DNA of 64,000 bases. It comes from Lytechinus variegatus (taxonomy: Eukaryota > Echinodermata > Echinoidea > Temnopleuroida > Toxopneustidae). Below the pieces are notes generated by a model, which was not told where the DNA came from, searched no databases, and was given only the letters and a program-made list of their open reading frames with translations. The translations under genes and the position numbers were made by a program. Of this stretch, positions 1 to 64,000 are shown piece by piece; the stretch's first letter is position 1, and each line of letters begins with the position of its first letter. The stretch lies in assembly GCF_018143015.1 (NCBI RefSeq), contig NC_054743.1, positions 45,604,922-45,668,921 of the forward strand, read 5' to 3'.

Positions 1-74
1 TTCGGTGAAAGTTACGTAATCTTCGCACACCGAATTCGCATAGCGGCAGCATGGTCGAGTGATTTTTGTATCCT

Positions 75-80
75 GTTATT
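75..80. repeat. Left target-site duplication GTTATT
   Basis: GTTATT directly precedes the left TIR and recurs directly after the right TIR at 32428-32433. Confidence 0.65.
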
Positions 81-835
81 TATGGCGTGCCAAGTGTACG
101 CCAGTATATTCTGTGCAATTCAAGCAATTCCGTACACAAAATGTGTTTTTATTCAGACGAAAATCTTTTTGTCATGACGCTTTTCTAATTTCGTATACGA
201 AATTTATTTTGTGTCACACAAAATCATTTTCGTCTCGACGAAATGCACAAAATAAATTTCGTTTAGACAAAATGTAATTGCGTCCACAAACTTCATTTGG
301 CGTGCCATACAAAATGGCGCACCAAATGTCCGATGGTAAATTCCGTCCAATTCACGTCATTCCGTACACAAAAGTTTTTTTGTTCGTATGAAAATGATTT
401 CGTCATGACGCAGTTTTATTTCGTATACGAAATTATTCTTGTCACACAAAATAAATTTTCGTCGAGACGAAATGTAATTTGGTCCACAAAATTTATTTCG
501 TACACACGAAATGAATTTTGATCTAACGAAATAGCACCCCAATTGTCCAAAGGAAAATTCTGTAGGAAAATATGTGTTTCACTCCAACGAAATTCATTTC
601 GTCATGATGCAGTTTGATTTCGTATACGAAATTTATTTTGTGTCACACTTATAATCAATTTCCTCGAGACGAAATAAAATTGTGTCCTCGAAATTCATTT
701 CGTTGCGATGCAAATATTTATTCCGTCAACGAAATGATTTTGTGTCACATCACAAAAAATTCCGTCGACGAAATGATTTTGTGTCACATCACAAAAAATT
801 CCGTCCATGTAAAATAATTCTGTCTCCTCTTTCTG
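81..835. repeat. Array of about 20-bp dyad-symmetric units in three higher-order repeats
   Basis: Most units have the form ATTTCGT-(2-4 nt)-ACGAAAT with changing palindromic centres, for example CGTATACG, GTCATGAC and TCTCGA. A header resembling the element's tip (GGCG..CCAA.TGTCC) recurs near 84, 312 and 533, giving three units of about 225 bp. The same arrangement, inverted, occupies 31735-32427. Confidence 0.7.
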
Positions 836-1360
836 GCAGGGAATATGAGATCGTCGCTGATTGGCTGCACCTTGCTCAAGCCGATATCTTCGCTCGATCG
901 ATATCCGGGCGCGGGACGGTCACACTCACAGGTCGGCATGTTGGTGAACCTTTCTTGTTTAGCTTAGATTTCACGTTATTCATGTCAACGAGAGCTGCAA
1001 ACAACTTCTCTAATTGGTAGAATGTGGACGGACATTGCATTCGTAAGTTTAGCTATGTTTTCGACTTCAAAATTACGTTGAAAACAAAATGGGAATTCGT
1101 TAGTCGTTGCCAAACTTGCATTTGCAAGAAGCTGTGCAATTTATAGTCCCGTGTATTCAAGTTTGTGTAGGGTCCTACTGTAGTCGACCATGCCCATGCC
1201 AGGCCAGGGGGGATTGGTCTTTTGTGCACACCTAAAATGGTAATGAATTATACAGGCTGATATTTAGGCCTAGATTTTGATAAATGGTGTAAAATTCATA
1301 CTCAGACTGACTCAGAGCAAAATGCATGTTGAAATTGGAAACTTCATTGGATGACAAATT
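81..1360 (+). repeat. Left long terminal inverted repeat
   Basis: Matches the reverse complement of about 31210-32427. Bases 81-835 are a dense array of about 20-bp dyads; 836-1260 is unique sequence with normal base composition. The last 100 bp (1260-1360) resembles the end of the MITE at 10626-11212, so the TIR's inner edge may be MITE-derived. Bases 1-74 are flank. No convincing coding frame is seen; short open frames across the dyads reflect the repeat. Confidence 0.75.
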
Positions 1361-2750
1361 TTATATAATTATTGACTGTCTGAGACTGAGTCAGTGATTG
1401 ACGTGATTTTATTTTTAGATTATTAAAAACAGCTTTAGCTTGGGCACCCACACGCATTGCGAGGTTAGTATTAATACTGGTAAATTAAACCATTGAACCA
1501 TGTTTGGCAGTGGATTTCGAATTGACAGTTAATGAGTTAGTGGGTCGCGCATGCTGGCTTGCTGCGATCCCACTTCTGCAAGTGATGTCCACGTCCATAA
1601 GGCATATAAACACACCACTTCTAAGTAATGGCTTGGTTTTTCTGTGCGCTGTGGCATGTCAGGGGCGGATCCAGCTTTTATAAAGGGGGGGTTGGGGTGG
1701 TATGTGAGGGAGCGTAGCGACCGAAGCAAGCGAGGGTGTTTGGGGGGGTGTCCCCCCTCCCACGTAGGGAAAATTTTTGAAAATCTGTGTGTGAAAATGG
1801 CGTTTCCTTGCATCTAAAACACCACTATTTTTGATATAGAGGTCGTTGCCAAATTAACCCCCATGAAAATTTGTAAAATTAAGTTGCAATCCCCCATTTT
1901 TTTTTTTTTTAATGGGGGGATTTTTGTTTGGGGATGAGAATCGGCAACCCTGGCCTAGATTGTCACTTCCGCGGTGGCCCGTGTCCTCAAAAAAGCTGAT
2001 GGGGGGCAAAAAGGACTATGTGACATTTGTTCGCCCAACCCTCCCCCCAAATAAATAATAATAATAAATTAAATGAATACATAGAAATAGAATCAAATAA
2101 AATTACAAGTTTTTTAAAAAAGATAAGATTTAAAAAAAATGGTCCCCAGATTTTTTTTTTTTTTTGGGGGGGTTGCAACCCCCCCTCTAGATCTGTTTCT
2201 GCATGTAATGAACCCTTGACTATGAGTTGGGCTTGTCCGTAGACTCTAATGTTAGAGTCGAGGCCTATCTCGGCTCGGGCCCAAAGATGCGCCACCGCGC
2301 ACAGAAAAATCATGTGGTATGGACACCAGAAGTAAGAATGAGATCCCATGCGCGACCCACTGACTTAGATATCCACTGCCAAAACGGTTCATGGTACAGG
2401 GTATAGGGCAAGTCCAAGAAAAGGTCACCCTAGAAGGTAAAATTTTATCTCCAATTTAAGAAGTTATCTTTGGAGGGGTAAGAAAGCCTATCGCCTGTTG
2501 TGGTAGCCTAAGTATGTTTGGCCTAGGTCCTAGCCCCACTCATTACTAGTACAAGTTTAGTTACTTCGAGCGATGTTTGTGCCGGCTCCACTTCACCACC
2601 ACTACTATACGCTCCATCTGGCTGAACATCGTGTCCGTTAAGTCGATCTGATATTCCGAGTGACAAAGGTGGGATTTTATGGGGAAATATAAAACTCATG
2701 GAACATCACGATCTTTAAAAACAAAACTAATATAGGAGGGGGTCCAGTGT
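1361..2750. other. Intergenic sequence with degenerate dispersed repeats
   Basis: No gene seen. A G-rich repeat fragment starting GGGGCGGATCCAG lies near 1662-1815. A second G-rich/poly-T block lies at 1975-2200. About 2640-2690 matches, inverted, 49726-49775, so it is an unidentified dispersed repeat. Confidence 0.5.
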
Positions 2751-2754
2751 CCGG

Positions 2755-3230
2755 ACATGTTATCTTTTGGTTACACTTCGTAATTCAGAAGGTTCGTAAT
2801 TCCAAAACACGTGAATTCATTATTGCCTGAACCACAATGTTCGTTAAATCGAAAAAGGGTTCGTTAATCCGAACATTTGTGGCGTAATTCCGAAGGTTCG
2901 TTAATCCGAAAAGGAATAATGAGTGATAATTCCAAAGGTTCGTTAGTCCGAAAACGAAATGAGGTTCGTTAATCCGAAAACGAAATGAGGTTCGTTAATC
3001 CGAAAAAACTAAATGAACAACGAACCTCATTTTTTTTCGGACTAACGAACCTTCGGAATTATGACTCTCATTATTCCTTTTCGGATTAACGAACCTTTGG
3101 AACAACGAACGTCATTTCAATTTTTGGATTGTCGGACCTTCGGAACAACGAACCTTATTTCGCTTTCAGATTAACGAACCTCCGGAATATCCAAACCTTC
3201 GGAATAACGAAGCTTCGGAATTATGAATGT
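2755..3230. repeat. Foldback palindrome built of TTCGTTAATCCGAA-type units
   Basis: The left half repeats GGTTCGTTAATCCGAAAA-like words and the right half repeats their complement (TTCGGATTAACGAACC). The centre of symmetry is near 3015. Arms are about 230 bp, each with 6-8 imperfect units. No coding frame. It looks like a small foldback element. Confidence 0.7.
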
Positions 3231-3399
3231 AAACAATCTTTTTGAAGCCTTCCTTTTTGTCTTTGGATTACACTAAAAATATGAATTCAATACTTGTTAT
3301 CATCTTCTATTTTGTTCTTTATATTTCCCAACATTTTGTACTAAAATTTGATGAAACTTCGCTTCTAACTTTTTTCAAATGACTTTCTAACATTGATCG

Positions 3400-3575
3400 T
3401 GTGGACACACAACCTGTACGGACACACAACAACTGAGTGACCTGAAACTCAGGCAGGACGTTTAGCAATACTTGATTAACCTTATGCCCAAATTTCATGA
3501 ACTAGGTTTCTAAGTTTTCATTTAAAAAACACAACCTTTTGTTAAGATTTGGTGTTGATGCCGCCACCGTCAGAA
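3400..3575 (+). repeat. Single unit of a dispersed GACCT minisatellite family
   Basis: Contains 'gacctgaaactcaggcagga' and 'cttgattaacctta', matching units of the arrays at 53420-53790 and 63440-64000. Confidence 0.5.
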
Positions 3576-3776
3576 AAACAGCGCCTATAATATAATTTTA
3601 CTCTCCTATGCAGGTGAAACAAAACGGAAGGAAAGAAGGGAAAACACAAATTTTGTGCATTTTCATGTATTTATTTTCAATAGTCTCGGCAGTGCAGCCG
3701 TCCTTGCATGGTAACTATTATATAAAGATTATCCAGCAGCTTGCAAAGGAAAGTCAGTTTCAAAGTAATTTCTTCA

Positions 3777-4016
3777 GTGCACAGATGAGGCGAGGGGGTC
3801 TTCGGGCGCTTGCCCCCTCTCCTCTCCTACAAAAATAAATTATGACCAAGAAAGTAGAAAAGAAAATGGTGAAATATATTTTTTCTGAATATTATGCTTT
3901 CATTGGATATTTATAAAGTTAAATATTTTAATTTTTTTTGCTCGCTCACAAAAAAAAGATCTGCCCAATTATTCATATCTAGCCCCTTCAAAACTTTGGC
4001 TCACTTCGCCACTGAT
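3777..4016 (+). repeat. Dispersed G-rich-ended repeat, copy 1
   Basis: Shares the run gaggggg..cttgcccc, 'aattatgaccaag', 'tttttgctcgctc' and 'gatctgcc' with copies at 9555-9825 (same strand) and 4700-4925 (opposite strand). It has the size of a short non-autonomous element; its terminal structure is not resolved. Confidence 0.5.
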
Positions 4017-4410
4017 TTGTTTCATCACACTTCTATGCAAATACTTACGCCTATAGAATAGAATACATTATATCCTACATGGAGTAAATCATGTATAGTA
4101 CTATTGGTTCAAGTAGCATCATGTGACCGAATATATTTCAACTCTGACGTCATACCTCGATATATTTTTGGATACTAGTATATCGAGGTCTGACATCATT
4201 ATTTCACAAAACTGGATCTAGCTAAACTCTCAGGCACACCGGCCAGCGCGCTCTCTCTCCCGGGCAAGTCCAGCGATGTGTCGGCACAGGCACTGATCTG
4301 CGTTCTGCTGAGCACGATGGCTCAGAGAAAAGTAGGTAATTCAACTCAAGTAACCGGACTTTGCAAGCTCATCACATAGATTTTGGTTATAAATTATAAA
4401 AAGTTGGATA

Positions 4411-4586
4411 AAAAACAAATATATCAGGCGTTTCATTCGAAAGCATAGTGGGAATTATTAATCCTCGGTTGGACTGGCAAAACTACTATATTTCCCTCGG
4501 GGCTTCGCCCCTCAGGAAGTAATTGTCAGACCAACCTCGGATAAATACTTCAACTATACTTTCTCAAAGCCTGATATATTTGTTTA
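4411..4586. repeat. Imperfect palindrome of about 176 bp
   Basis: AAACAAATATATCAGGC at the left mirrors GCCTGATATATTTGTTT at the right. Arms of about 80 bp meet near CTCGGGGCTTCGCCCCTC (about 4497-4514). It may be a small MITE; no target-site duplication was recognised. Confidence 0.55.
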
Positions 4587-4699
4587 CTATTTCTCATAAT
4601 TCCATATGGCTTTGTGTAATTATTTTGTGTCCAGAATTACTTCATTGATATGAAATTTTATTAAGAATCACAAAAACTGCAAGCTCTCTTTTTCTCCTA

Positions 4700-4925
4700 A
4701 TAATCAGAGACAAAATGAGCCCAAGATTTTGAGGGAGTCAGATGTGTCATCAGGCAAAATTCAATAGAAGTTGTGAGCGAGCAAGTTTTTCATTAAAAAA
4801 AATCACATTTTGTAGCTTGACATAAAAATATTCAGAAAATGTTATATTTCATTTTCTTTCCCTTTTTTTTTTGGGGGGGGGGAGAGCATCCCAAGCCTCC
4901 CCCCATCTATGCACCTCTGTCTAGT
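4700..4925 (-). repeat. Dispersed G-rich-ended repeat, copy 2 (inverted)
   Basis: Reverse-complement relative of 3777-4016, with a TGTAGCTTG insertion-like difference and a poly-G run near 4873. No gene seen. Confidence 0.45.
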
Positions 4926-5179
4926 GTCTATATTACTGTTATATTGTTATTTCAAGACTAATTTTCATAGAAACGATTGGTTCAGAAAAAATATTAAACA
5001 CATGCAGCCTTTCATGGAAAGTTCCCCCGGTTGTCCCGAAAAGGTGTGTTTTGTTTGACTTTCCTCCTCAACCCACCCTTTCGAGAAAAGCTCTCGCGGC
5101 ATATCTCAACGTCCGTATGACATATTTGTCCTGCCCACCAGAGGTGAAGGCGAGACTAAGGGATCCAAATGTCGTCTGT

Positions 5180-7000
5180 CCGTCCGTCACAAACCTGTAA
5201 TGACACATAACTCCACAACCGTAAGTCGCTTTTAAACCAAACATGGATGGTAGATGGACCTGGTGGGTGACCTGCATGTTGAGCTGCAGTCAGAGGTCAC
5301 ATGGTAAGGTCAAAGGTCATTTTCAGGTCAACGTTAAAGTTTACATGCAACACTTTTATGACACCTAACTCCACAACCGTAAGTCGCTTTTCAACCAAAC
5401 TTGGATGGTAGATGGACTTGGGGGACCTGCATGTTATGCTGCAGTCTGAGGTCATATGGTAAGGTCAAAGGTCATTTTCAGGTCAACGTTACAGTTCACA
5501 TGCAAGACTCTTATGACACCTAACTCCGCAACCGTAAGTCACTTTTCAACCAAACTTGGATGTTGGATAGACTTGGGGGACGTGCATGTTATGCTGCAGT
5601 CAGAGGTCACATGGTAAGGTAAAATATCATTTACAGGTTAAAGTTTACATGCAAGACTCTTATGACACCTAACTCCGCAACCATAAGTCACTTTTCAATC
5701 AAACATGGATGGTCGATGGACTTGGGGGACGTGCATGTTATGCTGCAGTCAGAGGTCACATGGTAAGGTAAAATATCATTTACAGGTTAAAGTTTACATG
5801 CAAGACTCTTATGACACCTAACTCCGCAACCATAAGTCACTTTTCAATCAAACATGGATGGTCGATGGACTTGGGGGACCTGCATGTTATGCTACAGTCA
5901 AAGGTCACATGGTAAGGTCGAAGGTCATTTTCAGGTCAACGTTAAAGTTTACATGCAACACTTTTATGACACCTAACTGCTTTTCAACCAAACTTGGATG
6001 GTAGATGGACTTGGGGGACCTGCATGTTATGCTGCAGTCTGAGGTCATATGGTAAGGTCAAAGGTCATTTTCAGGTCAACGTTACAGTTCACATGCAAGA
6101 CTCTTATGACACCTAACTCCGCAACCGTAAGTCACTTTTCAACCAAACTTGGATGTTGGATAGACTTGGGGGACGTGCATGTTATGCTGCAGTCAGAGGT
6201 CACATGGTAAGGTAAAATATCATTTACAGGTTAAAGTTTACATGCAAGACTCTTATGACACCTAACTCCGCAACCATAAGTCACTTTTCAATCAAACATG
6301 GATGGTCGATGGACTTGGGGGACCTGCATGTTATGCTACAGTCAGAGGTCACATGGTAAGGTCGAAGGTCATTTTCAGGTCAACGTTAAAGTTTACATGC
6401 AGGACACCTAACTTCGCAAATGTATGTCGCTTTTCAACCTAACATGGACAGTAGATGGACTTGGGGGACCTGCACATGTTACGCTGAAGTGGGAGGTCAC
6501 ATGATAAGTTCAAAGGTCATTTTCAGGTCAACGTCAAAGTTTACATGCAAGACTCTCTTATGAAAACTAACTCCGCAACCGTAAGTCACTTTTCAACCAA
6601 ACTTGGATGTTGGATAGACTTGGGGGATGTGCAGGTTATGCTGCAGTCGGAGGTCACATGGAAAGGTCAAAGGTCATTTACAGGTTAAAGTTTACATGCA
6701 AGACTCTCTTATGACACCTAACTCCGCAACCGTAAGTCACTTTTCAACCAAACTTGGATGGTAGATGGACTTGGGGGACCTGCATGTTATGCTGCAGTCA
6801 GAGGTCACATGGAAAGGTCAAAGGTCATCTACAGGTTAAAGTTTACATGCAAGACTCTCTTATGACACCGAACTCCGCAACCGTAAGTCACTTTTCAACC
6901 AAACTTGCAGACTTATGCTGCAGTCGGATGTCACATGGTAAGGTCAAAGGTCATTTTCAGGTCAATATTAAAGTTTACGTGCAAGGCTGGTATGACAAGT
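5180..7000 (+). repeat. Tandem array of about 12 units of about 155 bp carrying DR1-like AGGTCA repeats
   Basis: Each unit runs through 'cctaactccgcaaccgtaag', 'aaccaaacttggatgg', 'gcatgttatgctgcagtc', 'aaggtcaaaggtcatttt' and 'gtttacatgcaagac'. The GCATGTTATGCTGCAGTC core recurs near 5271, 5428, 5586, 5736, 5882, 6021, 6176, 6327, 6472, 6631, 6783 and 6903. Exact AGGTCAAAGGTCA occurs about six times (5307, 5462, and near 6056, 6665, 6814, 6941), with degenerate forms in the rest. A third half-site (CAGGTCAACG) follows in many units. The open frames here are by-products of the periodicity. Confidence 0.88.
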
Positions 7001-7320
7001 GTTATTCCATCCCAGTAATTTCACAATGAAGTTTTGATATAATTCTTGCGTGCCCTCGCAAATCACAATATTTCTGGTTATTTTCATAAGTGGGCGAGAC
7101 AAAAATTGCTTTTGCCTTGTTTTTTAGTCATGTTCAAAATGAATTAGTGACGATTTCATTTCTCTCGGCATTTTAATCCCCAAGTCTGCATGGTTTAATT
7201 ATGTTTGATGCATGTTTTGCCTTTAGTAGACAGCTGGCAGCCCTCTGCCTCGAGGAGTATTTTATATCTTTTTCTGTATTTGGTGAGTGAAGCCAACGAA
7301 ATTCAGCTGAACAACCAACA

Positions 7321-7520
7321 TAAAGGCATGGTCACACCGGCCGAGCGTTGTTGGAGCGGTAGGGAAAGAGGGTAGAATTTTTCTCTCAAAATGGGGGAAA
7401 AAATCGAAAACAAAAAAAACTAAAATCGAACTTGAAAAAGGTAAACGGTAGCGAGCAGTGATGATTTTTTTTTCTCTCCGCTCCACGACCGCTCCAACAA
7501 CGCTCGGCCGGATGCCTTTA
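7321..7520. mobile_element. Short palindromic MITE with AAAGGCAT..CCGGCCGAGCG ends
   Basis: Ends are TAAAGGCAT near 7321 and ATGCCTTTA at 7520. The inner arms CCGGCCGAGCGTTGTTGGAG and CTCCAACAACGCTCGGCCGG match perfectly. About 200 bp; a TA duplication is possible. Confidence 0.6.
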
Positions 7521-7523
7521 CAC

Positions 7524-8122
7524 TTAAGGGGAATCCAGCCTTGGTCATAAAATATAGTGTTGGAAAGGAGAAAATTAGATAAAACAGAATGGTGAAAGTT
7601 TGAAAGAAATCGGACCAACAATAAGAAAGTTATGGCTGCTTTCAAATTGAAATCCCTATGATTATGTAGATTTCAAAGTGGCAACTGGGTAAGTAAATTA
7701 TGACAAGAGGCAAGGACAACTTTCCCATAGGCCATGTACTTAATTATCAGGGATTTGTGTTTTTCTCCTAACTGCCCTTCCCCTGGGGCAGTAATCTAAA
7801 TATAACCCTGGTAGTATATTGTTTTATGTCCTCATGTGAAAGAAAAATAAAAATTTGAAGTAAAACATTTGAAAAAATGACATATTAGCCATTTTATGTA
7901 TTGGAGTACATGGAAGAGTAGTCCTTGCCTTACATCACTGTGACATCACATATGTGGCCAATTTGCAGTCTCGTGGATCTAGGGATTACCAATATTCACA
8001 ACTTTAAAAAAATAACTTTCTTATTATTTGTCAGATAGTGTTCAAACTTTCACCTATCAACTTGACTGATTTTTCTTATTCCCCTAAGAACAAGTTTTTA
8101 TTTGGGTTGGATTCCCCTTTAA
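7524..8122. mobile_element. TTAA-flanked palindromic MITE, GGGGAATCC family, copy 1
   Basis: TTAA-GGGGAATCCAGCC at the left and GGTTGGATTCCCCTTTAA at the right. A second copy lies at 38647-39248 and aligns along its whole length. TTAA target choice suggests a piggyBac-like mobiliser; no transposase inside. Confidence 0.78.
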
Positions 8123-8449
8123 CAGAGATTGAAGCTTTTGTTCTAGTTTTGGCTCTGCTATTTTTTTGATTGGATGTATTTCCTGATTTATCACAATAAT
8201 TGCAAGTTTTATCATGATTTAACTTTTTGAAAATTATGCTATTATGTGATTAAGGCTACATCTCTTGTACTTTCTACCGATAGTCTCAATATAACGTTAT
8301 TAATGGATTATTTCTTGTAAAAAATCCTAAAGATAGGAACTAACTCTGTGGTTTGTAGATAAATATGACTCACTTGTCCAGGTGTTGATAAACGGGCCGC
8401 TGCTGAGTAGGCCTAGAGTTTTCTTAATTATATATAATTGATTTCATGA

Positions 8450-8683
<234 letters not shown>

Positions 8684-9296
8684 TAGATCTATATCATACG
8701 TGTTTTAAAGAAATATAATCTCTGTATTATCTATCTACCTTTGGTTTGACAGAACAATGTTTTGAATATTCCATTCTCAGTAGCCAAAGAGAAATGAAAA
8801 TTATCCTATTCGGGAGGGTCACCATGGACCTCGGCCTATACTGTGTACCAGGGGACTGTGTATTTTAAGTTAACGCTTACTAAATGATCAAACAAATTAA
8901 AAATTTGGTTTAGCCCTACATAATTAGCATGAGCTTCTTTGAAATTGCAAAGCTAAGGGTGTATTGCTGATTTTTCATAATTTATTAAAATTCATTTTTG
9001 ATAAATTATTTTATGCATAAATAGAGAATTCTCTGCTGTACAGTTAAGTAAATCTCTAAATAAGTTCCCAAGTTCTACAGTGCGTATGAAAAAATGGGAT
9101 AGATTTGAAAAGTCTATAAAATTTTTGTTTCAAATTATGATCTCAATATTTTGGTGTCAATACATGCTATGGAGTCTTATCCTTCAAATGCTATTAAAAT
9201 AATTTGGTTTTGTTCGTGCTTACGCAAACACAAATTTTTGTTTTGTCTGGGGTAAAAAAGGAAGCTTGCGCCAAAATGGCATAATATGATGGTCGG

Positions 9297-10215
9297 ACTT
9301 CTTGCTATCAGCAGAATTCCTCTTAACCTTTTCATTATCTTTGCCATAATTTTCGAATTATGCAGTCAAAATTCATTTCCAAATCTACTTATTTATTTGG
9401 ATAGTTGTGGTGTTGTTCCTTTTTAATATGTTCTCTTTTAGTTTTGAATATTCCTTCCTTAGGCAAGAACATTTTTTTAAACCAAATTATGGTAGAGCGT
9501 GTTTTTTTTCGAATCCTTTCATTGTGTTCTGCAAAGGTTATGATGCCTTTGAACAGTGGCATACTGAGGGGTGGGGGCTCGGGGTGCTCCCCCCCCCCTC
9601 CCAATACAAAATTATGACCAAGGAAAAAAGTGGAAAGAAAAATAACAGAAAACATAGAAAGTGAAATATGATATTATTCTGAATGTTATGTCAAAATCAC
9701 AAAATTGGATATTTTAGTAAAAACTGGAAATTTTTGCTTGCTCGCTTCACAACTTTTTAATGCATTTTACCTGATCTGCCATATCTTCCTCCTTCAAAAT
9801 TGACTCAATACACCATTGCCATTGAAAGACATGAATATTTTCTTGTTTGTCCTGTCAAGCACATAATTAAACTTGGTGAAGGATTCAATGACCCCTTGAA
9901 AATAGGATTCATGTCTTTTATAGGTACCATTACATAAATTGTTTCACATAATTATCATCAAAGGTACCATAACATAATTTGTTTCACATAATAAAAAGGA
10001 TTTGAATGATTACAAATTCTCCCAATTAAAAATGCAAATCTTCTCACTTGGGTTGACAAGAAAGTCTCTTCTTACTTATGAAGGAAAATTCAAAGGTAAA
10101 AGAAGTTCAAATTAAAACCAATGTAATTCAGGTAAATGAATAAATTTATTAGTGAAATTTGACAGCATTTTTCGAAAATTATGGCAAAGATAATGAATAT
10201 ATTATAAGTCTGCTG
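9297..10215. mobile_element. Palindromic repeat with nested G-rich element
   Basis: About 80 bp at 9297-9380 (containing TCATTATCTTTGCCATAATT) recurs inverted at 10130-10215. The element at 9555-9825 sits inside, so it is younger. The whole block lies in the THAP gene's intron. Confidence 0.5.
9555..9825 (+). repeat. Dispersed G-rich-ended repeat, copy 3
   Basis: Shares 'aaattatgaccaaggaa', 'tttgcttgctcgctt' and 'ctgatctgcc' with 3777-4016. Overlapping open frames on both strands are not genes. Confidence 0.5.
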
Positions 10216-10625
10216 ATTAGCCAAAAGTCTAAAAGTATAAAACGTCCCGTGTTCGCTCAAGCATGAATTTATTTTTTAAATGCCATTTCAAAGATAAGAT
10301 CTTAGAGCATCTATTAATATCAAAATATAGATATAATATTTTGAGACAAAGCAAAGATTTTATAATTTCAACCAATAAGTGCAAGAATAATGATGCATTT
10401 GTCATTTATGATTTAAAATAGAATTTCCATTGGATTAGATTTGTAAGAAAAATAATGTTTTTGAGCAATTCTAGGTCCGACATGAACTCATACATTGTTG
10501 CATTACTGCGTATCCGGATGCCGCAAACTTGGTCCCTAAACTTCTGCGAGACTTGACCAACAAAAAAAATATGAGGACATGTTTCTAACTGTGGAATTAT
10601 TGCAAAACATGTGGAGGGGGGCTTA

Positions 10626-11212
10626 TTAAAGTGATGGTCCAGGCTGAAAATATTTATACATGTAGCTTAATAAATAGAGTAGAAGTCACTGAGCAAAATG
10701 CCGAAAATTTCATCAAAATCAGATGACAAATAATCAAGTTATTGAATTTGATAGTTTATAACAGTAGTTTGTGAAAACGGTCGTCATGAATATTCATTAG
10801 GTGGGCTGATGATGTCACATCTCAAATTGTTCTTTTGAATTTTATTATATGAAATTATGTTTATTAAATTTTATCCTCCAAGAACTAGAAAAATTGGATT
10901 GACAACTGATTTAGTACATTAGATATTAATTGCTGAAACTTATTTCATCATAATGGAGACACATCATTTACACATGTATGAAATAATGAAAAAATTATGA
11001 TTTTATGAACCAAACAGAAAGTGGGGATGTGACATCATCCCACCTAATGAATATTCATGATATGACTATTTTCTCAAAATATTGCTAAACTTTAAACTTC
11101 AATAACTTTATTATTTGTTATCCGATTTTGATGACATTTTCAGCATTTTGCTCAGTGGATTCTACTCTATGTATTAAGATATAAATATTTTCAGCCTGGA
11201 CCATCCCTTTAA
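10626..11212. mobile_element. TTAA-flanked palindromic MITE, AGGGATGGTCC family, copy 1
   Basis: TTAA at 10626-10629, then AGTGATGGTCCAGGCTG; the right end is CAGCCTGGACCATCCCT then TTAA at 11209-11212. The arms carry 'gaatattcattaggtggg' and its inverse. A second copy is at 45189-45747. It lies in the intron of the THAP gene. Confidence 0.82.
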
Positions 11213-11453
11213 GACCCCCCCTTCCTCCTTTGGGGCCAGATAGGGTTAATAAATCATCATGAATATTTAAACATGTTTATTTTGCTGCAAGTCCATTGAA
11301 AAGGATTCATTTCTAAACAAATATTATTCTAAATGTACTATTGAATATTAATTTGACAAATTTAAAGTCATTTTTTCATTCTTGCATCTCGGTTTTTTCA
11401 ATTTTTCTTCTTTTTTTAATGTTTTTTTTTTTTAATTCACTCTTCTCGTACAG

Positions 11454-11594
11454 AATGCACACAAACCAGGGAAACCCTCGAAAGAAAGTCATTTAGATTC
11501 AGCAAGCAACCTCCCAGATACTGCAAAGACACCTGTACCAAAGTCTTCAGCACCTTCCCTGGGACTACTACTCAATGCCAAAAATCTAAGAGGG
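11454..11594 (+). CDS. THAP-domain gene, following exon (Ser/Pro-rich linker)
   Basis: A pyrimidine tract and TACAG precede 11454; AGGG|GTAAAG follows at 11595. Length 141 bp, phase 0 at both ends, so it joins the upstream THAP exon in frame. It encodes a hydrophilic linker containing NLPDTAKTPVPKSSAPSLG. The inverted copy at 18931-19076 confirms it is part of the same unit. No domain recognised. Confidence 0.6.
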
Positions 11595-11855
11595 GTAAAG
11601 TGGAAGATAACAGCAACATATATCTAAATGGGGTATTGTACAGTATGATTGATCAACCAATGATACCAGTTGTATTCTGACATTTAAATCCATGTCCCTC
11701 TGACCAATGTTGTCAAATAAAAACCTTGCTTTGAGCATAACATCCTCAAGGTGGTCTGAAATTCTATTAGTTTTATTATCAATATGCTAGTGTTCTGAAG
11801 TTGATGTGTTAATAATCAATTGTTTTAATGTTTTATTCTATTTAAAACATAATAG

Positions 11856-12190
11856 ATGGAGACCAGCAGCATGGCAGCAGGAGCTAATGTTGGTCGTGAT
11901 GAGGCATATACCACCATCAACAATGCTGCAATTGCAGTCACCACCACCAAGTCTGCTTCTGTCACTGCCATCACCATTGCCACCGCCATTACCAAGACCA
12001 CTCCTGACACAAAGCCCCCAAGTCCTCAACTGACCAGATATTGCAGCTGGAGAAGGATATACCAGGAACTTCAAAGCCAGGGCTTGCCAGTCTCCTACAA
12101 TAAGAAAAATGCCATGGGCCCATCTAATGAACTAGTAGTAGAATATTTGGCCACAGTTGTAGAAATGCAGAGACTAACATACTGCCACAG
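11856..12190 (+). CDS. THAP-domain gene, candidate third exon
   Basis: Open across 335 bp, entered in phase 0 after AATAG and ending at CCACAG|GTAAAA (12191) in phase 2, consistent with the preceding exon. The first half is a Thr/Ala-rich low-complexity run. The second half (from SPQLTRYCSWRRIYQELQ to EYLATVVEMQRL) has balanced composition and helical character, so it is more likely real protein. The initial Met may be internal. The domain is not recognised, and this exon is absent from the inverted copy, which stops in the preceding intron. Confidence 0.45.
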
Positions 12191-12281
12191 GTAAAAATCA
12201 ATGTCAGATATGATGGATAGTCTTTGAAATATGGGTTGCAGAATGAATATCAGTAAAACCCATCATGATGTGCTATCTGAT

Positions 12282-12956
12282 TTAACCCTAAAAAGGCCGT
12301 GGGAGCCCAAAAATTTTCACGATAAATCCACAACGTGAAAGATTGTGCCGCGTCATTATAAAGCCTTTTTTAAAAAAAGTTTATGAGTTTTCAGACAAAA
12401 TTTGTGACACCTGGGTACCCGGTTCTGCAATTATGCAACATTGTGCATTGTGTAAGTACACATGTCAGAATTGCACTAAAATGTGATTTCATGGACAAAT
12501 CCAATGCAAAATCTGTTTCTAGCCAGAATTCATAATTGTATCGTACCGGTTAATGTTTATTTTTACTGATTAAAATCTATTAATTTCATTGTGCTTATGA
12601 TCAGAAAATTTTGTCAACAATATAAAAAAAGTAAAAAAAAAACAAAGAAATACTTAAGAAAGGAAAAAAATACATATGAAAGGTATGTGATATCAATTAA
12701 TCTTTATGTGTCTGAACAAAAACTTCAAGGTCTGTGTTTATAGATTTCCAGCCAAATTCTAATTTCATGCATGATTTAGTAAAACATATAATTCTAAATA
12801 ATTTTAGAATGATCAAATATACAATTTTTTCATCTGTGGCAGGCATTTTGCATTTCTTCACAATTGCGCAATTAACGGTCAATCTTGAGGGCCCCCACTC
12901 CCCTTCCGCCCATCTTTCCTGCCTCCAAAATACCCTGGCAGTCTTATTAGGGTTAG
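12282..12956 (-). mobile_element. CCCTAAA-family MITE, diverged copy A
   Basis: Left end TTAACCCTAAAAAGG, right end CTTATTAGGGTTAG. Inside are the family landmarks 'ttcacgataaatcc', 'ggtacccggtt', 'caaatccaatgcaaa' and a terminal C-rich stretch. Orientation is opposite to the copy at 27297-28041. Confidence 0.6.
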
Positions 12957-12989
12957 ATTAAGTCTACATTAAGCAAACATAAAATTCTT

Positions 12990-13250
12990 ACAATTGAATT
13001 CAGTGGCATATATAATGAGCCAAATATTTTGAGAGGGCTAAATATGGCGAATGGAACAAAAGTTCTCCAAAGAGAGCGAAGGGAGTGTGCAAAATTTTAG
13101 AACTTTTTAATACAGAAATCAAAATTTGGAAAGATTTTGACGTAATAATATCCAGTAAATACTCTCTATTTCACCCTTTCTCGTTCGCTTTCTTTTTCTC
13201 CTTTTCTTTCTTGGTCGTTAAACATTGGGGGGGGGGGGGCAGTCAGACCG
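12990..13250 (+). repeat. Degenerate dispersed repeat ending in poly-G
   Basis: Begins near 'cagtggcatatataatgagcc' (related to 9555-9825) and ends in a run of 11-12 G near 13228. No gene seen between 13250 and 13990. Confidence 0.35.
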
Positions 13251-13997
13251 CAGGTCCCTATGCTAATGAGCAAAAAGTCCAGATACATCCAAATCATCTC
13301 GTGGCTGAATCCTTGCAAAATCTTGTGATTCATGAGATTTTCTTTCTCGAGTCTAAGAATTTACCTGTTTTAAAGAGAAATTCCAGTATTGGTAACGATC
13401 TCAAAATGACTTTTTACAGAATCTAATATAATGACCACCCAAGTGTCTGTTTGTATGAATAAAAAATATGTGCCAAAGGATTCTGGAAGAAATTGTGTAA
13501 TTGCTGAGAAATAAGCAAAATAAGCTCATATTCCAGCAATAATAATACACTGTCCCACGTGTGCCTATCTGTGTTGGTGATCTTCAGTGTGAACATTTTT
13601 CAGCGTAGATTTCAAGATTTCACAAAGTTCAGTTTATGTAACTTTACCAAATCTAGATCCTCGATGATATACTGACAATTAAGCCAGACTTTCTCATGAA
13701 ATCAGTGTTTACTGCAACTACTGGCATTTCTTTTTAACCTCAAGTTAAATTAAATATTATTGCACTATCAGATAGAGTAAAAGTTACTCTTTCATATTGG
13801 TCATTTATTTTGTATACAATATTTTGTTAAATAAGTAAATTTCTGGCCTGAAAGTGTGCCTCAAAACTTAATTTTCTTCTTCCATTTTCTTTTGCACATT
13901 GTGCAAACTTTTTATTTTGAGCCTCAATGATATCCATATCACCAAAAGCTGAACTTCTTTTCTTTCTCACAATGCCACTCTTGATATGCGGCACCTT

Positions 13998-14291
13998 TTA
14001 ATCGGGTCAAGATCACACTTTTCCCACTAAGGTACAATACGAGATTTCTGTAATTTTGTACTTGCATGAAATCCAGAGTTCTGATTGGCTGGATAAGGTT
14101 CACAGAACAACAGGCACAGGGTATTTGAGGAGATTACCACATGGGAAGTGTGACCTTCCTACGAACCCTGGCATTGGAACCGTTGGAATTTGCCACTGGG
14201 TGGTCTATTTGACCAATCAGAATGCAGTATTCTTGTTTTCAAACTGCTTTATGTACTTGGCAAATGAAAAGTGTGATCTTGACCCGATTAA
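13998..14291. mobile_element. TTAA-flanked MITE of about 290 bp with TCGGGTCAAGATCACACTT ends
   Basis: TTAA then TCGGGTCAAGATCACACTT at the left; AAGTGTGATCTTGACCCGA then TTAA at the right. The terminal match is perfect over about 22 bp and imperfect further in ('agttctgattgg' against 'ccaatcagaatgc'). Confidence 0.8.
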
Positions 14292-15063
14292 ACCAATTCT
14301 TATTTTGAAACCTATATCGTTTCAAAGCATACATATTCAGCTTTATCATGATATAAAAATCATTTGGGCTCAAACACAAATAAAGTGTGAAAATAGCAAC
14401 TTTTGTCTGGTGAAAATATTTATTTTATAGCATATTTTAGATCAAACTTTGAACCTATATTACAAAATCTTTGAATAAATCCAAACATATGACATGAAAG
14501 AATGATTCTTCTTCTTTACAATGGTACCAAATTCATGAAATTCGATGCACAGTTAGAGCAGCAATGACCGAATGAAAAGGTGTTATGGTCCGCGTCAAGC
14601 TCATTAAATATACAAAACATCTCAAGTCATGAATATCATTTGGATGAAAGAAGCCACTCTCTTGGGACCTGCAGTCTGACTGGGGGGCATGGCCCCCATC
14701 TATACATCAGTGATGGATTTAATACTTTTTGCATGTACGATGACGATGCTCGCTCTCTCTCACCCATCCTCACTATGTGTATATGTGTGTGCAAGATGAA
14801 TTATGAGGAATAATTGCATGAAGTGACGTTTTTCAACCAGAGATTGATCCTTATATATTATTTACTATTGCATTTTTGTTCATCATATTGACCCATCTTG
14901 ACCCCTTTACCCCCCCCCCTGACAAAAACCTAATAGTCAAATGAAGTTTCCTTTTCTTTTCTTTTGATATACATGTAATGTATTCATGTGAGAAAAAAAA
15001 TTATAGTGCCAAACATTTTTTGAAAATTTTAATTTATTCCTTCAGGTGAGGTTTTGTCCACAG

Positions 15064-15161
15064 TTCCAGAAGGACACAAAATAGTATCAGAAAGTCATGC
15101 CAGAATCAACAACTGAAGGGTTTGAAGAGCCAGATAAAGAGCCGAGAAATGTGATTTAAAG
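15064..15161 (+). CDS. THAP-domain gene, possible fourth exon (Lys/Gln-rich helix)
   Basis: Following CCACAG and preceding AAAG|GTAAGT. Entered in phase 2 from 12190 it encodes a basic, Gln-rich stretch including NQQLKGLKSQIKSREM, like the coiled-coil tails of THAP proteins. A TGA occurs just before the donor, so either this is the gene's end or the copy is damaged. Assignment rests on phase and composition only. Confidence 0.3.
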
Positions 15162-15807
15162 GTAAGTTAAACTTATTTATAATTCTGATTCATTTTGGCA
15201 TAGAAAGTAAGTCATAATAACAATTTGAATTATTTTTGTCTTCTTGATTTGCTCTTTGTCAGGAATCCAAATTTTAGAATTAAACTCTTAGTTTGAGGTG
15301 TTGATGATTTTTTTTTCAGCTGCAAAAGTAACAAACCAATATCAATCATTGGTCGATAATGTGACTTGCTTTCTCTTGCCAAATTGGTACATGTACATGT
15401 ATATTCTGCATTTCTATAATGATTGACCCCACCACTAGCACATAAGATGCAACATGTCAAATAACTGTCAAACTCACTTCATCATGTATTTAATTATTAA
15501 TATTTCATTAAAGGAGTAAAAGGACTCAGAAAGATTACCCGAAAAAGCTCACAGAATTTTTTTTACTGGTAGACCCTTTACATTCATTTGATGAATTGAG
15601 TTCATGCAAAATCAACTGAATGTTATGAGTACAAAATCCTGTTAATACACCTTACTGTGAGGCTATTCTGGTAGGTCATCCCGGGAGTGCCTGAGGATCT
15701 TGTCCATTTGGATAAATCTTGCAAAGTACCAAGAGGTGCCTCCACCCCCCCCCCACTCTATTTAGGGTTAACAATGAAATTGAAATTAGGAATAAGTTTA
15801 GTATCTT

Positions 15808-16313
15808 CCCGGGGGGGGGGGGCACTCAGTATATAATGCATAGTGGGTATGTGCCGCGGAGGGGACCCCCATTTTCACACTCAAATTTCCGTTCCAAGGC
15901 ATAGCATTTTTGCCTTGTTGATAAAAAGAACAAAGAAAGCCGCTCCAAGGCATAGCATTTTCTTCTTATCGAGAAAAAAGAAGAGGGAAATCCGCTCCAA
16001 AGCTAGCATATTTTTCGTTACGCTGCTCCGATCGCATTGAACGAGTCGAATTTTGGTGAAAAGCGGCCGCAGAGCTCCCCCGGCGGAGGCCGCGCTAGCT
16101 GCATCATGCACGCATGACCGTTCCGTGGGGATGCATACGCACTCACACGCTGGCGATCCGTTCCAAGGACCCCCGTTTTCACAAACATTTGTCGTTCCGA
16201 AGCCGTTCCGAGGACCCTCCTTTTTACAATAAGCCCGCTCCAAGGCCCCCGTTTTTTGTCTCGCCCGCGGCACACCCCCACCACATTTTTGGTCGAGTGC
16301 CCCCCCCCCCGGG
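15808..16313 (+). mobile_element. hAT-like MITE with poly-G ends and 8-bp target-site duplication, copy 1
   Basis: AGTATCTT occurs at 15800-15807 and again at 16314-16321, bracketing CCCGGGGG...GCACTC and GAGTGCCCCC...CGGG. The interior repeats 'ttccgttccaaggc' and 'ccgctccaag' words. Further copies are at 30556-31101 and (partial) 47208-47620. An 8-bp duplication fits hAT-type transposition. Confidence 0.82.
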
Positions 16314-16355
16314 AGTATCTTGCTCATATGCATTATAAATTAATTACTATTTCAG

Positions 16356-16640
16356 GTACTTCAATCACATGCACAGTAGGAGCAAAAACAGCAGCAAACA
16401 CACAGGAGATGTAACACTACATTGACCAACAACTACAGCAGCATCAACAATTTCTGCAGGAGATGCAAAAACCACACTGGCAACCTCAACAACATCAAGG
16501 TGTCCAAGCACTCCGGGAACGTTAACAGCAACCACAGCTTCAGCTGGAGTTTCAACAAACACATCAGAAAAAAACCAACAGCAGCAAAAAAAACACTTAT
16601 GAATAATGAAATGAATCTAATTGAAACTCAAAAGCCAATG
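16356..16640 (+). pseudogene. Gln-rich exon-like segment, possible 3' end of the THAP gene
   Basis: Follows TATTTCAG at 16355. One frame reads LQQHQQFLQEMQ; the coding-like signal switches frame and meets stops, so no single long frame holds. AATAAA-like signals follow at 16750-16820. It could be the degraded terminal exon of the THAP gene or simple CAG/CAA-rich sequence. Confidence 0.25.
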
Positions 16641-16934
16641 ACGCAACATCTTTGACAAACTGAGACAATTATTCATTCTTTTACAGGATAAAGAAATACT
16701 TTTTTAAAGTGTAAATTTGCAGGAACACAATGGATGTTCCTATGTATCTATTTAATGAAATAAATTTGACTTTAATAAATTCAGTAAATTCAATTCAATA
16801 AATTTAGTGATTCAATAAATATCTACTTTTATTTGTCAATGAGTGAAAATACCTGTATTTTCTATTTAGAATGACAAAAAGCAATTTATCAATTCAATAT
16901 CATCAAAAACTTTAGCAATATGGTTGTTAGGCCC

Positions 16935-17182
16935 TCCAAATTGTTGATATTTTGATGAAAAAGCCGTTTCTGCTGCAATATTTGATGCAACTCAAATAGA
17001 TCAAATATTGTCGCAGAAATTGTCATTTGCCCCTGAAAGTATCTGCGGCAAATATTTGACGCAGCTCAAATAGCTGCATCAAATATTGCCGCAGAAATTG
17101 TCATTTGCCGCTGTTTTGAGATTTGCCGCAGAAAATGGGAGTTGCCGCTGCGGCAAATGTTTTATGAAACGGGCCCCAGGTC
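16935..17182. repeat. Repeat of nested GCGGCAAAT/ATTTGCCGC palindromes
   Basis: Words such as CAAATATT, TTTGATGCA and ATTTGCCGC alternate in both orientations. It ends GAAACGGGCCCCAGG, like the ends of the unit at 22523-25010. Confidence 0.4.
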
Positions 17183-18900
17183 AATCAAAATATTTTCGAA
17201 TTCGTGCTGGTGAGCAACACGTTCACTCCCAGCGATAGGGACTTTAAAAATGGCATAGGAAATATGCATTTTCTAAGTATGGTAAACTCATAGTAGAATT
17301 TACATGTAGGTGTTGCAAGAATTAAATTGTGAATGAACTGTATTGGTAGGTAAGACATGCCTAGAGGATTATTTGTCTTTATCCATTTCTATTTTCCACA
17401 TTTTTCTTTTGTTTGACTTTATTTTCTAGGGGGAAGCCCCACTCCCCCATTCCTGTGGATGCCAATTGGTTGGGGGCTTGGAATAGTGCAAGTTAAAAGG
17501 GTGAACCTGAACTTTATAGATATCAAGAGAGAAAGAATTGGAAAGTTAAAATGGATAAAAACAAAGATGGAGAGTGAGAAAGATGGTGGACTTTCAAGGG
17601 GCATTAAAAAATCTCATATTAAAACATCATTTTTGTTTTTGTAATTATTCTATTTATCCAGGGTCAGTCAAAATATTAGCATCCACAGGAGGGTGGGATC
17701 CTTCCCGCCTTAAAACTGAAATCTAAAGAAAAGTGTAGAAATGGATAAAAGACAAAGATCCTCTGCGCATGATTTACCAGCAAATGCAGCTCATTCAGAA
17801 TTTAACTCTTAGAGCACCTAAATTGTACTATAGGCCTACAATATGTGTTTACCATGCTTAGGAAACACATATTTCCTAAGCTATTTTAAAACGAGTCCTA
17901 CTGCTCGGAAGTGAACAAGTTGCTTCCTTACTCATATTCAAGAACGTTTTGACTAACCTCCTTTTTTAATTGGTTGCTTTGCTCCCTCACATACCCAACA
18001 ATTTGTTGTCCTCTACATTTCTTCTGCTTGGTCACTTCGCTCCCTCTTACATATTCCTCAAATCTCTTGGCCCCTGCATTTTCCTTCTGTCATTTTGCTC
18101 TCTCGCATATATCCCCCCCACAAAATTCTGCTCTGTCGCATTCGCTCCCTCGCACATATCCCAAAATTGTTTTGCCCCACCCTGCATTTTTTTTCTGCTG
18201 ACAGCCATGTCCTGCCCAACCTCTCTCTCCAATACCTTGAAATGATGGGGGGGGGGGTAACTTTAGATATGAGAGTGACCGAACAATTGTAAATCAGTGA
18301 AATATTTGACTTTTCTTTTGATTAGTTAATATTTTCTGTGAGAGTGATTATTGCAAAGGATTATACCCCTTTCTGTACACAAAACATACCAGTATTTTGA
18401 GAAATAACAACAGAAAAAAGACCACATTCTTCCTAACTGTTCAAATCCTTAAAAAAATAAAATATGGTAATTTTTACTTTCTCAGGCATTCATCACAGGC
18501 TCCCCAATTCCTGTCTCTATTTCTCTATCACCCCCATTCTTAATTCATCTTTTTGTCTCTATCCAACAGCTCATTTATAACTGTGGCCTTGTTCTATCCT
18601 ACATGTATTCTATTCTTCTGTCAGCTTGCCGTCATTCCTACTTTTCACAAACTTTTCTCTTCTGACATTCAAATCAGAATGAATATACTGTAAGACATCT
18701 TCAAATTCAATGAATTCATTTTTGTTACATGCCCAGTGATAAACGTTTTCATTGAGCTATTTTAAATAATCAGAATCCACACAGCGTAAATTTTTTGTTG
18801 TAAAGTTGTGCAAATCAATGTTTGTCCAAACTTAAAAGCAAGTAATGTATAAGGTAGGACTTCTGTGTGGTTTTCAGCCTCTTCTCCAAGTTTTAATACA
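17183..18900. other. Intergenic or intronic sequence, no gene seen
   Basis: Only low-complexity C/T-rich tracts (17970-18250) with short open frames and a poly-G run near 18247. I see no domain, splice-supported exon or clear transposon end. Confidence 0.5.
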
Positions 18901-18930
18901 GTCCATTATTGTTGTTGACTTCCACTTTAC

Positions 18931-19076
18931 CCCTCTTGGACTTTCTGGTATTCAGTAGGAGTGGTCTTCGAGAAATTAAGGTGCTGAAGACTTTGGCACT
19001 GGTGTCTTTGCAGTATCTGGGAGGTTGTTTGCTGAATCGAAAAGTCTTTTGGGAAATACCTTGGTTTGGGTGAATT
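18931..19076 (-). pseudogene. Inverted copy of the THAP-gene linker exon
   Basis: Minus-strand TACAG acceptor and GGGG|TAAAG-like donor match those of 11454-11594. It is 146 bp against 141, so the frame is not kept, and an in-frame stop appears after the conserved KSSAP. Most differences are small indels, typical of drift after duplication. Confidence 0.65.
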
Positions 19077-19275
19077 CTGTAGAAGACGAATTAATAAAAA
19101 ATAAGAAAAAAGAATATTGAACAAAAACAGATACAAGAATGAAAAGATAACTATTCAAAGATAATTTTTCAATCAAATATTCGATTATCCATGAAGAACA
19201 ATATTCGTTTAGAAATCAAACCTTTTGCAGTGACTTGCAACAAGATAATATTTTTAAAAATATACATGATGATAT

Positions 19276-20025
19276 ATAAACCCTATCTAGCCCCGGGGGG
19301 GGGGGGCTTAATAAGCCCCCCTCCCATCCACATTTTTCATGATAAGTCCACAATGAGAAATGAGGTACCATGATTACTTTTTGGTCAATTCTGCAGAGCT
19401 TTTGAGACACCCGGATATTCAGTTACGCAACATTTTATGAGTTTATGTCGGACCAAAAATTGCTCAAAAATATTATTTTGTATACACATTTAATCCAATG
19501 GAAATTCTATTTTCAGTCATAATTGACAAATTTATCATTATTCTTGCACTTATTGGTTGAAAATAATCAAATCTTTGCTTTTTATAATCAGAATAGTGCC
19601 ATGAACAGATCCCATTAAAAAAACTATAAAATACATAAGGCCCCAAAACAAAGAAATACATATGGAATTATAGAAACAATAAAATACATAAGATTAGAAA
19701 TGTCATTTACCATTTATTTTTGAGCAACTTTGTTAGAAATCATAGAATTTCGGGAATTCTTTAGAGATTAACCTTTAAAACAAAGAATTCTCTATTACGC
19801 ATAAATTAGCATTACTAATTTATTAACAATAAATAATTTATTAACAATAAATTTTAATGAATTCTGTAACCTTTAGTTCCATGCTTGCAGATTACATTGA
19901 TGTTGATGTGTGCATTGGTTTTCGTTTTGATCAGAGGCAAGATCTGAAGAGGGGGACCAAAAAAGCCCACCTCCCCCTCCCTGGGCTATGCAATCTCAAA
20001 GTAGCCCAGGATTATGAGTTAAACC
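19276..20025 (-). mobile_element. CCCTAAA-family MITE, diverged copy B
   Basis: Near the left end AAACCCTATCTAGCCCCGGG; interior 'tttttcatgataagtcca', 'tacgcaacattttatgag', 'ccaatggaaattct'. The right end is degenerate ('agtagcccagg'). TTAA is not preserved. Confidence 0.55.
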
Positions 20026-20233
20026 AAATTTTAAAAAATATATTTATTTAGTAGTTTACTGTAAATACACAGTATAGGCCCCGGTCCATGGTTATCCTCC
20101 TGATTAGGATAATTTTCATCTCTATTTTGCTACTGAAAATTGAATAATTAAAGCAATGTTCTATCAAAACAAAGGTAGATAAAACAGAATATATATTTCT
20201 TTAGAACGCATGTATGATATAGATCCACTGTAC

Positions 20234-20447
20234 CTTCTGAAGACGAGGCGGGAAATCAAATATGGTTGGGACAGCATCCTGTTTAAGACGTATCGTCTGC
20301 CCAGGTCAAAGCAAGCATCTTCAAAATGATCAGAACAGAGTACAGAGCTCTTGGAGGAATTCAATGAAGCTCGCTTCATATTGACCATCCTTACTGTGTT
20401 ACAGTTCCGGTCTTGGTACCGGTTCAGTCCAATGGCTGAATGGGAAT
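20234..20447 (-). pseudogene. Inverted copy of the THAP-domain exon
   Basis: On the minus strand it encodes [17 protein letters not shown], like 8472-8677. A 4-bp loss (relative to the left copy, after the codon for the final Asp) breaks the frame before the AVP box. Splice sites TGCTGCAG and AAG|GTACAG are kept. It retains 12 bp missing from the left copy, so the two copies decayed independently. Confidence 0.72.
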
Positions 20448-21063
20448 CTGCAGCAAATGTAAACACATGTCATAGAATCAATTACACATAATTAAGAAAG
20501 TTTGACGTGTCCAAAGGAAACAGATGCCCCCGCAGAATTGTACAAAATGTTTTTTTATTGTTTTATGATGCAATTTTCTGTAAATCAATTAAACTATACA
20601 CTAAATAAAATAAGATTTCAGTTCTTGATGTTTTAATAAGAGATTACCACAATTTTGTTTATGAATTTTGAACAGAAAAGTTGATATTTCCCCCCAAATT
20701 ACTAAATCATGGAAATTGAATGCCTACAAAAAAAAAACACTTTATAAGTAATATGACATTTCATTCCTAATACATGATTATATACGTGTTGTCCCTAGGT
20801 GTCCTGAGTCTTGTCAATCGAGGGGGGGGGCGAGGAGAATTTGCACAATGGAAAAATTGATATACATTGGGTTTCAAAGCTTAATTTCATTTCGGGTAAA
20901 TCAATATGCTTTATTTCATTTGAATCAATTATACCAATTTTAGGGCATAAAATACAAATTCAATTCAAACCTATAAATATAGCCCTTGAACTACTTATTT
21001 TTTTAATTCAGGAATTCTGATCAAATGTATATTAAAAACAATCAGTAGGCCTATATAATGTTT

Positions 21064-21737
21064 TTAACCCTTATGAGACTGGGGGCTGATTTACCCCCTT
21101 GTCATATTTTGCAATAAATCCACTGCACAATTTTTTTTACCGCATCACTCACAGACTTACAGCATCACTCACTCACTTTTTCGAGTCTCGCGCAACTTTT
21201 GAGACCAAAATTGCGACCCCCTGGTATGTGCTTTCGAAATTACACAACATTTTGGAAGTTACACAACATTTTGGAAGTGCATGCAGACCAAAAGTTGCTG
21301 GAAAAATGTGAATTTGCGTACAAATCTATGGAAATAGTGTTTTTAGCCATAATTCATAAATGTGCCATTATATTTCCTTTTACTGATTAAAATCAATTAA
21401 TTTCAACTTTTTTACGGTCAAATATGGTCCCCGACTATTTCCATTGAAACAACAATAAACACATAAGAAAATAAGTGTGATGTTGAAATATATTGAGTCT
21501 GTGAACCAAAAGTGATCATTTCAGGGGCATTATTTAGTTAATTAGAGCAAACTTTTGATTTTACGCGTAAATTAGCAATGAGATTTAGGCAAAATTTGAT
21601 TATAGTTTTTTAGAATATACCATGGGTAATGCGTTTGCCAATCATCGCTGTGATCCCATGATTGACTGCCCAGATCATAAAGCCCCCCCCCCCCCCAGTC
21701 TTCTTAGGAAATGAAATAGCCCAGTCTATGTAGGTTA
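21064..21737 (-). mobile_element. CCCTAAA-family MITE, copy C
   Basis: TTAACCCTTATGAGACTGGG at the left; AATAGCCCAGTCTATGTAGG at the right, next to a run of 15-16 C near 21686. Interior landmarks 'gagaccaaaattgcgacc' and 'aattcataaatgtgcc'. Confidence 0.7.
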
Positions 21738-22975
21738 CTGGTAATGTTTTTTTTTTTACTTTTTCATTTTTCTTATGTACAGATTTTCAAATTTATTACT
21801 AATAGAAATTTTCAGCAATTTCTGAAAATAATGATACAGATACAAATTTTGGCAATGACTCACATTGAGTTGTACATGAAATCAAGATTTTAAGCAATTC
21901 GGGATCTGATAATATGCACTTGTGTATATCATAACTGCGTAACCATGCATGCATTCCAAAAATAGTCTTGAATGTTGTGTGGCCCTGCCATGTTTACGAA
22001 TTTATTGTAGATAAAAGTGAGCTAATCACATAGATTTGTTTGTTAAAATGATATTCTTAATATTGATTGCTGTGCAAGATTGAACAGGGAGAAGAGGAAC
22101 ATGACAAAGCAATCAAGAAAGAGTAAAGGGGGGAAGAGAAAGAGGATTTATTTATAACACACAAGTAAAAAAAATGTGTTTTAAAACACACTGGTTAAAA
22201 CGTGCCAACCCGGGCCCCAGTTAACGCGATCAGAAATCCATTCAATATGATTGAACTTAATATCATGCAGAAATCAATACGCATATAAATATAATCAAAA
22301 AAATAAATTTTGAACCAACTTGCATAATGAGCTGTGAACTTAGCCTGTATTTTGGTGACATCTACGGATCTACCTACACACCAAATTTTTTTAAATCCAT
22401 TGAATGTTTTTCAAGTTATTGCGCGGAAACCAAGGGGGGGGGGGGCTGACAGGGGCAACACTTAATGCCCCCTCCGGGCTTCATCTGCAGGGGCATAAAA
22501 ACTCTAGGCCTACTCATCAGCAGGGGCCCGTTTCTCAACACCTGGACAAGTTAGTCCTATTTATCTACCAAACACAGAATTAGTTCCAAAATTACCCAAA
22601 AGGATTAACTAGAATCCATTAATATCATATTGATACTATTGGTGGAAAGTACATACCAGACGTAGCCTTAGTCACAAAATAGCAAATTTTCCAAAAGTTG
22701 CAAAAAATAGAGGCAAAATATGCTTAAAAAGTACTTAAACATGCAGACATGGGCATTAAATTTCTGAGGAAATGAAATTAACACTAATTCATATCATGAT
22801 AAAAAAAATCACATGTAAGTGGACATTGAGATATTTATCCCAAGATATAAAATTTGAATAGTTTACGTAAGTAAACCATAAGGCTTTCTTCCTAACATGA
22901 TGGTTTCTAGTGTTGCTGTTGGATGTTTGTGGTCTATATCATGGTTGTTCCACTTTATATGTTTGTCATTTTGCC

Positions 22976-23012
22976 TCCGACGAAGATTCTGCTAGGATCG
23001 AAAGCTTAGGCC
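22976..23012 (+). ncRNA. Degenerate hammerhead-like motif in a retroelement tail
   Basis: CCGACGAAGATTCTGCTAGG is followed by ATCGAAAGC. GATTCT-GCT-AGGATC forms a 6-bp hairpin between a CYGANGA-like box and GAAA, the layout of the hammerhead core. GCCT before and AGGC after can pair. A core U is C here, so activity is unlikely. Such motifs occur in Penelope-like and other retroelements. Confidence 0.3.
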
Positions 23013-23315
23013 CCCTTTTGACTCTCTAATTTACTCCATTGGCTCTTTTTTTTTTTTAGATAAGCAGTTTTCAGCAGCTTCTTTTTGCCTTTAACATGAT
23101 GATAATCAAACAGATTTTCAGGATTCCAAACATCATCAAAAAATATATTATCATGGATTGTTAAACTCTTTAGATACCTAAACGCACAATTTTATGAATG
23201 CTATGCGTATATTAGAGGAAGAATTTATTAAAATTTTGATAAGGGTCTGAAAACGAGTCCAATTATGGATGACCTGAAGTGGTAGAATCTTTGTCAATTC
23301 AATTATTTTACTACC

Positions 23316-24085
23316 TTAACCCTAATTCTCCGGGGGGGGCCATAATGGCCCCCCCCCTCAACAATTTTCACGATATATCTGCTGCGCGAAATTTTTTCAC
23401 CTCGCAGCTCACTGACTTTTTACATTCAAGTCTCGCGCAAATTTTGAGACCAAAGTTGTGAAGCCCGGGTACGCGGTTACGACATTACGCAACATTATGC
23501 AAGTGCATGTCAGACCCAAAATTGCTCATAAACGTGATTTCATGTACAAATCCAATGCAAATTGCGTATTTAGCCAAAATTCATAAATGTATCATTATTT
23601 CTACTTTTACTGATTAAACTTAATTATTTTTGCCTTGTTTATGATCAGAATTATGTCTGGAACAATTTCCATTGAAAAAACAATAAAAAACAAAAAGTAA
23701 AAAAACAAAGAAATACATAAGAAATTCATAAAACAATAAAATACATAAGAAATTCATTTCCAAACCAAAGTTTTTTTGAATTACGATTGTTAAGAATGCT
23801 ACAAAGAAAATTTTTACCAAAAATTAGCATTCTAGGAGCTTTATTTAGTGAATTAGAGCAAAAAGTATGATTTTTGCATAAATTAGCATAATTAATTCAT
23901 ATAAAATAAAATCTCTTTTTTTTGGAAAATTTTACCATACAGCCTTGTAGATTTCATCGCACACTACCAGCGTGCAAATTTTTGCGTCGCTCGCGTGATC
24001 GGCGGCCGAGATCTTAAGGGGGGGCCATAATGGCCCCCCCCCCGGGAATGACAAGAATCAAAATACCCGGGAGATTTAGGGTTAA
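23316..24085 (-). mobile_element. CCCTAAA-family MITE, copy D
   Basis: TTAACCCTAATTCTCCGGGG at the left and GGGAGATTTAGGGTTAA at the right, with CCATAATGG flanked by G and C runs at both ends. Interior landmarks match the other copies. Confidence 0.78.
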
Positions 24086-24246
24086 ATTAACACTTGTTAT
24101 AATTTCTGTGCATTACAATTACTATTGAATGATTTATCCCACTTGTTTGCTATATAATTCATTTTTCTTTAAATTATTACGTAATAAAATTTTCAAATTT
24201 CGAGGCTCATTTGAATGTCACAGTCTATCCACATGATATCACTACA

Positions 24247-24845
24247 TAAAGGACAAGTCCACTCCAACAAAAACTTTATTTGAATAAAAAGAGAAAAATT
24301 CAACAACCATAACACTGAAAATTTCAACAAAATTGCATGTAAAATAAGAAAGTTATGGCATTCTAAAGTTTCGCTTCATTTCACAAAACAGTTATGCACA
24401 TCTCGGTCGATATGCAAATGAGAAACTGATGACATCACTCACTATTTCTTTTGTAATCTATTATATGAAATATGAATTATTTTTATTTCTCGTCATTGTC
24501 ATGTGAAATGAAGTGTCATTCCTCCCTGAACACGTGGAATTACATTATTTTAACATTTTGTGCTTCAGGCAAGGAGGTCCTAATTGTCAAATTTGTAAAA
24601 AATGAAATATTGTATAATTCAAACAATAAAAAACAAAAGAAATAGTGAGTGACATCATCGACTCTCTCATTTGAATGTAACTGGCTCGTTAATATAACTA
24701 TTTTGTTCAAAATAAGCGAAACTTTGAAATGTCATTAATTTATTATTTTACATCCGATTTTGATGAAATTTTCAGCATTGTGCTTGTCTGGTCCTTCTCC
24801 ATTGATTCAAATCAACATTTTTTCTGAGGTGGACTTGACCCTTAA
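24247..24845. mobile_element. TTAA-type palindromic MITE, AGGACAAGTCCAC family, copy 1
   Basis: Left ATAAAGGACAAGTCCACTCC, right GAGGTGGACTTGACCCTTAA. Interior 'aataagaaagttatggcatt' and the inverse near 24735. The copy at 41624-42659 has clean TTAA on both sides. Confidence 0.78.
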
Positions 24846-25439
24846 GAAAGAAGTAAGTTATGACAGGTTTGGAGATGTCATAACTATTTGGTCAAGTTGT
24901 CCCCGATCTTGGCAAAGAGGGATTCGTGAAACAGTTCGCTAACAGGTAGCTAACTATTTCCAATTTAGTTAAGAAGTTAGAAGACTTAACGGTGTTGAGA
25001 AACGGGCCCCAGTCTACGCAAGCAGAACCAAACAGAATCAGTTTGCCACACTCAAATTCCCAATTTGCACTCGCATCAATTATTTAGTTACGTACCTATC
25101 ATTTTATGATCTAGTGCATAGAACAAATGACCATTTTTTTTAGGTCGGAATGTCAACAATTTTCAGCTCGTGCTTCGCATTCCCATTATTGAAATATGTA
25201 CCATCCTCATGGTTAAACAGTCCTTAACAGGATCATGCTAGAACACTTATTAAAATTTATGTTCGTGCTTGGCATTCTCAGTAATTATCTAGAACACACA
25301 CATCTTGTTCAGGATCACAAACGGTGCCTAGAATGTTAAATTTTCAGGACAAAATACATCCTAAATACATATATAAAAGTTCCAAAAAAAGTAAGAAAAA
25401 AAATTGCTTGCCTTTGCACTTTTTATATAAGGCCTACGT

Positions 25440-25925
25440 GATTATTTCATATTGATGTTATTTTATAAGAAACCAACTCGCATATTTAATGACCCAGTGT
25501 AGTGGTCGCGCCGGATGCGCACCCCCAACCAGTAATTGGGAGGAGATACCTGCGGGTCACAGTTCTGTGTGCGCACCCTTGTAGGCGACCCAGATTGGCT
25601 GGCTCCTCCAATACGCCTTGGAATGTCTTTAACAGATATATGGCACTATATAAATGCTGTGCATCATCATCTACCAACACACCCAAATTTTAAAAAATCT
25701 GATGACTTTTGATAAGATATCGTGAGGAATCCAACTCGCATATTTAATGAGCTGTGATCTTTGACCAGCATATTCCGAATTCGAACTTAGCCTGTATTGG
25801 TATCATCTACCTACACACCCAAATTTGTTCAAATATTAAGTAGAATATTTCATAACTCATAAAAAAGACATTATCATGCGGAAACTAAATTGCATATTTA
25901 ATGTGTTTTGACCTGCCGACTCCAA
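25440..25925 (+). repeat. Degenerate tandem repeat ('gaaaccaactcgcatattta') split by a SINE
   Basis: The words 'aactcgcatatttaatgagc', 'cttagcctgtat' and 'ctacctacacacc' recur here, at 22310-22430 and at 30295-30365. A separate insert interrupts the unit at about 25498-25672. Confidence 0.5.
25498..25672 (+). mobile_element. Short SINE-like insert
   Basis: Higher GC than its surroundings; starts 'ccagtgtagtggtcgcgcc' and ends 'ggcactatataaatgctgtg', the latter resembling the 3' part of the tRNA-SINE at 25930. Box A/B promoters are not clear. Confidence 0.4.
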
Positions 25926-25929
25926 ATTC

Positions 25930-26275
25930 AAACTTGGCCGGTTCTATCAGAGGGTCGTGTGTTCGAATCCCGCCATGGACTAGCGTCCTTTGGCAAGGCG
26001 TTAATCCACTTTGCCACTCTCCACCAGGTGTTAAATGGGTACCTGGTAGGATGTGAAAGCCTATGTATAATGTAGTATGCCTAGCAATTGAGTCTTGGAA
26101 CTCTTGTTGGAGTGCTCCCCAGGGAGTGGAGAAGGTGCATACATTGTACGCAGGCATACAAGGTTCTGATGACCGTGGTAATACTGAGTCTGGAAAGCGC
26201 TTAGTCTCTTAGAGACGTCGTTCCGATGCATTAAGCGCTATATAAATATGTGGAATATTATTATTATTATTACTA
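25930..26275 (+). mobile_element. tRNA-derived SINE with (ATT)n tail
   Basis: An RNA polymerase III box B-like GTGTTCGAATCCCGCC lies at about 25951-25966. The 3' end is AAGCGCTATATAAATATGTGG followed by ATTATTATTATTA. Length and tail fit a tRNA-related SINE. Confidence 0.7.
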
Positions 26276-26819
26276 TGGTGTCATCCACTCCTATGGTGTC
26301 ACCCACTCCAAGCTGTGGGGAAGTTACACATTGATGCAGAGGTTCGAGCCCTGATCACGTCTTTCGGATTGTGACATTAAAGGTCGGTCCCAGACGTAAA
26401 TAATCAAACCTGATTGATATACGTCTGTCAAAAACTCAAAATACACACACACACTCCTAGTACCAATGATTAATGTTAATGTTTGGACCTCATAGGCGAC
26501 ATTACCCAAAATATGGGTTGCCGGTTGGACAATGCTGTTCTGAATCTGATTTCAAACCCAAGACTTTGGTAAATGTACGCCTTAATACAAATTGGAGTTA
26601 TGCGATATGACTTTCATTTGGTGGGAAGACATTTAATACTTTATAAAATTAGTTGAAATTAAAATGGATTATATTAATGCTCACTGTTGGTGAGCATTTC
26701 TACACGATCCCCCTATTGAGATTTATAGTAAATATTTTGGAATTATATTAGTTATGCGACCCCTCCCTCATGATGATCACAGCATTATTTGTAATGGGGA
26801 TATATTTCGTTCATATATT

Positions 26820-27265
26820 CTTGTCTCTTCTTTCTCTTTTTAGCCTTTTTTTTGCTTGTTAAAACCTTTTCATTTTTTGGGGGGGGGGGGCTTGCCAAAT
26901 TTTATGTGGGTCAAAATTACATTCATTTTTTTAGTGACAATCTTATTTTTCATTTGTCAAATTTTACGCAAGACAAAATTACCTTCGATCATTATTACAG
27001 TTAAAACCTTTTTTTTAATTTTAATTTTTTTTTTTTTGGGGGGGGGTTGCCAAATATAACATGGACAAAATGACTTTCCCTTTTCTTATTTATTTTTTTG
27101 GGGGGAGCTTGCCGAATATCACGCGAACGAAATGACTTTCATTTTTAGTGACCATCACTTTACGTGAGACAAAATGACCGGTTTTTTTTAAGTGAGAACC
27201 TTTTTTGGGAGTTGTCTAATTGTACTTGAGAAAATTCACCCCACCCCCCCCCCCTACTTTGGAAA
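26820..27265 (+). repeat. Imperfect tandem repeat with poly-T/poly-G blocks
   Basis: About four units each contain a T-rich stretch, a G run, 'ttgccaaat' and 'gacaaaatnac' near 26880, 27030, 27100 and 27165. Not coding. Confidence 0.55.
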
Positions 27266-27296
27266 ATCTTGGATTTACCTCTAGTTTTAATCATGA

Positions 27297-28041
27297 TTAA
27301 CCCTAAATAGACTGGGCTATTTCGATACCTAAGAAGACTGGGGAGGGGGGCTGATTCAGCGCCCCCTTATGATCTCGGACGTCGATTGCGCGATCGCGAC
27401 GAAAATTGGCACACATTACCCATGGCATAATCTACCAAATTATCACATCAAATTATGCAAAAAATCTCATGTTTCATTAATTATGCTAATTTTTGCGTAA
27501 AATCATTAGTTTGCTCTAATTAATAAAATAATGCCCCTGAAATGCTAATTTTTGTTTCACCTACTCTAGATAGGCATCTGATCAAATTTATTTTTAAAAA
27601 ATTTCAACATCATGTTTATTTTCTTATGTATTCTATTGTTTTCTAAATTTCTTCTGTATTTCATTGTTTTTCGACTTTGTTTTTCATTGTTTTTTCAATG
27701 GAAATTGTCAGGGACTTTATTTTGACCATGAAAAAGATAAAATAAATTGATTTTAAGCAGTAAAAGGAAAAATAATAATACATTTATGAATTTTGGCTAA
27801 AAACACTATTTGTATTGGATTTGTACACAAATTCACGTTTTTGAGTAATTTTGGGTCTGCATGCACGAACGAAATGTTGCGTAATTTCGAAACTGTGTAC
27901 CGGGGGTCACAATTTTGGTCTCAAAAGTTGTGCGAGACTTGAAAGTAAAAAGTCGGCGAGCAACGCGGTCAAAAAGATTTGCGCGGCGGATTTATCACGA
28001 AAAATGTCGAGGGGGGGCTGATTCAGTCTTTTTAGGGTTAA
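27297..28041 (+). mobile_element. CCCTAAA-family MITE, best-preserved copy E
   Basis: TTAA-CCCTAAATAGACTGGGC at the left and GTCTTTTTAGGG-TTAA at the right; 745 bp. Seven or eight other copies in the window share its interior, e.g. 'ttaattatgctaatttttgc' and 'ggtctcaaaagttgtgcgag'. CCCTAAA next to TTAA is piggyBac-like. No coding capacity. Confidence 0.8.
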
Positions 28042-28559
28042 GATCATGCGTATACCACGGCAGAGGCGTAAACCGCTGCAGGGGCATGCAGGCTGGCCCT
28101 TGATCCCTAGTGGATTTCACCGGAAAAAAAATCCAGATAAGAGAAAAGGAAAGAAAGAAAGAGAGAGGGGGGGGAGAAAGGGAAGACTGGGAAATAAACG
28201 AAAAGGTCCCCCCCCAAAAAAAAAGGAGGGGAAAAGAGAGAAGAAAAAGCGAAATCATTAAAGGGGTGTATATTATAACTTCATTTATAATTGTTTTTCC
28301 TTCTTTTATGGGGGGGGGGTCAAAAAAATAAAAACCTTAACGAAATGTTTTTCTATAATTACATTTAGGTCTACACTCGCGATTTAATAAAAAATAGTAG
28401 CCATCTATATACAAATGATGCGTTAGAGTGGGTCAGTAGGAACTCTGTGTACAAGGTAACCACATGCACACAGTTCCACTGACCCACGAAAGAAACCCAT
28501 GCATCATCTGTTTTATAGAATGGAATTTTTTTTTTAATAAACCACAAAAATTAATGATT

Positions 28560-28685
28560 TACTGGATGCATGATAATTTCATGCGTCCGGTAAATTTAAT
28601 TTACCGGACACATGATTTTTTTTACCGGACGCATGATTTATTTACTGGACGCATGATTTATTTACCGGATCGATGCATGAAAATT
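28560..28685 (+). repeat. Short array of CCGGACGCATGATTTATTTA units
   Basis: Four to five units of about 22-24 bp, the first one inverted, so the array starts with a small palindrome ('ttaccgg'...'ccggtaaa'). Confidence 0.6.
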
Positions 28686-29138
28686 CCAAAATCTAATGCA
28701 GAGCGCAGACACTTTGATAACCCTGGACAACATAAATATGGGCTTAACTGGATAATGTTGCCACAAAGATATTGTTATACCCAAAATGCCAGATACAGCT
28801 TTGCATTGACTATATCTTGAGCAGTTGAGGCAGCCTCGGACCTCCAATACATGTAGCTGTGTGTGTGTATGCGGGCCGCGCCGGGGGCCAGCGCCTGCCT
28901 GGGCCTGCAGTGGATATTTCGCTGTGCACAGCCAGCCCAGGGCAGTATAGATCTAACGTTAGATCGTACTTCTCAACTAACGAGTATGTGGGCAGTTTTA
29001 ATCCCAATGACAATTACGGTACCGTATTTGTACTTACAGATCATTTTGCATCCTTTGATTCATTCTGCTTTGATCGAAATTCAAATTTTGACGTAAACAA
29101 GTGACGGTAACAGTACATGCGCGATGACATCACAATGA

Positions 29139-29139
<1 letters not shown>

Positions 29140-29177
<38 letters not shown>

Positions 29178-29352
29178 CAAGTGCACACCTAGTTACCAAT
29201 AATGCATATAGCATTTCCATTTATTTGAAAGCAGGATAAAAGAGCATTGTAGATTAAATGCCTTGCTCACGGGCATAGGTGCCGCGGCCGGGGATCGATG
29301 TCCGGACTTTCCATGTATAGCCAGGCGCCTTAGACCACTCGGCCACGGCACC
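29140..29352 (-). mobile_element. tRNA-Leu/Ser-like SINE with poly-A tail (minus strand)
   Basis: On the minus strand it starts GGTGCCGTGGCCGAGTGGTC, a class II tRNA head with a box A. CGGCACC pairs with GGTGCCG 75 nt downstream, like an acceptor stem, and GATCCCCGG takes the box B place. About 110 nt of unrelated body and a poly-A run of about 30 follow (poly-T at 29142-29172 on +). The disturbed T-loop and anticodon arm argue against a working tRNA. Confidence 0.72.
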
Positions 29353-30545
29353 TCCACTTTTCGGGCGATTGCTTGTTTACAGTGGATATCGTTGCGTTTT
29401 GATTATCGGGATATCGTTCATGCAGCCCAGTAAAATTTTTGCATTGCTCTCAACCAATCAGATTGCAGGGATTTTCTCATCCATTCTATAAAAAGTTTTA
29501 AAATTGCTAAAGATCCAGAGATATCAAAACCCACCTGCTGATTTAGCACTGGGGTACACAAGCCAGGGTTATGCCCAGTGCATGCCCCCCGAATGTTCTA
29601 CGTACAACCAAGATATAAAAAAATGAAGGGAATTAAAGAAACCAAAATTAGGAAAAGTGTAAGGTAAGATATCTGTCTCAAATTTAGATTTGCACGAAAG
29701 GTTTTTTCTCGCTTGCTTCATTCGCTTGGAACATATAAAGCAACTTTATTCCCACGTGCCATATGTTTCGGCCTCTTTCTTTCTACTAATTCATTTTTTT
29801 TACTCATCATGCTCCTGCCACACAGGGGTTTGCCCTAATGCATGAACAATCATTAAAAAATATCATTTTCATACCATGTGACTGGGAATTTTTTGCTCTA
29901 CCCCTCCCCCCTCGATCCCTGTATCGATTTGACTTGACATGGGCCTATACCTGATGTATTCTGCTTCAATATAAAATCATAACGGATAGAACGCCTTGAT
30001 TGAATACAGGCCAAACAGCCTAACGACACACACACACACACATTGCCGTGTCACGTGACAATCAGTATTAAACGAGGATGTGTACAACCCTATGGCGACA
30101 AGGCTAGTCGCAAAAGTTGAGCAAGTTCTGGACGAATAGGCTTCAATACCCCAAGAAAAGAAGTAGTATCTAGGGACTAATTAAAAATAGTTTTCTTAAT
30201 GGAGTTCCATGTTAAAATCTAGTAATTTAAGTCCAACTTTTAATTCGCGTGCACTCACTTTTTTAACACAGGAATTAATAGGCACGGTGCCTAGAGTGTC
30301 CTCTACCAACACACCTAAATTTAAAAAAAAACAATCAAATATATTTCAATTTATTGCACTGAAACCAAGTGGGGGTGGGGGGGGGAGGCAGGCAAATCAA
30401 TGGACAGGTGGAACGCTTAATGCCCCCTCCGGACTTTGTCTGCGAGAGCATAATTACAGAGGAGCTGAATTTGAAGAGGGCCTGAATCAAGACTGAAACA
30501 TCGCAATACGTGTAAGTGGAGTAGCCTAGGCTAGGGCACTCACAC
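29353..30545. other. Intergenic sequence, no gene seen
   Basis: Contains a (CA)n run near 30027, a copy of the 'ctaccaacacacctaaattt' repeat near 30300 and G-rich tracts near 30370. No supported exon. Confidence 0.45.
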
Positions 30546-30555
30546 TAGTACGAGG

Positions 30556-31101
30556 CCGGGGGGGGGGGGCACTCAGTATATAATGCATAGTGGGTATGTG
30601 CCGCGGAGGGGACCCCCATTTTTACACCCAAATTTCCGTTCCAAGCCAAGGCATAGCATTTTTGTCTTATTGAGAAAAAAACAAAGAAAGCTGCTCCAAG
30701 GCAAAGCATTTTGTTCTTATCTAGAAAAAAGAAGAAATTCGCTCCAAAGCTTCGCATATTTTTCGTTACGCCATTCCGGTCGCATTGATCTGCTGCAATT
30801 TTGGTGAAAAGCGGCCACAGAGCGCTGTCCGACCATCGTCTCTGAGCGAGCGCACCCGGCGGAGGCTGCGCTAGCTGCATCACGGATGCCCGTTCCATAG
30901 GGATGCATACGCACGTACTCACACGCTGGCGATCGATCCGTTCCAACTTCCAAGGACCCCCATTTCACAAAATTTTAGTTCCAAACCCCGTTCCGAGGAC
31001 CCTCCTTTTTACAATACTCCCGCTCCAAGCCCAAGGCCCCCGTTTTTGTCTCTCCTGCGGCACACCCCCACCACTTTTTTGTTCAAGTGCCCCGGCCCGG
31101 G
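30556..31101 (+). mobile_element. hAT-like MITE with poly-G ends, copy 2
   Basis: GTACGAGG occurs at 30548-30555 and 31102-31109, an 8-bp target-site duplication. The body is nearly collinear with 15808-16313. The open frames here on both strands are also present in the other copy and are not genes. Confidence 0.82.
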
Positions 31102-31209
31102 GTACGAGGTTAGTGAGGCTGGGTAAACTTGCGCCAAGTTGCGGCCAAGCCCGCCCAACATGCCCAAACTGTTGAATAAATTTGTTATTTCAAATTAAAA
31201 AAAATATAT

Positions 31210-32427
31210 TTGTCATCTGATTTCAATGAAATTTTCAGCATTTTGCTCTGTATGAATTTTACATTATTTGCTAAGTTCTAGGCCAAAATATCTTCAGCCT
31301 GTATAATTCCTCACCATTTTAGGTGTGCAGAAAAGACCAATCCCCCCCCCCCCTTTGTCTGACTACAGTACACAAACTTGAATACATGGGACTATAATTT
31401 TTACAGTACACAGCTTCTTGCAAATGAAAGTAGCACGTATGGCAACCACTACGATTTCCCATTTTGTTTTCAACGTAATTCAAACATAGCTGAACTTACG
31501 AATGCAATGTCCGTCCACATTCTACTAATTAGAGAAGTTGTTTGCAGCTCTTGTTGGCATGAATAACCATGATAACGTGAAATCTAAGCTAAACAGGAAA
31601 GGTTCACCAACATGCCGACCTGTGAGTGTGACCGTCCCGCGGCCGGATATCGATCGATCGAAGATCGGCTTGAGCAAGGTGCAGCCAATCAGCGACGATC
31701 TCATATACCCTGCCAGAAAGAGGAGACAGAATTATTTTACATGGACGGAATTTTTTGTGATGTGACACAAAATCATTTTGTCGACGGAATTTTTTGTGAT
31801 GTGACACAAAATCATTTCATCGACGGAATAGATATTCGCATCGCAACGAAATGAATTTTGAGGACGCAATTTTATTTCGTCTCGACGAAATTGATTATAA
31901 GTGTGACACAAAATAGATTTCGTATACGAAATCACACTGCATCATGACGAAATGAATTTCGTTGGAGTGAAACACAAATTTTCCTACAGAATTTTCCTTT
32001 GAACACTTGGGGTGCCATTTCGTTAGATCAAAATTCATTTCGTGTGTACGAAATAAATTTTGTGGACGAAATTACATTTTGTCTCGACGAAAATTTATTT
32101 TGTGTGACAAGAATAATTTCGTATACGAAATAAAATTGCATCATGACGAAATCATTTTCATATGAACAAAAAAACTTTTGTGTACGGAATGGCGTGAATT
32201 GGACGGAGTATGGCACGCCAAAAAAAGTTTGTGGACGCAATTACATTTCGTCTAGACGAAATTTTTTTCGTTGAGACAAAATTAATTTTGTGTGACACAA
32301 AATAAATTTCGTGTACGAAATAAAACAGCGTCATGACGAAAAGATTTTCGTCTGAATAAAAACACATTTTGTGTACGGAATTGCTTGAATTGCACAGAAT
32401 ATACTGGCGGACACTTGGCGCCCCATA
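31210..32427 (-). repeat. Right long terminal inverted repeat
   Basis: Reverse complement of 81-1360. The dyad array occupies 31735-32427; the GC-richer inner segment lies at 31320-31730. Small indels relative to the left arm are concentrated in the inner part. Confidence 0.75.
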
Positions 32428-32433
32428 GTTATT
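32428..32433. repeat. Right target-site duplication GTTATT
   Basis: Directly follows the CCCCATA end of the right TIR. Confidence 0.65.
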
Positions 32434-33479
32434 AGTCGTTTCGCGCGTATTTGACACACAAGCTTGCACCGTGCTATGATGCACACAGCACCCACGCTCT
32501 TGACCAAAGAGACGACCCAACATACCCAATGAACTTACACACAAACTAAGGCCTATACCTCGGCTATCTTTCCTTGTATGCACACGTTAATGCACACACC
32601 AACCCCCATCTCCCTGGTATACACATGATACATGTAATGATAAGACAGGATTGAGATGAATGAGGGAAATTGTTCTCTGACCATCGACGTGATCATTGTG
32701 AATGTAGGCCTACCGTACATGCACGCTAACTGACCACGGGACCATACAGCCAGTACCAAATTATTCACCGTTTCCCCTTTTCTGCACTTAACAGTCATAA
32801 GCCAGAGGAAAAATAAGGGATATTAATGATTCATGCGATATTGGACAAGTCATGTAAGTTTTATAATTTCATCATGTTCATCTGTTTTGTAATTGACGAT
32901 CCTGATCCTTCACTGTGTCGGTGAACTGCATCAAGGACTCATCATTTTTAAATAGTTTTTACTGGTTTTTATTGTACATGTCAATCTTATGTTCCCCGTT
33001 GCTATCACCTATGAATATTAATACTATAACGAACCTTCAAGTACGACGTTGTGTGCATATTGATCAGTACACTACGTGTAGAATGAAAGTTTACATATCG
33101 GATACAAAAGTTTACGTGAATGACGGCTGTCATAAACGCCTATCAGTCGTTTTATTCAGCTCGGCAAAACTGATGTACAGGTTCTTTTGGTAATTTATAA
33201 CAAAATGCCACGGTAAAAAAAAATCGGCGCGGATAGATCGAATGCTAATAAAGTTGAAAAACAAAGTATCGTACTTTGCAGAAATCCTTTTGTTTTGGGA
33301 CAAATCGCCGGGAAGGGAAAGAAGGGGGAAGAGCTCGTGGAATCGTTCGCTCTCGCTCGTTTCTCATAGGTTTTGCGTGCAAATCTCCGTGAACCGCTGG
33401 CAATGTGCAGCGCTCTCGCTGTTATCGATTCACTGTGGTGACCTCATTTTATTACATGTTTGCGTAATGACGATTTCGC
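32434..33479. other. Flank of the giant element, no gene seen
   Basis: Short open frames only, none with a recognisable domain or a convincing splice site. Confidence 0.45.
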
Positions 33480-35300
33480 GTGATTTTACTACACTGATAT
33501 ATTTTGTTTTCTGGTCGAATTCAAGAACAAGCGATTATCGTACATTGTTCAAAGAAATACGTAATTATTTCGCAAGTTTTATTATATGAACACGAATCTT
33601 TCCACCTAGAAACGTACCAGAAATATTTTCAAAACCATTTAAGACACTTTTTAGCCCAATATGTCATTTTTTATACCTTCATTTCTCGGTTCATTTCGTG
33701 CCAGAGCGGAAACAAACACGCAAGCGATAATCGTACATTGTTGGAAAATGCCGTAGATTACAACGAAAGGTAATTGGATTCTTTCCGCCTTAAAACTATT
33801 TAAAAGTATATTTCGAATAATCTACGACCCATATCTATTAATATTCCATATATTTTGTTTTATCAAATGTCTGGTCGAATTCAAGAACAAGCGATCGTCG
33901 GACATCGTTCAAAGAAATGCATAATTATTTCGCAAGTTTAATTATATGAACACGAATCTTTCCACCTTGAAACGTACCAGAAATATTTTTTAACACAATT
34001 AAAAACACTTTTTAGCTCAATATTTCATTCTTTTATACCTTCATTTCGTGCCAGAGTGGAAACAAACACACAAGCGATAATCGTACATTGTTGGAAAATA
34101 TCGTAGATTATTACTAAAGGTAATTAGATTCTTTCCGCCTTAAAACCATTTTGAAAGTATATTTCGAATAATCTAGGATCCGTGTAATCTATTAATATTT
34201 CATACATTTTGTTTTATTACATATCTGTTCGAATTGCGACGATTATCGTACATTGTTCAAAGAAATACATAATTATTTCGTAAAGTTTAGATACATGAAT
34301 ACAAATCTTTCCACATTGAAACGTACCAGAAATATTTTTAAAACCTCTTAAGACACTTTTTAGCTCAATATTTCATTCTTTTATACTTTCATTTCGTGCC
34401 GGAACGGACCTAAAACTATTTAAAAGTAGGCCTATATTTTGAATAATCTACGACCCATTTATATATTTCATATATTTTATTTTATTAAATGTCTGGTCGA
34501 ATTCAAGAACAAGCGATCATCGGACATTGTTAAAAAAAAATGCATAATTATTTCACAAGTTTGATTATATGAATACGAATCCTTCCACCTTAAACGTACC
34601 AGAAATATCTTTATAACCATTAAAACACTTTTTAGCTCAATATTTCCTTAATTTCCCCGTTCATTTCGTGCCGGAGCGGAAACAAACAGGCAAGCGATAA
34701 TCATACATTTGGGAAAATACCGTAGATTACTATACGAAGGGTAATTAGATTCATTCCGCCTTCAAACTATTTAAAAGTATTTACGACCCATTTATCTTTT
34801 AATATTCCATATCTTGTATTATTGATTGTCTGGTCGAATTCAAGAACAAGCGATTATCGTACATTGTTCTAAGAAATACATAATTATTTCGTAAAGTTTA
34901 GTTACATGAATACAAATCTTTCCACATTGAAACGTACCAGAAATATTTTTAAAACCTCCTAAGACACTTTTTAGCTCAATATTTCATTCTTTTATACTTT
35001 CATTTCGTGCCGGAACGGACCTAAACAAACACGCAAGCGATGATCTTACATTGCTAGAAGTTACTATGTCCTATTTCATGTCGGGGTCGGATTAAGAATA
35101 AGTGATGATCGTACTTTGTTGGAAGAAATAGATCATTATTATGCAACGGAAATAATATAAAACTAATATCAATATGAATCTTTCCACCTCGAAATGTATA
35201 AGAATTATTTTGCTAAAGATCTAAGACACTTTTTAGCTCAATATTTCATACTTTAATACCTTTATTTCGTGTCGGGCAGACAAAAAAAATCGCCTCATCG
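33480..35300 (+). repeat. Tandem array of about six units of 255-360 bp
   Basis: GTCTGGTCGAATTCAAGAAC-like unit starts lie near 33511, 33871, 34225, 34492, 34829 and 35085. Each unit also has 'tttccaccttgaaacgtacc', 'acactttttagctcaatat', 'tcatttcgtgcc' and usually a second 'gcgataatcgtacattgtt'. Shorter units lack a middle block, so deletions occurred within the array. It ends about 100 bp before the sequence that hosts the LINE. Confidence 0.82.
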
Positions 35301-35422
35301 GTCGCGCACATTTCACCAACGGATTTAGAAAGCACATCTTGAGTACGAGTATTCGCCTGCAAGTTGACCGCGTGCAAGCTGCGAGAAGCGGCGAGAAGCT
35401 GCAATGATAAAATCTAGGATTA

Positions 35423-38400
35423 ATGGGGCTGTTAATCTGCTTTAATCTGAGCAGCGCGCCGCCGCTAGCTGCGTCTAGCGGGGAGATACATCCTGTTCAC
35501 TACACAGAAAAAACAAAATTATACAACCTGTATAAAATTTTATACAACCGCTGTTTACTATATGAACCTTTGCCAAAACGATTAAAAAGAAAAGAGAATG
35601 TTAATATAAGAACTTTAGAAAAGAAATATGAAGAGTTGATTAAGAGCACTGAAAACGATAACAATAAAAAAGATATAGTAGAATTGAGAAGGAAAATAGA
35701 ACAATTTTACTCGAAACAATGTGCCGGTGCACAAATCAGGTCAAGAGTGCAGTATTATGAAGAAGGAGAGACAAATATGAAATATTTTGTTGAAAAAGAA
35801 AGACAGAATGCAGTTAAAAAGACTATTACGTCTTTGAAGATAGGAAGGAAAAATGAGCATAGAATGAGTAAAATTTTGAACTATGTACATAAATTCTACT
35901 CGAAATTATATACTTCGTTAAATAAGAACACATATGAGGTTAGAGAGTACGTTCAAGACATAGATGGACCACAATTGAAAAGTGAAGAAGCGAATACATG
36001 TGAAGGTAAAATATCAAAGTTAGAAATAACACAGGCACTGAAAAATATGAAACGAAATAAAACACCGGGCGGAGATGGACTGACGGTAGAATTTTACATC
36101 GAATTCTGGGAAGATATACAGGATTTAGTTTTGTTTAGTTTGAATGCGGGCTTTGAGAATGGACGTTTATCGTACACCCAACGGCAGGGTATTATAACAT
36201 TATTGTATAAAAAGGGAGATAAAGAAGATATTAGAAATTGGAGGCCAATAACGTTACTCAACGTTGACTACAAATTGGCTGCAATGGTCTTAGCTAATAG
36301 ATTGCAAAATATATTAACATTACTGATAAATGAAGATCAAGTTGGTTATATAAAAGGTAGAATCGGGTATTGTAATGCAAAAGTGATTCAGGATATTATT
36401 GACTACACACAACTTGAACAGATTGATGGTCGTCTTATATTTGTAGATTTCTACAAAGCATTCGACAGTCTGGAGTGGAATTTTATAGATGAATGTTTAG
36501 AAAAATATGGTTTCAAAATAATGTTTAGAAAATGGGTTTCGATTCTATATACACAAATATCGAATTGCGTTCTTTTGAATGGATATTTTACAGAAACATT
36601 TTACCCCACTAGAGGGATAAGGCAAGGTTGCCCGTTATCTGCGTTACTTTTTATCTTAGCGGTTGAGTTTGTCAGCAACAAAATCAGAAGTGACAAGGAT
36701 ATAAAGGGAATTTGTATTGGAGAAAAATCTAAAGAAATAAAGTTATGTCAGCTAGCTGACGACATGACACTTTTTATGCAAAATAATTATTCAGGAAATA
36801 AGGCCATAGAGCATATAATAGATTTTGGAAAAGTTTCAGGTGTTATTTTAAACAAGGAAAAAACACAAGTTATGTGGTTGGGGAAAGATAAACCTTTAGA
36901 AATGATAAGTAATATTCCATGGGCTGAGGATTATGTTAAAGCACTTGGTATAATTTTTACAAGACATGAATCAATGAGCTGCGAACTTAATTGGTCAAAG
37001 GACAAAATTAATAAAATAGAAAGATTGCTTAACATTTGCAAACAACGAAATCTTACATATAAAGGTAAGATAATTGTCTTAAAAACATTAATATTGTCTA
37101 AATTTGTATACACTGCTCAAATTATTTTTTGTCCTAACGACCTGGTAAAAAAAATTGACAAATTAATGATGAACTTTCTTTGGGGATCCAAAATTCACAA
37201 AGTAAAAAGAACTATGGTAATTAATGATTTGTCAAATGGTGGATTAAATATGTTAGATCTAGGTATACAGTTAAACAGTTTTAAGTTAAGATGGCTTTTC
37301 AAATATTTCGATGACACTAAATCAAAATGGAAATGGATGTTTGATTATTGGTTTGATAAATTAGGTGGAAGCTTTATTTTAAGAAATTGTAAGTGTGATC
37401 CACAATATATCCTGTCATTGAAAACGATTCCAAAGTTTTATCGTGATATATTATATGTCTATTTTACTTTTAAAAAAGAAAAAATGCTTAAGGAAAAGAA
37501 AAAAATAATATCAAGTGCAGAGATTTGCAAAGAATTGTTATGGTTTAACAACAATATCAGACATAATGGAAGGATGTTGTTATTTAGGAACTGGATACGG
37601 TCAAATATTTTGTTCATAGGTGATCTGGTATCTAAGAATACCGTTCTTACTGTAAATAAATTAAAAGAAAAGTTAGTCAATCTTGATGGACAATGGTTGT
37701 CAGAATATGCAGTTTGTATAATGTCAATACCAAAAATGTGGAGAGAACAACTAAAAGAAAATAACCTTGCTTTGTTTAGAAAATTTAAAAATTCAATTTT
37801 GAATGATGAATCATGTATGCCATCTGTAAATACATTGCTTAATTGTAACTCTAGAGTAAAACAAATTTATCAAGAGATGTTGCAATTAAATGTTGAAAGA
37901 TCAAGGGCCGAATTATTTTGGAGAGAAATTTTAGATGAAGAAAATAAGAATTCTTGGTTGTTTACATGGACACTGAAACTCAAAAGTATTCAAGATAATG
38001 CCATAGCCCACTTTAATTTCAATTTTATGTATAATTTATTACCTACTCTCTGTAACTTAAAAAAATGGAATTTAAGAAACACTAATATTTGTAGTGAGTG
38101 CAATAAGTTGAGTGATTTATTTCATTTGTTTTGGTTGTGTATAGAGGTTGATAAGTTTTGGAAATACGTAGAAGCACTCATAAGCAGATGTTTAATTCAA
38201 AATTTTCGTTTGAAGCCTCAGCATATTGTTTACGGACTAAGAAAAGAAAAAGGAAAAGAAATTAATTTAATTTTGAATTATGCATTATATTCTATTTACA
38301 AATGTTACAAAATAACATTAGTTACAATGAAAAAGATGAAGTTTTATGATTTGAAAATTATGTTCATATATGTTGTGAAAAAAAGATATGATATTGAGAA

Positions 38401-38467
38401 AGGTAAACGAAAGGAAAATTTGTATATGAATATGAGCAAATGGAATCTAATATTGAATAATTTGTAA
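35423..38467 (+). CDS. LINE ORF2 fragment: reverse transcriptase with C-terminal zinc knuckle
   Basis: An open frame of 1014 codons. Residues 1-49 are read from target DNA upstream of the LINE and are accidental; LINE protein starts near residue 50 in the linker before the RT. The RT contains WRPITLLN (about 282-289), FVDFYKAFDS (340-349), RQGCPLSALLF (about 399-409) and the catalytic LADDM (444-448). CX2CX7HX4C starts at Cys890, the zinc knuckle typical of the L1/Tx1 group. No N-terminal endonuclease. The RT copies element RNA at a nicked target; this copy lacks the nicking domain. The body is AT-rich (AAA/GAA/TTA codons), like the flanks. Confidence 0.9.
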   Translation: MGLLICFNLSSAPPLAASSGEIHPVHYTEKTKLYNLYKILYNRCLLYEPLPKRLKRKENVNIRTLEKKYEELIKSTENDNNKKDIVELRRKIEQFYSKQCAGAQIRSRVQYYEEGETNMKYFVEKERQNAVKKTITSLKIGRKNEHRMSKILNYVHKFYSKLYTSLNKNTYEVREYVQDIDGPQLKSEEANTCEGKISKLEITQALKNMKRNKTPGGDGLTVEFYIEFWEDIQDLVLFSLNAGFENGRLSYTQRQGIITLLYKKGDKEDIRNWRPITLLNVDYKLAAMVLANRLQNILTLLINEDQVGYIKGRIGYCNAKVIQDIIDYTQLEQIDGRLIFVDFYKAFDSLEWNFIDECLEKYGFKIMFRKWVSILYTQISNCVLLNGYFTETFYPTRGIRQGCPLSALLFILAVEFVSNKIRSDKDIKGICIGEKSKEIKLCQLADDMTLFMQNNYSGNKAIEHIIDFGKVSGVILNKEKTQVMWLGKDKPLEMISNIPWAEDYVKALGIIFTRHESMSCELNWSKDKINKIERLLNICKQRNLTYKGKIIVLKTLILSKFVYTAQIIFCPNDLVKKIDKLMMNFLWGSKIHKVKRTMVINDLSNGGLNMLDLGIQLNSFKLRWLFKYFDDTKSKWKWMFDYWFDKLGGSFILRNCKCDPQYILSLKTIPKFYRDILYVYFTFKKEKMLKEKKKIISSAEICKELLWFNNNIRHNGRMLLFRNWIRSNILFIGDLVSKNTVLTVNKLKEKLVNLDGQWLSEYAVCIMSIPKMWREQLKENNLALFRKFKNSILNDESCMPSVNTLLNCNSRVKQIYQEMLQLNVERSRAELFWREILDEENKNSWLFTWTLKLKSIQDNAIAHFNFNFMYNLLPTLCNLKKWNLRNTNICSECNKLSDLFHLFWLCIEVDKFWKYVEALISRCLIQNFRLKPQHIVYGLRKEKGKEINLILNYALYSIYKCYKITLVTMKKMKFYDLKIMFIYVVKKRYDIEKGKRKENLYMNMSKWNLILNNL

Positions 38468-38552
38468 AATTTTTGTTTGTGTACATATGTATGTGTATAT
38501 TTTTTATCCAAATAAAGAAGACCAGTACTGGTTTAAAAGAAAAAAAAAAAAA
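35571..38552 (+). mobile_element. 5'-truncated L1/Tx1-like LINE with target-site duplication
   Basis: TATGAACCTT occurs at 35561-35570 and again at 38553-38562, just after a poly-A run (38539-38552), marking a target-primed insertion. The body has the 3' two-thirds of an ORF2, a short 3' UTR and AATAAA at 38511-38516. The apurinic endonuclease domain and ORF1 are absent because the copy is 5'-truncated, so it could not move by itself. The lack of stops implies a recent insertion. Confidence 0.9.
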
Positions 38553-38646
38553 TATGAACCTTACAACTGTTGTTTGAAAATTATACAACCCTCGGTTGTT
38601 CAAAATTTAAACAGCAGGTTGTACAAATTTTTTATAGAAATTATGT

Positions 38647-39248
38647 TTAAAGGGGAATCCAGCCTTGGCCATAAAATGTTGTGTTGGGAAGGAGAAAAAT
38701 AAATTAAACAGAATGGTGAAAGTTTGAAAGAAATTGGACAAGCAATAAGAAAGTTATAGCTGCTTTAAAATTGAGATCACTAATACTATGTAGATTTCAA
38801 ATTGGCAACTGGGTAAGTAAATTATGACAAGGGGCAAGGACAACTTTCCCATAGGCCATGTACTTTATTATCAGGGATTTGTGGTTTTCTATTAAGTACC
38901 CAGTCCCCTGGGGCAGTAATCTAAATATAACCCATGTAGTATATTGTTTTATGTCCTCATGAAAGAAAAATATAATTTGAAATAAAACTTTTGGGAAAAA
39001 TGACATTTTAGCCATAATATGTATTGGAGTACATGGAAGAGTAGTCCTTGCCTTACATCACTGTGACATCCCATATGCGGCCAATTTGAAGTCTCCATGG
39101 GTATAGTGATTACCAATATTTACAACTTTTAAAAATTCATATCTTTCTTTTTGTTTGTCCAATATTGTTCAAACTTTCATGTACCATCTTGTCTGATTTT
39201 TTTTTCCTTATAAAAACAAGTTTTTATTTGGGTTGGATTCCCCTTTAA
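38647..39248. mobile_element. TTAA-flanked palindromic MITE, GGGGAATCC family, copy 2
   Basis: TTAA-AGGGGAATCCAGCCTTGG ... GGTTGGATTCCCCT-TTAA. It inserted into the ACAACC-rich sequence just 3' of the LINE. Confidence 0.85.
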
Positions 39249-39385
39249 AACTTGGTTTTATACAGCGGGTTGTAAAAAGATTTTTATGCAATACTGATTA
39301 AATTTTGTGCAACTGTATAAACTATGGTTGTATAAAAAAAACTGTTCAAAAATGGTTGTATAAAAGAAGGAGGCAAAGAAGAAAG

Positions 39386-40069
39386 GCAAAGGAGAAACTT
39401 TTATGCTTTCAGTTTCATTCAAGATATTTATTCTTGCATTTCACACCTGCACAGTAAAGTATGCATGTTTTACATTACATACATAGGAGGCAATACTCCT
39501 AAAACTTTTTTTTTACAAGGTATCACTTAAAACACTATGTAACACTGTGGAAGACTCTGACATATTATATCGGAACACGGACGAGTAGATTCAATCCTGC
39601 ACAGGGAAAGGTAGAAAATTTTGAAATGTGTACAAAATATGAAGAAATGTCCATAACTTATCATTGACGTATTTGCTGCCCTCTTGTTATCAATATATAT
39701 TTTTAAAAAGCAGAAATTTTCAGTAACAGTAATTTATTTTATTCCCCCCCCCTTTTTTACAAGAAAATCAGACACCTGTGTGCTTTCACAAATGCGAAAG
39801 ATTAACATTATCCTAAAAAGATGGGGATCCTTGTAGTGATCTTAAGTATGCAGAAAATCTCAATCCAGGCATTATATCTAAGAAGTACTCTGATAACTAA
39901 CTTGCAACAGTGAAGAATTCACATTTTTTCATATTTCAAATAGCTATTTGATACATAAATTAATGAAAATTACATGTACATTGAATATCGGCATGATAAC
40001 TTTAGACAAAAATATCATTACAATTTCATGAAACATTGCAAATAACAAGACTCATAAATATTACATCTA
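39386..40069. other. Intergenic sequence, no gene seen
   Basis: AT-rich, no open frame of note, no recognised repeat end. Confidence 0.4.
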
Positions 40070-41432
40070 TTTCAACCTATTTCGATGCCTAAGACGGGGG
40101 GGGGGGGGGGCTGATAGTCTGATACAGCCCCTCTTATGATCTCGATTGCAACAAAACTTGGTACGAGTGTTACCCGTCGCATAATCTACAAAACTACAAG
40201 ATCATTTTCTGCGAACAAGCTCATTGCTAATTAATTATGCTAATTTATGCGTAGAATCAAAATTTTGCTCTAACTAAATAATGCCCCTAAAATGCAAATT
40301 TGGGGTACACAGACACTTTATATGAATCTGATCAAATGTACAAAAAAAAGTTCAAAATCACATTTAATTTTTTTAATGTATTTTATTGTTTTCTAAATTT
40401 CTTATGTATTTCTCAATTTTTTATTGTTTTTCAAAGGAAATTGTCGGGGACTTATTTGGACCATAAATAAGATGGAATTAATAAATTTCAATCAGTAAAA
40501 GGAAAAATAATGATACATTTGCCTAAAAATTCTATTTGCATTGGATTTGTACACAAATTCACATTTTTGTTAAATTTTGGGTCTGCAAGCACTTACGAAA
40601 TGCGTTATTTCGGAACCGCGTATCCGGGGGTCAGAAATCTGGTCTCAAAAGTTGTGCGAGACTTGAATGTAAAGAGTCGGTGAGCGACGCGGTCAAAAAA
40701 CTTTACACGGCAGCTTTATAACGAAAAAAATGTCGAGGGGGGGGGGGGACTGATTCAGCTCCCCTCAAAATTTTTTGACCATGTCGCTCACTAACTTTTT
40801 ACTTTCAAGTCTGGCGCAACTCTTGAGACCAAAATTGTGACCCCCGGGTACGCCGTTCCGAAATTACGCAACATTTCGTAAGTGCATGCAGACCCAAAAT
40901 TAATCAAAAATGTGAATTTGTGTACAAATCCAATGCAAATAGTGTTTTTAGCCAAAATTCATAAATGTATCAACATTTTTCCTTTTACTGCTTAAAACCT
41001 ATTAATTTTATCTTTTTTATGGTCAAAAGTCTATGACAATTTCCATTGAATAAAGTAGATAAACAAAGAAAAACAAAATAAATTTAGAAAACAATAGAAC
41101 ACATAAGAAAATAAATGTGATGTTGAAATTTTTTAAAAATAAATTTGATCAGATGCCTATCTAGAGTATGTGAAACAAAAATTAGCAATTCAGGGGCATT
41201 ATTTTATTAATTAGAGCAATCTATAATTTTACGCATAAATTAGCATAATTAATGAGACATGCAATTTTTTTGCAGAATTTGATGTTATAGTTATGTGATA
41301 ATGCCATGGGTAACATGAGTGCCAATTTTCGTCTCGATCGCGCCATCCACGGCGGAGATCGTAGGGGGGGCTGAATTAGCCCCCCCCCTCCCCGTCTTCT
41401 TAGGCGTCGAAATAGCCCAGTCTATTTAGGGT
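40070..41432. mobile_element. Head-to-head pair of CCCTAAA-family MITEs
   Basis: 40070-40755 runs in the direction of copy E. From about 40757 the same sequence runs back in reverse to 41432 (AATAGCCCAGTCTATTTAGGG). At the junction (G run, 'actgattcagctcccctcaa') both inner ends are trimmed, so the pair acts as a 1.36-kb palindrome. Confidence 0.75.
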
Positions 41433-41623
41433 GTAGCCACTGAATACTATGTGAGCAAAGCAAATATGAAATATATGTCCTATTACAGACCCAAGCTCAG
41501 CATTACTGCAGGCCAAAGTGAAATAAGTGTGCAATGGATGAAAAATTAGAGGGTGGTATCCAATTATGGTACAAAAGATCCTTCAGTTTTAATGCATTGA
41601 GCAAATGTTCAGTTGCTGAATAT

Positions 41624-42659
41624 TTAAAGGACAAGTCCACCCCAACAAAAACTTGATTTGAATAAAAGGAGAAAAATTCAAAAAGCATAACACTGAACAT
41701 TTCAACAAAATCTGATGTAAAATAAGAAAGTTATGGCATTTTAAAGTTTCAACAAAATAGTTATATGAACGAGCTAGTTGCATCCAAATGAGAGTTGATG
41801 ACATCACTCACTATTTCTTTTGTATTTTATTATGTGAAATATTTCATTTTCTCATCATTGTCATGTGAAATGAAGTTTCATTCCTCCCTGAACACGTGGA
41901 ATTCCATTATTTTAACATTTTGTGCTTCAGGCAAATAGGTCCTAATTGCCAAATTCGTAAAAATTGACATATTGTATAATTCAAACAATAAAAACAAAAG
42001 AAATAGTGAGTGACATCATCGACTCTCTCATTTGGATTTTACTGGCTCGTTCATATAACTATTTTGTTGAAAATAAGCGAAATTTTGAAGTGTCATAATT
42101 TTCCTATTTTACATCTGATTTTGATGAAATTTTCAGCATTGTGCTTGTCTGATTTTTCTTTATTGATTCAAATTTTAACAATCTACTCCTTGAAAGCTAA
42201 TATTAAACGTAACATTATTACATCTTACGCAGCCCCCTCTTAAACTTAATATCTCAACTGCTCTCTGCCGCACCTGCACCTACACCTGCACAGCACCCAC
42301 TTGATCAATGAAGAACTATTACGTACCTTTTATGAGGCCTCCATCATCATCAAGCCTAATCGCTCATGATGGCGGTCTCCTGCATTCATTTATAACCTTG
42401 TTTTGAAAAAATATATAACACATCTTTTTTTTGTTAATATTTATTTACAATATTTATACTATGCGACTATTATTTTGTTATGTATTACCTCTGTAAATAT
42501 TGTATATATGTATTTTGTAACTCTATTATTTTGTCATGTATTACCTTTGTAAATATTGTATATATGTATTTTGTAATTCTGATATTGATGTGAATGCAGA
42601 AATAAATAAAATAAAATAAAATAAAATCAACATTTTTCTGAGGTGGACTTGACCTTTAA
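41624..42659. mobile_element. AGGACAAGTCCAC-family MITE, copy 2, with a LINE-tail insertion
   Basis: TTAA-AGGACAAGTCCACCCC at the left and GAGGTGGACTTGACCT-TTAA at the right. Relative to copy 1 it carries about 455 bp extra at 42172-42628. Confidence 0.82.
42172..42628 (+). mobile_element. 5'-truncated non-LTR retroelement tail ending in (AAATA)n
   Basis: Interrupts the MITE within 'gattcaaat|caacattt'. Contains 'tattacctctgtaaatattg' twice (about 42485 and 42541), then GTGAATGCAGAAATAAATAA and AAATA repeats. No coding sequence remains; the CR1/L2 or Jockey direction is a guess from the tail. Confidence 0.6.
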
Positions 42660-42970
42660 ATAAATTCAACGATGGAACATTATAATTAGCATTGAGAAAG
42701 TATCGAAATGAGTCCAATTTATCCTGGCAAAACAAATTGGAATAAAGATTGTCATCTAAATGTTTCAGACATGCCTTAGAAGATTATTTCTTGTATTTGC
42801 ATGAAATCTGGAAAGATGATGTGTACTGGACTTAAGTTCTTACAACAAAGATAACAAGAACTGTTCTTCTGCACCAACAGGTGAAATTATTCAAATAACC
42901 GTCCTAAAAAATGCCATTTGACCTAAAAATATTTACATGTGATCAATAGAATAACAAACGAGCACTCCTC

Positions 42971-44209
42971 TCAACCCCAACTAGACCAGGCTGTTTTGGC
43001 TGCTCTGTGGGGGGGGGGGTGCCCCGGGAGCCACTTACATTGACGAGTGGATACCATGCGCGACCTTAAAAACAGGTAAAAAGGATGTCTTTTTAACGAC
43101 ATGGCACGTTGCGTACTTAACGTGATAATGGTGTAAAAAACACAAATATAATGAAAAAAGGGTATCTATATCGCTAGGAAAATCACGTTTAGGGTCAAAT
43201 TTGCGGGGACGATAAAACAAAATAAAAATGTTTCATAAAGGATGGCCTTTTTGCCCTAACACTTCGTGTTTAGAGTCTGATTTGCACGTATAGTAGAAGA
43301 TGGGGTCGTACCAAACCAACTAAGGTAAAGCAGACAACCGAAGGACCCGTAACAATAAAACATTCCTGTACTTGTTTAGGGGTTCATTTCAGGGAATATT
43401 TGCCAAGAGTATCGTTTTGCTTCCAAGAGTTGTTAAGGGTAGGGTTTCACACGCCAATACTTGTTAAGGGGTGCATGTTCCGAATATGGAAATTACGTGT
43501 TTAGGGTGCTTTTCGAGACCCCATGGTCGCGCATGGTATCCACTCGTGAATGGAAGTGCCCCCCCTGCCGATCACGCGAGCAATTTGCACGCTGGTAGTG
43601 TGCGATGTAATCTACAAGGCTGTATGGTAAAATTTTCCAAATAATGATATTATTTTAATTTATGGGTGGGTAAATCATATTTTTTGCTCTAATTCACTTC
43701 ATACCATAAAGCTCCCAGAATGCTAATTTTTGGTAAAAATATTCTTTGTAGCATTCTTAACAATCGAAATTGAAAAAAACTTCAGTTTGGAAATCAATTT
43801 CTTATGTATTTTATTGTTTTAGAAATTTCTTTGTTTTTCAACCTTTTTTCACCAGATTTAAATTATAGCACAGCCTGTTTGAAGCATATAATTATGCTAA
43901 AATCAATTGACTTCTGCTGTTTAAAGTAAAAATCATAGCTTTATGAATAAGATGAGAAAACTCAATTTGCATTGACTTTGTGGACGAAATCACGTTTTGG
44001 AACAATTTTTGGTCAGACATGAACTTACGAAATGTTGCATAATTTCGGGACAACGTACCTGGGCATCGTAAATTTGGTCTCAAAAGATGCGCGAGACTTA
44101 GTATAAACTCTGAGAGTGGCAGGGTCAACAAATCTCCCGCGGAGGAATGATCGCAGATAATGTTGGGGGAAGGTTGTTTTAACCCCCCCCCCGGCCTGTT
44201 TAGGGTTAA
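42971..44209 (-). mobile_element. CCCTAAA-family MITE, copy H, split by another MITE
   Basis: Left end TCAACCCCAACTAGACCAGG, right end CCTGTTTAGGG-TTAA. Family interior is clear from 43565 onward. Confidence 0.65.
43020..43568. mobile_element. Nested MITE with GTGGATACCATGCGCGACC ends
   Basis: GAGTGGATACCATGCGCGACC near 43044 is inverted as GGTCGCGCATGGTATCCACTC near 43526. It sits in the poly-G/poly-C end region of copy H, so it is younger. About 540 bp, no coding capacity. Confidence 0.75.
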
Positions 44210-44317
44210 GAAGGGGAAGTAGGTGTTAATTAGCACCTTTTTCATATACTTGCTCACAAAACCTAAAATACTGTATGTAAATGTCAATGAAAGGCTGCCA
44301 ATATAAGGCAAGGTTCA

Positions 44318-44737
44318 TCCTGACATTGCATGTTAGTTGGTGAAAATCCACCAAGAATAAGAGTTATGAAGTTTTAAATTTGTGATTTCACATGCGAGCA
44401 GCTCCCCATATTTTATGTGATATCAATTCTATACAAGTGCCTTTTCTAGGGAAATTGGAAAATGATTTTACCTGTGGATTCAATGTTATCAGAAACATTA
44501 TTTCATATAAGCTTCTGATAAAAACCCATTTAATTATCATGAAAACCATTAAAAAATGGCAATTTATGGAATTTATATTACATGATTGACATATTGGGAG
44601 CTGCTCGCATGTCATGTCACAAATTTAAAACTTTGAAGCCTCATAACTCTGTTATTCTTTGATATTCAGCAAACTTTAATTTATTAATTTCTCTCATGGT
44701 TCTCCTTAAAACCAACTTGATGTCAGGGTGAAATTAG
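44318..44737. mobile_element. Palindromic MITE-like repeat with GCGAGCAGCTCCC inner arms
   Basis: 'catcctgacat' and 'cacatgcgagcagctccc' at the left mirror 'gggagctgctcgcatgtc' and 'gatgtcagggtg' at the right. Arms of about 90-100 bp around about 160 bp. Confidence 0.65.
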
Positions 44738-45188
44738 GTCCAAGGGTGCCACTGTGCAATCACTCCCAGGTATGGAACGCGCCATTGTCAATTCCTGTTC
44801 ATCTTCTTTTTCTTCATGCTCCTTCCTAAATAAAGTGCAAAACAAAGAATCGAAGGGGGTAGAAGACCAATCACACAGACATCTAGTTGGATAATCTGTA
44901 TTATACCTTACATACTAAGAGCAGGGTTGGGAAATACATGATATTTCGAAAATCATAATGACAAGGGTTCACAAAACATGACAATTACATCATTCTACCA
45001 AAAAAAAGAAATATCCAATACAATGACACTTTGGCTATATCACTGAAATTAAAGATCTAAATTGTTCTATTCTTTTTGGGCTATCATGTATAATGAAATG
45101 GGCAAGTGAATCTGGTCAACTTACGATTTTCAGCATGGGAAATCATGCGGCTCAGATTTTTTAATTGTGGTATTGTTAGCCAATATCT

Positions 45189-45747
45189 TCAAAGGGATGG
45201 TCAAGAGCTGAAAATATTCATGTCTTAAATACATAGAGTACAATTCACTGAACAAAGGCCGAAAATTTCATCAAAATCGGATAACAAATAATAAAGTTAT
45301 TGAAGTTTAGCAATATTTCGTGAAAACAGTCGTCATGAATATTCATTAGGTGGGCTGATGATGTGACATCTCCACTTTCTGTTTTCTTATGTTATTACAT
45401 AAACCATATTTTTTCATTATTTCATACTTGTGTGAATAATACAATGTATGTCTCCTTTATAATGAAATAAGTTGCAGCAATCAATATCTAATGCACTAAA
45501 TGAAATGTCAATCCAATTTTTCTAGTTCTTGGAGGAAAAAATTGAATAAACCTATTTTCATACAATAAAATACTGTGGAGATGTGACGTCATTAGCCCAC
45601 TTAATGAATATTCATGACGACTATTTTCACAAAATATTGCTAAACTTTAAAATTCAATAACTTTGTTATCCAATTTGATGAAATTTTTGGCAGTTTGCTC
45701 AGTGAATTCTACTCTATAAATATTTTCAGCCCGGACCATCCCTTTAA
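45189..45747. mobile_element. AGGGATGGTCC-family MITE, copy 2
   Basis: CAAAGGGATGGTCAAGAGCTG at the left (TTAA decayed to TCAA), CCCGGACCATCCCT-TTAA at the right. Collinear with 10626-11212. Confidence 0.8.
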
Positions 45748-46333
45748 GAAGGACTTCTATTGCTCCCCCCACAAAATAAATAACATGAATCAGCGTTGAT
45801 CTCATTACATTATTGAGGTAAAACCATAGGAGGTATTTTTCTGAGTTTAGAGAACTGCATTTAAGGAGATTTCAAGTCTTCGCAAGATGTGCAGTTTTGC
45901 ATAGACATCCAACAACCATGACATACATGCAGAATAGGTATTGACTAAGTCATTGTGTGAACTTATTCCGTTGTTATGATTTGCGCTACAGAATTGAGAT
46001 ACTTAATTTAGTATCAGGATTATTAGATAGAACAAATACAGTAAGCTGCCCTGAACAGATTTCAATGTTGGGGTCAAAATTTTACTTGCCCACATTAAAT
46101 TTTTTTTTTTACCTTTTTGGGTAAGCAACTTAAGCACTTTGATATTTACACTTGCCTTGGTCAAGTGAGCATGCGCTACAGTCAAACCTAAGTGCTCTCA
46201 AAGATTGCCAACAGTAACGTTCTAATATTGTTCAGGAAAATTAGAGCTTTAACCTAAATTGGCCAAAAAATAAATAAATATATAAATAAATAAATAAAAT
46301 CTTTGTAAAAGTAAGATGATAATCAATACTTAC

Positions 46334-46459
46334 TAATTGGAGATTGATGAAAGATTCAAGACTTTGAAGTACGGCACATTTAATTTGCCTCATTCCCCTT
46401 TCGTTCTGCCGATCAAAATCCCAGGAAGTACTGAAAGCCAAATTTTCTTCATTGTTGAC
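46334..46459 (-). CDS. SAM-domain gene family, candidate downstream exon
   Basis: Minus-strand exon between TTATACAG and TTA|GTAAGT. 126 bp, phase 0, open throughout, encoding a stretch with STSWDFDRQNERGMRQIKC and a hydrophobic SLESFINLQL end. Genomic order fits the C-terminal part of the gene starting at 54232. The phase does not match directly to 48040 (which leaves in phase 1), so another exon may lie between. Confidence 0.45.
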
Positions 46460-46739
46460 CTGTATAAATGAAAATAGGGTTTGAGCAAAGAAGTGACCGG
46501 TGAAGGAAGGGAAAACAAAATAAGAATGGGAGCAAAGAAAATAGGAAAGAAAGATGAAGGTGAGGAGATATCAGCATTTTCAAACTAAATGTGTTTGCCT
46601 GCAAGTGAGATTCAATCTTACAAGTGGAATGGGAACAAGTATATAATTGAGATATTATAAGGATTCAAGGTAATAAAGGGATTCACCATGGTGATTTCAG
46701 CCAAAATGTGTATCACCCATTAATATACAACAAAATCAT

Positions 46740-47200
46740 TTTATATTCAAAAGGCTTGTTGACCCCTGCCTGTGACCTTGGAACTGGAGGTGACCTTCAA
46801 ATCTCTGAAGAACATCATCTCTCTTAGATTGGTAACAATTTATGAGTAATGATACAAATTTAAACAAACAAACAAACCAAAATCCTAACAATGAGCTCCA
46901 AAAGTTCTTCAACCCCTGCTGTAACATTTGACCTGGAGGTGACCTTCAACCCCCCCCCCACTCCCCCGGGGATATCTACCATCCAAGTTTGGTAAAAAAA
47001 TGGGCATACACTGTACATGGATCAAACGTTATGAGCTGTAATACAAAACTTTCCCTAATAGGCTTAACTTTGACCCATGCTCATCATCAGCCTGACCCAT
47101 GAGGTGACCCTCATGTTTGGTAAAATTGAAATAAATTTGCATATAACCATGCTTCTCTCCAAGTTTGATTAAAAGCCTTGAGTACAAAGTTATTCAAGAA
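46740..47200 (+). repeat. About three tandem units of about 155-170 bp with GACCTGGAGGTGACC
   Basis: 'tgaccttcaaatctctga', 'ggaggtgaccttcaac' and 'tgaggtgaccctcatgtttgg' begin successive units. Related in style to other GACCT-rich arrays here. Confidence 0.5.
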
Positions 47201-47207
47201 AATTGGT

Positions 47208-47620
47208 GGAGGTGTGCCGCGGGGAGACAAAAAACGGGGGCCATGGAGTGGGCTAATTGTAAAAAGGAGGGTCCTCGGAACGGGCTTCAGAACTACAAAT
47301 GTTTGTGAAATCGGGGGTCCTTGGAACGAGTCGCCTGCATGTGAGTGCCTTCATGCATCCCTATGGAACGGGCATACGTGCATGCAGCTAGACCGGCAGC
47401 ATGGGCGGCGGGTGCGCTAGCACAGAGGCAATGGTCAGACAGCGTTCATTGCAGCGGCTGCTTTTTCAAAATTACGACTCATTGTAGCAGATCGATCGGA
47501 ACGGCATAACAGAAAATATTCGAAGCTTTGGAGCGGATTCCTTTTTCACGAGAATAATATGCCTTGGAGTGGCTTTCTTTGTTCTTTTTCTTAATAGGCT
47601 AAAAATGCTTGGCCCCCCCC
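47208..47620 (-). mobile_element. hAT-like poly-G MITE, truncated copy 3
   Basis: Inverted relative to 15808-16313; begins at the 'gtgtgccgcgg' segment and so lacks one end. The other end is a C run (about 47612). Confidence 0.7.
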
Positions 47621-48039
47621 CCCGTACACAATAATGCAATAATGGTGAATAATGCTGATAATGCTGTGCGCAGTGTTCAGCTGGTATTATGTTGAGAGTC
47701 AATTATCTCTCTTAAATGGCTTGTGCAACACGATAGTAAAAAAAAAGGGTCTGTGTTACTTCCTCTTCAGAAATCATTACTCTGAATTGGTGTATGTTAC
47801 TGTAGAACATCACTTGCTTGTTTCGATGAGGTCCATTAACTATACTAATTATGTTGGATAGGATTCGGTGTACATAAGAACACTGATTTCACTTTAAATT
47901 GTAAGCATGGTTATTCTTACACACCTGGAGAGGAAATATCCTCTTTTGCAGTTTAAATGCTAGTTGATGCAGCTTTGTAATAGTCTTCTCACTGCTACTG
48001 TAAGTTTGAATTGAGTATAACTATAAGACTAAAACTTAC

Positions 48040-48196
48040 TCTGCGTCATTTTCTGGTCCACTCCAGCCCCTAGGATCTTTCTATACCCTGGATTAATCTT
48101 CTCTGCAAATTCCAAAGTCTGCCAGGACAACTTTGGCCACATTGTGAAAAGGGCACCAGGAGCTGCATCAATTGTTAAATCAAAGTCTTGATCAAT
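48040..48196 (-). CDS. SAM-domain gene family, internal exon
   Basis: Between TTTCAG and AGA|GTAAGT. Encodes 52 residues starting IDQDFDLTIDAAPGALFTMW and ending GYRKILGAGVDQKMTQ. Joins 48840-49011 in phase 0 (..LGM|IDQDF). I associate this pattern with uncharacterised SAMD3-like proteins of sea urchins and fish, from memory only. Confidence 0.6.
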
Positions 48197-48839
48197 CTGA
48201 AAATGAAATAAGTATTTATATATAAGCTGTATAACACATAATTCAATTACCACCAATACCATGTTTTCATACATTACCGGTACATTGTAATTAAAGTCAT
48301 GCTAAATATTGCTCATTAACTAAAAAAAAAAAACTTATCAATGTTTGTAACAAAAACCCTAGGTCACATGCACACACTGCACAAATCAAGTAAAGTCTAG
48401 TGAGCTTTGACATTGACCTTTCTATTTCTAACCATTTATCACATTTTTTTTAAATATTGATCACTATTGGAGTAATTAACCACTGGAGGAAAATACTTAG
48501 TATTTGCAAAATGAGGGGGGGGGGGTTAGGTGGGAAAATTAATATCCCCCAGAGATTGACATTCATGGGAAGAAGACATAACTTAATTAATCTTTCCAAT
48601 CGGATTTCAGAACAACTTTTCCACTAATCATAGAATTATGACAACTAAGATGCAACTGAAATTTTAACACTGAGGCAGAGTAAGTGATCCTATGATCTTG
48701 CACTATATTCTCAAGCAAGAAAGAGAATAATTCTGGAAATTCATAACCAAAAATGCTTCGTTCAACTTCGAACAATTAAATTTAATTTTTTTTTTTCATA
48801 ATGCGAATCCCACTGCACTAAGTAATCAAGTTATTTTAC

Positions 48840-49011
48840 CATTCCCAAAAGCTGTAGATATTTGTCAAGAATTTCTGCTGTGCTTGGTCGCGGGTTTCCT
48901 CTAGTCAACTCATATCTCGGTACCGAGGTTCGTCACATTAACTATGTTGTCAGGTGATGAGTAATATTGCATCCAGGTGTCTTCTTCGTGCTCATCTTCT
49001 GCAACATTTAA
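48840..49011 (-). CDS. SAM-domain gene family, internal exon with a frame break
   Basis: Minus-strand exon after TTATCACAG and before ATG|GTAAAA. The 5' part reads an acidic stretch (AEDEHEEDTWMQYYSSPDN). The 3' part reads YELTRGNPRPSTAEILDKYL and continues into 48196 in phase 0. The two parts are in different frames, so there is one indel near 48940: either the gene is damaged or this is a sequencing error. Confidence 0.5.
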
Positions 49012-50430
49012 CTGTGATAAACATGAATCAAAGATCAAGAATAGTAACATTAATTATTACACAAGTTATCTGACTATTCTATAGAGAACTGATGGAATAT
49101 AAGTGGATAAATTGTAGAAATTCTCAATAAAAACTTCCCCTGTGCACAGTGGGGAATTTACATGAAGTCAACCTCAATGTAATTCCTGTATCTCAGATTC
49201 AAAATTGGTTTCTGATCATTCACAAACTGTACATACATCTGCAATTACAATGTAACATTTAGATCTGTTGCTATTTGCATGTAGGCCTGTCCTCGCTAGG
49301 CTGGCCAATAATAAGGGACTATTGGCCAAGCTATAGGCCAGGATTTAGATCTAGGTTTGCACGTTTGGACCTATAGTATCATGAGTATAGACCTAGATTT
49401 TAATGGGGTTTAACATACACATATGTAGACGTACAAAATTGAATAAAGTTTACTAGAAATAGATCTAGCCAGGCCTACATTATTACACGTAGGCTATGTG
49501 CTTGAGGACGGCCCGGTCCGAGCTTGTACCGGACCCGGTACCTCGCGCATATCGCATCCGCATGCGATCATCGGCAGTGAATTATTTATATGTGTGAGGA
49601 TCTTCATCACAGTTCATGTAGGCTATAATTCAAATCACCAATTTTGAGACTAATACTAATAGAAGCATGGAAAGAAGTGAAATTTTGTGTAAAAATCGTG
49701 ATGTTGCATGAATTTCATAATTCACCCCCCATAAAATCCCACCTTTTGTCACTCAGAATATCAGATCGAGTTCATGGTCTCGAAGTTCGTGTAAGTGGAG
49801 CATGGTGTAGGCCCTTGTGGTAATTAAGTGGAGTGGATCCTGCCCGAACTTCGCTCAAGGTACCATAGACTGCGCACATGCGTATCTGCGCAATTCTAGT
49901 AGGCCTAGAATCTATAAGATACGCAATGCAAACTTTACACATCTAATGCATAGACAGATATTTATTGCAAAATCCGACTCACAAAGGTGGAAAAATAATG
50001 AAATTTTGGTATTTCTTATGATAGCCTCAAAATGCAGCCTTTCTCATCAAAATCTCCAAATCACGTGCAAAAGTGAATGGGTGCGCAGACTGGGGCACCA
50101 TTTTTTTTTCAATCTCAAAATGTCTGCCGGCCGAGCCGAGGTTTTTCCAATAAAATCATAGGCCTATATATTTCTGACTTGGCGACCATATAGAGTTACA
50201 CACGTACATGCACACACAATAAAACCACTGCAACAACGGTAACAATGCATTGACTTTTGAGATTATTCATGAACATTCACTCGAAATCAAGCACTGAATT
50301 TACCTCTAAAGATTGGAACTAAATGTGGGAAGTCCCACTCCTGAAGCAGGTTTGTCACCCCCAAATCTTTCATGTTCTAAAACGGAGATTAAACACGATT
50401 TTTCCAGTGCACTGCAGCAGTCTCCGAGTC
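49012..50430. other. Intergenic or intronic, with CpG-rich patch and dispersed repeat
   Basis: CpG-rich 49505-49570; 49726-49775 shared (inverted) with 2640-2690; an NRF1-like TGCGCACATGCG near 49870. No supported exon. Confidence 0.4.
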
Positions 50431-50439
50431 GAACATACT

Positions 50440-50500
50440 CAACGCCATCTTCCGACCACTAGCATAGCACTGCGCACGCGTACGCATGCGCTTTACATGT
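50440..50500 (-). promoter_or_regulatory. Promoter-like cluster: NRF1-like, ETS-like and YY1-like motifs (minus strand)
   Basis: On the minus strand GCGCATGCGTACGCGTGCGC (NRF1-like, about 50474-50493) is followed by GGTCGGAAGATGGCG (ETS core CGGAAG overlapping an AAGATGGCG YY1-type motif, about 50443-50457). The ATG at 50448-50446 starts a 19-codon frame that could be a short first exon for the downstream exons at 49011 and 48196. The motif combination is typical of metazoan TATA-less promoters. Confidence 0.4.
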
Positions 50501-50504
50501 GCCG

Positions 50505-50670
50505 GTATCTTGTACAACCCCCTGTTCAAGCCTTCTGTCTACGGACCTTAAACAGGTCAATTCGCCGTGTTTTATACCGATATTATCAAAGCTTAAACAT
50601 GTTCTGTTCAAAAAATTATACAGCACCTCTTATACAGCGATATTTTGTACAGCGTTTTTACTGTGTAATT
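50505..50670. repeat. Second cluster of TTATACAGC/TTGTACA words
   Basis: 'cttgtacaaccccctgttc', 'aaaaaattatacagcacc', 'cttatacagcgatattttgt', ending TTTACTGTGTAA; inverted relative to 35500-35560. Confidence 0.4.
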
Positions 50671-51491
50671 ACCGCAGCGGGGGTGTGCTCGCGGGGTGCA
50701 CGCTGCCAATACAATATGGATGCGGTCCCTTATGCTACACATAAAATGCAATCTGGTGTTCTCCCATTTTATTCTAAAAGGCTTGACATGACGTCTTGAG
50801 AGGGATATCAAAATTAAGCAGTCTTACAGTTTAAAGGAAAAACTTTGAAATATTAATAATTGAGTTCACAATGAATACTGGACAGGGGGGCAAAATGGGA
50901 GCAGAAAAATCTACCATTGTATCTTTCTGGCATCTTAATCAAATAAACAAGTCATTACAATAGAATATGACTATCAAATTTATAAAGGTTCCTCCATTGT
51001 AATTACTTCACACAGAGCTCTCTAAAACTAGAAGGCCATGAACCATTTACTAGCATGTTACAACATATATATATATAACACTTATTCAGTTTACACATGG
51101 TGATGGTAATAACAGTTCTCAATTACAACTAAGATCAAAAGAATAAAAAAATGATATCAATGTAGTTTCCCCCCTGTAATGTCTTCAAAGAAACATGCAT
51201 TATTGAAAAACTTACATGTATGCTCTATAAATGACAATGATCAAAATTTAGTTATAAAAAGAAATAATGAATCTCTTAAGGCTAAACCTTTTAAAAAGCC
51301 TGTTGAAAAAAGGTGTACTAGTTCCTTTTGAATATAAACAATAAAACAAACAAAAATTATACAAATAACGACTAAAGGTGTTTCTTTTTCTAAACAGGGA
51401 TTGTTTAAAAGTCTTACAAGAGCCATGATTTCTTGGCAATTGAGTTCACAACACTCCAAGTTAAAAGTAATTTAAATGCTTTGTAAATGAG

Positions 51492-51884
51492 CTAAAAAGC
51501 AGCTACAAGGTCTGATGTGCTTTCTTGAAAATCATATTCAGTGTCATTAACGATATCAACATCTACATTCATTTCAACACGATTACAGTCATCATCACTT
51601 GATTCCCCATGACTGCTTAAATTAGATAAGTCAGATATGTCAATATGAGGAACTCTATTATCTTGGCACGTATGGTCATCAGCCTGAACTGTAGGGGGTA
51701 GCAAATGCCCTATGAGGTGCCTTTTGTATGATGATCCACAGCTCAAAATTTCCTTACATTCTACACAAGCAAGTTTTGTGCAAGTAGATGTTAGTATACC
51801 ATGGACTACTCTCAGGTGGCAAAATAGCCCGGAAATTCTTCCAGGAACTTTAGAAAGACATTTGCAGCAGATGAAAGATGACAT
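51492..51884 (-). CDS. C2H2-like zinc-finger protein or exon, 130 residues
   Basis: Starts MSSFICCKCLSKVPGRISG. The first finger is CCKC-x12-H-x4-H-like (residues about 6-29); the second is C-x2-C followed by YKRHLIGH (about 42-61). The C-terminal half is acidic and Ser-rich (about 70-125), without a recognised domain. It ends with a stop; a GT just before the end (DLV) could be a donor. AG at a splice-like position lies 12 nt before the ATG, so this may be a coding exon preceded by a 5' UTR intron. It could be separate from the SAM gene or part of it; its phase does not continue from 52983. Confidence 0.5.
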   Translation of the reverse strand: MSSFICCKCLSKVPGRISGLFCHLRVVHGILTSTCTKLACVECKEILSCGSSYKRHLIGHLLPPTVQADDHTCQDNRVPHIDISDLSNLSSHGESSDDDCNRVEMNVDVDIVNDTEYDFQESTSDLVAAF

Positions 51885-52982
51885 GTTGATTATTTCTGGC
51901 AGCAGTTACTGGAGAAAAACAAAATGAATTATTAAATAATCAAAACACATCCCTGGAGATACATACACTTTGGGATGAGGCAAGAATTATTTGAAAGCAA
52001 TTTTGTCAGTTGAAAAAATATAAATTCTACATATGGATAAACTTGGCTGTTAAAGGTGATAATGAACTATTGATAATTCTTTTTCAGAAATTTATTTTTC
52101 CCATTTCCTGTTATTTATTAAAATCTTACTACATGTATCATTTGTATTTTTTTCAGTCATGAATCAATTTTTCTTTTGTTGTCTTTATTTAATTTTTATT
52201 CATATTTTAATCTGTTTTTTCTTTTTTGTTTTAGTTGATTTTCTTAATATCAAGGTCTCATCATATCTTTCTAGGTGTAAACATAGTTTTTACTCTAAAA
52301 TTCAAATTCAACAGTTTAGGAATATTAGCAAAGTTGTAATCAACTGAAAAAAATACAAACATGTACATGGTAGGCAATGTTTCAAAATTACCCATCATAT
52401 AACATATTTTATTTAATATTTTGAATATCAATGATGATTAAAGCCTGTGTATAGCTTTGGTAAAAGGTCAACAATGTGATTGATAATCAAATATAATTCG
52501 ATATAAAAGTCTTACTGAAGCATAGAGACCGCTAGATATTTTTCCAACCACCCCTTCTGAGAAAATTTCAAATGTTCAAATTTTGGATATCAGCACCTTC
52601 TCTCGGCGATGCTTATTTTTAAATTTAAATAAAATTTTCTTTGAGCATTTATCTAATATAAAGATTAGATATTCTTAATAACAGACAAAGAATATATCCA
52701 GAAAGTTTCAACCCATTCCATGCTCTGGAATAGGTTTTAATTGAAAAAAAAACATGCAGATATTTTATTTGGATTGGGCACCCGATCAAATTAAATTTTC
52801 ATGTAAATCGCAAAGTTTATCCTGTAAAATACATTTTCATTTCATATCCTCCACCTCATAACTGTTATAGGGCATATCCATTCATATAAGCTAGCAATGA
52901 ATTGGAATAGTGATAGGTGCATTTCGGTGGATTTACCAAAACTATACACAGGCTTTACAACTAGAATACAAAATATTCACAC

Positions 52983-53092
52983 CTGTACAGAGAATTTTTT
53001 GATGAGTTTTAGCCTCGGTCCCATCTTTGGAATAAGCTCTTTAATTTCCTCGCTCTCCAACAGCCAGAAACTATCATCATCAATTCCATTTA
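52983..53092 (-). CDS. SAM-domain protein, exon 2 (second half of SAM)
   Basis: Entered in phase 1 after CAAACAG and left in phase 0 at CAG|GTGTG. Encodes GIDDDSFWLLESEEIKELIP then KMGPRLKLIKKF, the helix 3-5 region of a SAM protein-interaction domain with the usual G-P/H-R-L-K motif. It joins exon 1 in phase and together they give a full-length SAM fold of about 60 residues. Confidence 0.75.
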
Positions 53093-53170
53093 CTGTTTGT
53101 GGAGAAACAAATATTTGAAAAGAAATAAATAAAAAGCTTAAATGTGAAGTACTTCACATTTATGATAAAC

Positions 53171-53240
53171 AAGTGGATCCCCTCTGGCAGTTTCGCCTGG
53201 ATCACATAATTCATCATTGCAGCAGTGCTGACTTTGAAAA
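53171..53240 (-). repeat. About 70-bp segment shared with 63271-63342
   Basis: Both contain 'aagtggaatgcctctggc'-like sequence and 'gctgactttgaaaac', with an acceptor-like TTTCAAAGTCAG on the minus strand. Each has a short open frame. They could be duplicated exons or a dispersed repeat; no donor is clear. Confidence 0.4.
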
Positions 53241-53419
53241 CAACTACATGTAAAACAGAGAGGGAAAAAGTACACATGCATTTGATAATGATTATAGCAT
53301 GTTGACTTTGACCTGAGATCACATTTGTCCATTTGCTGATACTTGATTTATGTGAGAAGGATATAAGCCTACTTGCAAAATATTCTTCAAAAATTAAAAA
53401 TGTTATATTTGATTAAGAA

Positions 53420-53790
53420 TAAGATTTCAGTGATGTCACTCCAACATGGACGAAATTTGACCCTTAATGATCTTTGACCTTGATCATGTGACCTAACACT
53501 CATACAAGATTATCAGCAATACTTAATAACCTTTTAAGCCTCATGAAATATGCCCTTATACTTTTAAAGTAATGAACATAAAAAATTGAGCATTTTCTAA
53601 GTACATTGACCCTGAATTACCTTTGACCTTAATCGTGTGACCTTTAAACTCATGCAGGATGATCAGTAATACTTGGTTACCCCTATGTCCAAGTTCATGA
53701 ATTAGGTCCATATATTGTTTAAGTTATAACATTTACAAAAAAAAGCATATTTTATGTTTATTGACCCCAAATGACCTAGGCCTAGATCTT
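53420..53790 (+). repeat. GACCT minisatellite-like units (about 155 bp, two and a half copies)
   Basis: 'gatctttgaccttgatcatg' and 'acctttgaccttaatcgtg' head the units, followed by 'caatacttaataacc' and 'tcatgaa'. Same family as 63440-64000. Confidence 0.7.
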
Positions 53791-54159
53791 TAATCTAGAT
53801 CTAGTAGAATCATAAAATGAAACTGTATGAAGTGCAGAAATGGTGATGGCTAATTTAGTCTTAGACATACCAATTTGTATTAACATTATTGGTTATCTGC
53901 GCAACCCCCCCCCCCCCTGGGCATCAATGGCATGCGCCTATAGCCCTAGGCCCGAAAGCTTCCTGGCTAAGCCAAGGATGGCCCTCGGTGCCGGCAGGGC
54001 AGGTTGTCACGGGCGAACGGTACCGTTAACTTCAATGACGTCGTCGGCCTAGGCTAGAATCTACGAACAACGGTAGATTGTGAGTCGGCCAATTGATTTT
54101 CAGCCATTCAAGTTTAATATTTATAAAGACAAAGGTAAAACGCTACAAAGAAAAAAAAC

Positions 54160-54232
54160 GAAACTCATCTTCGAAAGTTTCAATGAGGTCTTCATGGTCC
54201 CATTCTTTTAATAAGATTTGCCAGGTCGCCAT
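54160..54232 (-). CDS. SAM-domain protein, exon 1 with start codon
   Basis: The ATG at 54232-54230 begins MATWQILLKEWDHEDLIETF, the first helices of a SAM domain. 73 bp leave in phase 1 at a weak C|GTTTTT donor, which fits exon 2 exactly (F-L-NGIDDD at the join). The CpG-rich stretch directly upstream on this strand supports a gene start. The protein is probably a cytosolic or nuclear scaffold of unknown role. Confidence 0.65.
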
Positions 54233-54239
54233 CCTGATT

Positions 54240-54400
54240 CTGGTCAGTCACTCTTAACTTCAAGATCTTGCGAGCGCAACTGGGTCTGCGTACGTACCGG
54301 TGGCGCTGGCCCGCGCCGGCCGCCTGTAGCTAGCTCTCGAACGTAATGCACGTGGCCACGCGCGCTGCGCTGTGTGGTCTCTGATCTGCACATGTACCGT
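54240..54400 (-). promoter_or_regulatory. CpG-rich promoter region of the SAM-domain gene
   Basis: Locally GC- and CpG-rich ('gcgctggcccgcgccggccg', 'cacgcgcgctgcgct') in an AT-rich region, immediately upstream of the minus-strand ATG at 54232. No TATA box seen. Confidence 0.45.
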
Positions 54401-55059
54401 CAGTACATGTGTTCAATCGCATGATGACCGTCGCCATTTTTCAAACGGTAGAAAGAAATGTAAAAAGAAAATGTGAAACACCGGGGTAAAACATCGCGTT
54501 TCTTTTGTTTATTGAGGGGGGGGGGGGGAAGCAATCAAGTGAGAGTGTTATTTTTTTATATATGCAGCTGCATAAAAGATCGGTCATATAGGGCAAGTAT
54601 GTTTCAGAGCTAACACCTTTTTTCTCCTGTTGTTTTTATGATTTTGATTAATTAGCACGCATAAATTTAAGGATATCCACCTTGATGCACCGTGAAGCCT
54701 AATATAGCCTAAAATGTCAAGTGATTTACACATGGACTTACAACATTTTGCAATTTGATGATTTGACAACTGAAGTTCGCTGTGCTTAACGAAATTTAGA
54801 TTAAAGAATGCAAATATATAATCCTTGCAGAATGATTAGGCCTTTCATATTTTTTTTACATAATAGCCAAAAAATACAAGAACTGAGAAGTGCATAAAGA
54901 AATATTATTACAGAAAATGGGACTTTCTGCCTGTCTATGTTATGACTCACTAATAGTTTATTGAAGTGGCTACACTGGCTGCCCCAAAAATAAAATGTTA
55001 TTATTATTATTCATTGATATTAGGCCTACATAATTAAAGTTTGTATAATTATGTGCAAC

Positions 55060-55855
55060 ACTTAACCAAAAACCTTGCAAAAAAAGTTTGAATAATAAGA
55101 TATTAAGTAAACATCAGAATTATACATTTTGGCAAGGCATGAAGAATGTAATTCTTACCGTTATTACATAATAAAATTACATTGCAACAACTAAAACATT
55201 TACAAAAGGAAGCATACTGAAATATACTTTAAAATTCTACATTTTACAAGACATGTGAAATGTAATTTTTTACAAATATTTCTTAAATATTACTTAATGA
55301 AATTGCATTGTAACATTTGTTACATATTTATTAAGCAAAACATTCACAAAAAGAAGTTTACATAATAAAATATTGAGTAAACATTATAATTTTACATTTT
55401 ACAAGGCATGTGAAATGTAATTTTTACAAATATGTCTTAAATATTACCTAATGAAATAATATTGTGACACTTGTTACATATTTATAAGCAAAAACATTTA
55501 CAAAAGGAAGTTTACAAAATGAAATATTAAGTAAACTTTAAAATTTTACATTTTACAAGACATGTGAAATGTAATTTTTACAAATATTTCTTAAATATTA
55601 TTTAATAAAATTGCATTGTAACACTTGTTACATATTTATTAAGCAAAACATTCGCAAAAGGAAGTTTACATAATGAAATATTAAGTAAACATTAAAGTTT
55701 TACATTTTACAAGACATGTGAAATGTAATTTTCACAAATACTTGTTAAATTTTACCTAATGAAATTAATTTGCAACGATTTTTACAAATATTAAGCAAAA
55801 TTTTACAAAAGAAAGTTTACATAATGAAATATTAAGTAAACATTTCTCTGTGTGT
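55060..55855. repeat. Tandem array of about five units of about 154 bp
   Basis: The marker 'attttacaagacatgtgaaa' recurs near 55241, 55397, 55551 and 55703. Each unit has 'gaaatattaagtaaac' and 'cacttgttacatatttat'. It ends near TTCTCTGTGTGTAG. Very AT-rich, not coding. Confidence 0.82.
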
Positions 55856-56228
55856 AGGGTAAAGATTGTGCTAAGTGTTGAAATTCCAATTTGGGTGGCA
55901 AAATTGTTATAAAATGCTTGAATGTATCCATTTTATTTCAATTGACTAAAAGTGCAAGGGAAATGTATGAGTATTGTTTCGCAGGGTAAGTTTGATTTTG
56001 CCCTTTTCCCGAGCATTTCTGCGCAAATAGATTTCTGCGAGCTCTACAGAAATGGACAGTGCTCACTCAAGTGTAACATTCTGACAAAACTTTTACTTTC
56101 ATTGGATAGATGAGACCCAAACCCAAGATTATATGTGAAAAAAATACTCACATGTTGTATATTTTTTAATTCCCAGGGCTTCTTCAAAGTGTAAACTTTT
56201 TTGATACGCACTGTATATGTATTAATAC

Positions 56229-56244
56229 AAACACACACACACAC

Positions 56245-56276
<32 letters not shown>

Positions 56277-56290
56277 ATTAATACACACAT
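56229..56290. repeat. (CA)n(TA)n(TG)n palindromic microsatellite
   Basis: ATTAATACA, (CA)n, (TA)n, (TG)n, then TGTATTAAT: a perfect-looking cruciform-prone palindrome of about 60 bp. Confidence 0.85.
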
Positions 56291-56329
56291 AATAATTTCA
56301 TCTGATCTTGGATTTCAAGGGTGAAAGAT

Positions 56330-57025
56330 TATTCTTTATATTTATTTTGGTGTTGTTTAACATTCTTGTACAAATCCTTGCATTCTGACACCAAGAACAC
56401 CAACCTGTGCTGTTTTATCTTCGAGATACCATTATATAATATGGCATAAAATGTATAAAAGGTCAATGACCTTTGGCTTTACATTTTATGGGTGAATGTG
56501 CATTCTATGTCCTTAATTTTATTTATTTGATCTTCTGATCAGAATCTGTGCATTTTAACACAATAATCACCAACCTGTGCCTTTCCATCTCAGAGATACC
56601 ATTATACAGTATGATGTATATAATGTAAAAAGGTCATTGACCTTTTGAAAGCTTTGACCTTGAATTTTATTGGTGAATGTCCATTCTAGGTACTCACATT
56701 TATTCTATTTTATCTTCTTGTAAGAATCTATACATTTTGACACCATGATCACCAGCCTGTACCTTATCATCTCAGAAATACCATTATACAGTAAGGTATA
56801 TAATGTAAAAAAAGGTCACTGACTTTTGAAAGGCTTTGACCTTGAATTTCATTGGTAAATGAGCACTATATAGGTACTTTATTTGATTTTATTTGAACTT
56901 CTTGTAAGAATTTGTGCATTTTGACACCATTATCACCAACCTGCGCCTTACCATCTCAGAGATACCATTAAATATTATATATGAAAAGGTAATTGACCTT
57001 TTACCTTGAAAAAAACACTTTCCCC
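56330..57025 (+). repeat. Four tandem units of about 178 bp
   Basis: 'atcaccaacctgtgcc'-like words recur near 56398, 56570, 56749 and 56932, with 'cagagataccattata' and 'aaaggtcattgacctttt' in each. The last contains a half-site palindrome AGGTCANTGACCT. Confidence 0.78.
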
Positions 57026-57239
57026 AACCCGTATTTCTCCTAACTTTTTTTTGGTAAATGTTGACACCCATACCTACTCAAATCAGTTGAAAAACCATTT
57101 CCAATAATTTTATTCCAGATTGGCTCTTTTGACGTCTAATTTAGGGATACTAATTGTTCGATTTTGTCAGTAGTGAGAAATTACATTTAGTCAGGTCCTT
57201 TGATCACCATTCAATAACCATTCAAGAAAAAAAAACATT

Positions 57240-60200
57240 TAAAAGTGGAATTGACTATTGTAGTTTATATAAGGCATCGCAGCCTCATGGGACAATTTGA
57301 CGAGCATTATGGTTTCATTTAGTACTGTCCCTAATACATATAAAGATCTCTTACTATATTTTACCTTTACTGTTGATGCCATAGACGATGCTGTTGAGTA
57401 GAAGTCATCATGATAATGACTGTCGAGTGTGAGGTTCTTCAGATGATTCATCCTACAGATGAACTGAGCGAAATCACGTGATGCAGACGGACGTTCACTG
57501 AGATCCTCATCGAGAACAAGAGTCTCAATCTGATAAAATAGTAACATGAAAATGAATTCAAAATTACTTTACATTCTTTACAATCCAATGTGTATTGAAA
57601 TCATTTTAACATTATCAATCATTAATATCAACAGCACGATAAGACACTTATGTTTTATGACAGTTTTCAAGGTAAAACAGCGATGAAATATACCAAAAAC
57701 GATAAAATCAACAATGAAAATTTAATTTACTTTCCTTTATGCGTGTTTCTTACAACATCATACCCCTCATTTAGGAAATTATCATCCCGTTTATTAACTG
57801 AAAATTGAAGTAGGAATAAAAAAAACTTGTTAAAAGCTGTTACACACGGCTCATTTCGCACTGCAGCATCATGTAACCACTGTGTACAAAAAACCAAACC
57901 GTCCCCAGAGTTAAAAAGAAAACTTTTAAAATATCTTTTGCCCTATTTTTATCTTTTGAAAGATATTTCTCACTATTGGACTTAAACAGTAGAGAACTGC
58001 AAATTGCAAACGGTTTACCATACAAAATATAACCAATATGCTTTTATGTCTTAACCGTTACATAAAATGTTCATATTGCATTATAATAAATTGAAATAAG
58101 AAAATGGAACATTGTTCGATTTTGTCGGTAGTGAGAAATTACATTTAGTCAGGTCCTTTGATCACAATTCAATAACAATTCAAGAAAAAAAAACATCAAA
58201 AGTGGAATTGACTATTGTAGTTTATACAAGGCATCGCAGCCTCAAGGGAAAATTTGACGAGCATTATGGTTTCATTTAGTACTGTCCCTATACATATAAA
58301 GATATCTTACTATATTTTACCTTTGAAGTTGATGCCATAGACGATGCTGTTGAGTAGAAGTCATCATGATAATGACTGTCGAGTGTGAGGTTCTTCAGAT
58401 GATTCATCCTACAGATGAACTGAGCGAAATCACGTGATGCAGACGGACGTTCACTGAGATCCTCATCGAGAACAAGAGTCTCAATCTGATAAAATAGTAA
58501 CATGAAAATTAATTCAAAATTACTTTACATTCTTTACAATCCAATGTGTATTGAAATTATTTTAACATTATCAATCATTAATATCAACAGCACGATAAGA
58601 CATTAATGTTTTATGACAGTTTTCAAGGTAAAACAGCGATGAAATATACGAAAAACGGCAAAATCAACAACAATAATTTTTTTTTTACATTCCTATATGA
58701 GTGTTTCCTACAACATCATACTCCTCAAAGCAGAAATCATTTTTAACAGCTGTTACACACGGCTCATTTCGCATTGCTGCATCATGTAACCACTGTATAC
58801 CAAAAAGCAAATCGTCCCCAGAGTTAAAAAAAAAATATTTTCTAAATATCTTTTGCCATGTTTTTATCTCTCGACAGATATTTCTTACTATTAAACTTAA
58901 AACAATAGAGAATTGCAAATTGCAAGCGGTTTATCATACAAAATATAATCAATATGCCTTTATGTCTTAACCGTTACGTAAAATGTTAATATTGCATTAT
59001 AATAAATTGAAATAAAAAAATTAAACATTGTTCGATTTTGTCGGTAGTGAGAAATTACATTTAGTCAGGTCCTTTGATCACAATTCAATAACCATTCAAG
59101 TAAAAAAAACATCAAAAGTGGAATTGACTATTGTAGTTTATATAAGGCATCGCAGCCTCATGGGACAATTTGACGAGCATTATGGTTTCATTTAGTACTG
59201 TCCCTATACATATAAAGATCTCTTACTATATTTTACCTTTGAAGTTGATGCCATAGACGATGCTGTTGAGTAGAAGTCATCATGATAATGACTGTCGAGT
59301 GTGAGGTTCTTCAGATGATTCATCCTACAGATGAACTGAGCGAAATCACGTGATGCAGACGGACGTTCACTGAGATCCTCATCGAGAACAAGAGTCTCAA
59401 TCTGATAAAATAGTAACATGAAATTAATTCAAAATTACTTTACATTCTTTACAATCCAATGTGTATTGAAATTATTTTAACATTATCAATCATTAATATC
59501 AACAGCACGATAAGACATTAATGTTTTATGACAGTTTTCAAGGTAAAACAGCGATGAAATATACGAAAAACGGCAAAATCAACAACAATAATTTTTTTTT
59601 TACATTCCTTTATGAGTGTTTCCTACAACATCATACTCCTCAAAGCAGAAATCATTTTTAACAGCTGTTACACACGGCTCATTTCGCATTGCTGCATCAT
59701 GTAACCACTGTATACCAAAAAGCAAATCGTCCCCAGAGTTAAAAAAAAATATTTTTTAAATATCTTTTGCCATGTTTTTATCTCTCGACAGATATTTCTT
59801 ACTATTAAACTTAAAACAATAGAGAATTGCAAATTGCAAGCGGTTTATCATACAAAATATAATCAATATGCTTTTATGTCTTAACCGTTACGTAAAATGT
59901 TCATATTGCATTATAATAAATTGAAATAAGAAAATTAAACATTGTTCGATTTTGTCGGTAGTGAGAAATTACATTTAGTCAGGTCCTTTGATCACAATTC
60001 AATAACCATTCAAGAAAAAAAAAACATTTAAAAGTGGAATTGACTATTGTAGTTTATATAAGGCATCGCAGCCTCATGGGACAATTTGACGAGCATTATG
60101 GTTTCATTTAGTACTGTCCCTATACATATAAAGATCTCTTACTATATTTTACCTTTAAAGTTGACGCCATAGACGATGCTGTTGAGTAGAAGTCATCATG

Positions 60201-63200
60201 ATAATGACTGTCGAGTGTGAGGTTCTTCAGATGATTCATCCTACAGATGAACTGAGCGAAATCACGTGATGCAGACGGACGTTCACTGAGATCCTCATCG
60301 AGAACAAGAGTCTCAATCTGATAAAATAGTAACATGAAAATTAATTCAAAATTACTTTACATTCTTTACAATCCAATGTGTATTGAAATTATTTTAACAT
60401 TATCAATCATTAATATCAACAGCACGATAAGACATTTATGTTTTATGACAGTTTTCAAGGTAAAACAGCGATGAAATATACGAAAAACGGCAAAATCAAC
60501 AATAATTTTTTTTTTACATTCCTTTATGAGTGTTTCCTACAACATCATACTCCTCAAAGCAGAAATCATTTTTAACAGCTGTTACACACGGCTCATTTCG
60601 CATTGCTGCATCATGTAACCACTGTATACCAAAAAGCAAATCGTCCCCAGAGTTAAAAAAAATATTTTTTTAAATATCTTTTGCCATGTTTTTATCTCTC
60701 GACAGATATTTCTTACTATTAAACTTAAAACAATAGAGAATTGCAAATTGCAAGCGGTTTATCATACAAAATATAATCAATATGCTTTTATGTCTTAACC
60801 GTTACGTAAAATGTTCATATTGCATTATAATAAATTGAAATAAGAAAATTAAACATTGTTCGATTTTGTCGGTAGTGAGAAATTACATTTAGTCAGGTCC
60901 TTTGATCACAATTCAATAACCATTCAAGTAAAAAAAAAACATCAAAAGTGGAATTGACTATTGTAGTTTATATAAGGCATCGCAGCCTCATGGGACAATT
61001 TGACGAGCATTATGGTTTCATTTAGTACTGTCCCTATACATATAAAGATCTCTTACTATATTTTACCTTTGAAGTTGATGCCATAGACGATGCTGTTGAG
61101 TAGAAGTCATCATGATAATGACTGTCGAGTGTGAGGTTCTTCAGATGATTCATCCTACAGATGAACTGAGCGAGATCACGTGATGCAGACGGACGTTCAC
61201 TGAGATCCTCCTTGAGAACAAGAGTCTCAATCTGATAAAATAGTAACATGAAAATGAATTCAAAATTACTTTACATTCTTTACAATCCAATGTGTATTGA
61301 AATTATTTTAACATTATCAATCATTAATATCAACAGCACGATAAGACATTTATGTTTTATGACAGTTTTCAAGGTAAAACAGCGATGAAATATACGAAAA
61401 ACGGCAAAATCAACAACAATAATTTTTTTTACATTCCTTTATGAGTGTTTCCTACAACATCATACTCCTCAAAGCAGAAATCATTTTTAACAGCTGTTAC
61501 ACACGGCTCATTTCGCATTGCTGCATCATGTAACCACTGTATACCAAAAAGCAAATCGTCCCCAGAGTTAAAAAAAATATATTTTTTTAAATATCTTTTG
61601 CCATGTTTTTATCTCTCGACAGATATTTCTTACTATTAAACTTAAAACAATAGAGAATTGCAAATTGCAAGCGGTTTATCATACAAAATATAATCAATAT
61701 GCTTTTATGTCTTAACCGTTACGTAAAATGTTCATATTGCATTATAATAAATTGAAATAAGAAAATTAAACATTGTTCGATTTTGTCGGTAGTGAGAAAT
61801 TACATTTAGTCATGTCCTTTGATCACAATTCAATAACAATTCAAGAAAAAAATCATTACAAAGCGGAATTGACAATTGTAGTTTATATAAGGCATCGCAG
61901 TGTCATGAGACAATTTGAAGAGCATTATGGTTTCATTCAGTACTGTCCCTTTACATATAAATACCTCTTACTATATATTACCTTTGTAGTTGATGCCATC
62001 GACGATGATGTTGAGTAGAAGTCGTCATGATGATAACCATAGAGTGTGAGGTTCTTCAGATGATTCATCTTACAGATGAACTGAGCGAGATCACGTGATG
62101 CAGACGGACGTTCACTGAGATCCTCCTTGAGAACAAGAGTCTCAATCTGATAAAATAGTAACATGAAAATGAATTCAAAATTACTTTACATTCTTTACAA
62201 TCCAATGTGTATTGAAATTATTTTAACATTATCAATCATTAATATCAACAGCACGATAAGACACTTATGTTTTATGACAGTTTTCAAGGTAAGACAGCGA
62301 TGATATATACCAAAAACGATAAAATCAACAACAATGAAAATTTAATTTACTTTCCTTTATGCGTGTTTCTTACAACATCATACCCCTCATTTAGGAAATT
62401 ATCATCCCGTTTATTAACTGAAAATTGAAGTAGGAATAAAAAAAATTGTTAAAAGCTGTTACACACGGCTCATTTTGCAGTGCAGCATCATGTAGCCACT
62501 GTGTACCAAAAACCAAACCGTCCCCAGAGTTAAAAAGAAAACTTTTAAAATATCTTTTGCCCTATTTTTATCTTTTGAAAGATATTTCTCACTATTGGAC
62601 TTAGACAGTAGAGAATTGCAAATTGCAAGTGGTTTATCATACAAAATATAACCAATATGCTTTTATGTCTTAACCGTTACATAAAATGTTCATATTGCAT
62701 TATAATAAATTGAAATAAGAAAATTAAACATTGTTCGATTTTGTCGGTAGTGAGAAATTACATTTAGTCATGTCCTTTGATCACAATTCAATAACAATTC
62801 AAGAAAAAAATCATTACAAAGCGGAATTGACTATTGTAGTTTATATAAGGCATCGCAGAGTCATAAGACAATTTGAAGAGCATTATGGTTTCATTAAGTA
62901 CTGTCCCTTTACATATAAATACCTCTTACTATATATTACCTTTGTAGTTGATGCCATCGACGATGATGTTGAGTAGAAGTCATCATGATGAAAACCATTG
63001 AGTGTGAGGTTCTTCAGATGATTCATCTTACATATGAACTGAGCGAGATCACGTGATGCAGATGGACGTTCACTGAGATCCTCGTAGAGAACAAGAGACT
63101 CAATCTGATAAAATAGTAACATGAAAATGAATTCAATATTACTTTACATTCTTTACAATCCAATGTGTATTGAAATCATATTAACCTTATTAATGATTAA

Positions 63201-63270
63201 TTTCAACAACACAATAAGACACTAATGTTTTATGACAGTTTTCAAGGTAAAACAGCGATGAAATATACAA
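57240..63270 (-). CDS. NLR/LRR-type immune gene: tandem array of seven LRR exon cassettes
   Basis: Seven units of 914-958 bp each contain one 165-bp exon on the minus strand, between TATCAG and AAG|GTAAAA or GTAATA, in phase 0 at both ends. Any number can therefore be spliced in frame. Each exon gives 55 residues with two leucine-rich cores, IETLVL and HLKNLTL, i.e. two LRRs of about 27 residues, plus the motif SERPSASRDFAQFICRMNHL. Such modules occur in the C-terminal sensor part of NACHT-LRR proteins of sea urchins. The NACHT and death/CARD parts would be upstream (beyond 64000) and are not seen. Units 2-5 have nearly identical introns, so amplification is recent. A LRR protein without NACHT is possible. 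Confidence 0.75.
57365..57529 (-). CDS. LRR exon cassette, most 3' copy
   Basis: Amplified class exon (ends MASTVK). Its 5'-side intron carries the same 40-bp block as the second copy, so outer units share an ancestral intron form. The final exon of the gene is not identified downstream. Confidence 0.75.
58321..58485 (-). CDS. LRR exon cassette, sixth copy
   Basis: Amplified class; ends MASTSK. Confidence 0.75.
59237..59401 (-). CDS. LRR exon cassette, fifth copy
   Basis: Amplified class; ends MASTSK; protein identical to the next copy by eye. Confidence 0.75.
60153..60317 (-). CDS. LRR exon cassette, fourth copy
   Basis: Amplified class; ends MASTLK. Confidence 0.75.
61067..61231 (-). CDS. 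LRR exon cassette, third copy (hybrid)
   Basis: Its 5' half is KEDL and RDLAQFICRM like the diverged class; its 3' half (TLDSHYHDDFYSTASSM) is like the amplified class. This suggests unequal exchange or gene conversion within the exon. Confidence 0.75.
61982..62146 (-). CDS. LRR exon cassette, second copy
   Basis: IETLVLKEDL, TLYGYHHDDFYSTSSSM. The intron on its 5' side (about 62150-62940) carries a 40-bp block ('aaattatcatcccgtttatt') missing from units 2-5. Confidence 0.75.
62940..63104 (-). CDS. LRR exon cassette, most 5' copy in the window
   Basis: Distinct in IESLVLYEDL and TLNGFHHDDFYSTSSSM. With the next copy it forms the more diverged class (RDLAQFICKM). Confidence 0.75.
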
Positions 63271-63342
63271 ACAAGTGGAATGCCTCTGGCCGTCTCACCT
63301 GCATCACGCAATTCAACATAGCAGTATTGCTGACTTTGAAAA
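63271..63342 (-). repeat. Segment shared with 53171-53240, possible exon
   Basis: On the minus strand, after TTTCAAAGTCAG, it is open for about 19 codons. It replaces the end of the LRR unit here, marking the 5' edge of the tandem array. Confidence 0.35.
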
Positions 63343-63439
63343 CTACTATAACTCGCACAAGATGTTCATTAACACTTGGGTACTCTTATTTCCACGTTTT
63401 ATGAACTAGACCAATACACTTACAGAGATAGGATGGTAA

Positions 63440-64000
63440 TTCAACAAATACCCCCAATGTGGTCAAAATCCATTGACCTCACATGACCTTTGACCTTGTT
63501 CATGTGACCTGAAACTTACACAGGATATTCAATGATACTTGATTACTCTTATGTCCAAGTTTCAAAAGTCAGATCAATAAACTTGCAAAGTTATGATGGT
63601 AATTCAACAGATACCCCCATTATGGCCTACGCACAGGATGTTCAGTGATACTTGATTACTCTTATGTCCAAGATTTATGAACTAGACCAACATACGTTCA
63701 AAGTTTTGATTGTAATTCAACAGATACCCCCAAATCGGCCAAAGTTCATTGACCCTTAATGACCTTTGACCTTGGTTATGTGACATGAAACTCACGCAGG
63801 ATATTTAGTGATACATGATTGAACTTATGTCCAAGTTTAATGAACTAGGTCGATATATTTTCTAAGTTTTGATGACATTTCAAAAACTTAACCTCAGGTT
63901 CAGATTTTGATGTTGATTCCCCCAACATGGTTTGAGTTCATTGACCCTAAATGACCTTTGACCTTAGTCATGTGACATGAAACTCTGATAGGAATTCAGT
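63440..64000 (+). repeat. GACCT minisatellite-like array (about 4 units, runs off the window)
   Basis: 'tgacctttgaccttgttcat' and related forms head units near 63481, 63759 and 63953, with DR1-like TGACCTTTGACCT. Other unit parts: 'aggatattcaatgatacttg', 'cttatgtccaagttt'. Same family as 53420-53790 and 3400-3575. Confidence 0.75.

Follow-up and report, generated by a model that had tools for sequence, protein, structure and literature searches.

What is the 32-kb unit that lies between two facing inverted repeats in this part of the Lytechinus variegatus genome, and how has it moved? The window analyzed here is a stretch of 64,000 nt (GCF_018143015.1, NC_054743.1:45,604,922-45,668,921, forward strand), and a first-pass annotation of its sequence had proposed that inverted repeats of ~1.2 kb, each followed outside by GTTATT, bound a mobile unit. 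Alignment of the left arm with the reverse complement of the right arm bore this out, giving a match of 86.8% over 1248 columns with exact outer limits at 81 and 32427. The outer ends first assigned to the arms therefore stand, while the inner limits (1360 and 31210) fall ~40 to 60 bp past the aligned arms. Of the eight outermost 100-column windows, six matched at 93 to 99 positions and the other two, both of which contain gaps, at 80 and 66; the match dropped to 60 close to the inner edge. GTTATT was found outside each arm, at the two positions given in Table 1. Short palindromes (7-base arms, spacer of ≤6) are dense in the outer ~700 bp of both arms, with 9 and 12 occurrences, versus a density of 1.24 per kb in the interior.

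Table 1. Features of the unit (window coordinates)
Feature	Position	Strand	Evidence or remark
6-bp target-site duplication GTTATT, left copy	75..80	+	Direct reading; present once at L123 and L125 (paralogous empty sites)
Inverted repeat, left arm; left-type terminus TATGGCGTGCCAAGTG	81..1301	+	Arm alignment; genome-wide terminus count
Outer left arm with dense short palindromes; candidate enzyme-binding array	81..780	+	9 palindromes/700 bp
Interior cargo; no transposition gene recognized	1302..31249	.	Longest stop-free frame, 152 aa
149-bp tandem array	5200..6997	+	Most copy-to-copy variation of the whole unit
THAP half-domain relic	8450..8683	+	Pfam THAP positions 32-87 of 87, E 1.7e-8
THAP-bearing repeat, second copy, inverted and frame-shifted	20167..20469	-	80% DNA match to 8420-8959
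Nested insertion, 762 bp, TTAA at either side, window copy	23320..24081	.	Missing in 5/5 other copies compared
Nested insertion, 212 bp, T run and tRNA-like end (SINE-like by eye)	29145..29356	-	
Inverted repeat, right arm; right-type terminus, read inward, TATGGGGCGCCAAGTG	31250..32427	-	Arm alignment; terminus count
Outer right arm with dense short palindromes	31721..32427	-	12 palindromes/707 bp
6-bp target-site duplication GTTATT, right copy	32428..32433	+	Flank reading; empty sites

We searched the genome (869,567,369 bases in 33 contigs, or 870 Mb) with a 33-base terminus pattern, allowing ≤3 mismatches, and recovered 122 matches (58 forward and 64 reverse) versus 0 for the reversed pattern used as a control. 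The genome also gave four bindin matches, two of them scoring above 220 bits, versus none in 14 control genomes, as expected for an echinoid. Pairing of neighboring facing ends less than 80 kb apart, done on 100 listed ends of the 122, gave at least 37 facing pairs, which take up 74 of those 100 ends, are spread over 15 contigs, and always consist of one left-type and one right-type end. The spacings of the 37 pairs among the ends listed ranged from 27,506 to 55,758 bp (median, 30,808 bp), and the first-pass suggestion to look for other inverted-repeat pairs at similar spacing thus met with many; no pair below 27.5 kb and no short deletion derivative occurred among them. Another 26 listed ends, and a further 22 unlisted ones, were unpaired. 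Since the arm searches scored only part of their candidates (40 of 163 and 40 of 649), copy numbers are lower bounds. The feature is therefore bigger than first described: the window unit is one member of a family (family A) with at least 37 paired copies, whose usual form is a unit of ~30.8 kb with 1.2-kb inverted arms.

The interior travels with the arms. Two 40-base interior markers were found at 54 and 58 places (≤3 mismatches; controls, 0), and each occurs in 36 of the 37 listed pairs; as for the remaining places, 14 and 16 have an unpaired arm less than 60 kb away, which leaves 4 and 4 with none, and 3 and 2 of these last show 3 mismatches. A 1.5-kb interior query gave at least 40 matches at 96 to 100% (40 of 447 candidates scored). 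Five other copies, each read in four stretches, match the window unit end to end, indels aside. Substitutions amounted to 0.136 to 0.387% over the fifteen pairwise comparisons of these six copies, with gaps uncounted and after removal of the 5.2- to 7.0-kb tandem array and of both window-copy insertions. The left arm of the window unit shows 4 to 7 differences per ~1220 bp from each of the five other copies, and the right arm likewise shows 4 to 7 per ~1178 bp.

The 6-bp duplication proved to be general. It could be tested in 35 of the 37 listed family A pairs, the other two having an assembly gap at one end, and was perfect in 29 of the 35: the window, C2, C3, and C12 copies (4/5), and 25 of 30 pairs in a second batch. 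Each such match has a chance probability of ~1/4096. Together with the 122 termini found against a control of 0, these 29 perfect duplications indicate that the terminus repeats are not due to chance. The six pairs that lack a perfect duplication deviate in different ways: one mismatch (L043/L044), three mismatches (L075/L076), a match of 5 bp instead of 6 (L085/L086), a right end CCATT followed by 11 bp of repeated left flank (L057/L058), a TG repeat (L093/L094), and, in the C11 copy, an adjoining gap.

Sites lacking the unit were also present. One query combined the joined flanks of the C2, C3, C12, and window copies, and the 40 places scored (of 1916 first-look candidates) comprised the repeat around the window unit plus one C12 site. 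The window flanks joined by one GTTATT are unbroken at the junction in 39 of the 40 places, which indicates that the window unit sits in a high-copy repeat, other copies of which are empty. In the two that were read out (L123 and L125), 253 of 257 positions align without gaps around a single GTTATT. The C12 flanks gave an ungapped match to one other place (L124; C12:23190739-23190992), which is identical at 253 of 254 positions and contains GTCAAC only once. L123, L124, and L125 are paralogous empty sites, not alleles, and it is in this form that the predicted empty site with a single GTTATT exists.

The pairs, the interior markers, the low divergence, the 6-bp duplications, and the paralogous empty sites together establish that the interval 81-32427 is a single complete copy of a recently amplified DNA transposon of roughly 31 kb. 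The unit did move as one piece, as the first-pass annotation supposed, but not once only, as the 37 listed pairs represent many insertions. That annotation had also considered ordinary segmental duplication, with the arm match running on past 81 or 32427 and no empty site to be found. Some ends do adjoin assembly gaps, which would suit a duplication or an assembly artifact; nevertheless, homology does not extend beyond the arms, the copies end sharply at the same points although their flanks are unrelated, and the target duplications and empty sites also make this explanation extremely improbable.

A second family, family B, has arms that are 66 to 81% like those of family A over their full length, with a right end TATGGGGCGCC and a left end TATGACAAGCC. 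Nine pairs, matched by hand from the end list, span 29.9 to 51.1 kb; six of them have a perfect 6-bp duplication and one more has 7 bp. In one family B copy, read in five pieces, the blocks shared with family A are mostly 70 to 84% alike, with private sequence between them, and are collinear in the left part; its longest frame (230 aa) is retrotransposon-like by eye. We rejected the notion that the arms are small free elements: L029 and L030 differ behind the same arm, but the other family B copies that were read share interiors, and family B ends pair at 30 to 51 kb. A third relative (L031) has 436 bp of arm in common at 86.7%, and the wider terminus type TATGNNNNGCCAAGTGTND, with families A and B excluded, was found at 131 places (100 listed) versus 1 in the reversed control.

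These relatives bear on how the unit arose. The outer ends of two adjacent smaller elements might have trapped ~28 kb of host DNA, forming a composite (a macrotransposon); since such a unit would still be moved in trans, this is a rival on origin only. It would fit the arm-to-arm divergence (86.8% match), which far exceeds the divergence among copies of each arm, and an interior that is mostly repeat-rich and host-like. However, family B has interior blocks collinear with those of family A, at ~78 to 84%, beside its arms, which indicates that the joint history of the arms with some of the interior goes back further, and we saw no short, free-standing element bearing such arms. We therefore consider a composite origin rather unlikely.

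To what extent does the unit encode its own mobility? No transposase, polymerase, or integrase was recognized in it, either by six-frame Pfam scans or among the 150 longest frames, in agreement with the first-pass impression that the usual genes are absent from view. The six-frame scans over 1300-31000 gave two weak matches only (E 0.14 and 0.086). Among 580 frames of ≥30 aa, the 150 longest contained THAP in two members, the better of which is the 78-aa frame listed in Table 1, and twelve other families with one member each, whose best E value of 0.0029 is about the chance level for 150 scans. No Rfam match to a structured RNA was found in 1-33000. When the family A and B copies were compared over ungapped stop-free segments of ≥30 aa, protein similarity was below DNA similarity in all 70, indicating that no conserved protein is visible between the two. 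A 955-bp block (13732-14682; 92% match to family B) was rejected as a conserved gene, as its frames in A and B differ by a stop and a gap; in family B this block interrupts sequence collinear with family A at 3668-3673, and we therefore read it as a separate nested repeat.

We likewise rejected the THAP sequence as a cargo gene or transposase. It covers half of the domain, and the zinc-binding half that it lacks is not encoded in any frame of the 250 bp upstream. The two parts of the second copy lie in different frames and gave no THAP match at E 0.01, and the family B counterparts either contain a stop or have lost zinc ligands. The proposal that the unit is a non-autonomous carrier of a THAP gene thus does not hold, in that the THAP piece is, as far as seen, no working gene.

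The unit could still be autonomous, with its own transposase divided among many short exons or with an undescribed type of enzyme; either would also account for all paired copies being near full length. The lack of any listed pair below 27.5 kb and the near identity of the copies are consistent with this. Domain searching is poor for short exons, and its reach here is limited, because the THAP match, found by scanning single frames, escaped the six-frame scans of long reads; a gene with multiple short exons, or one private to family A, may lie inside the unit. On the other hand, the 150 longest frames hold no domain beyond THAP and chance-level matches, the 70 A/B segments lack protein-level conservation, and the longest frame is just 152 aa. 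We regard autonomy as unlikely on this evidence.

A decayed Polinton/Maverick or other virus-derived element would explain the 6-bp duplication and the long inverted arms. Polinton termini are AG, whereas those of the unit are TATGG, and no DNA polymerase (including protein-primed DNA polymerase B), integrase, capsid, or ATPase domain was recognized in the unit by the domain scans. The likeness stops at the long inverted repeats and a 6-bp duplication, which Polintons also produce according to PMC10045372. Beyond the duplication, nothing tested was Polinton-like, and the first-pass suggestion of such an element is accordingly very improbable.

The ends point to a different superfamily. IS3EU/GingerRoot elements are described in two sources, in one as having a usually 6-bp duplication and TA..TA termini (PMC10045372) and in the other as having a 6-bp duplication, ends of the form TAYGG..CCRTA, and inverted repeats of >30 bp (PMC12730594). 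The unit resembles them in all of these: a 6-bp duplication in 29/35 family A and 6/9 family B pairs, TATGG..CCATA at both family A ends and a conforming right end in family B, and inverted repeats of 1248 aligned columns. The family B left end deviates, beginning with TATGA. Autonomous IS3EU members encode a DDD/E transposase, whereas no such IS3/IS481-like domain was recognized in the unit, which further differs by its ~31-kb length without a recognizable gene. With no enzyme recognized, the unit is at most a non-autonomous member of IS3EU, by its ends. The earlier label of an undescribed family therefore fits the size and content and not the end type, which is that of a described superfamily. 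No report of IS3EU in sea urchins was found in the open-access literature searched.

Neither an IS481 profile search nor searches for related ends found a helper element or matching transposase gene. The profile matched at least 65 places (65 scored of 1386 candidates), most of them in frames of >600 aa; none of the 65 was above the cutoff or linked to the ends of the unit, and they are probably retrotransposon polyproteins. The 6 kb behind four TATGNNNNGCCAAGTGTND-type ends (L127 to L130) contained no frame of >141 aa and no second end.

We conclude that the unit is probably a very large IS3EU-like element that is non-autonomous, has swollen through nested insertions, and depends for its movement on an enzyme supplied from elsewhere. 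A putative IS3EU-type DDE transposase from another element or locus would act in trans, binding the TATGG termini and the outer arms with their dense palindromes, mobilizing the unit, and inserting it at target cuts with a 6-bp stagger. The helper element would carry its transposase gene between ends of the form TATGGNNNGCCAAGTG. The interior could have reached 31 kb through nested insertions tolerated between the arms while the ends stayed functional. The 762- and 212-bp insertions of the window copy count in favor of growth by nesting; the latter is missing in four of five other copies, and the fifth (C2) has a different sequence there. We count against the model the helper that the searches did not find, the TATGA end of family B, the 6/35 imperfect duplications, the limited reach of the domain searches, and the lack of short derivatives among the 37 pairs, which is unusual for a passively mobilized element, although a further 26 listed and 22 unlisted ends have no partner. 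The lack of short derivatives may reflect the youth of the burst, or the interior may be needed in cis.

A further reading is a self-sustaining giant lineage comprising families A and B, in which the ~30-kb interior would be needed in cis or would encode an unrecognized multi-exon enzyme, and only near-full-length units would spread. Both families would then belong to a wider clan with the common terminus TATGNNNNGCCAAGTGT. We see this as possible, if on the unlikely side; if true, the lineage would represent a novel type of large DNA transposon in animals and not a passively swollen one.

Other mobile elements offer partial parallels to the unit. Foldback elements (the sea urchin TU type and Tetris) share with the unit long inverted arms made of internal repeats; the TU duplication is 8 bp, whereas the unit has 6 bp and TATGG termini. 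According to PMC10853768, the IS3EU-related Styx of Zymoseptoria is a young burst in which copies with a degenerate transposase still move, taken as using the enzyme of intact copies. The recent burst is alike in the two, as mobility without a working transposase of its own would be, but Styx is fungal and has four open reading frames in 7,927 bp. Pack-MULEs and large retrotransposon derivatives likewise carry captured or noncoding DNA between terminal repeats and are moved in trans, but belong to other superfamilies; the available part of the giant-transposon review that covers them (PMC6431247) counts elements of >20 kb with an emphasis on coding capacity, notes that DNA between two long terminal repeats seldom exceeds 10 kb, and describes no gene-poor DNA transposon of ~31 kb. 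No earlier description of such a unit was found in the open-access literature searched.

Non-autonomous DNA transposons are usually short. Here, an animal genome contains at least 37 paired copies of 27 to 56 kb on 15 contigs, nearly identical where compared and with no recognizable enzyme gene, and these copies make the size limit of trans-mobilization by a eukaryotic transposase directly testable. The unit also shows how 30 kb of DNA full of repeats is multiplied and dispersed, with a result that may pass for segmental duplication. In the perfect duplications of families A and B (n = 35), the most frequent base is G at position 1 (19/35) and C at position 6 (15/35).

The sequence flanking the unit on both sides is a high-copy repeat, which hosts it. 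Starting from 1916 first-look candidates, we found near-identical empty paralogues of the unit's site at 39 of the 40 places that were scored.

Families A and B share a block that is 92% alike, which is placed in opposite orientation and at a different location in each. In the family B copy (stretch L040), matches to family A lie on both sides of this block and overlap by 6 bp, a pattern that would be expected of a separate nested element.

A 45.6-kb copy of family A carries one of the family's two 40-base interior markers (the 4.0-kb marker) three times, in 5.4-kb steps; this triplication is internal tandem growth. Three right ends (L045, L058, and L028) have AATGG in place of TATGG; two of these adjoin assembly gaps, and in one the end is followed by a repeat of 11 bp of the left flank.

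Outside these two families, ends of the form TATGNNNNGCCAAGTGT make up a wide clan, found at 131 places in the host genome (100 of them listed), compared with 1 in the reversed control. When 6 kb was read from each of four such ends (L127-L130), no long frame came to light, and no second end. On one contig, a pair of identical 19-base ends point towards each other across 139 kb and are possibly chance neighbours.

Outside the unit, the window holds a 1018-aa open frame with an RVT_1 reverse transcriptase domain (profile match, E 1e-33), seemingly an intact retroelement frame, and a tandem array of ~0.9-1.0-kb units that are 88-94% alike.

Locations of the features described, in the window unless another sequence is named
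Feature	Location	Strand
High-copy repeat hosting the unit	1-74; 32434 onward	
Shared block, family A	13240-14682	
Shared block, family B	L040 2722-3787	
Long family A copy	G000 C3:25956205-26001798	
Facing 19-base end	G000 C10:1020289	+
Facing 19-base end	G000 C10:1159074	-
Reverse transcriptase frame	35411-38467	+
Tandem array	57153-63274
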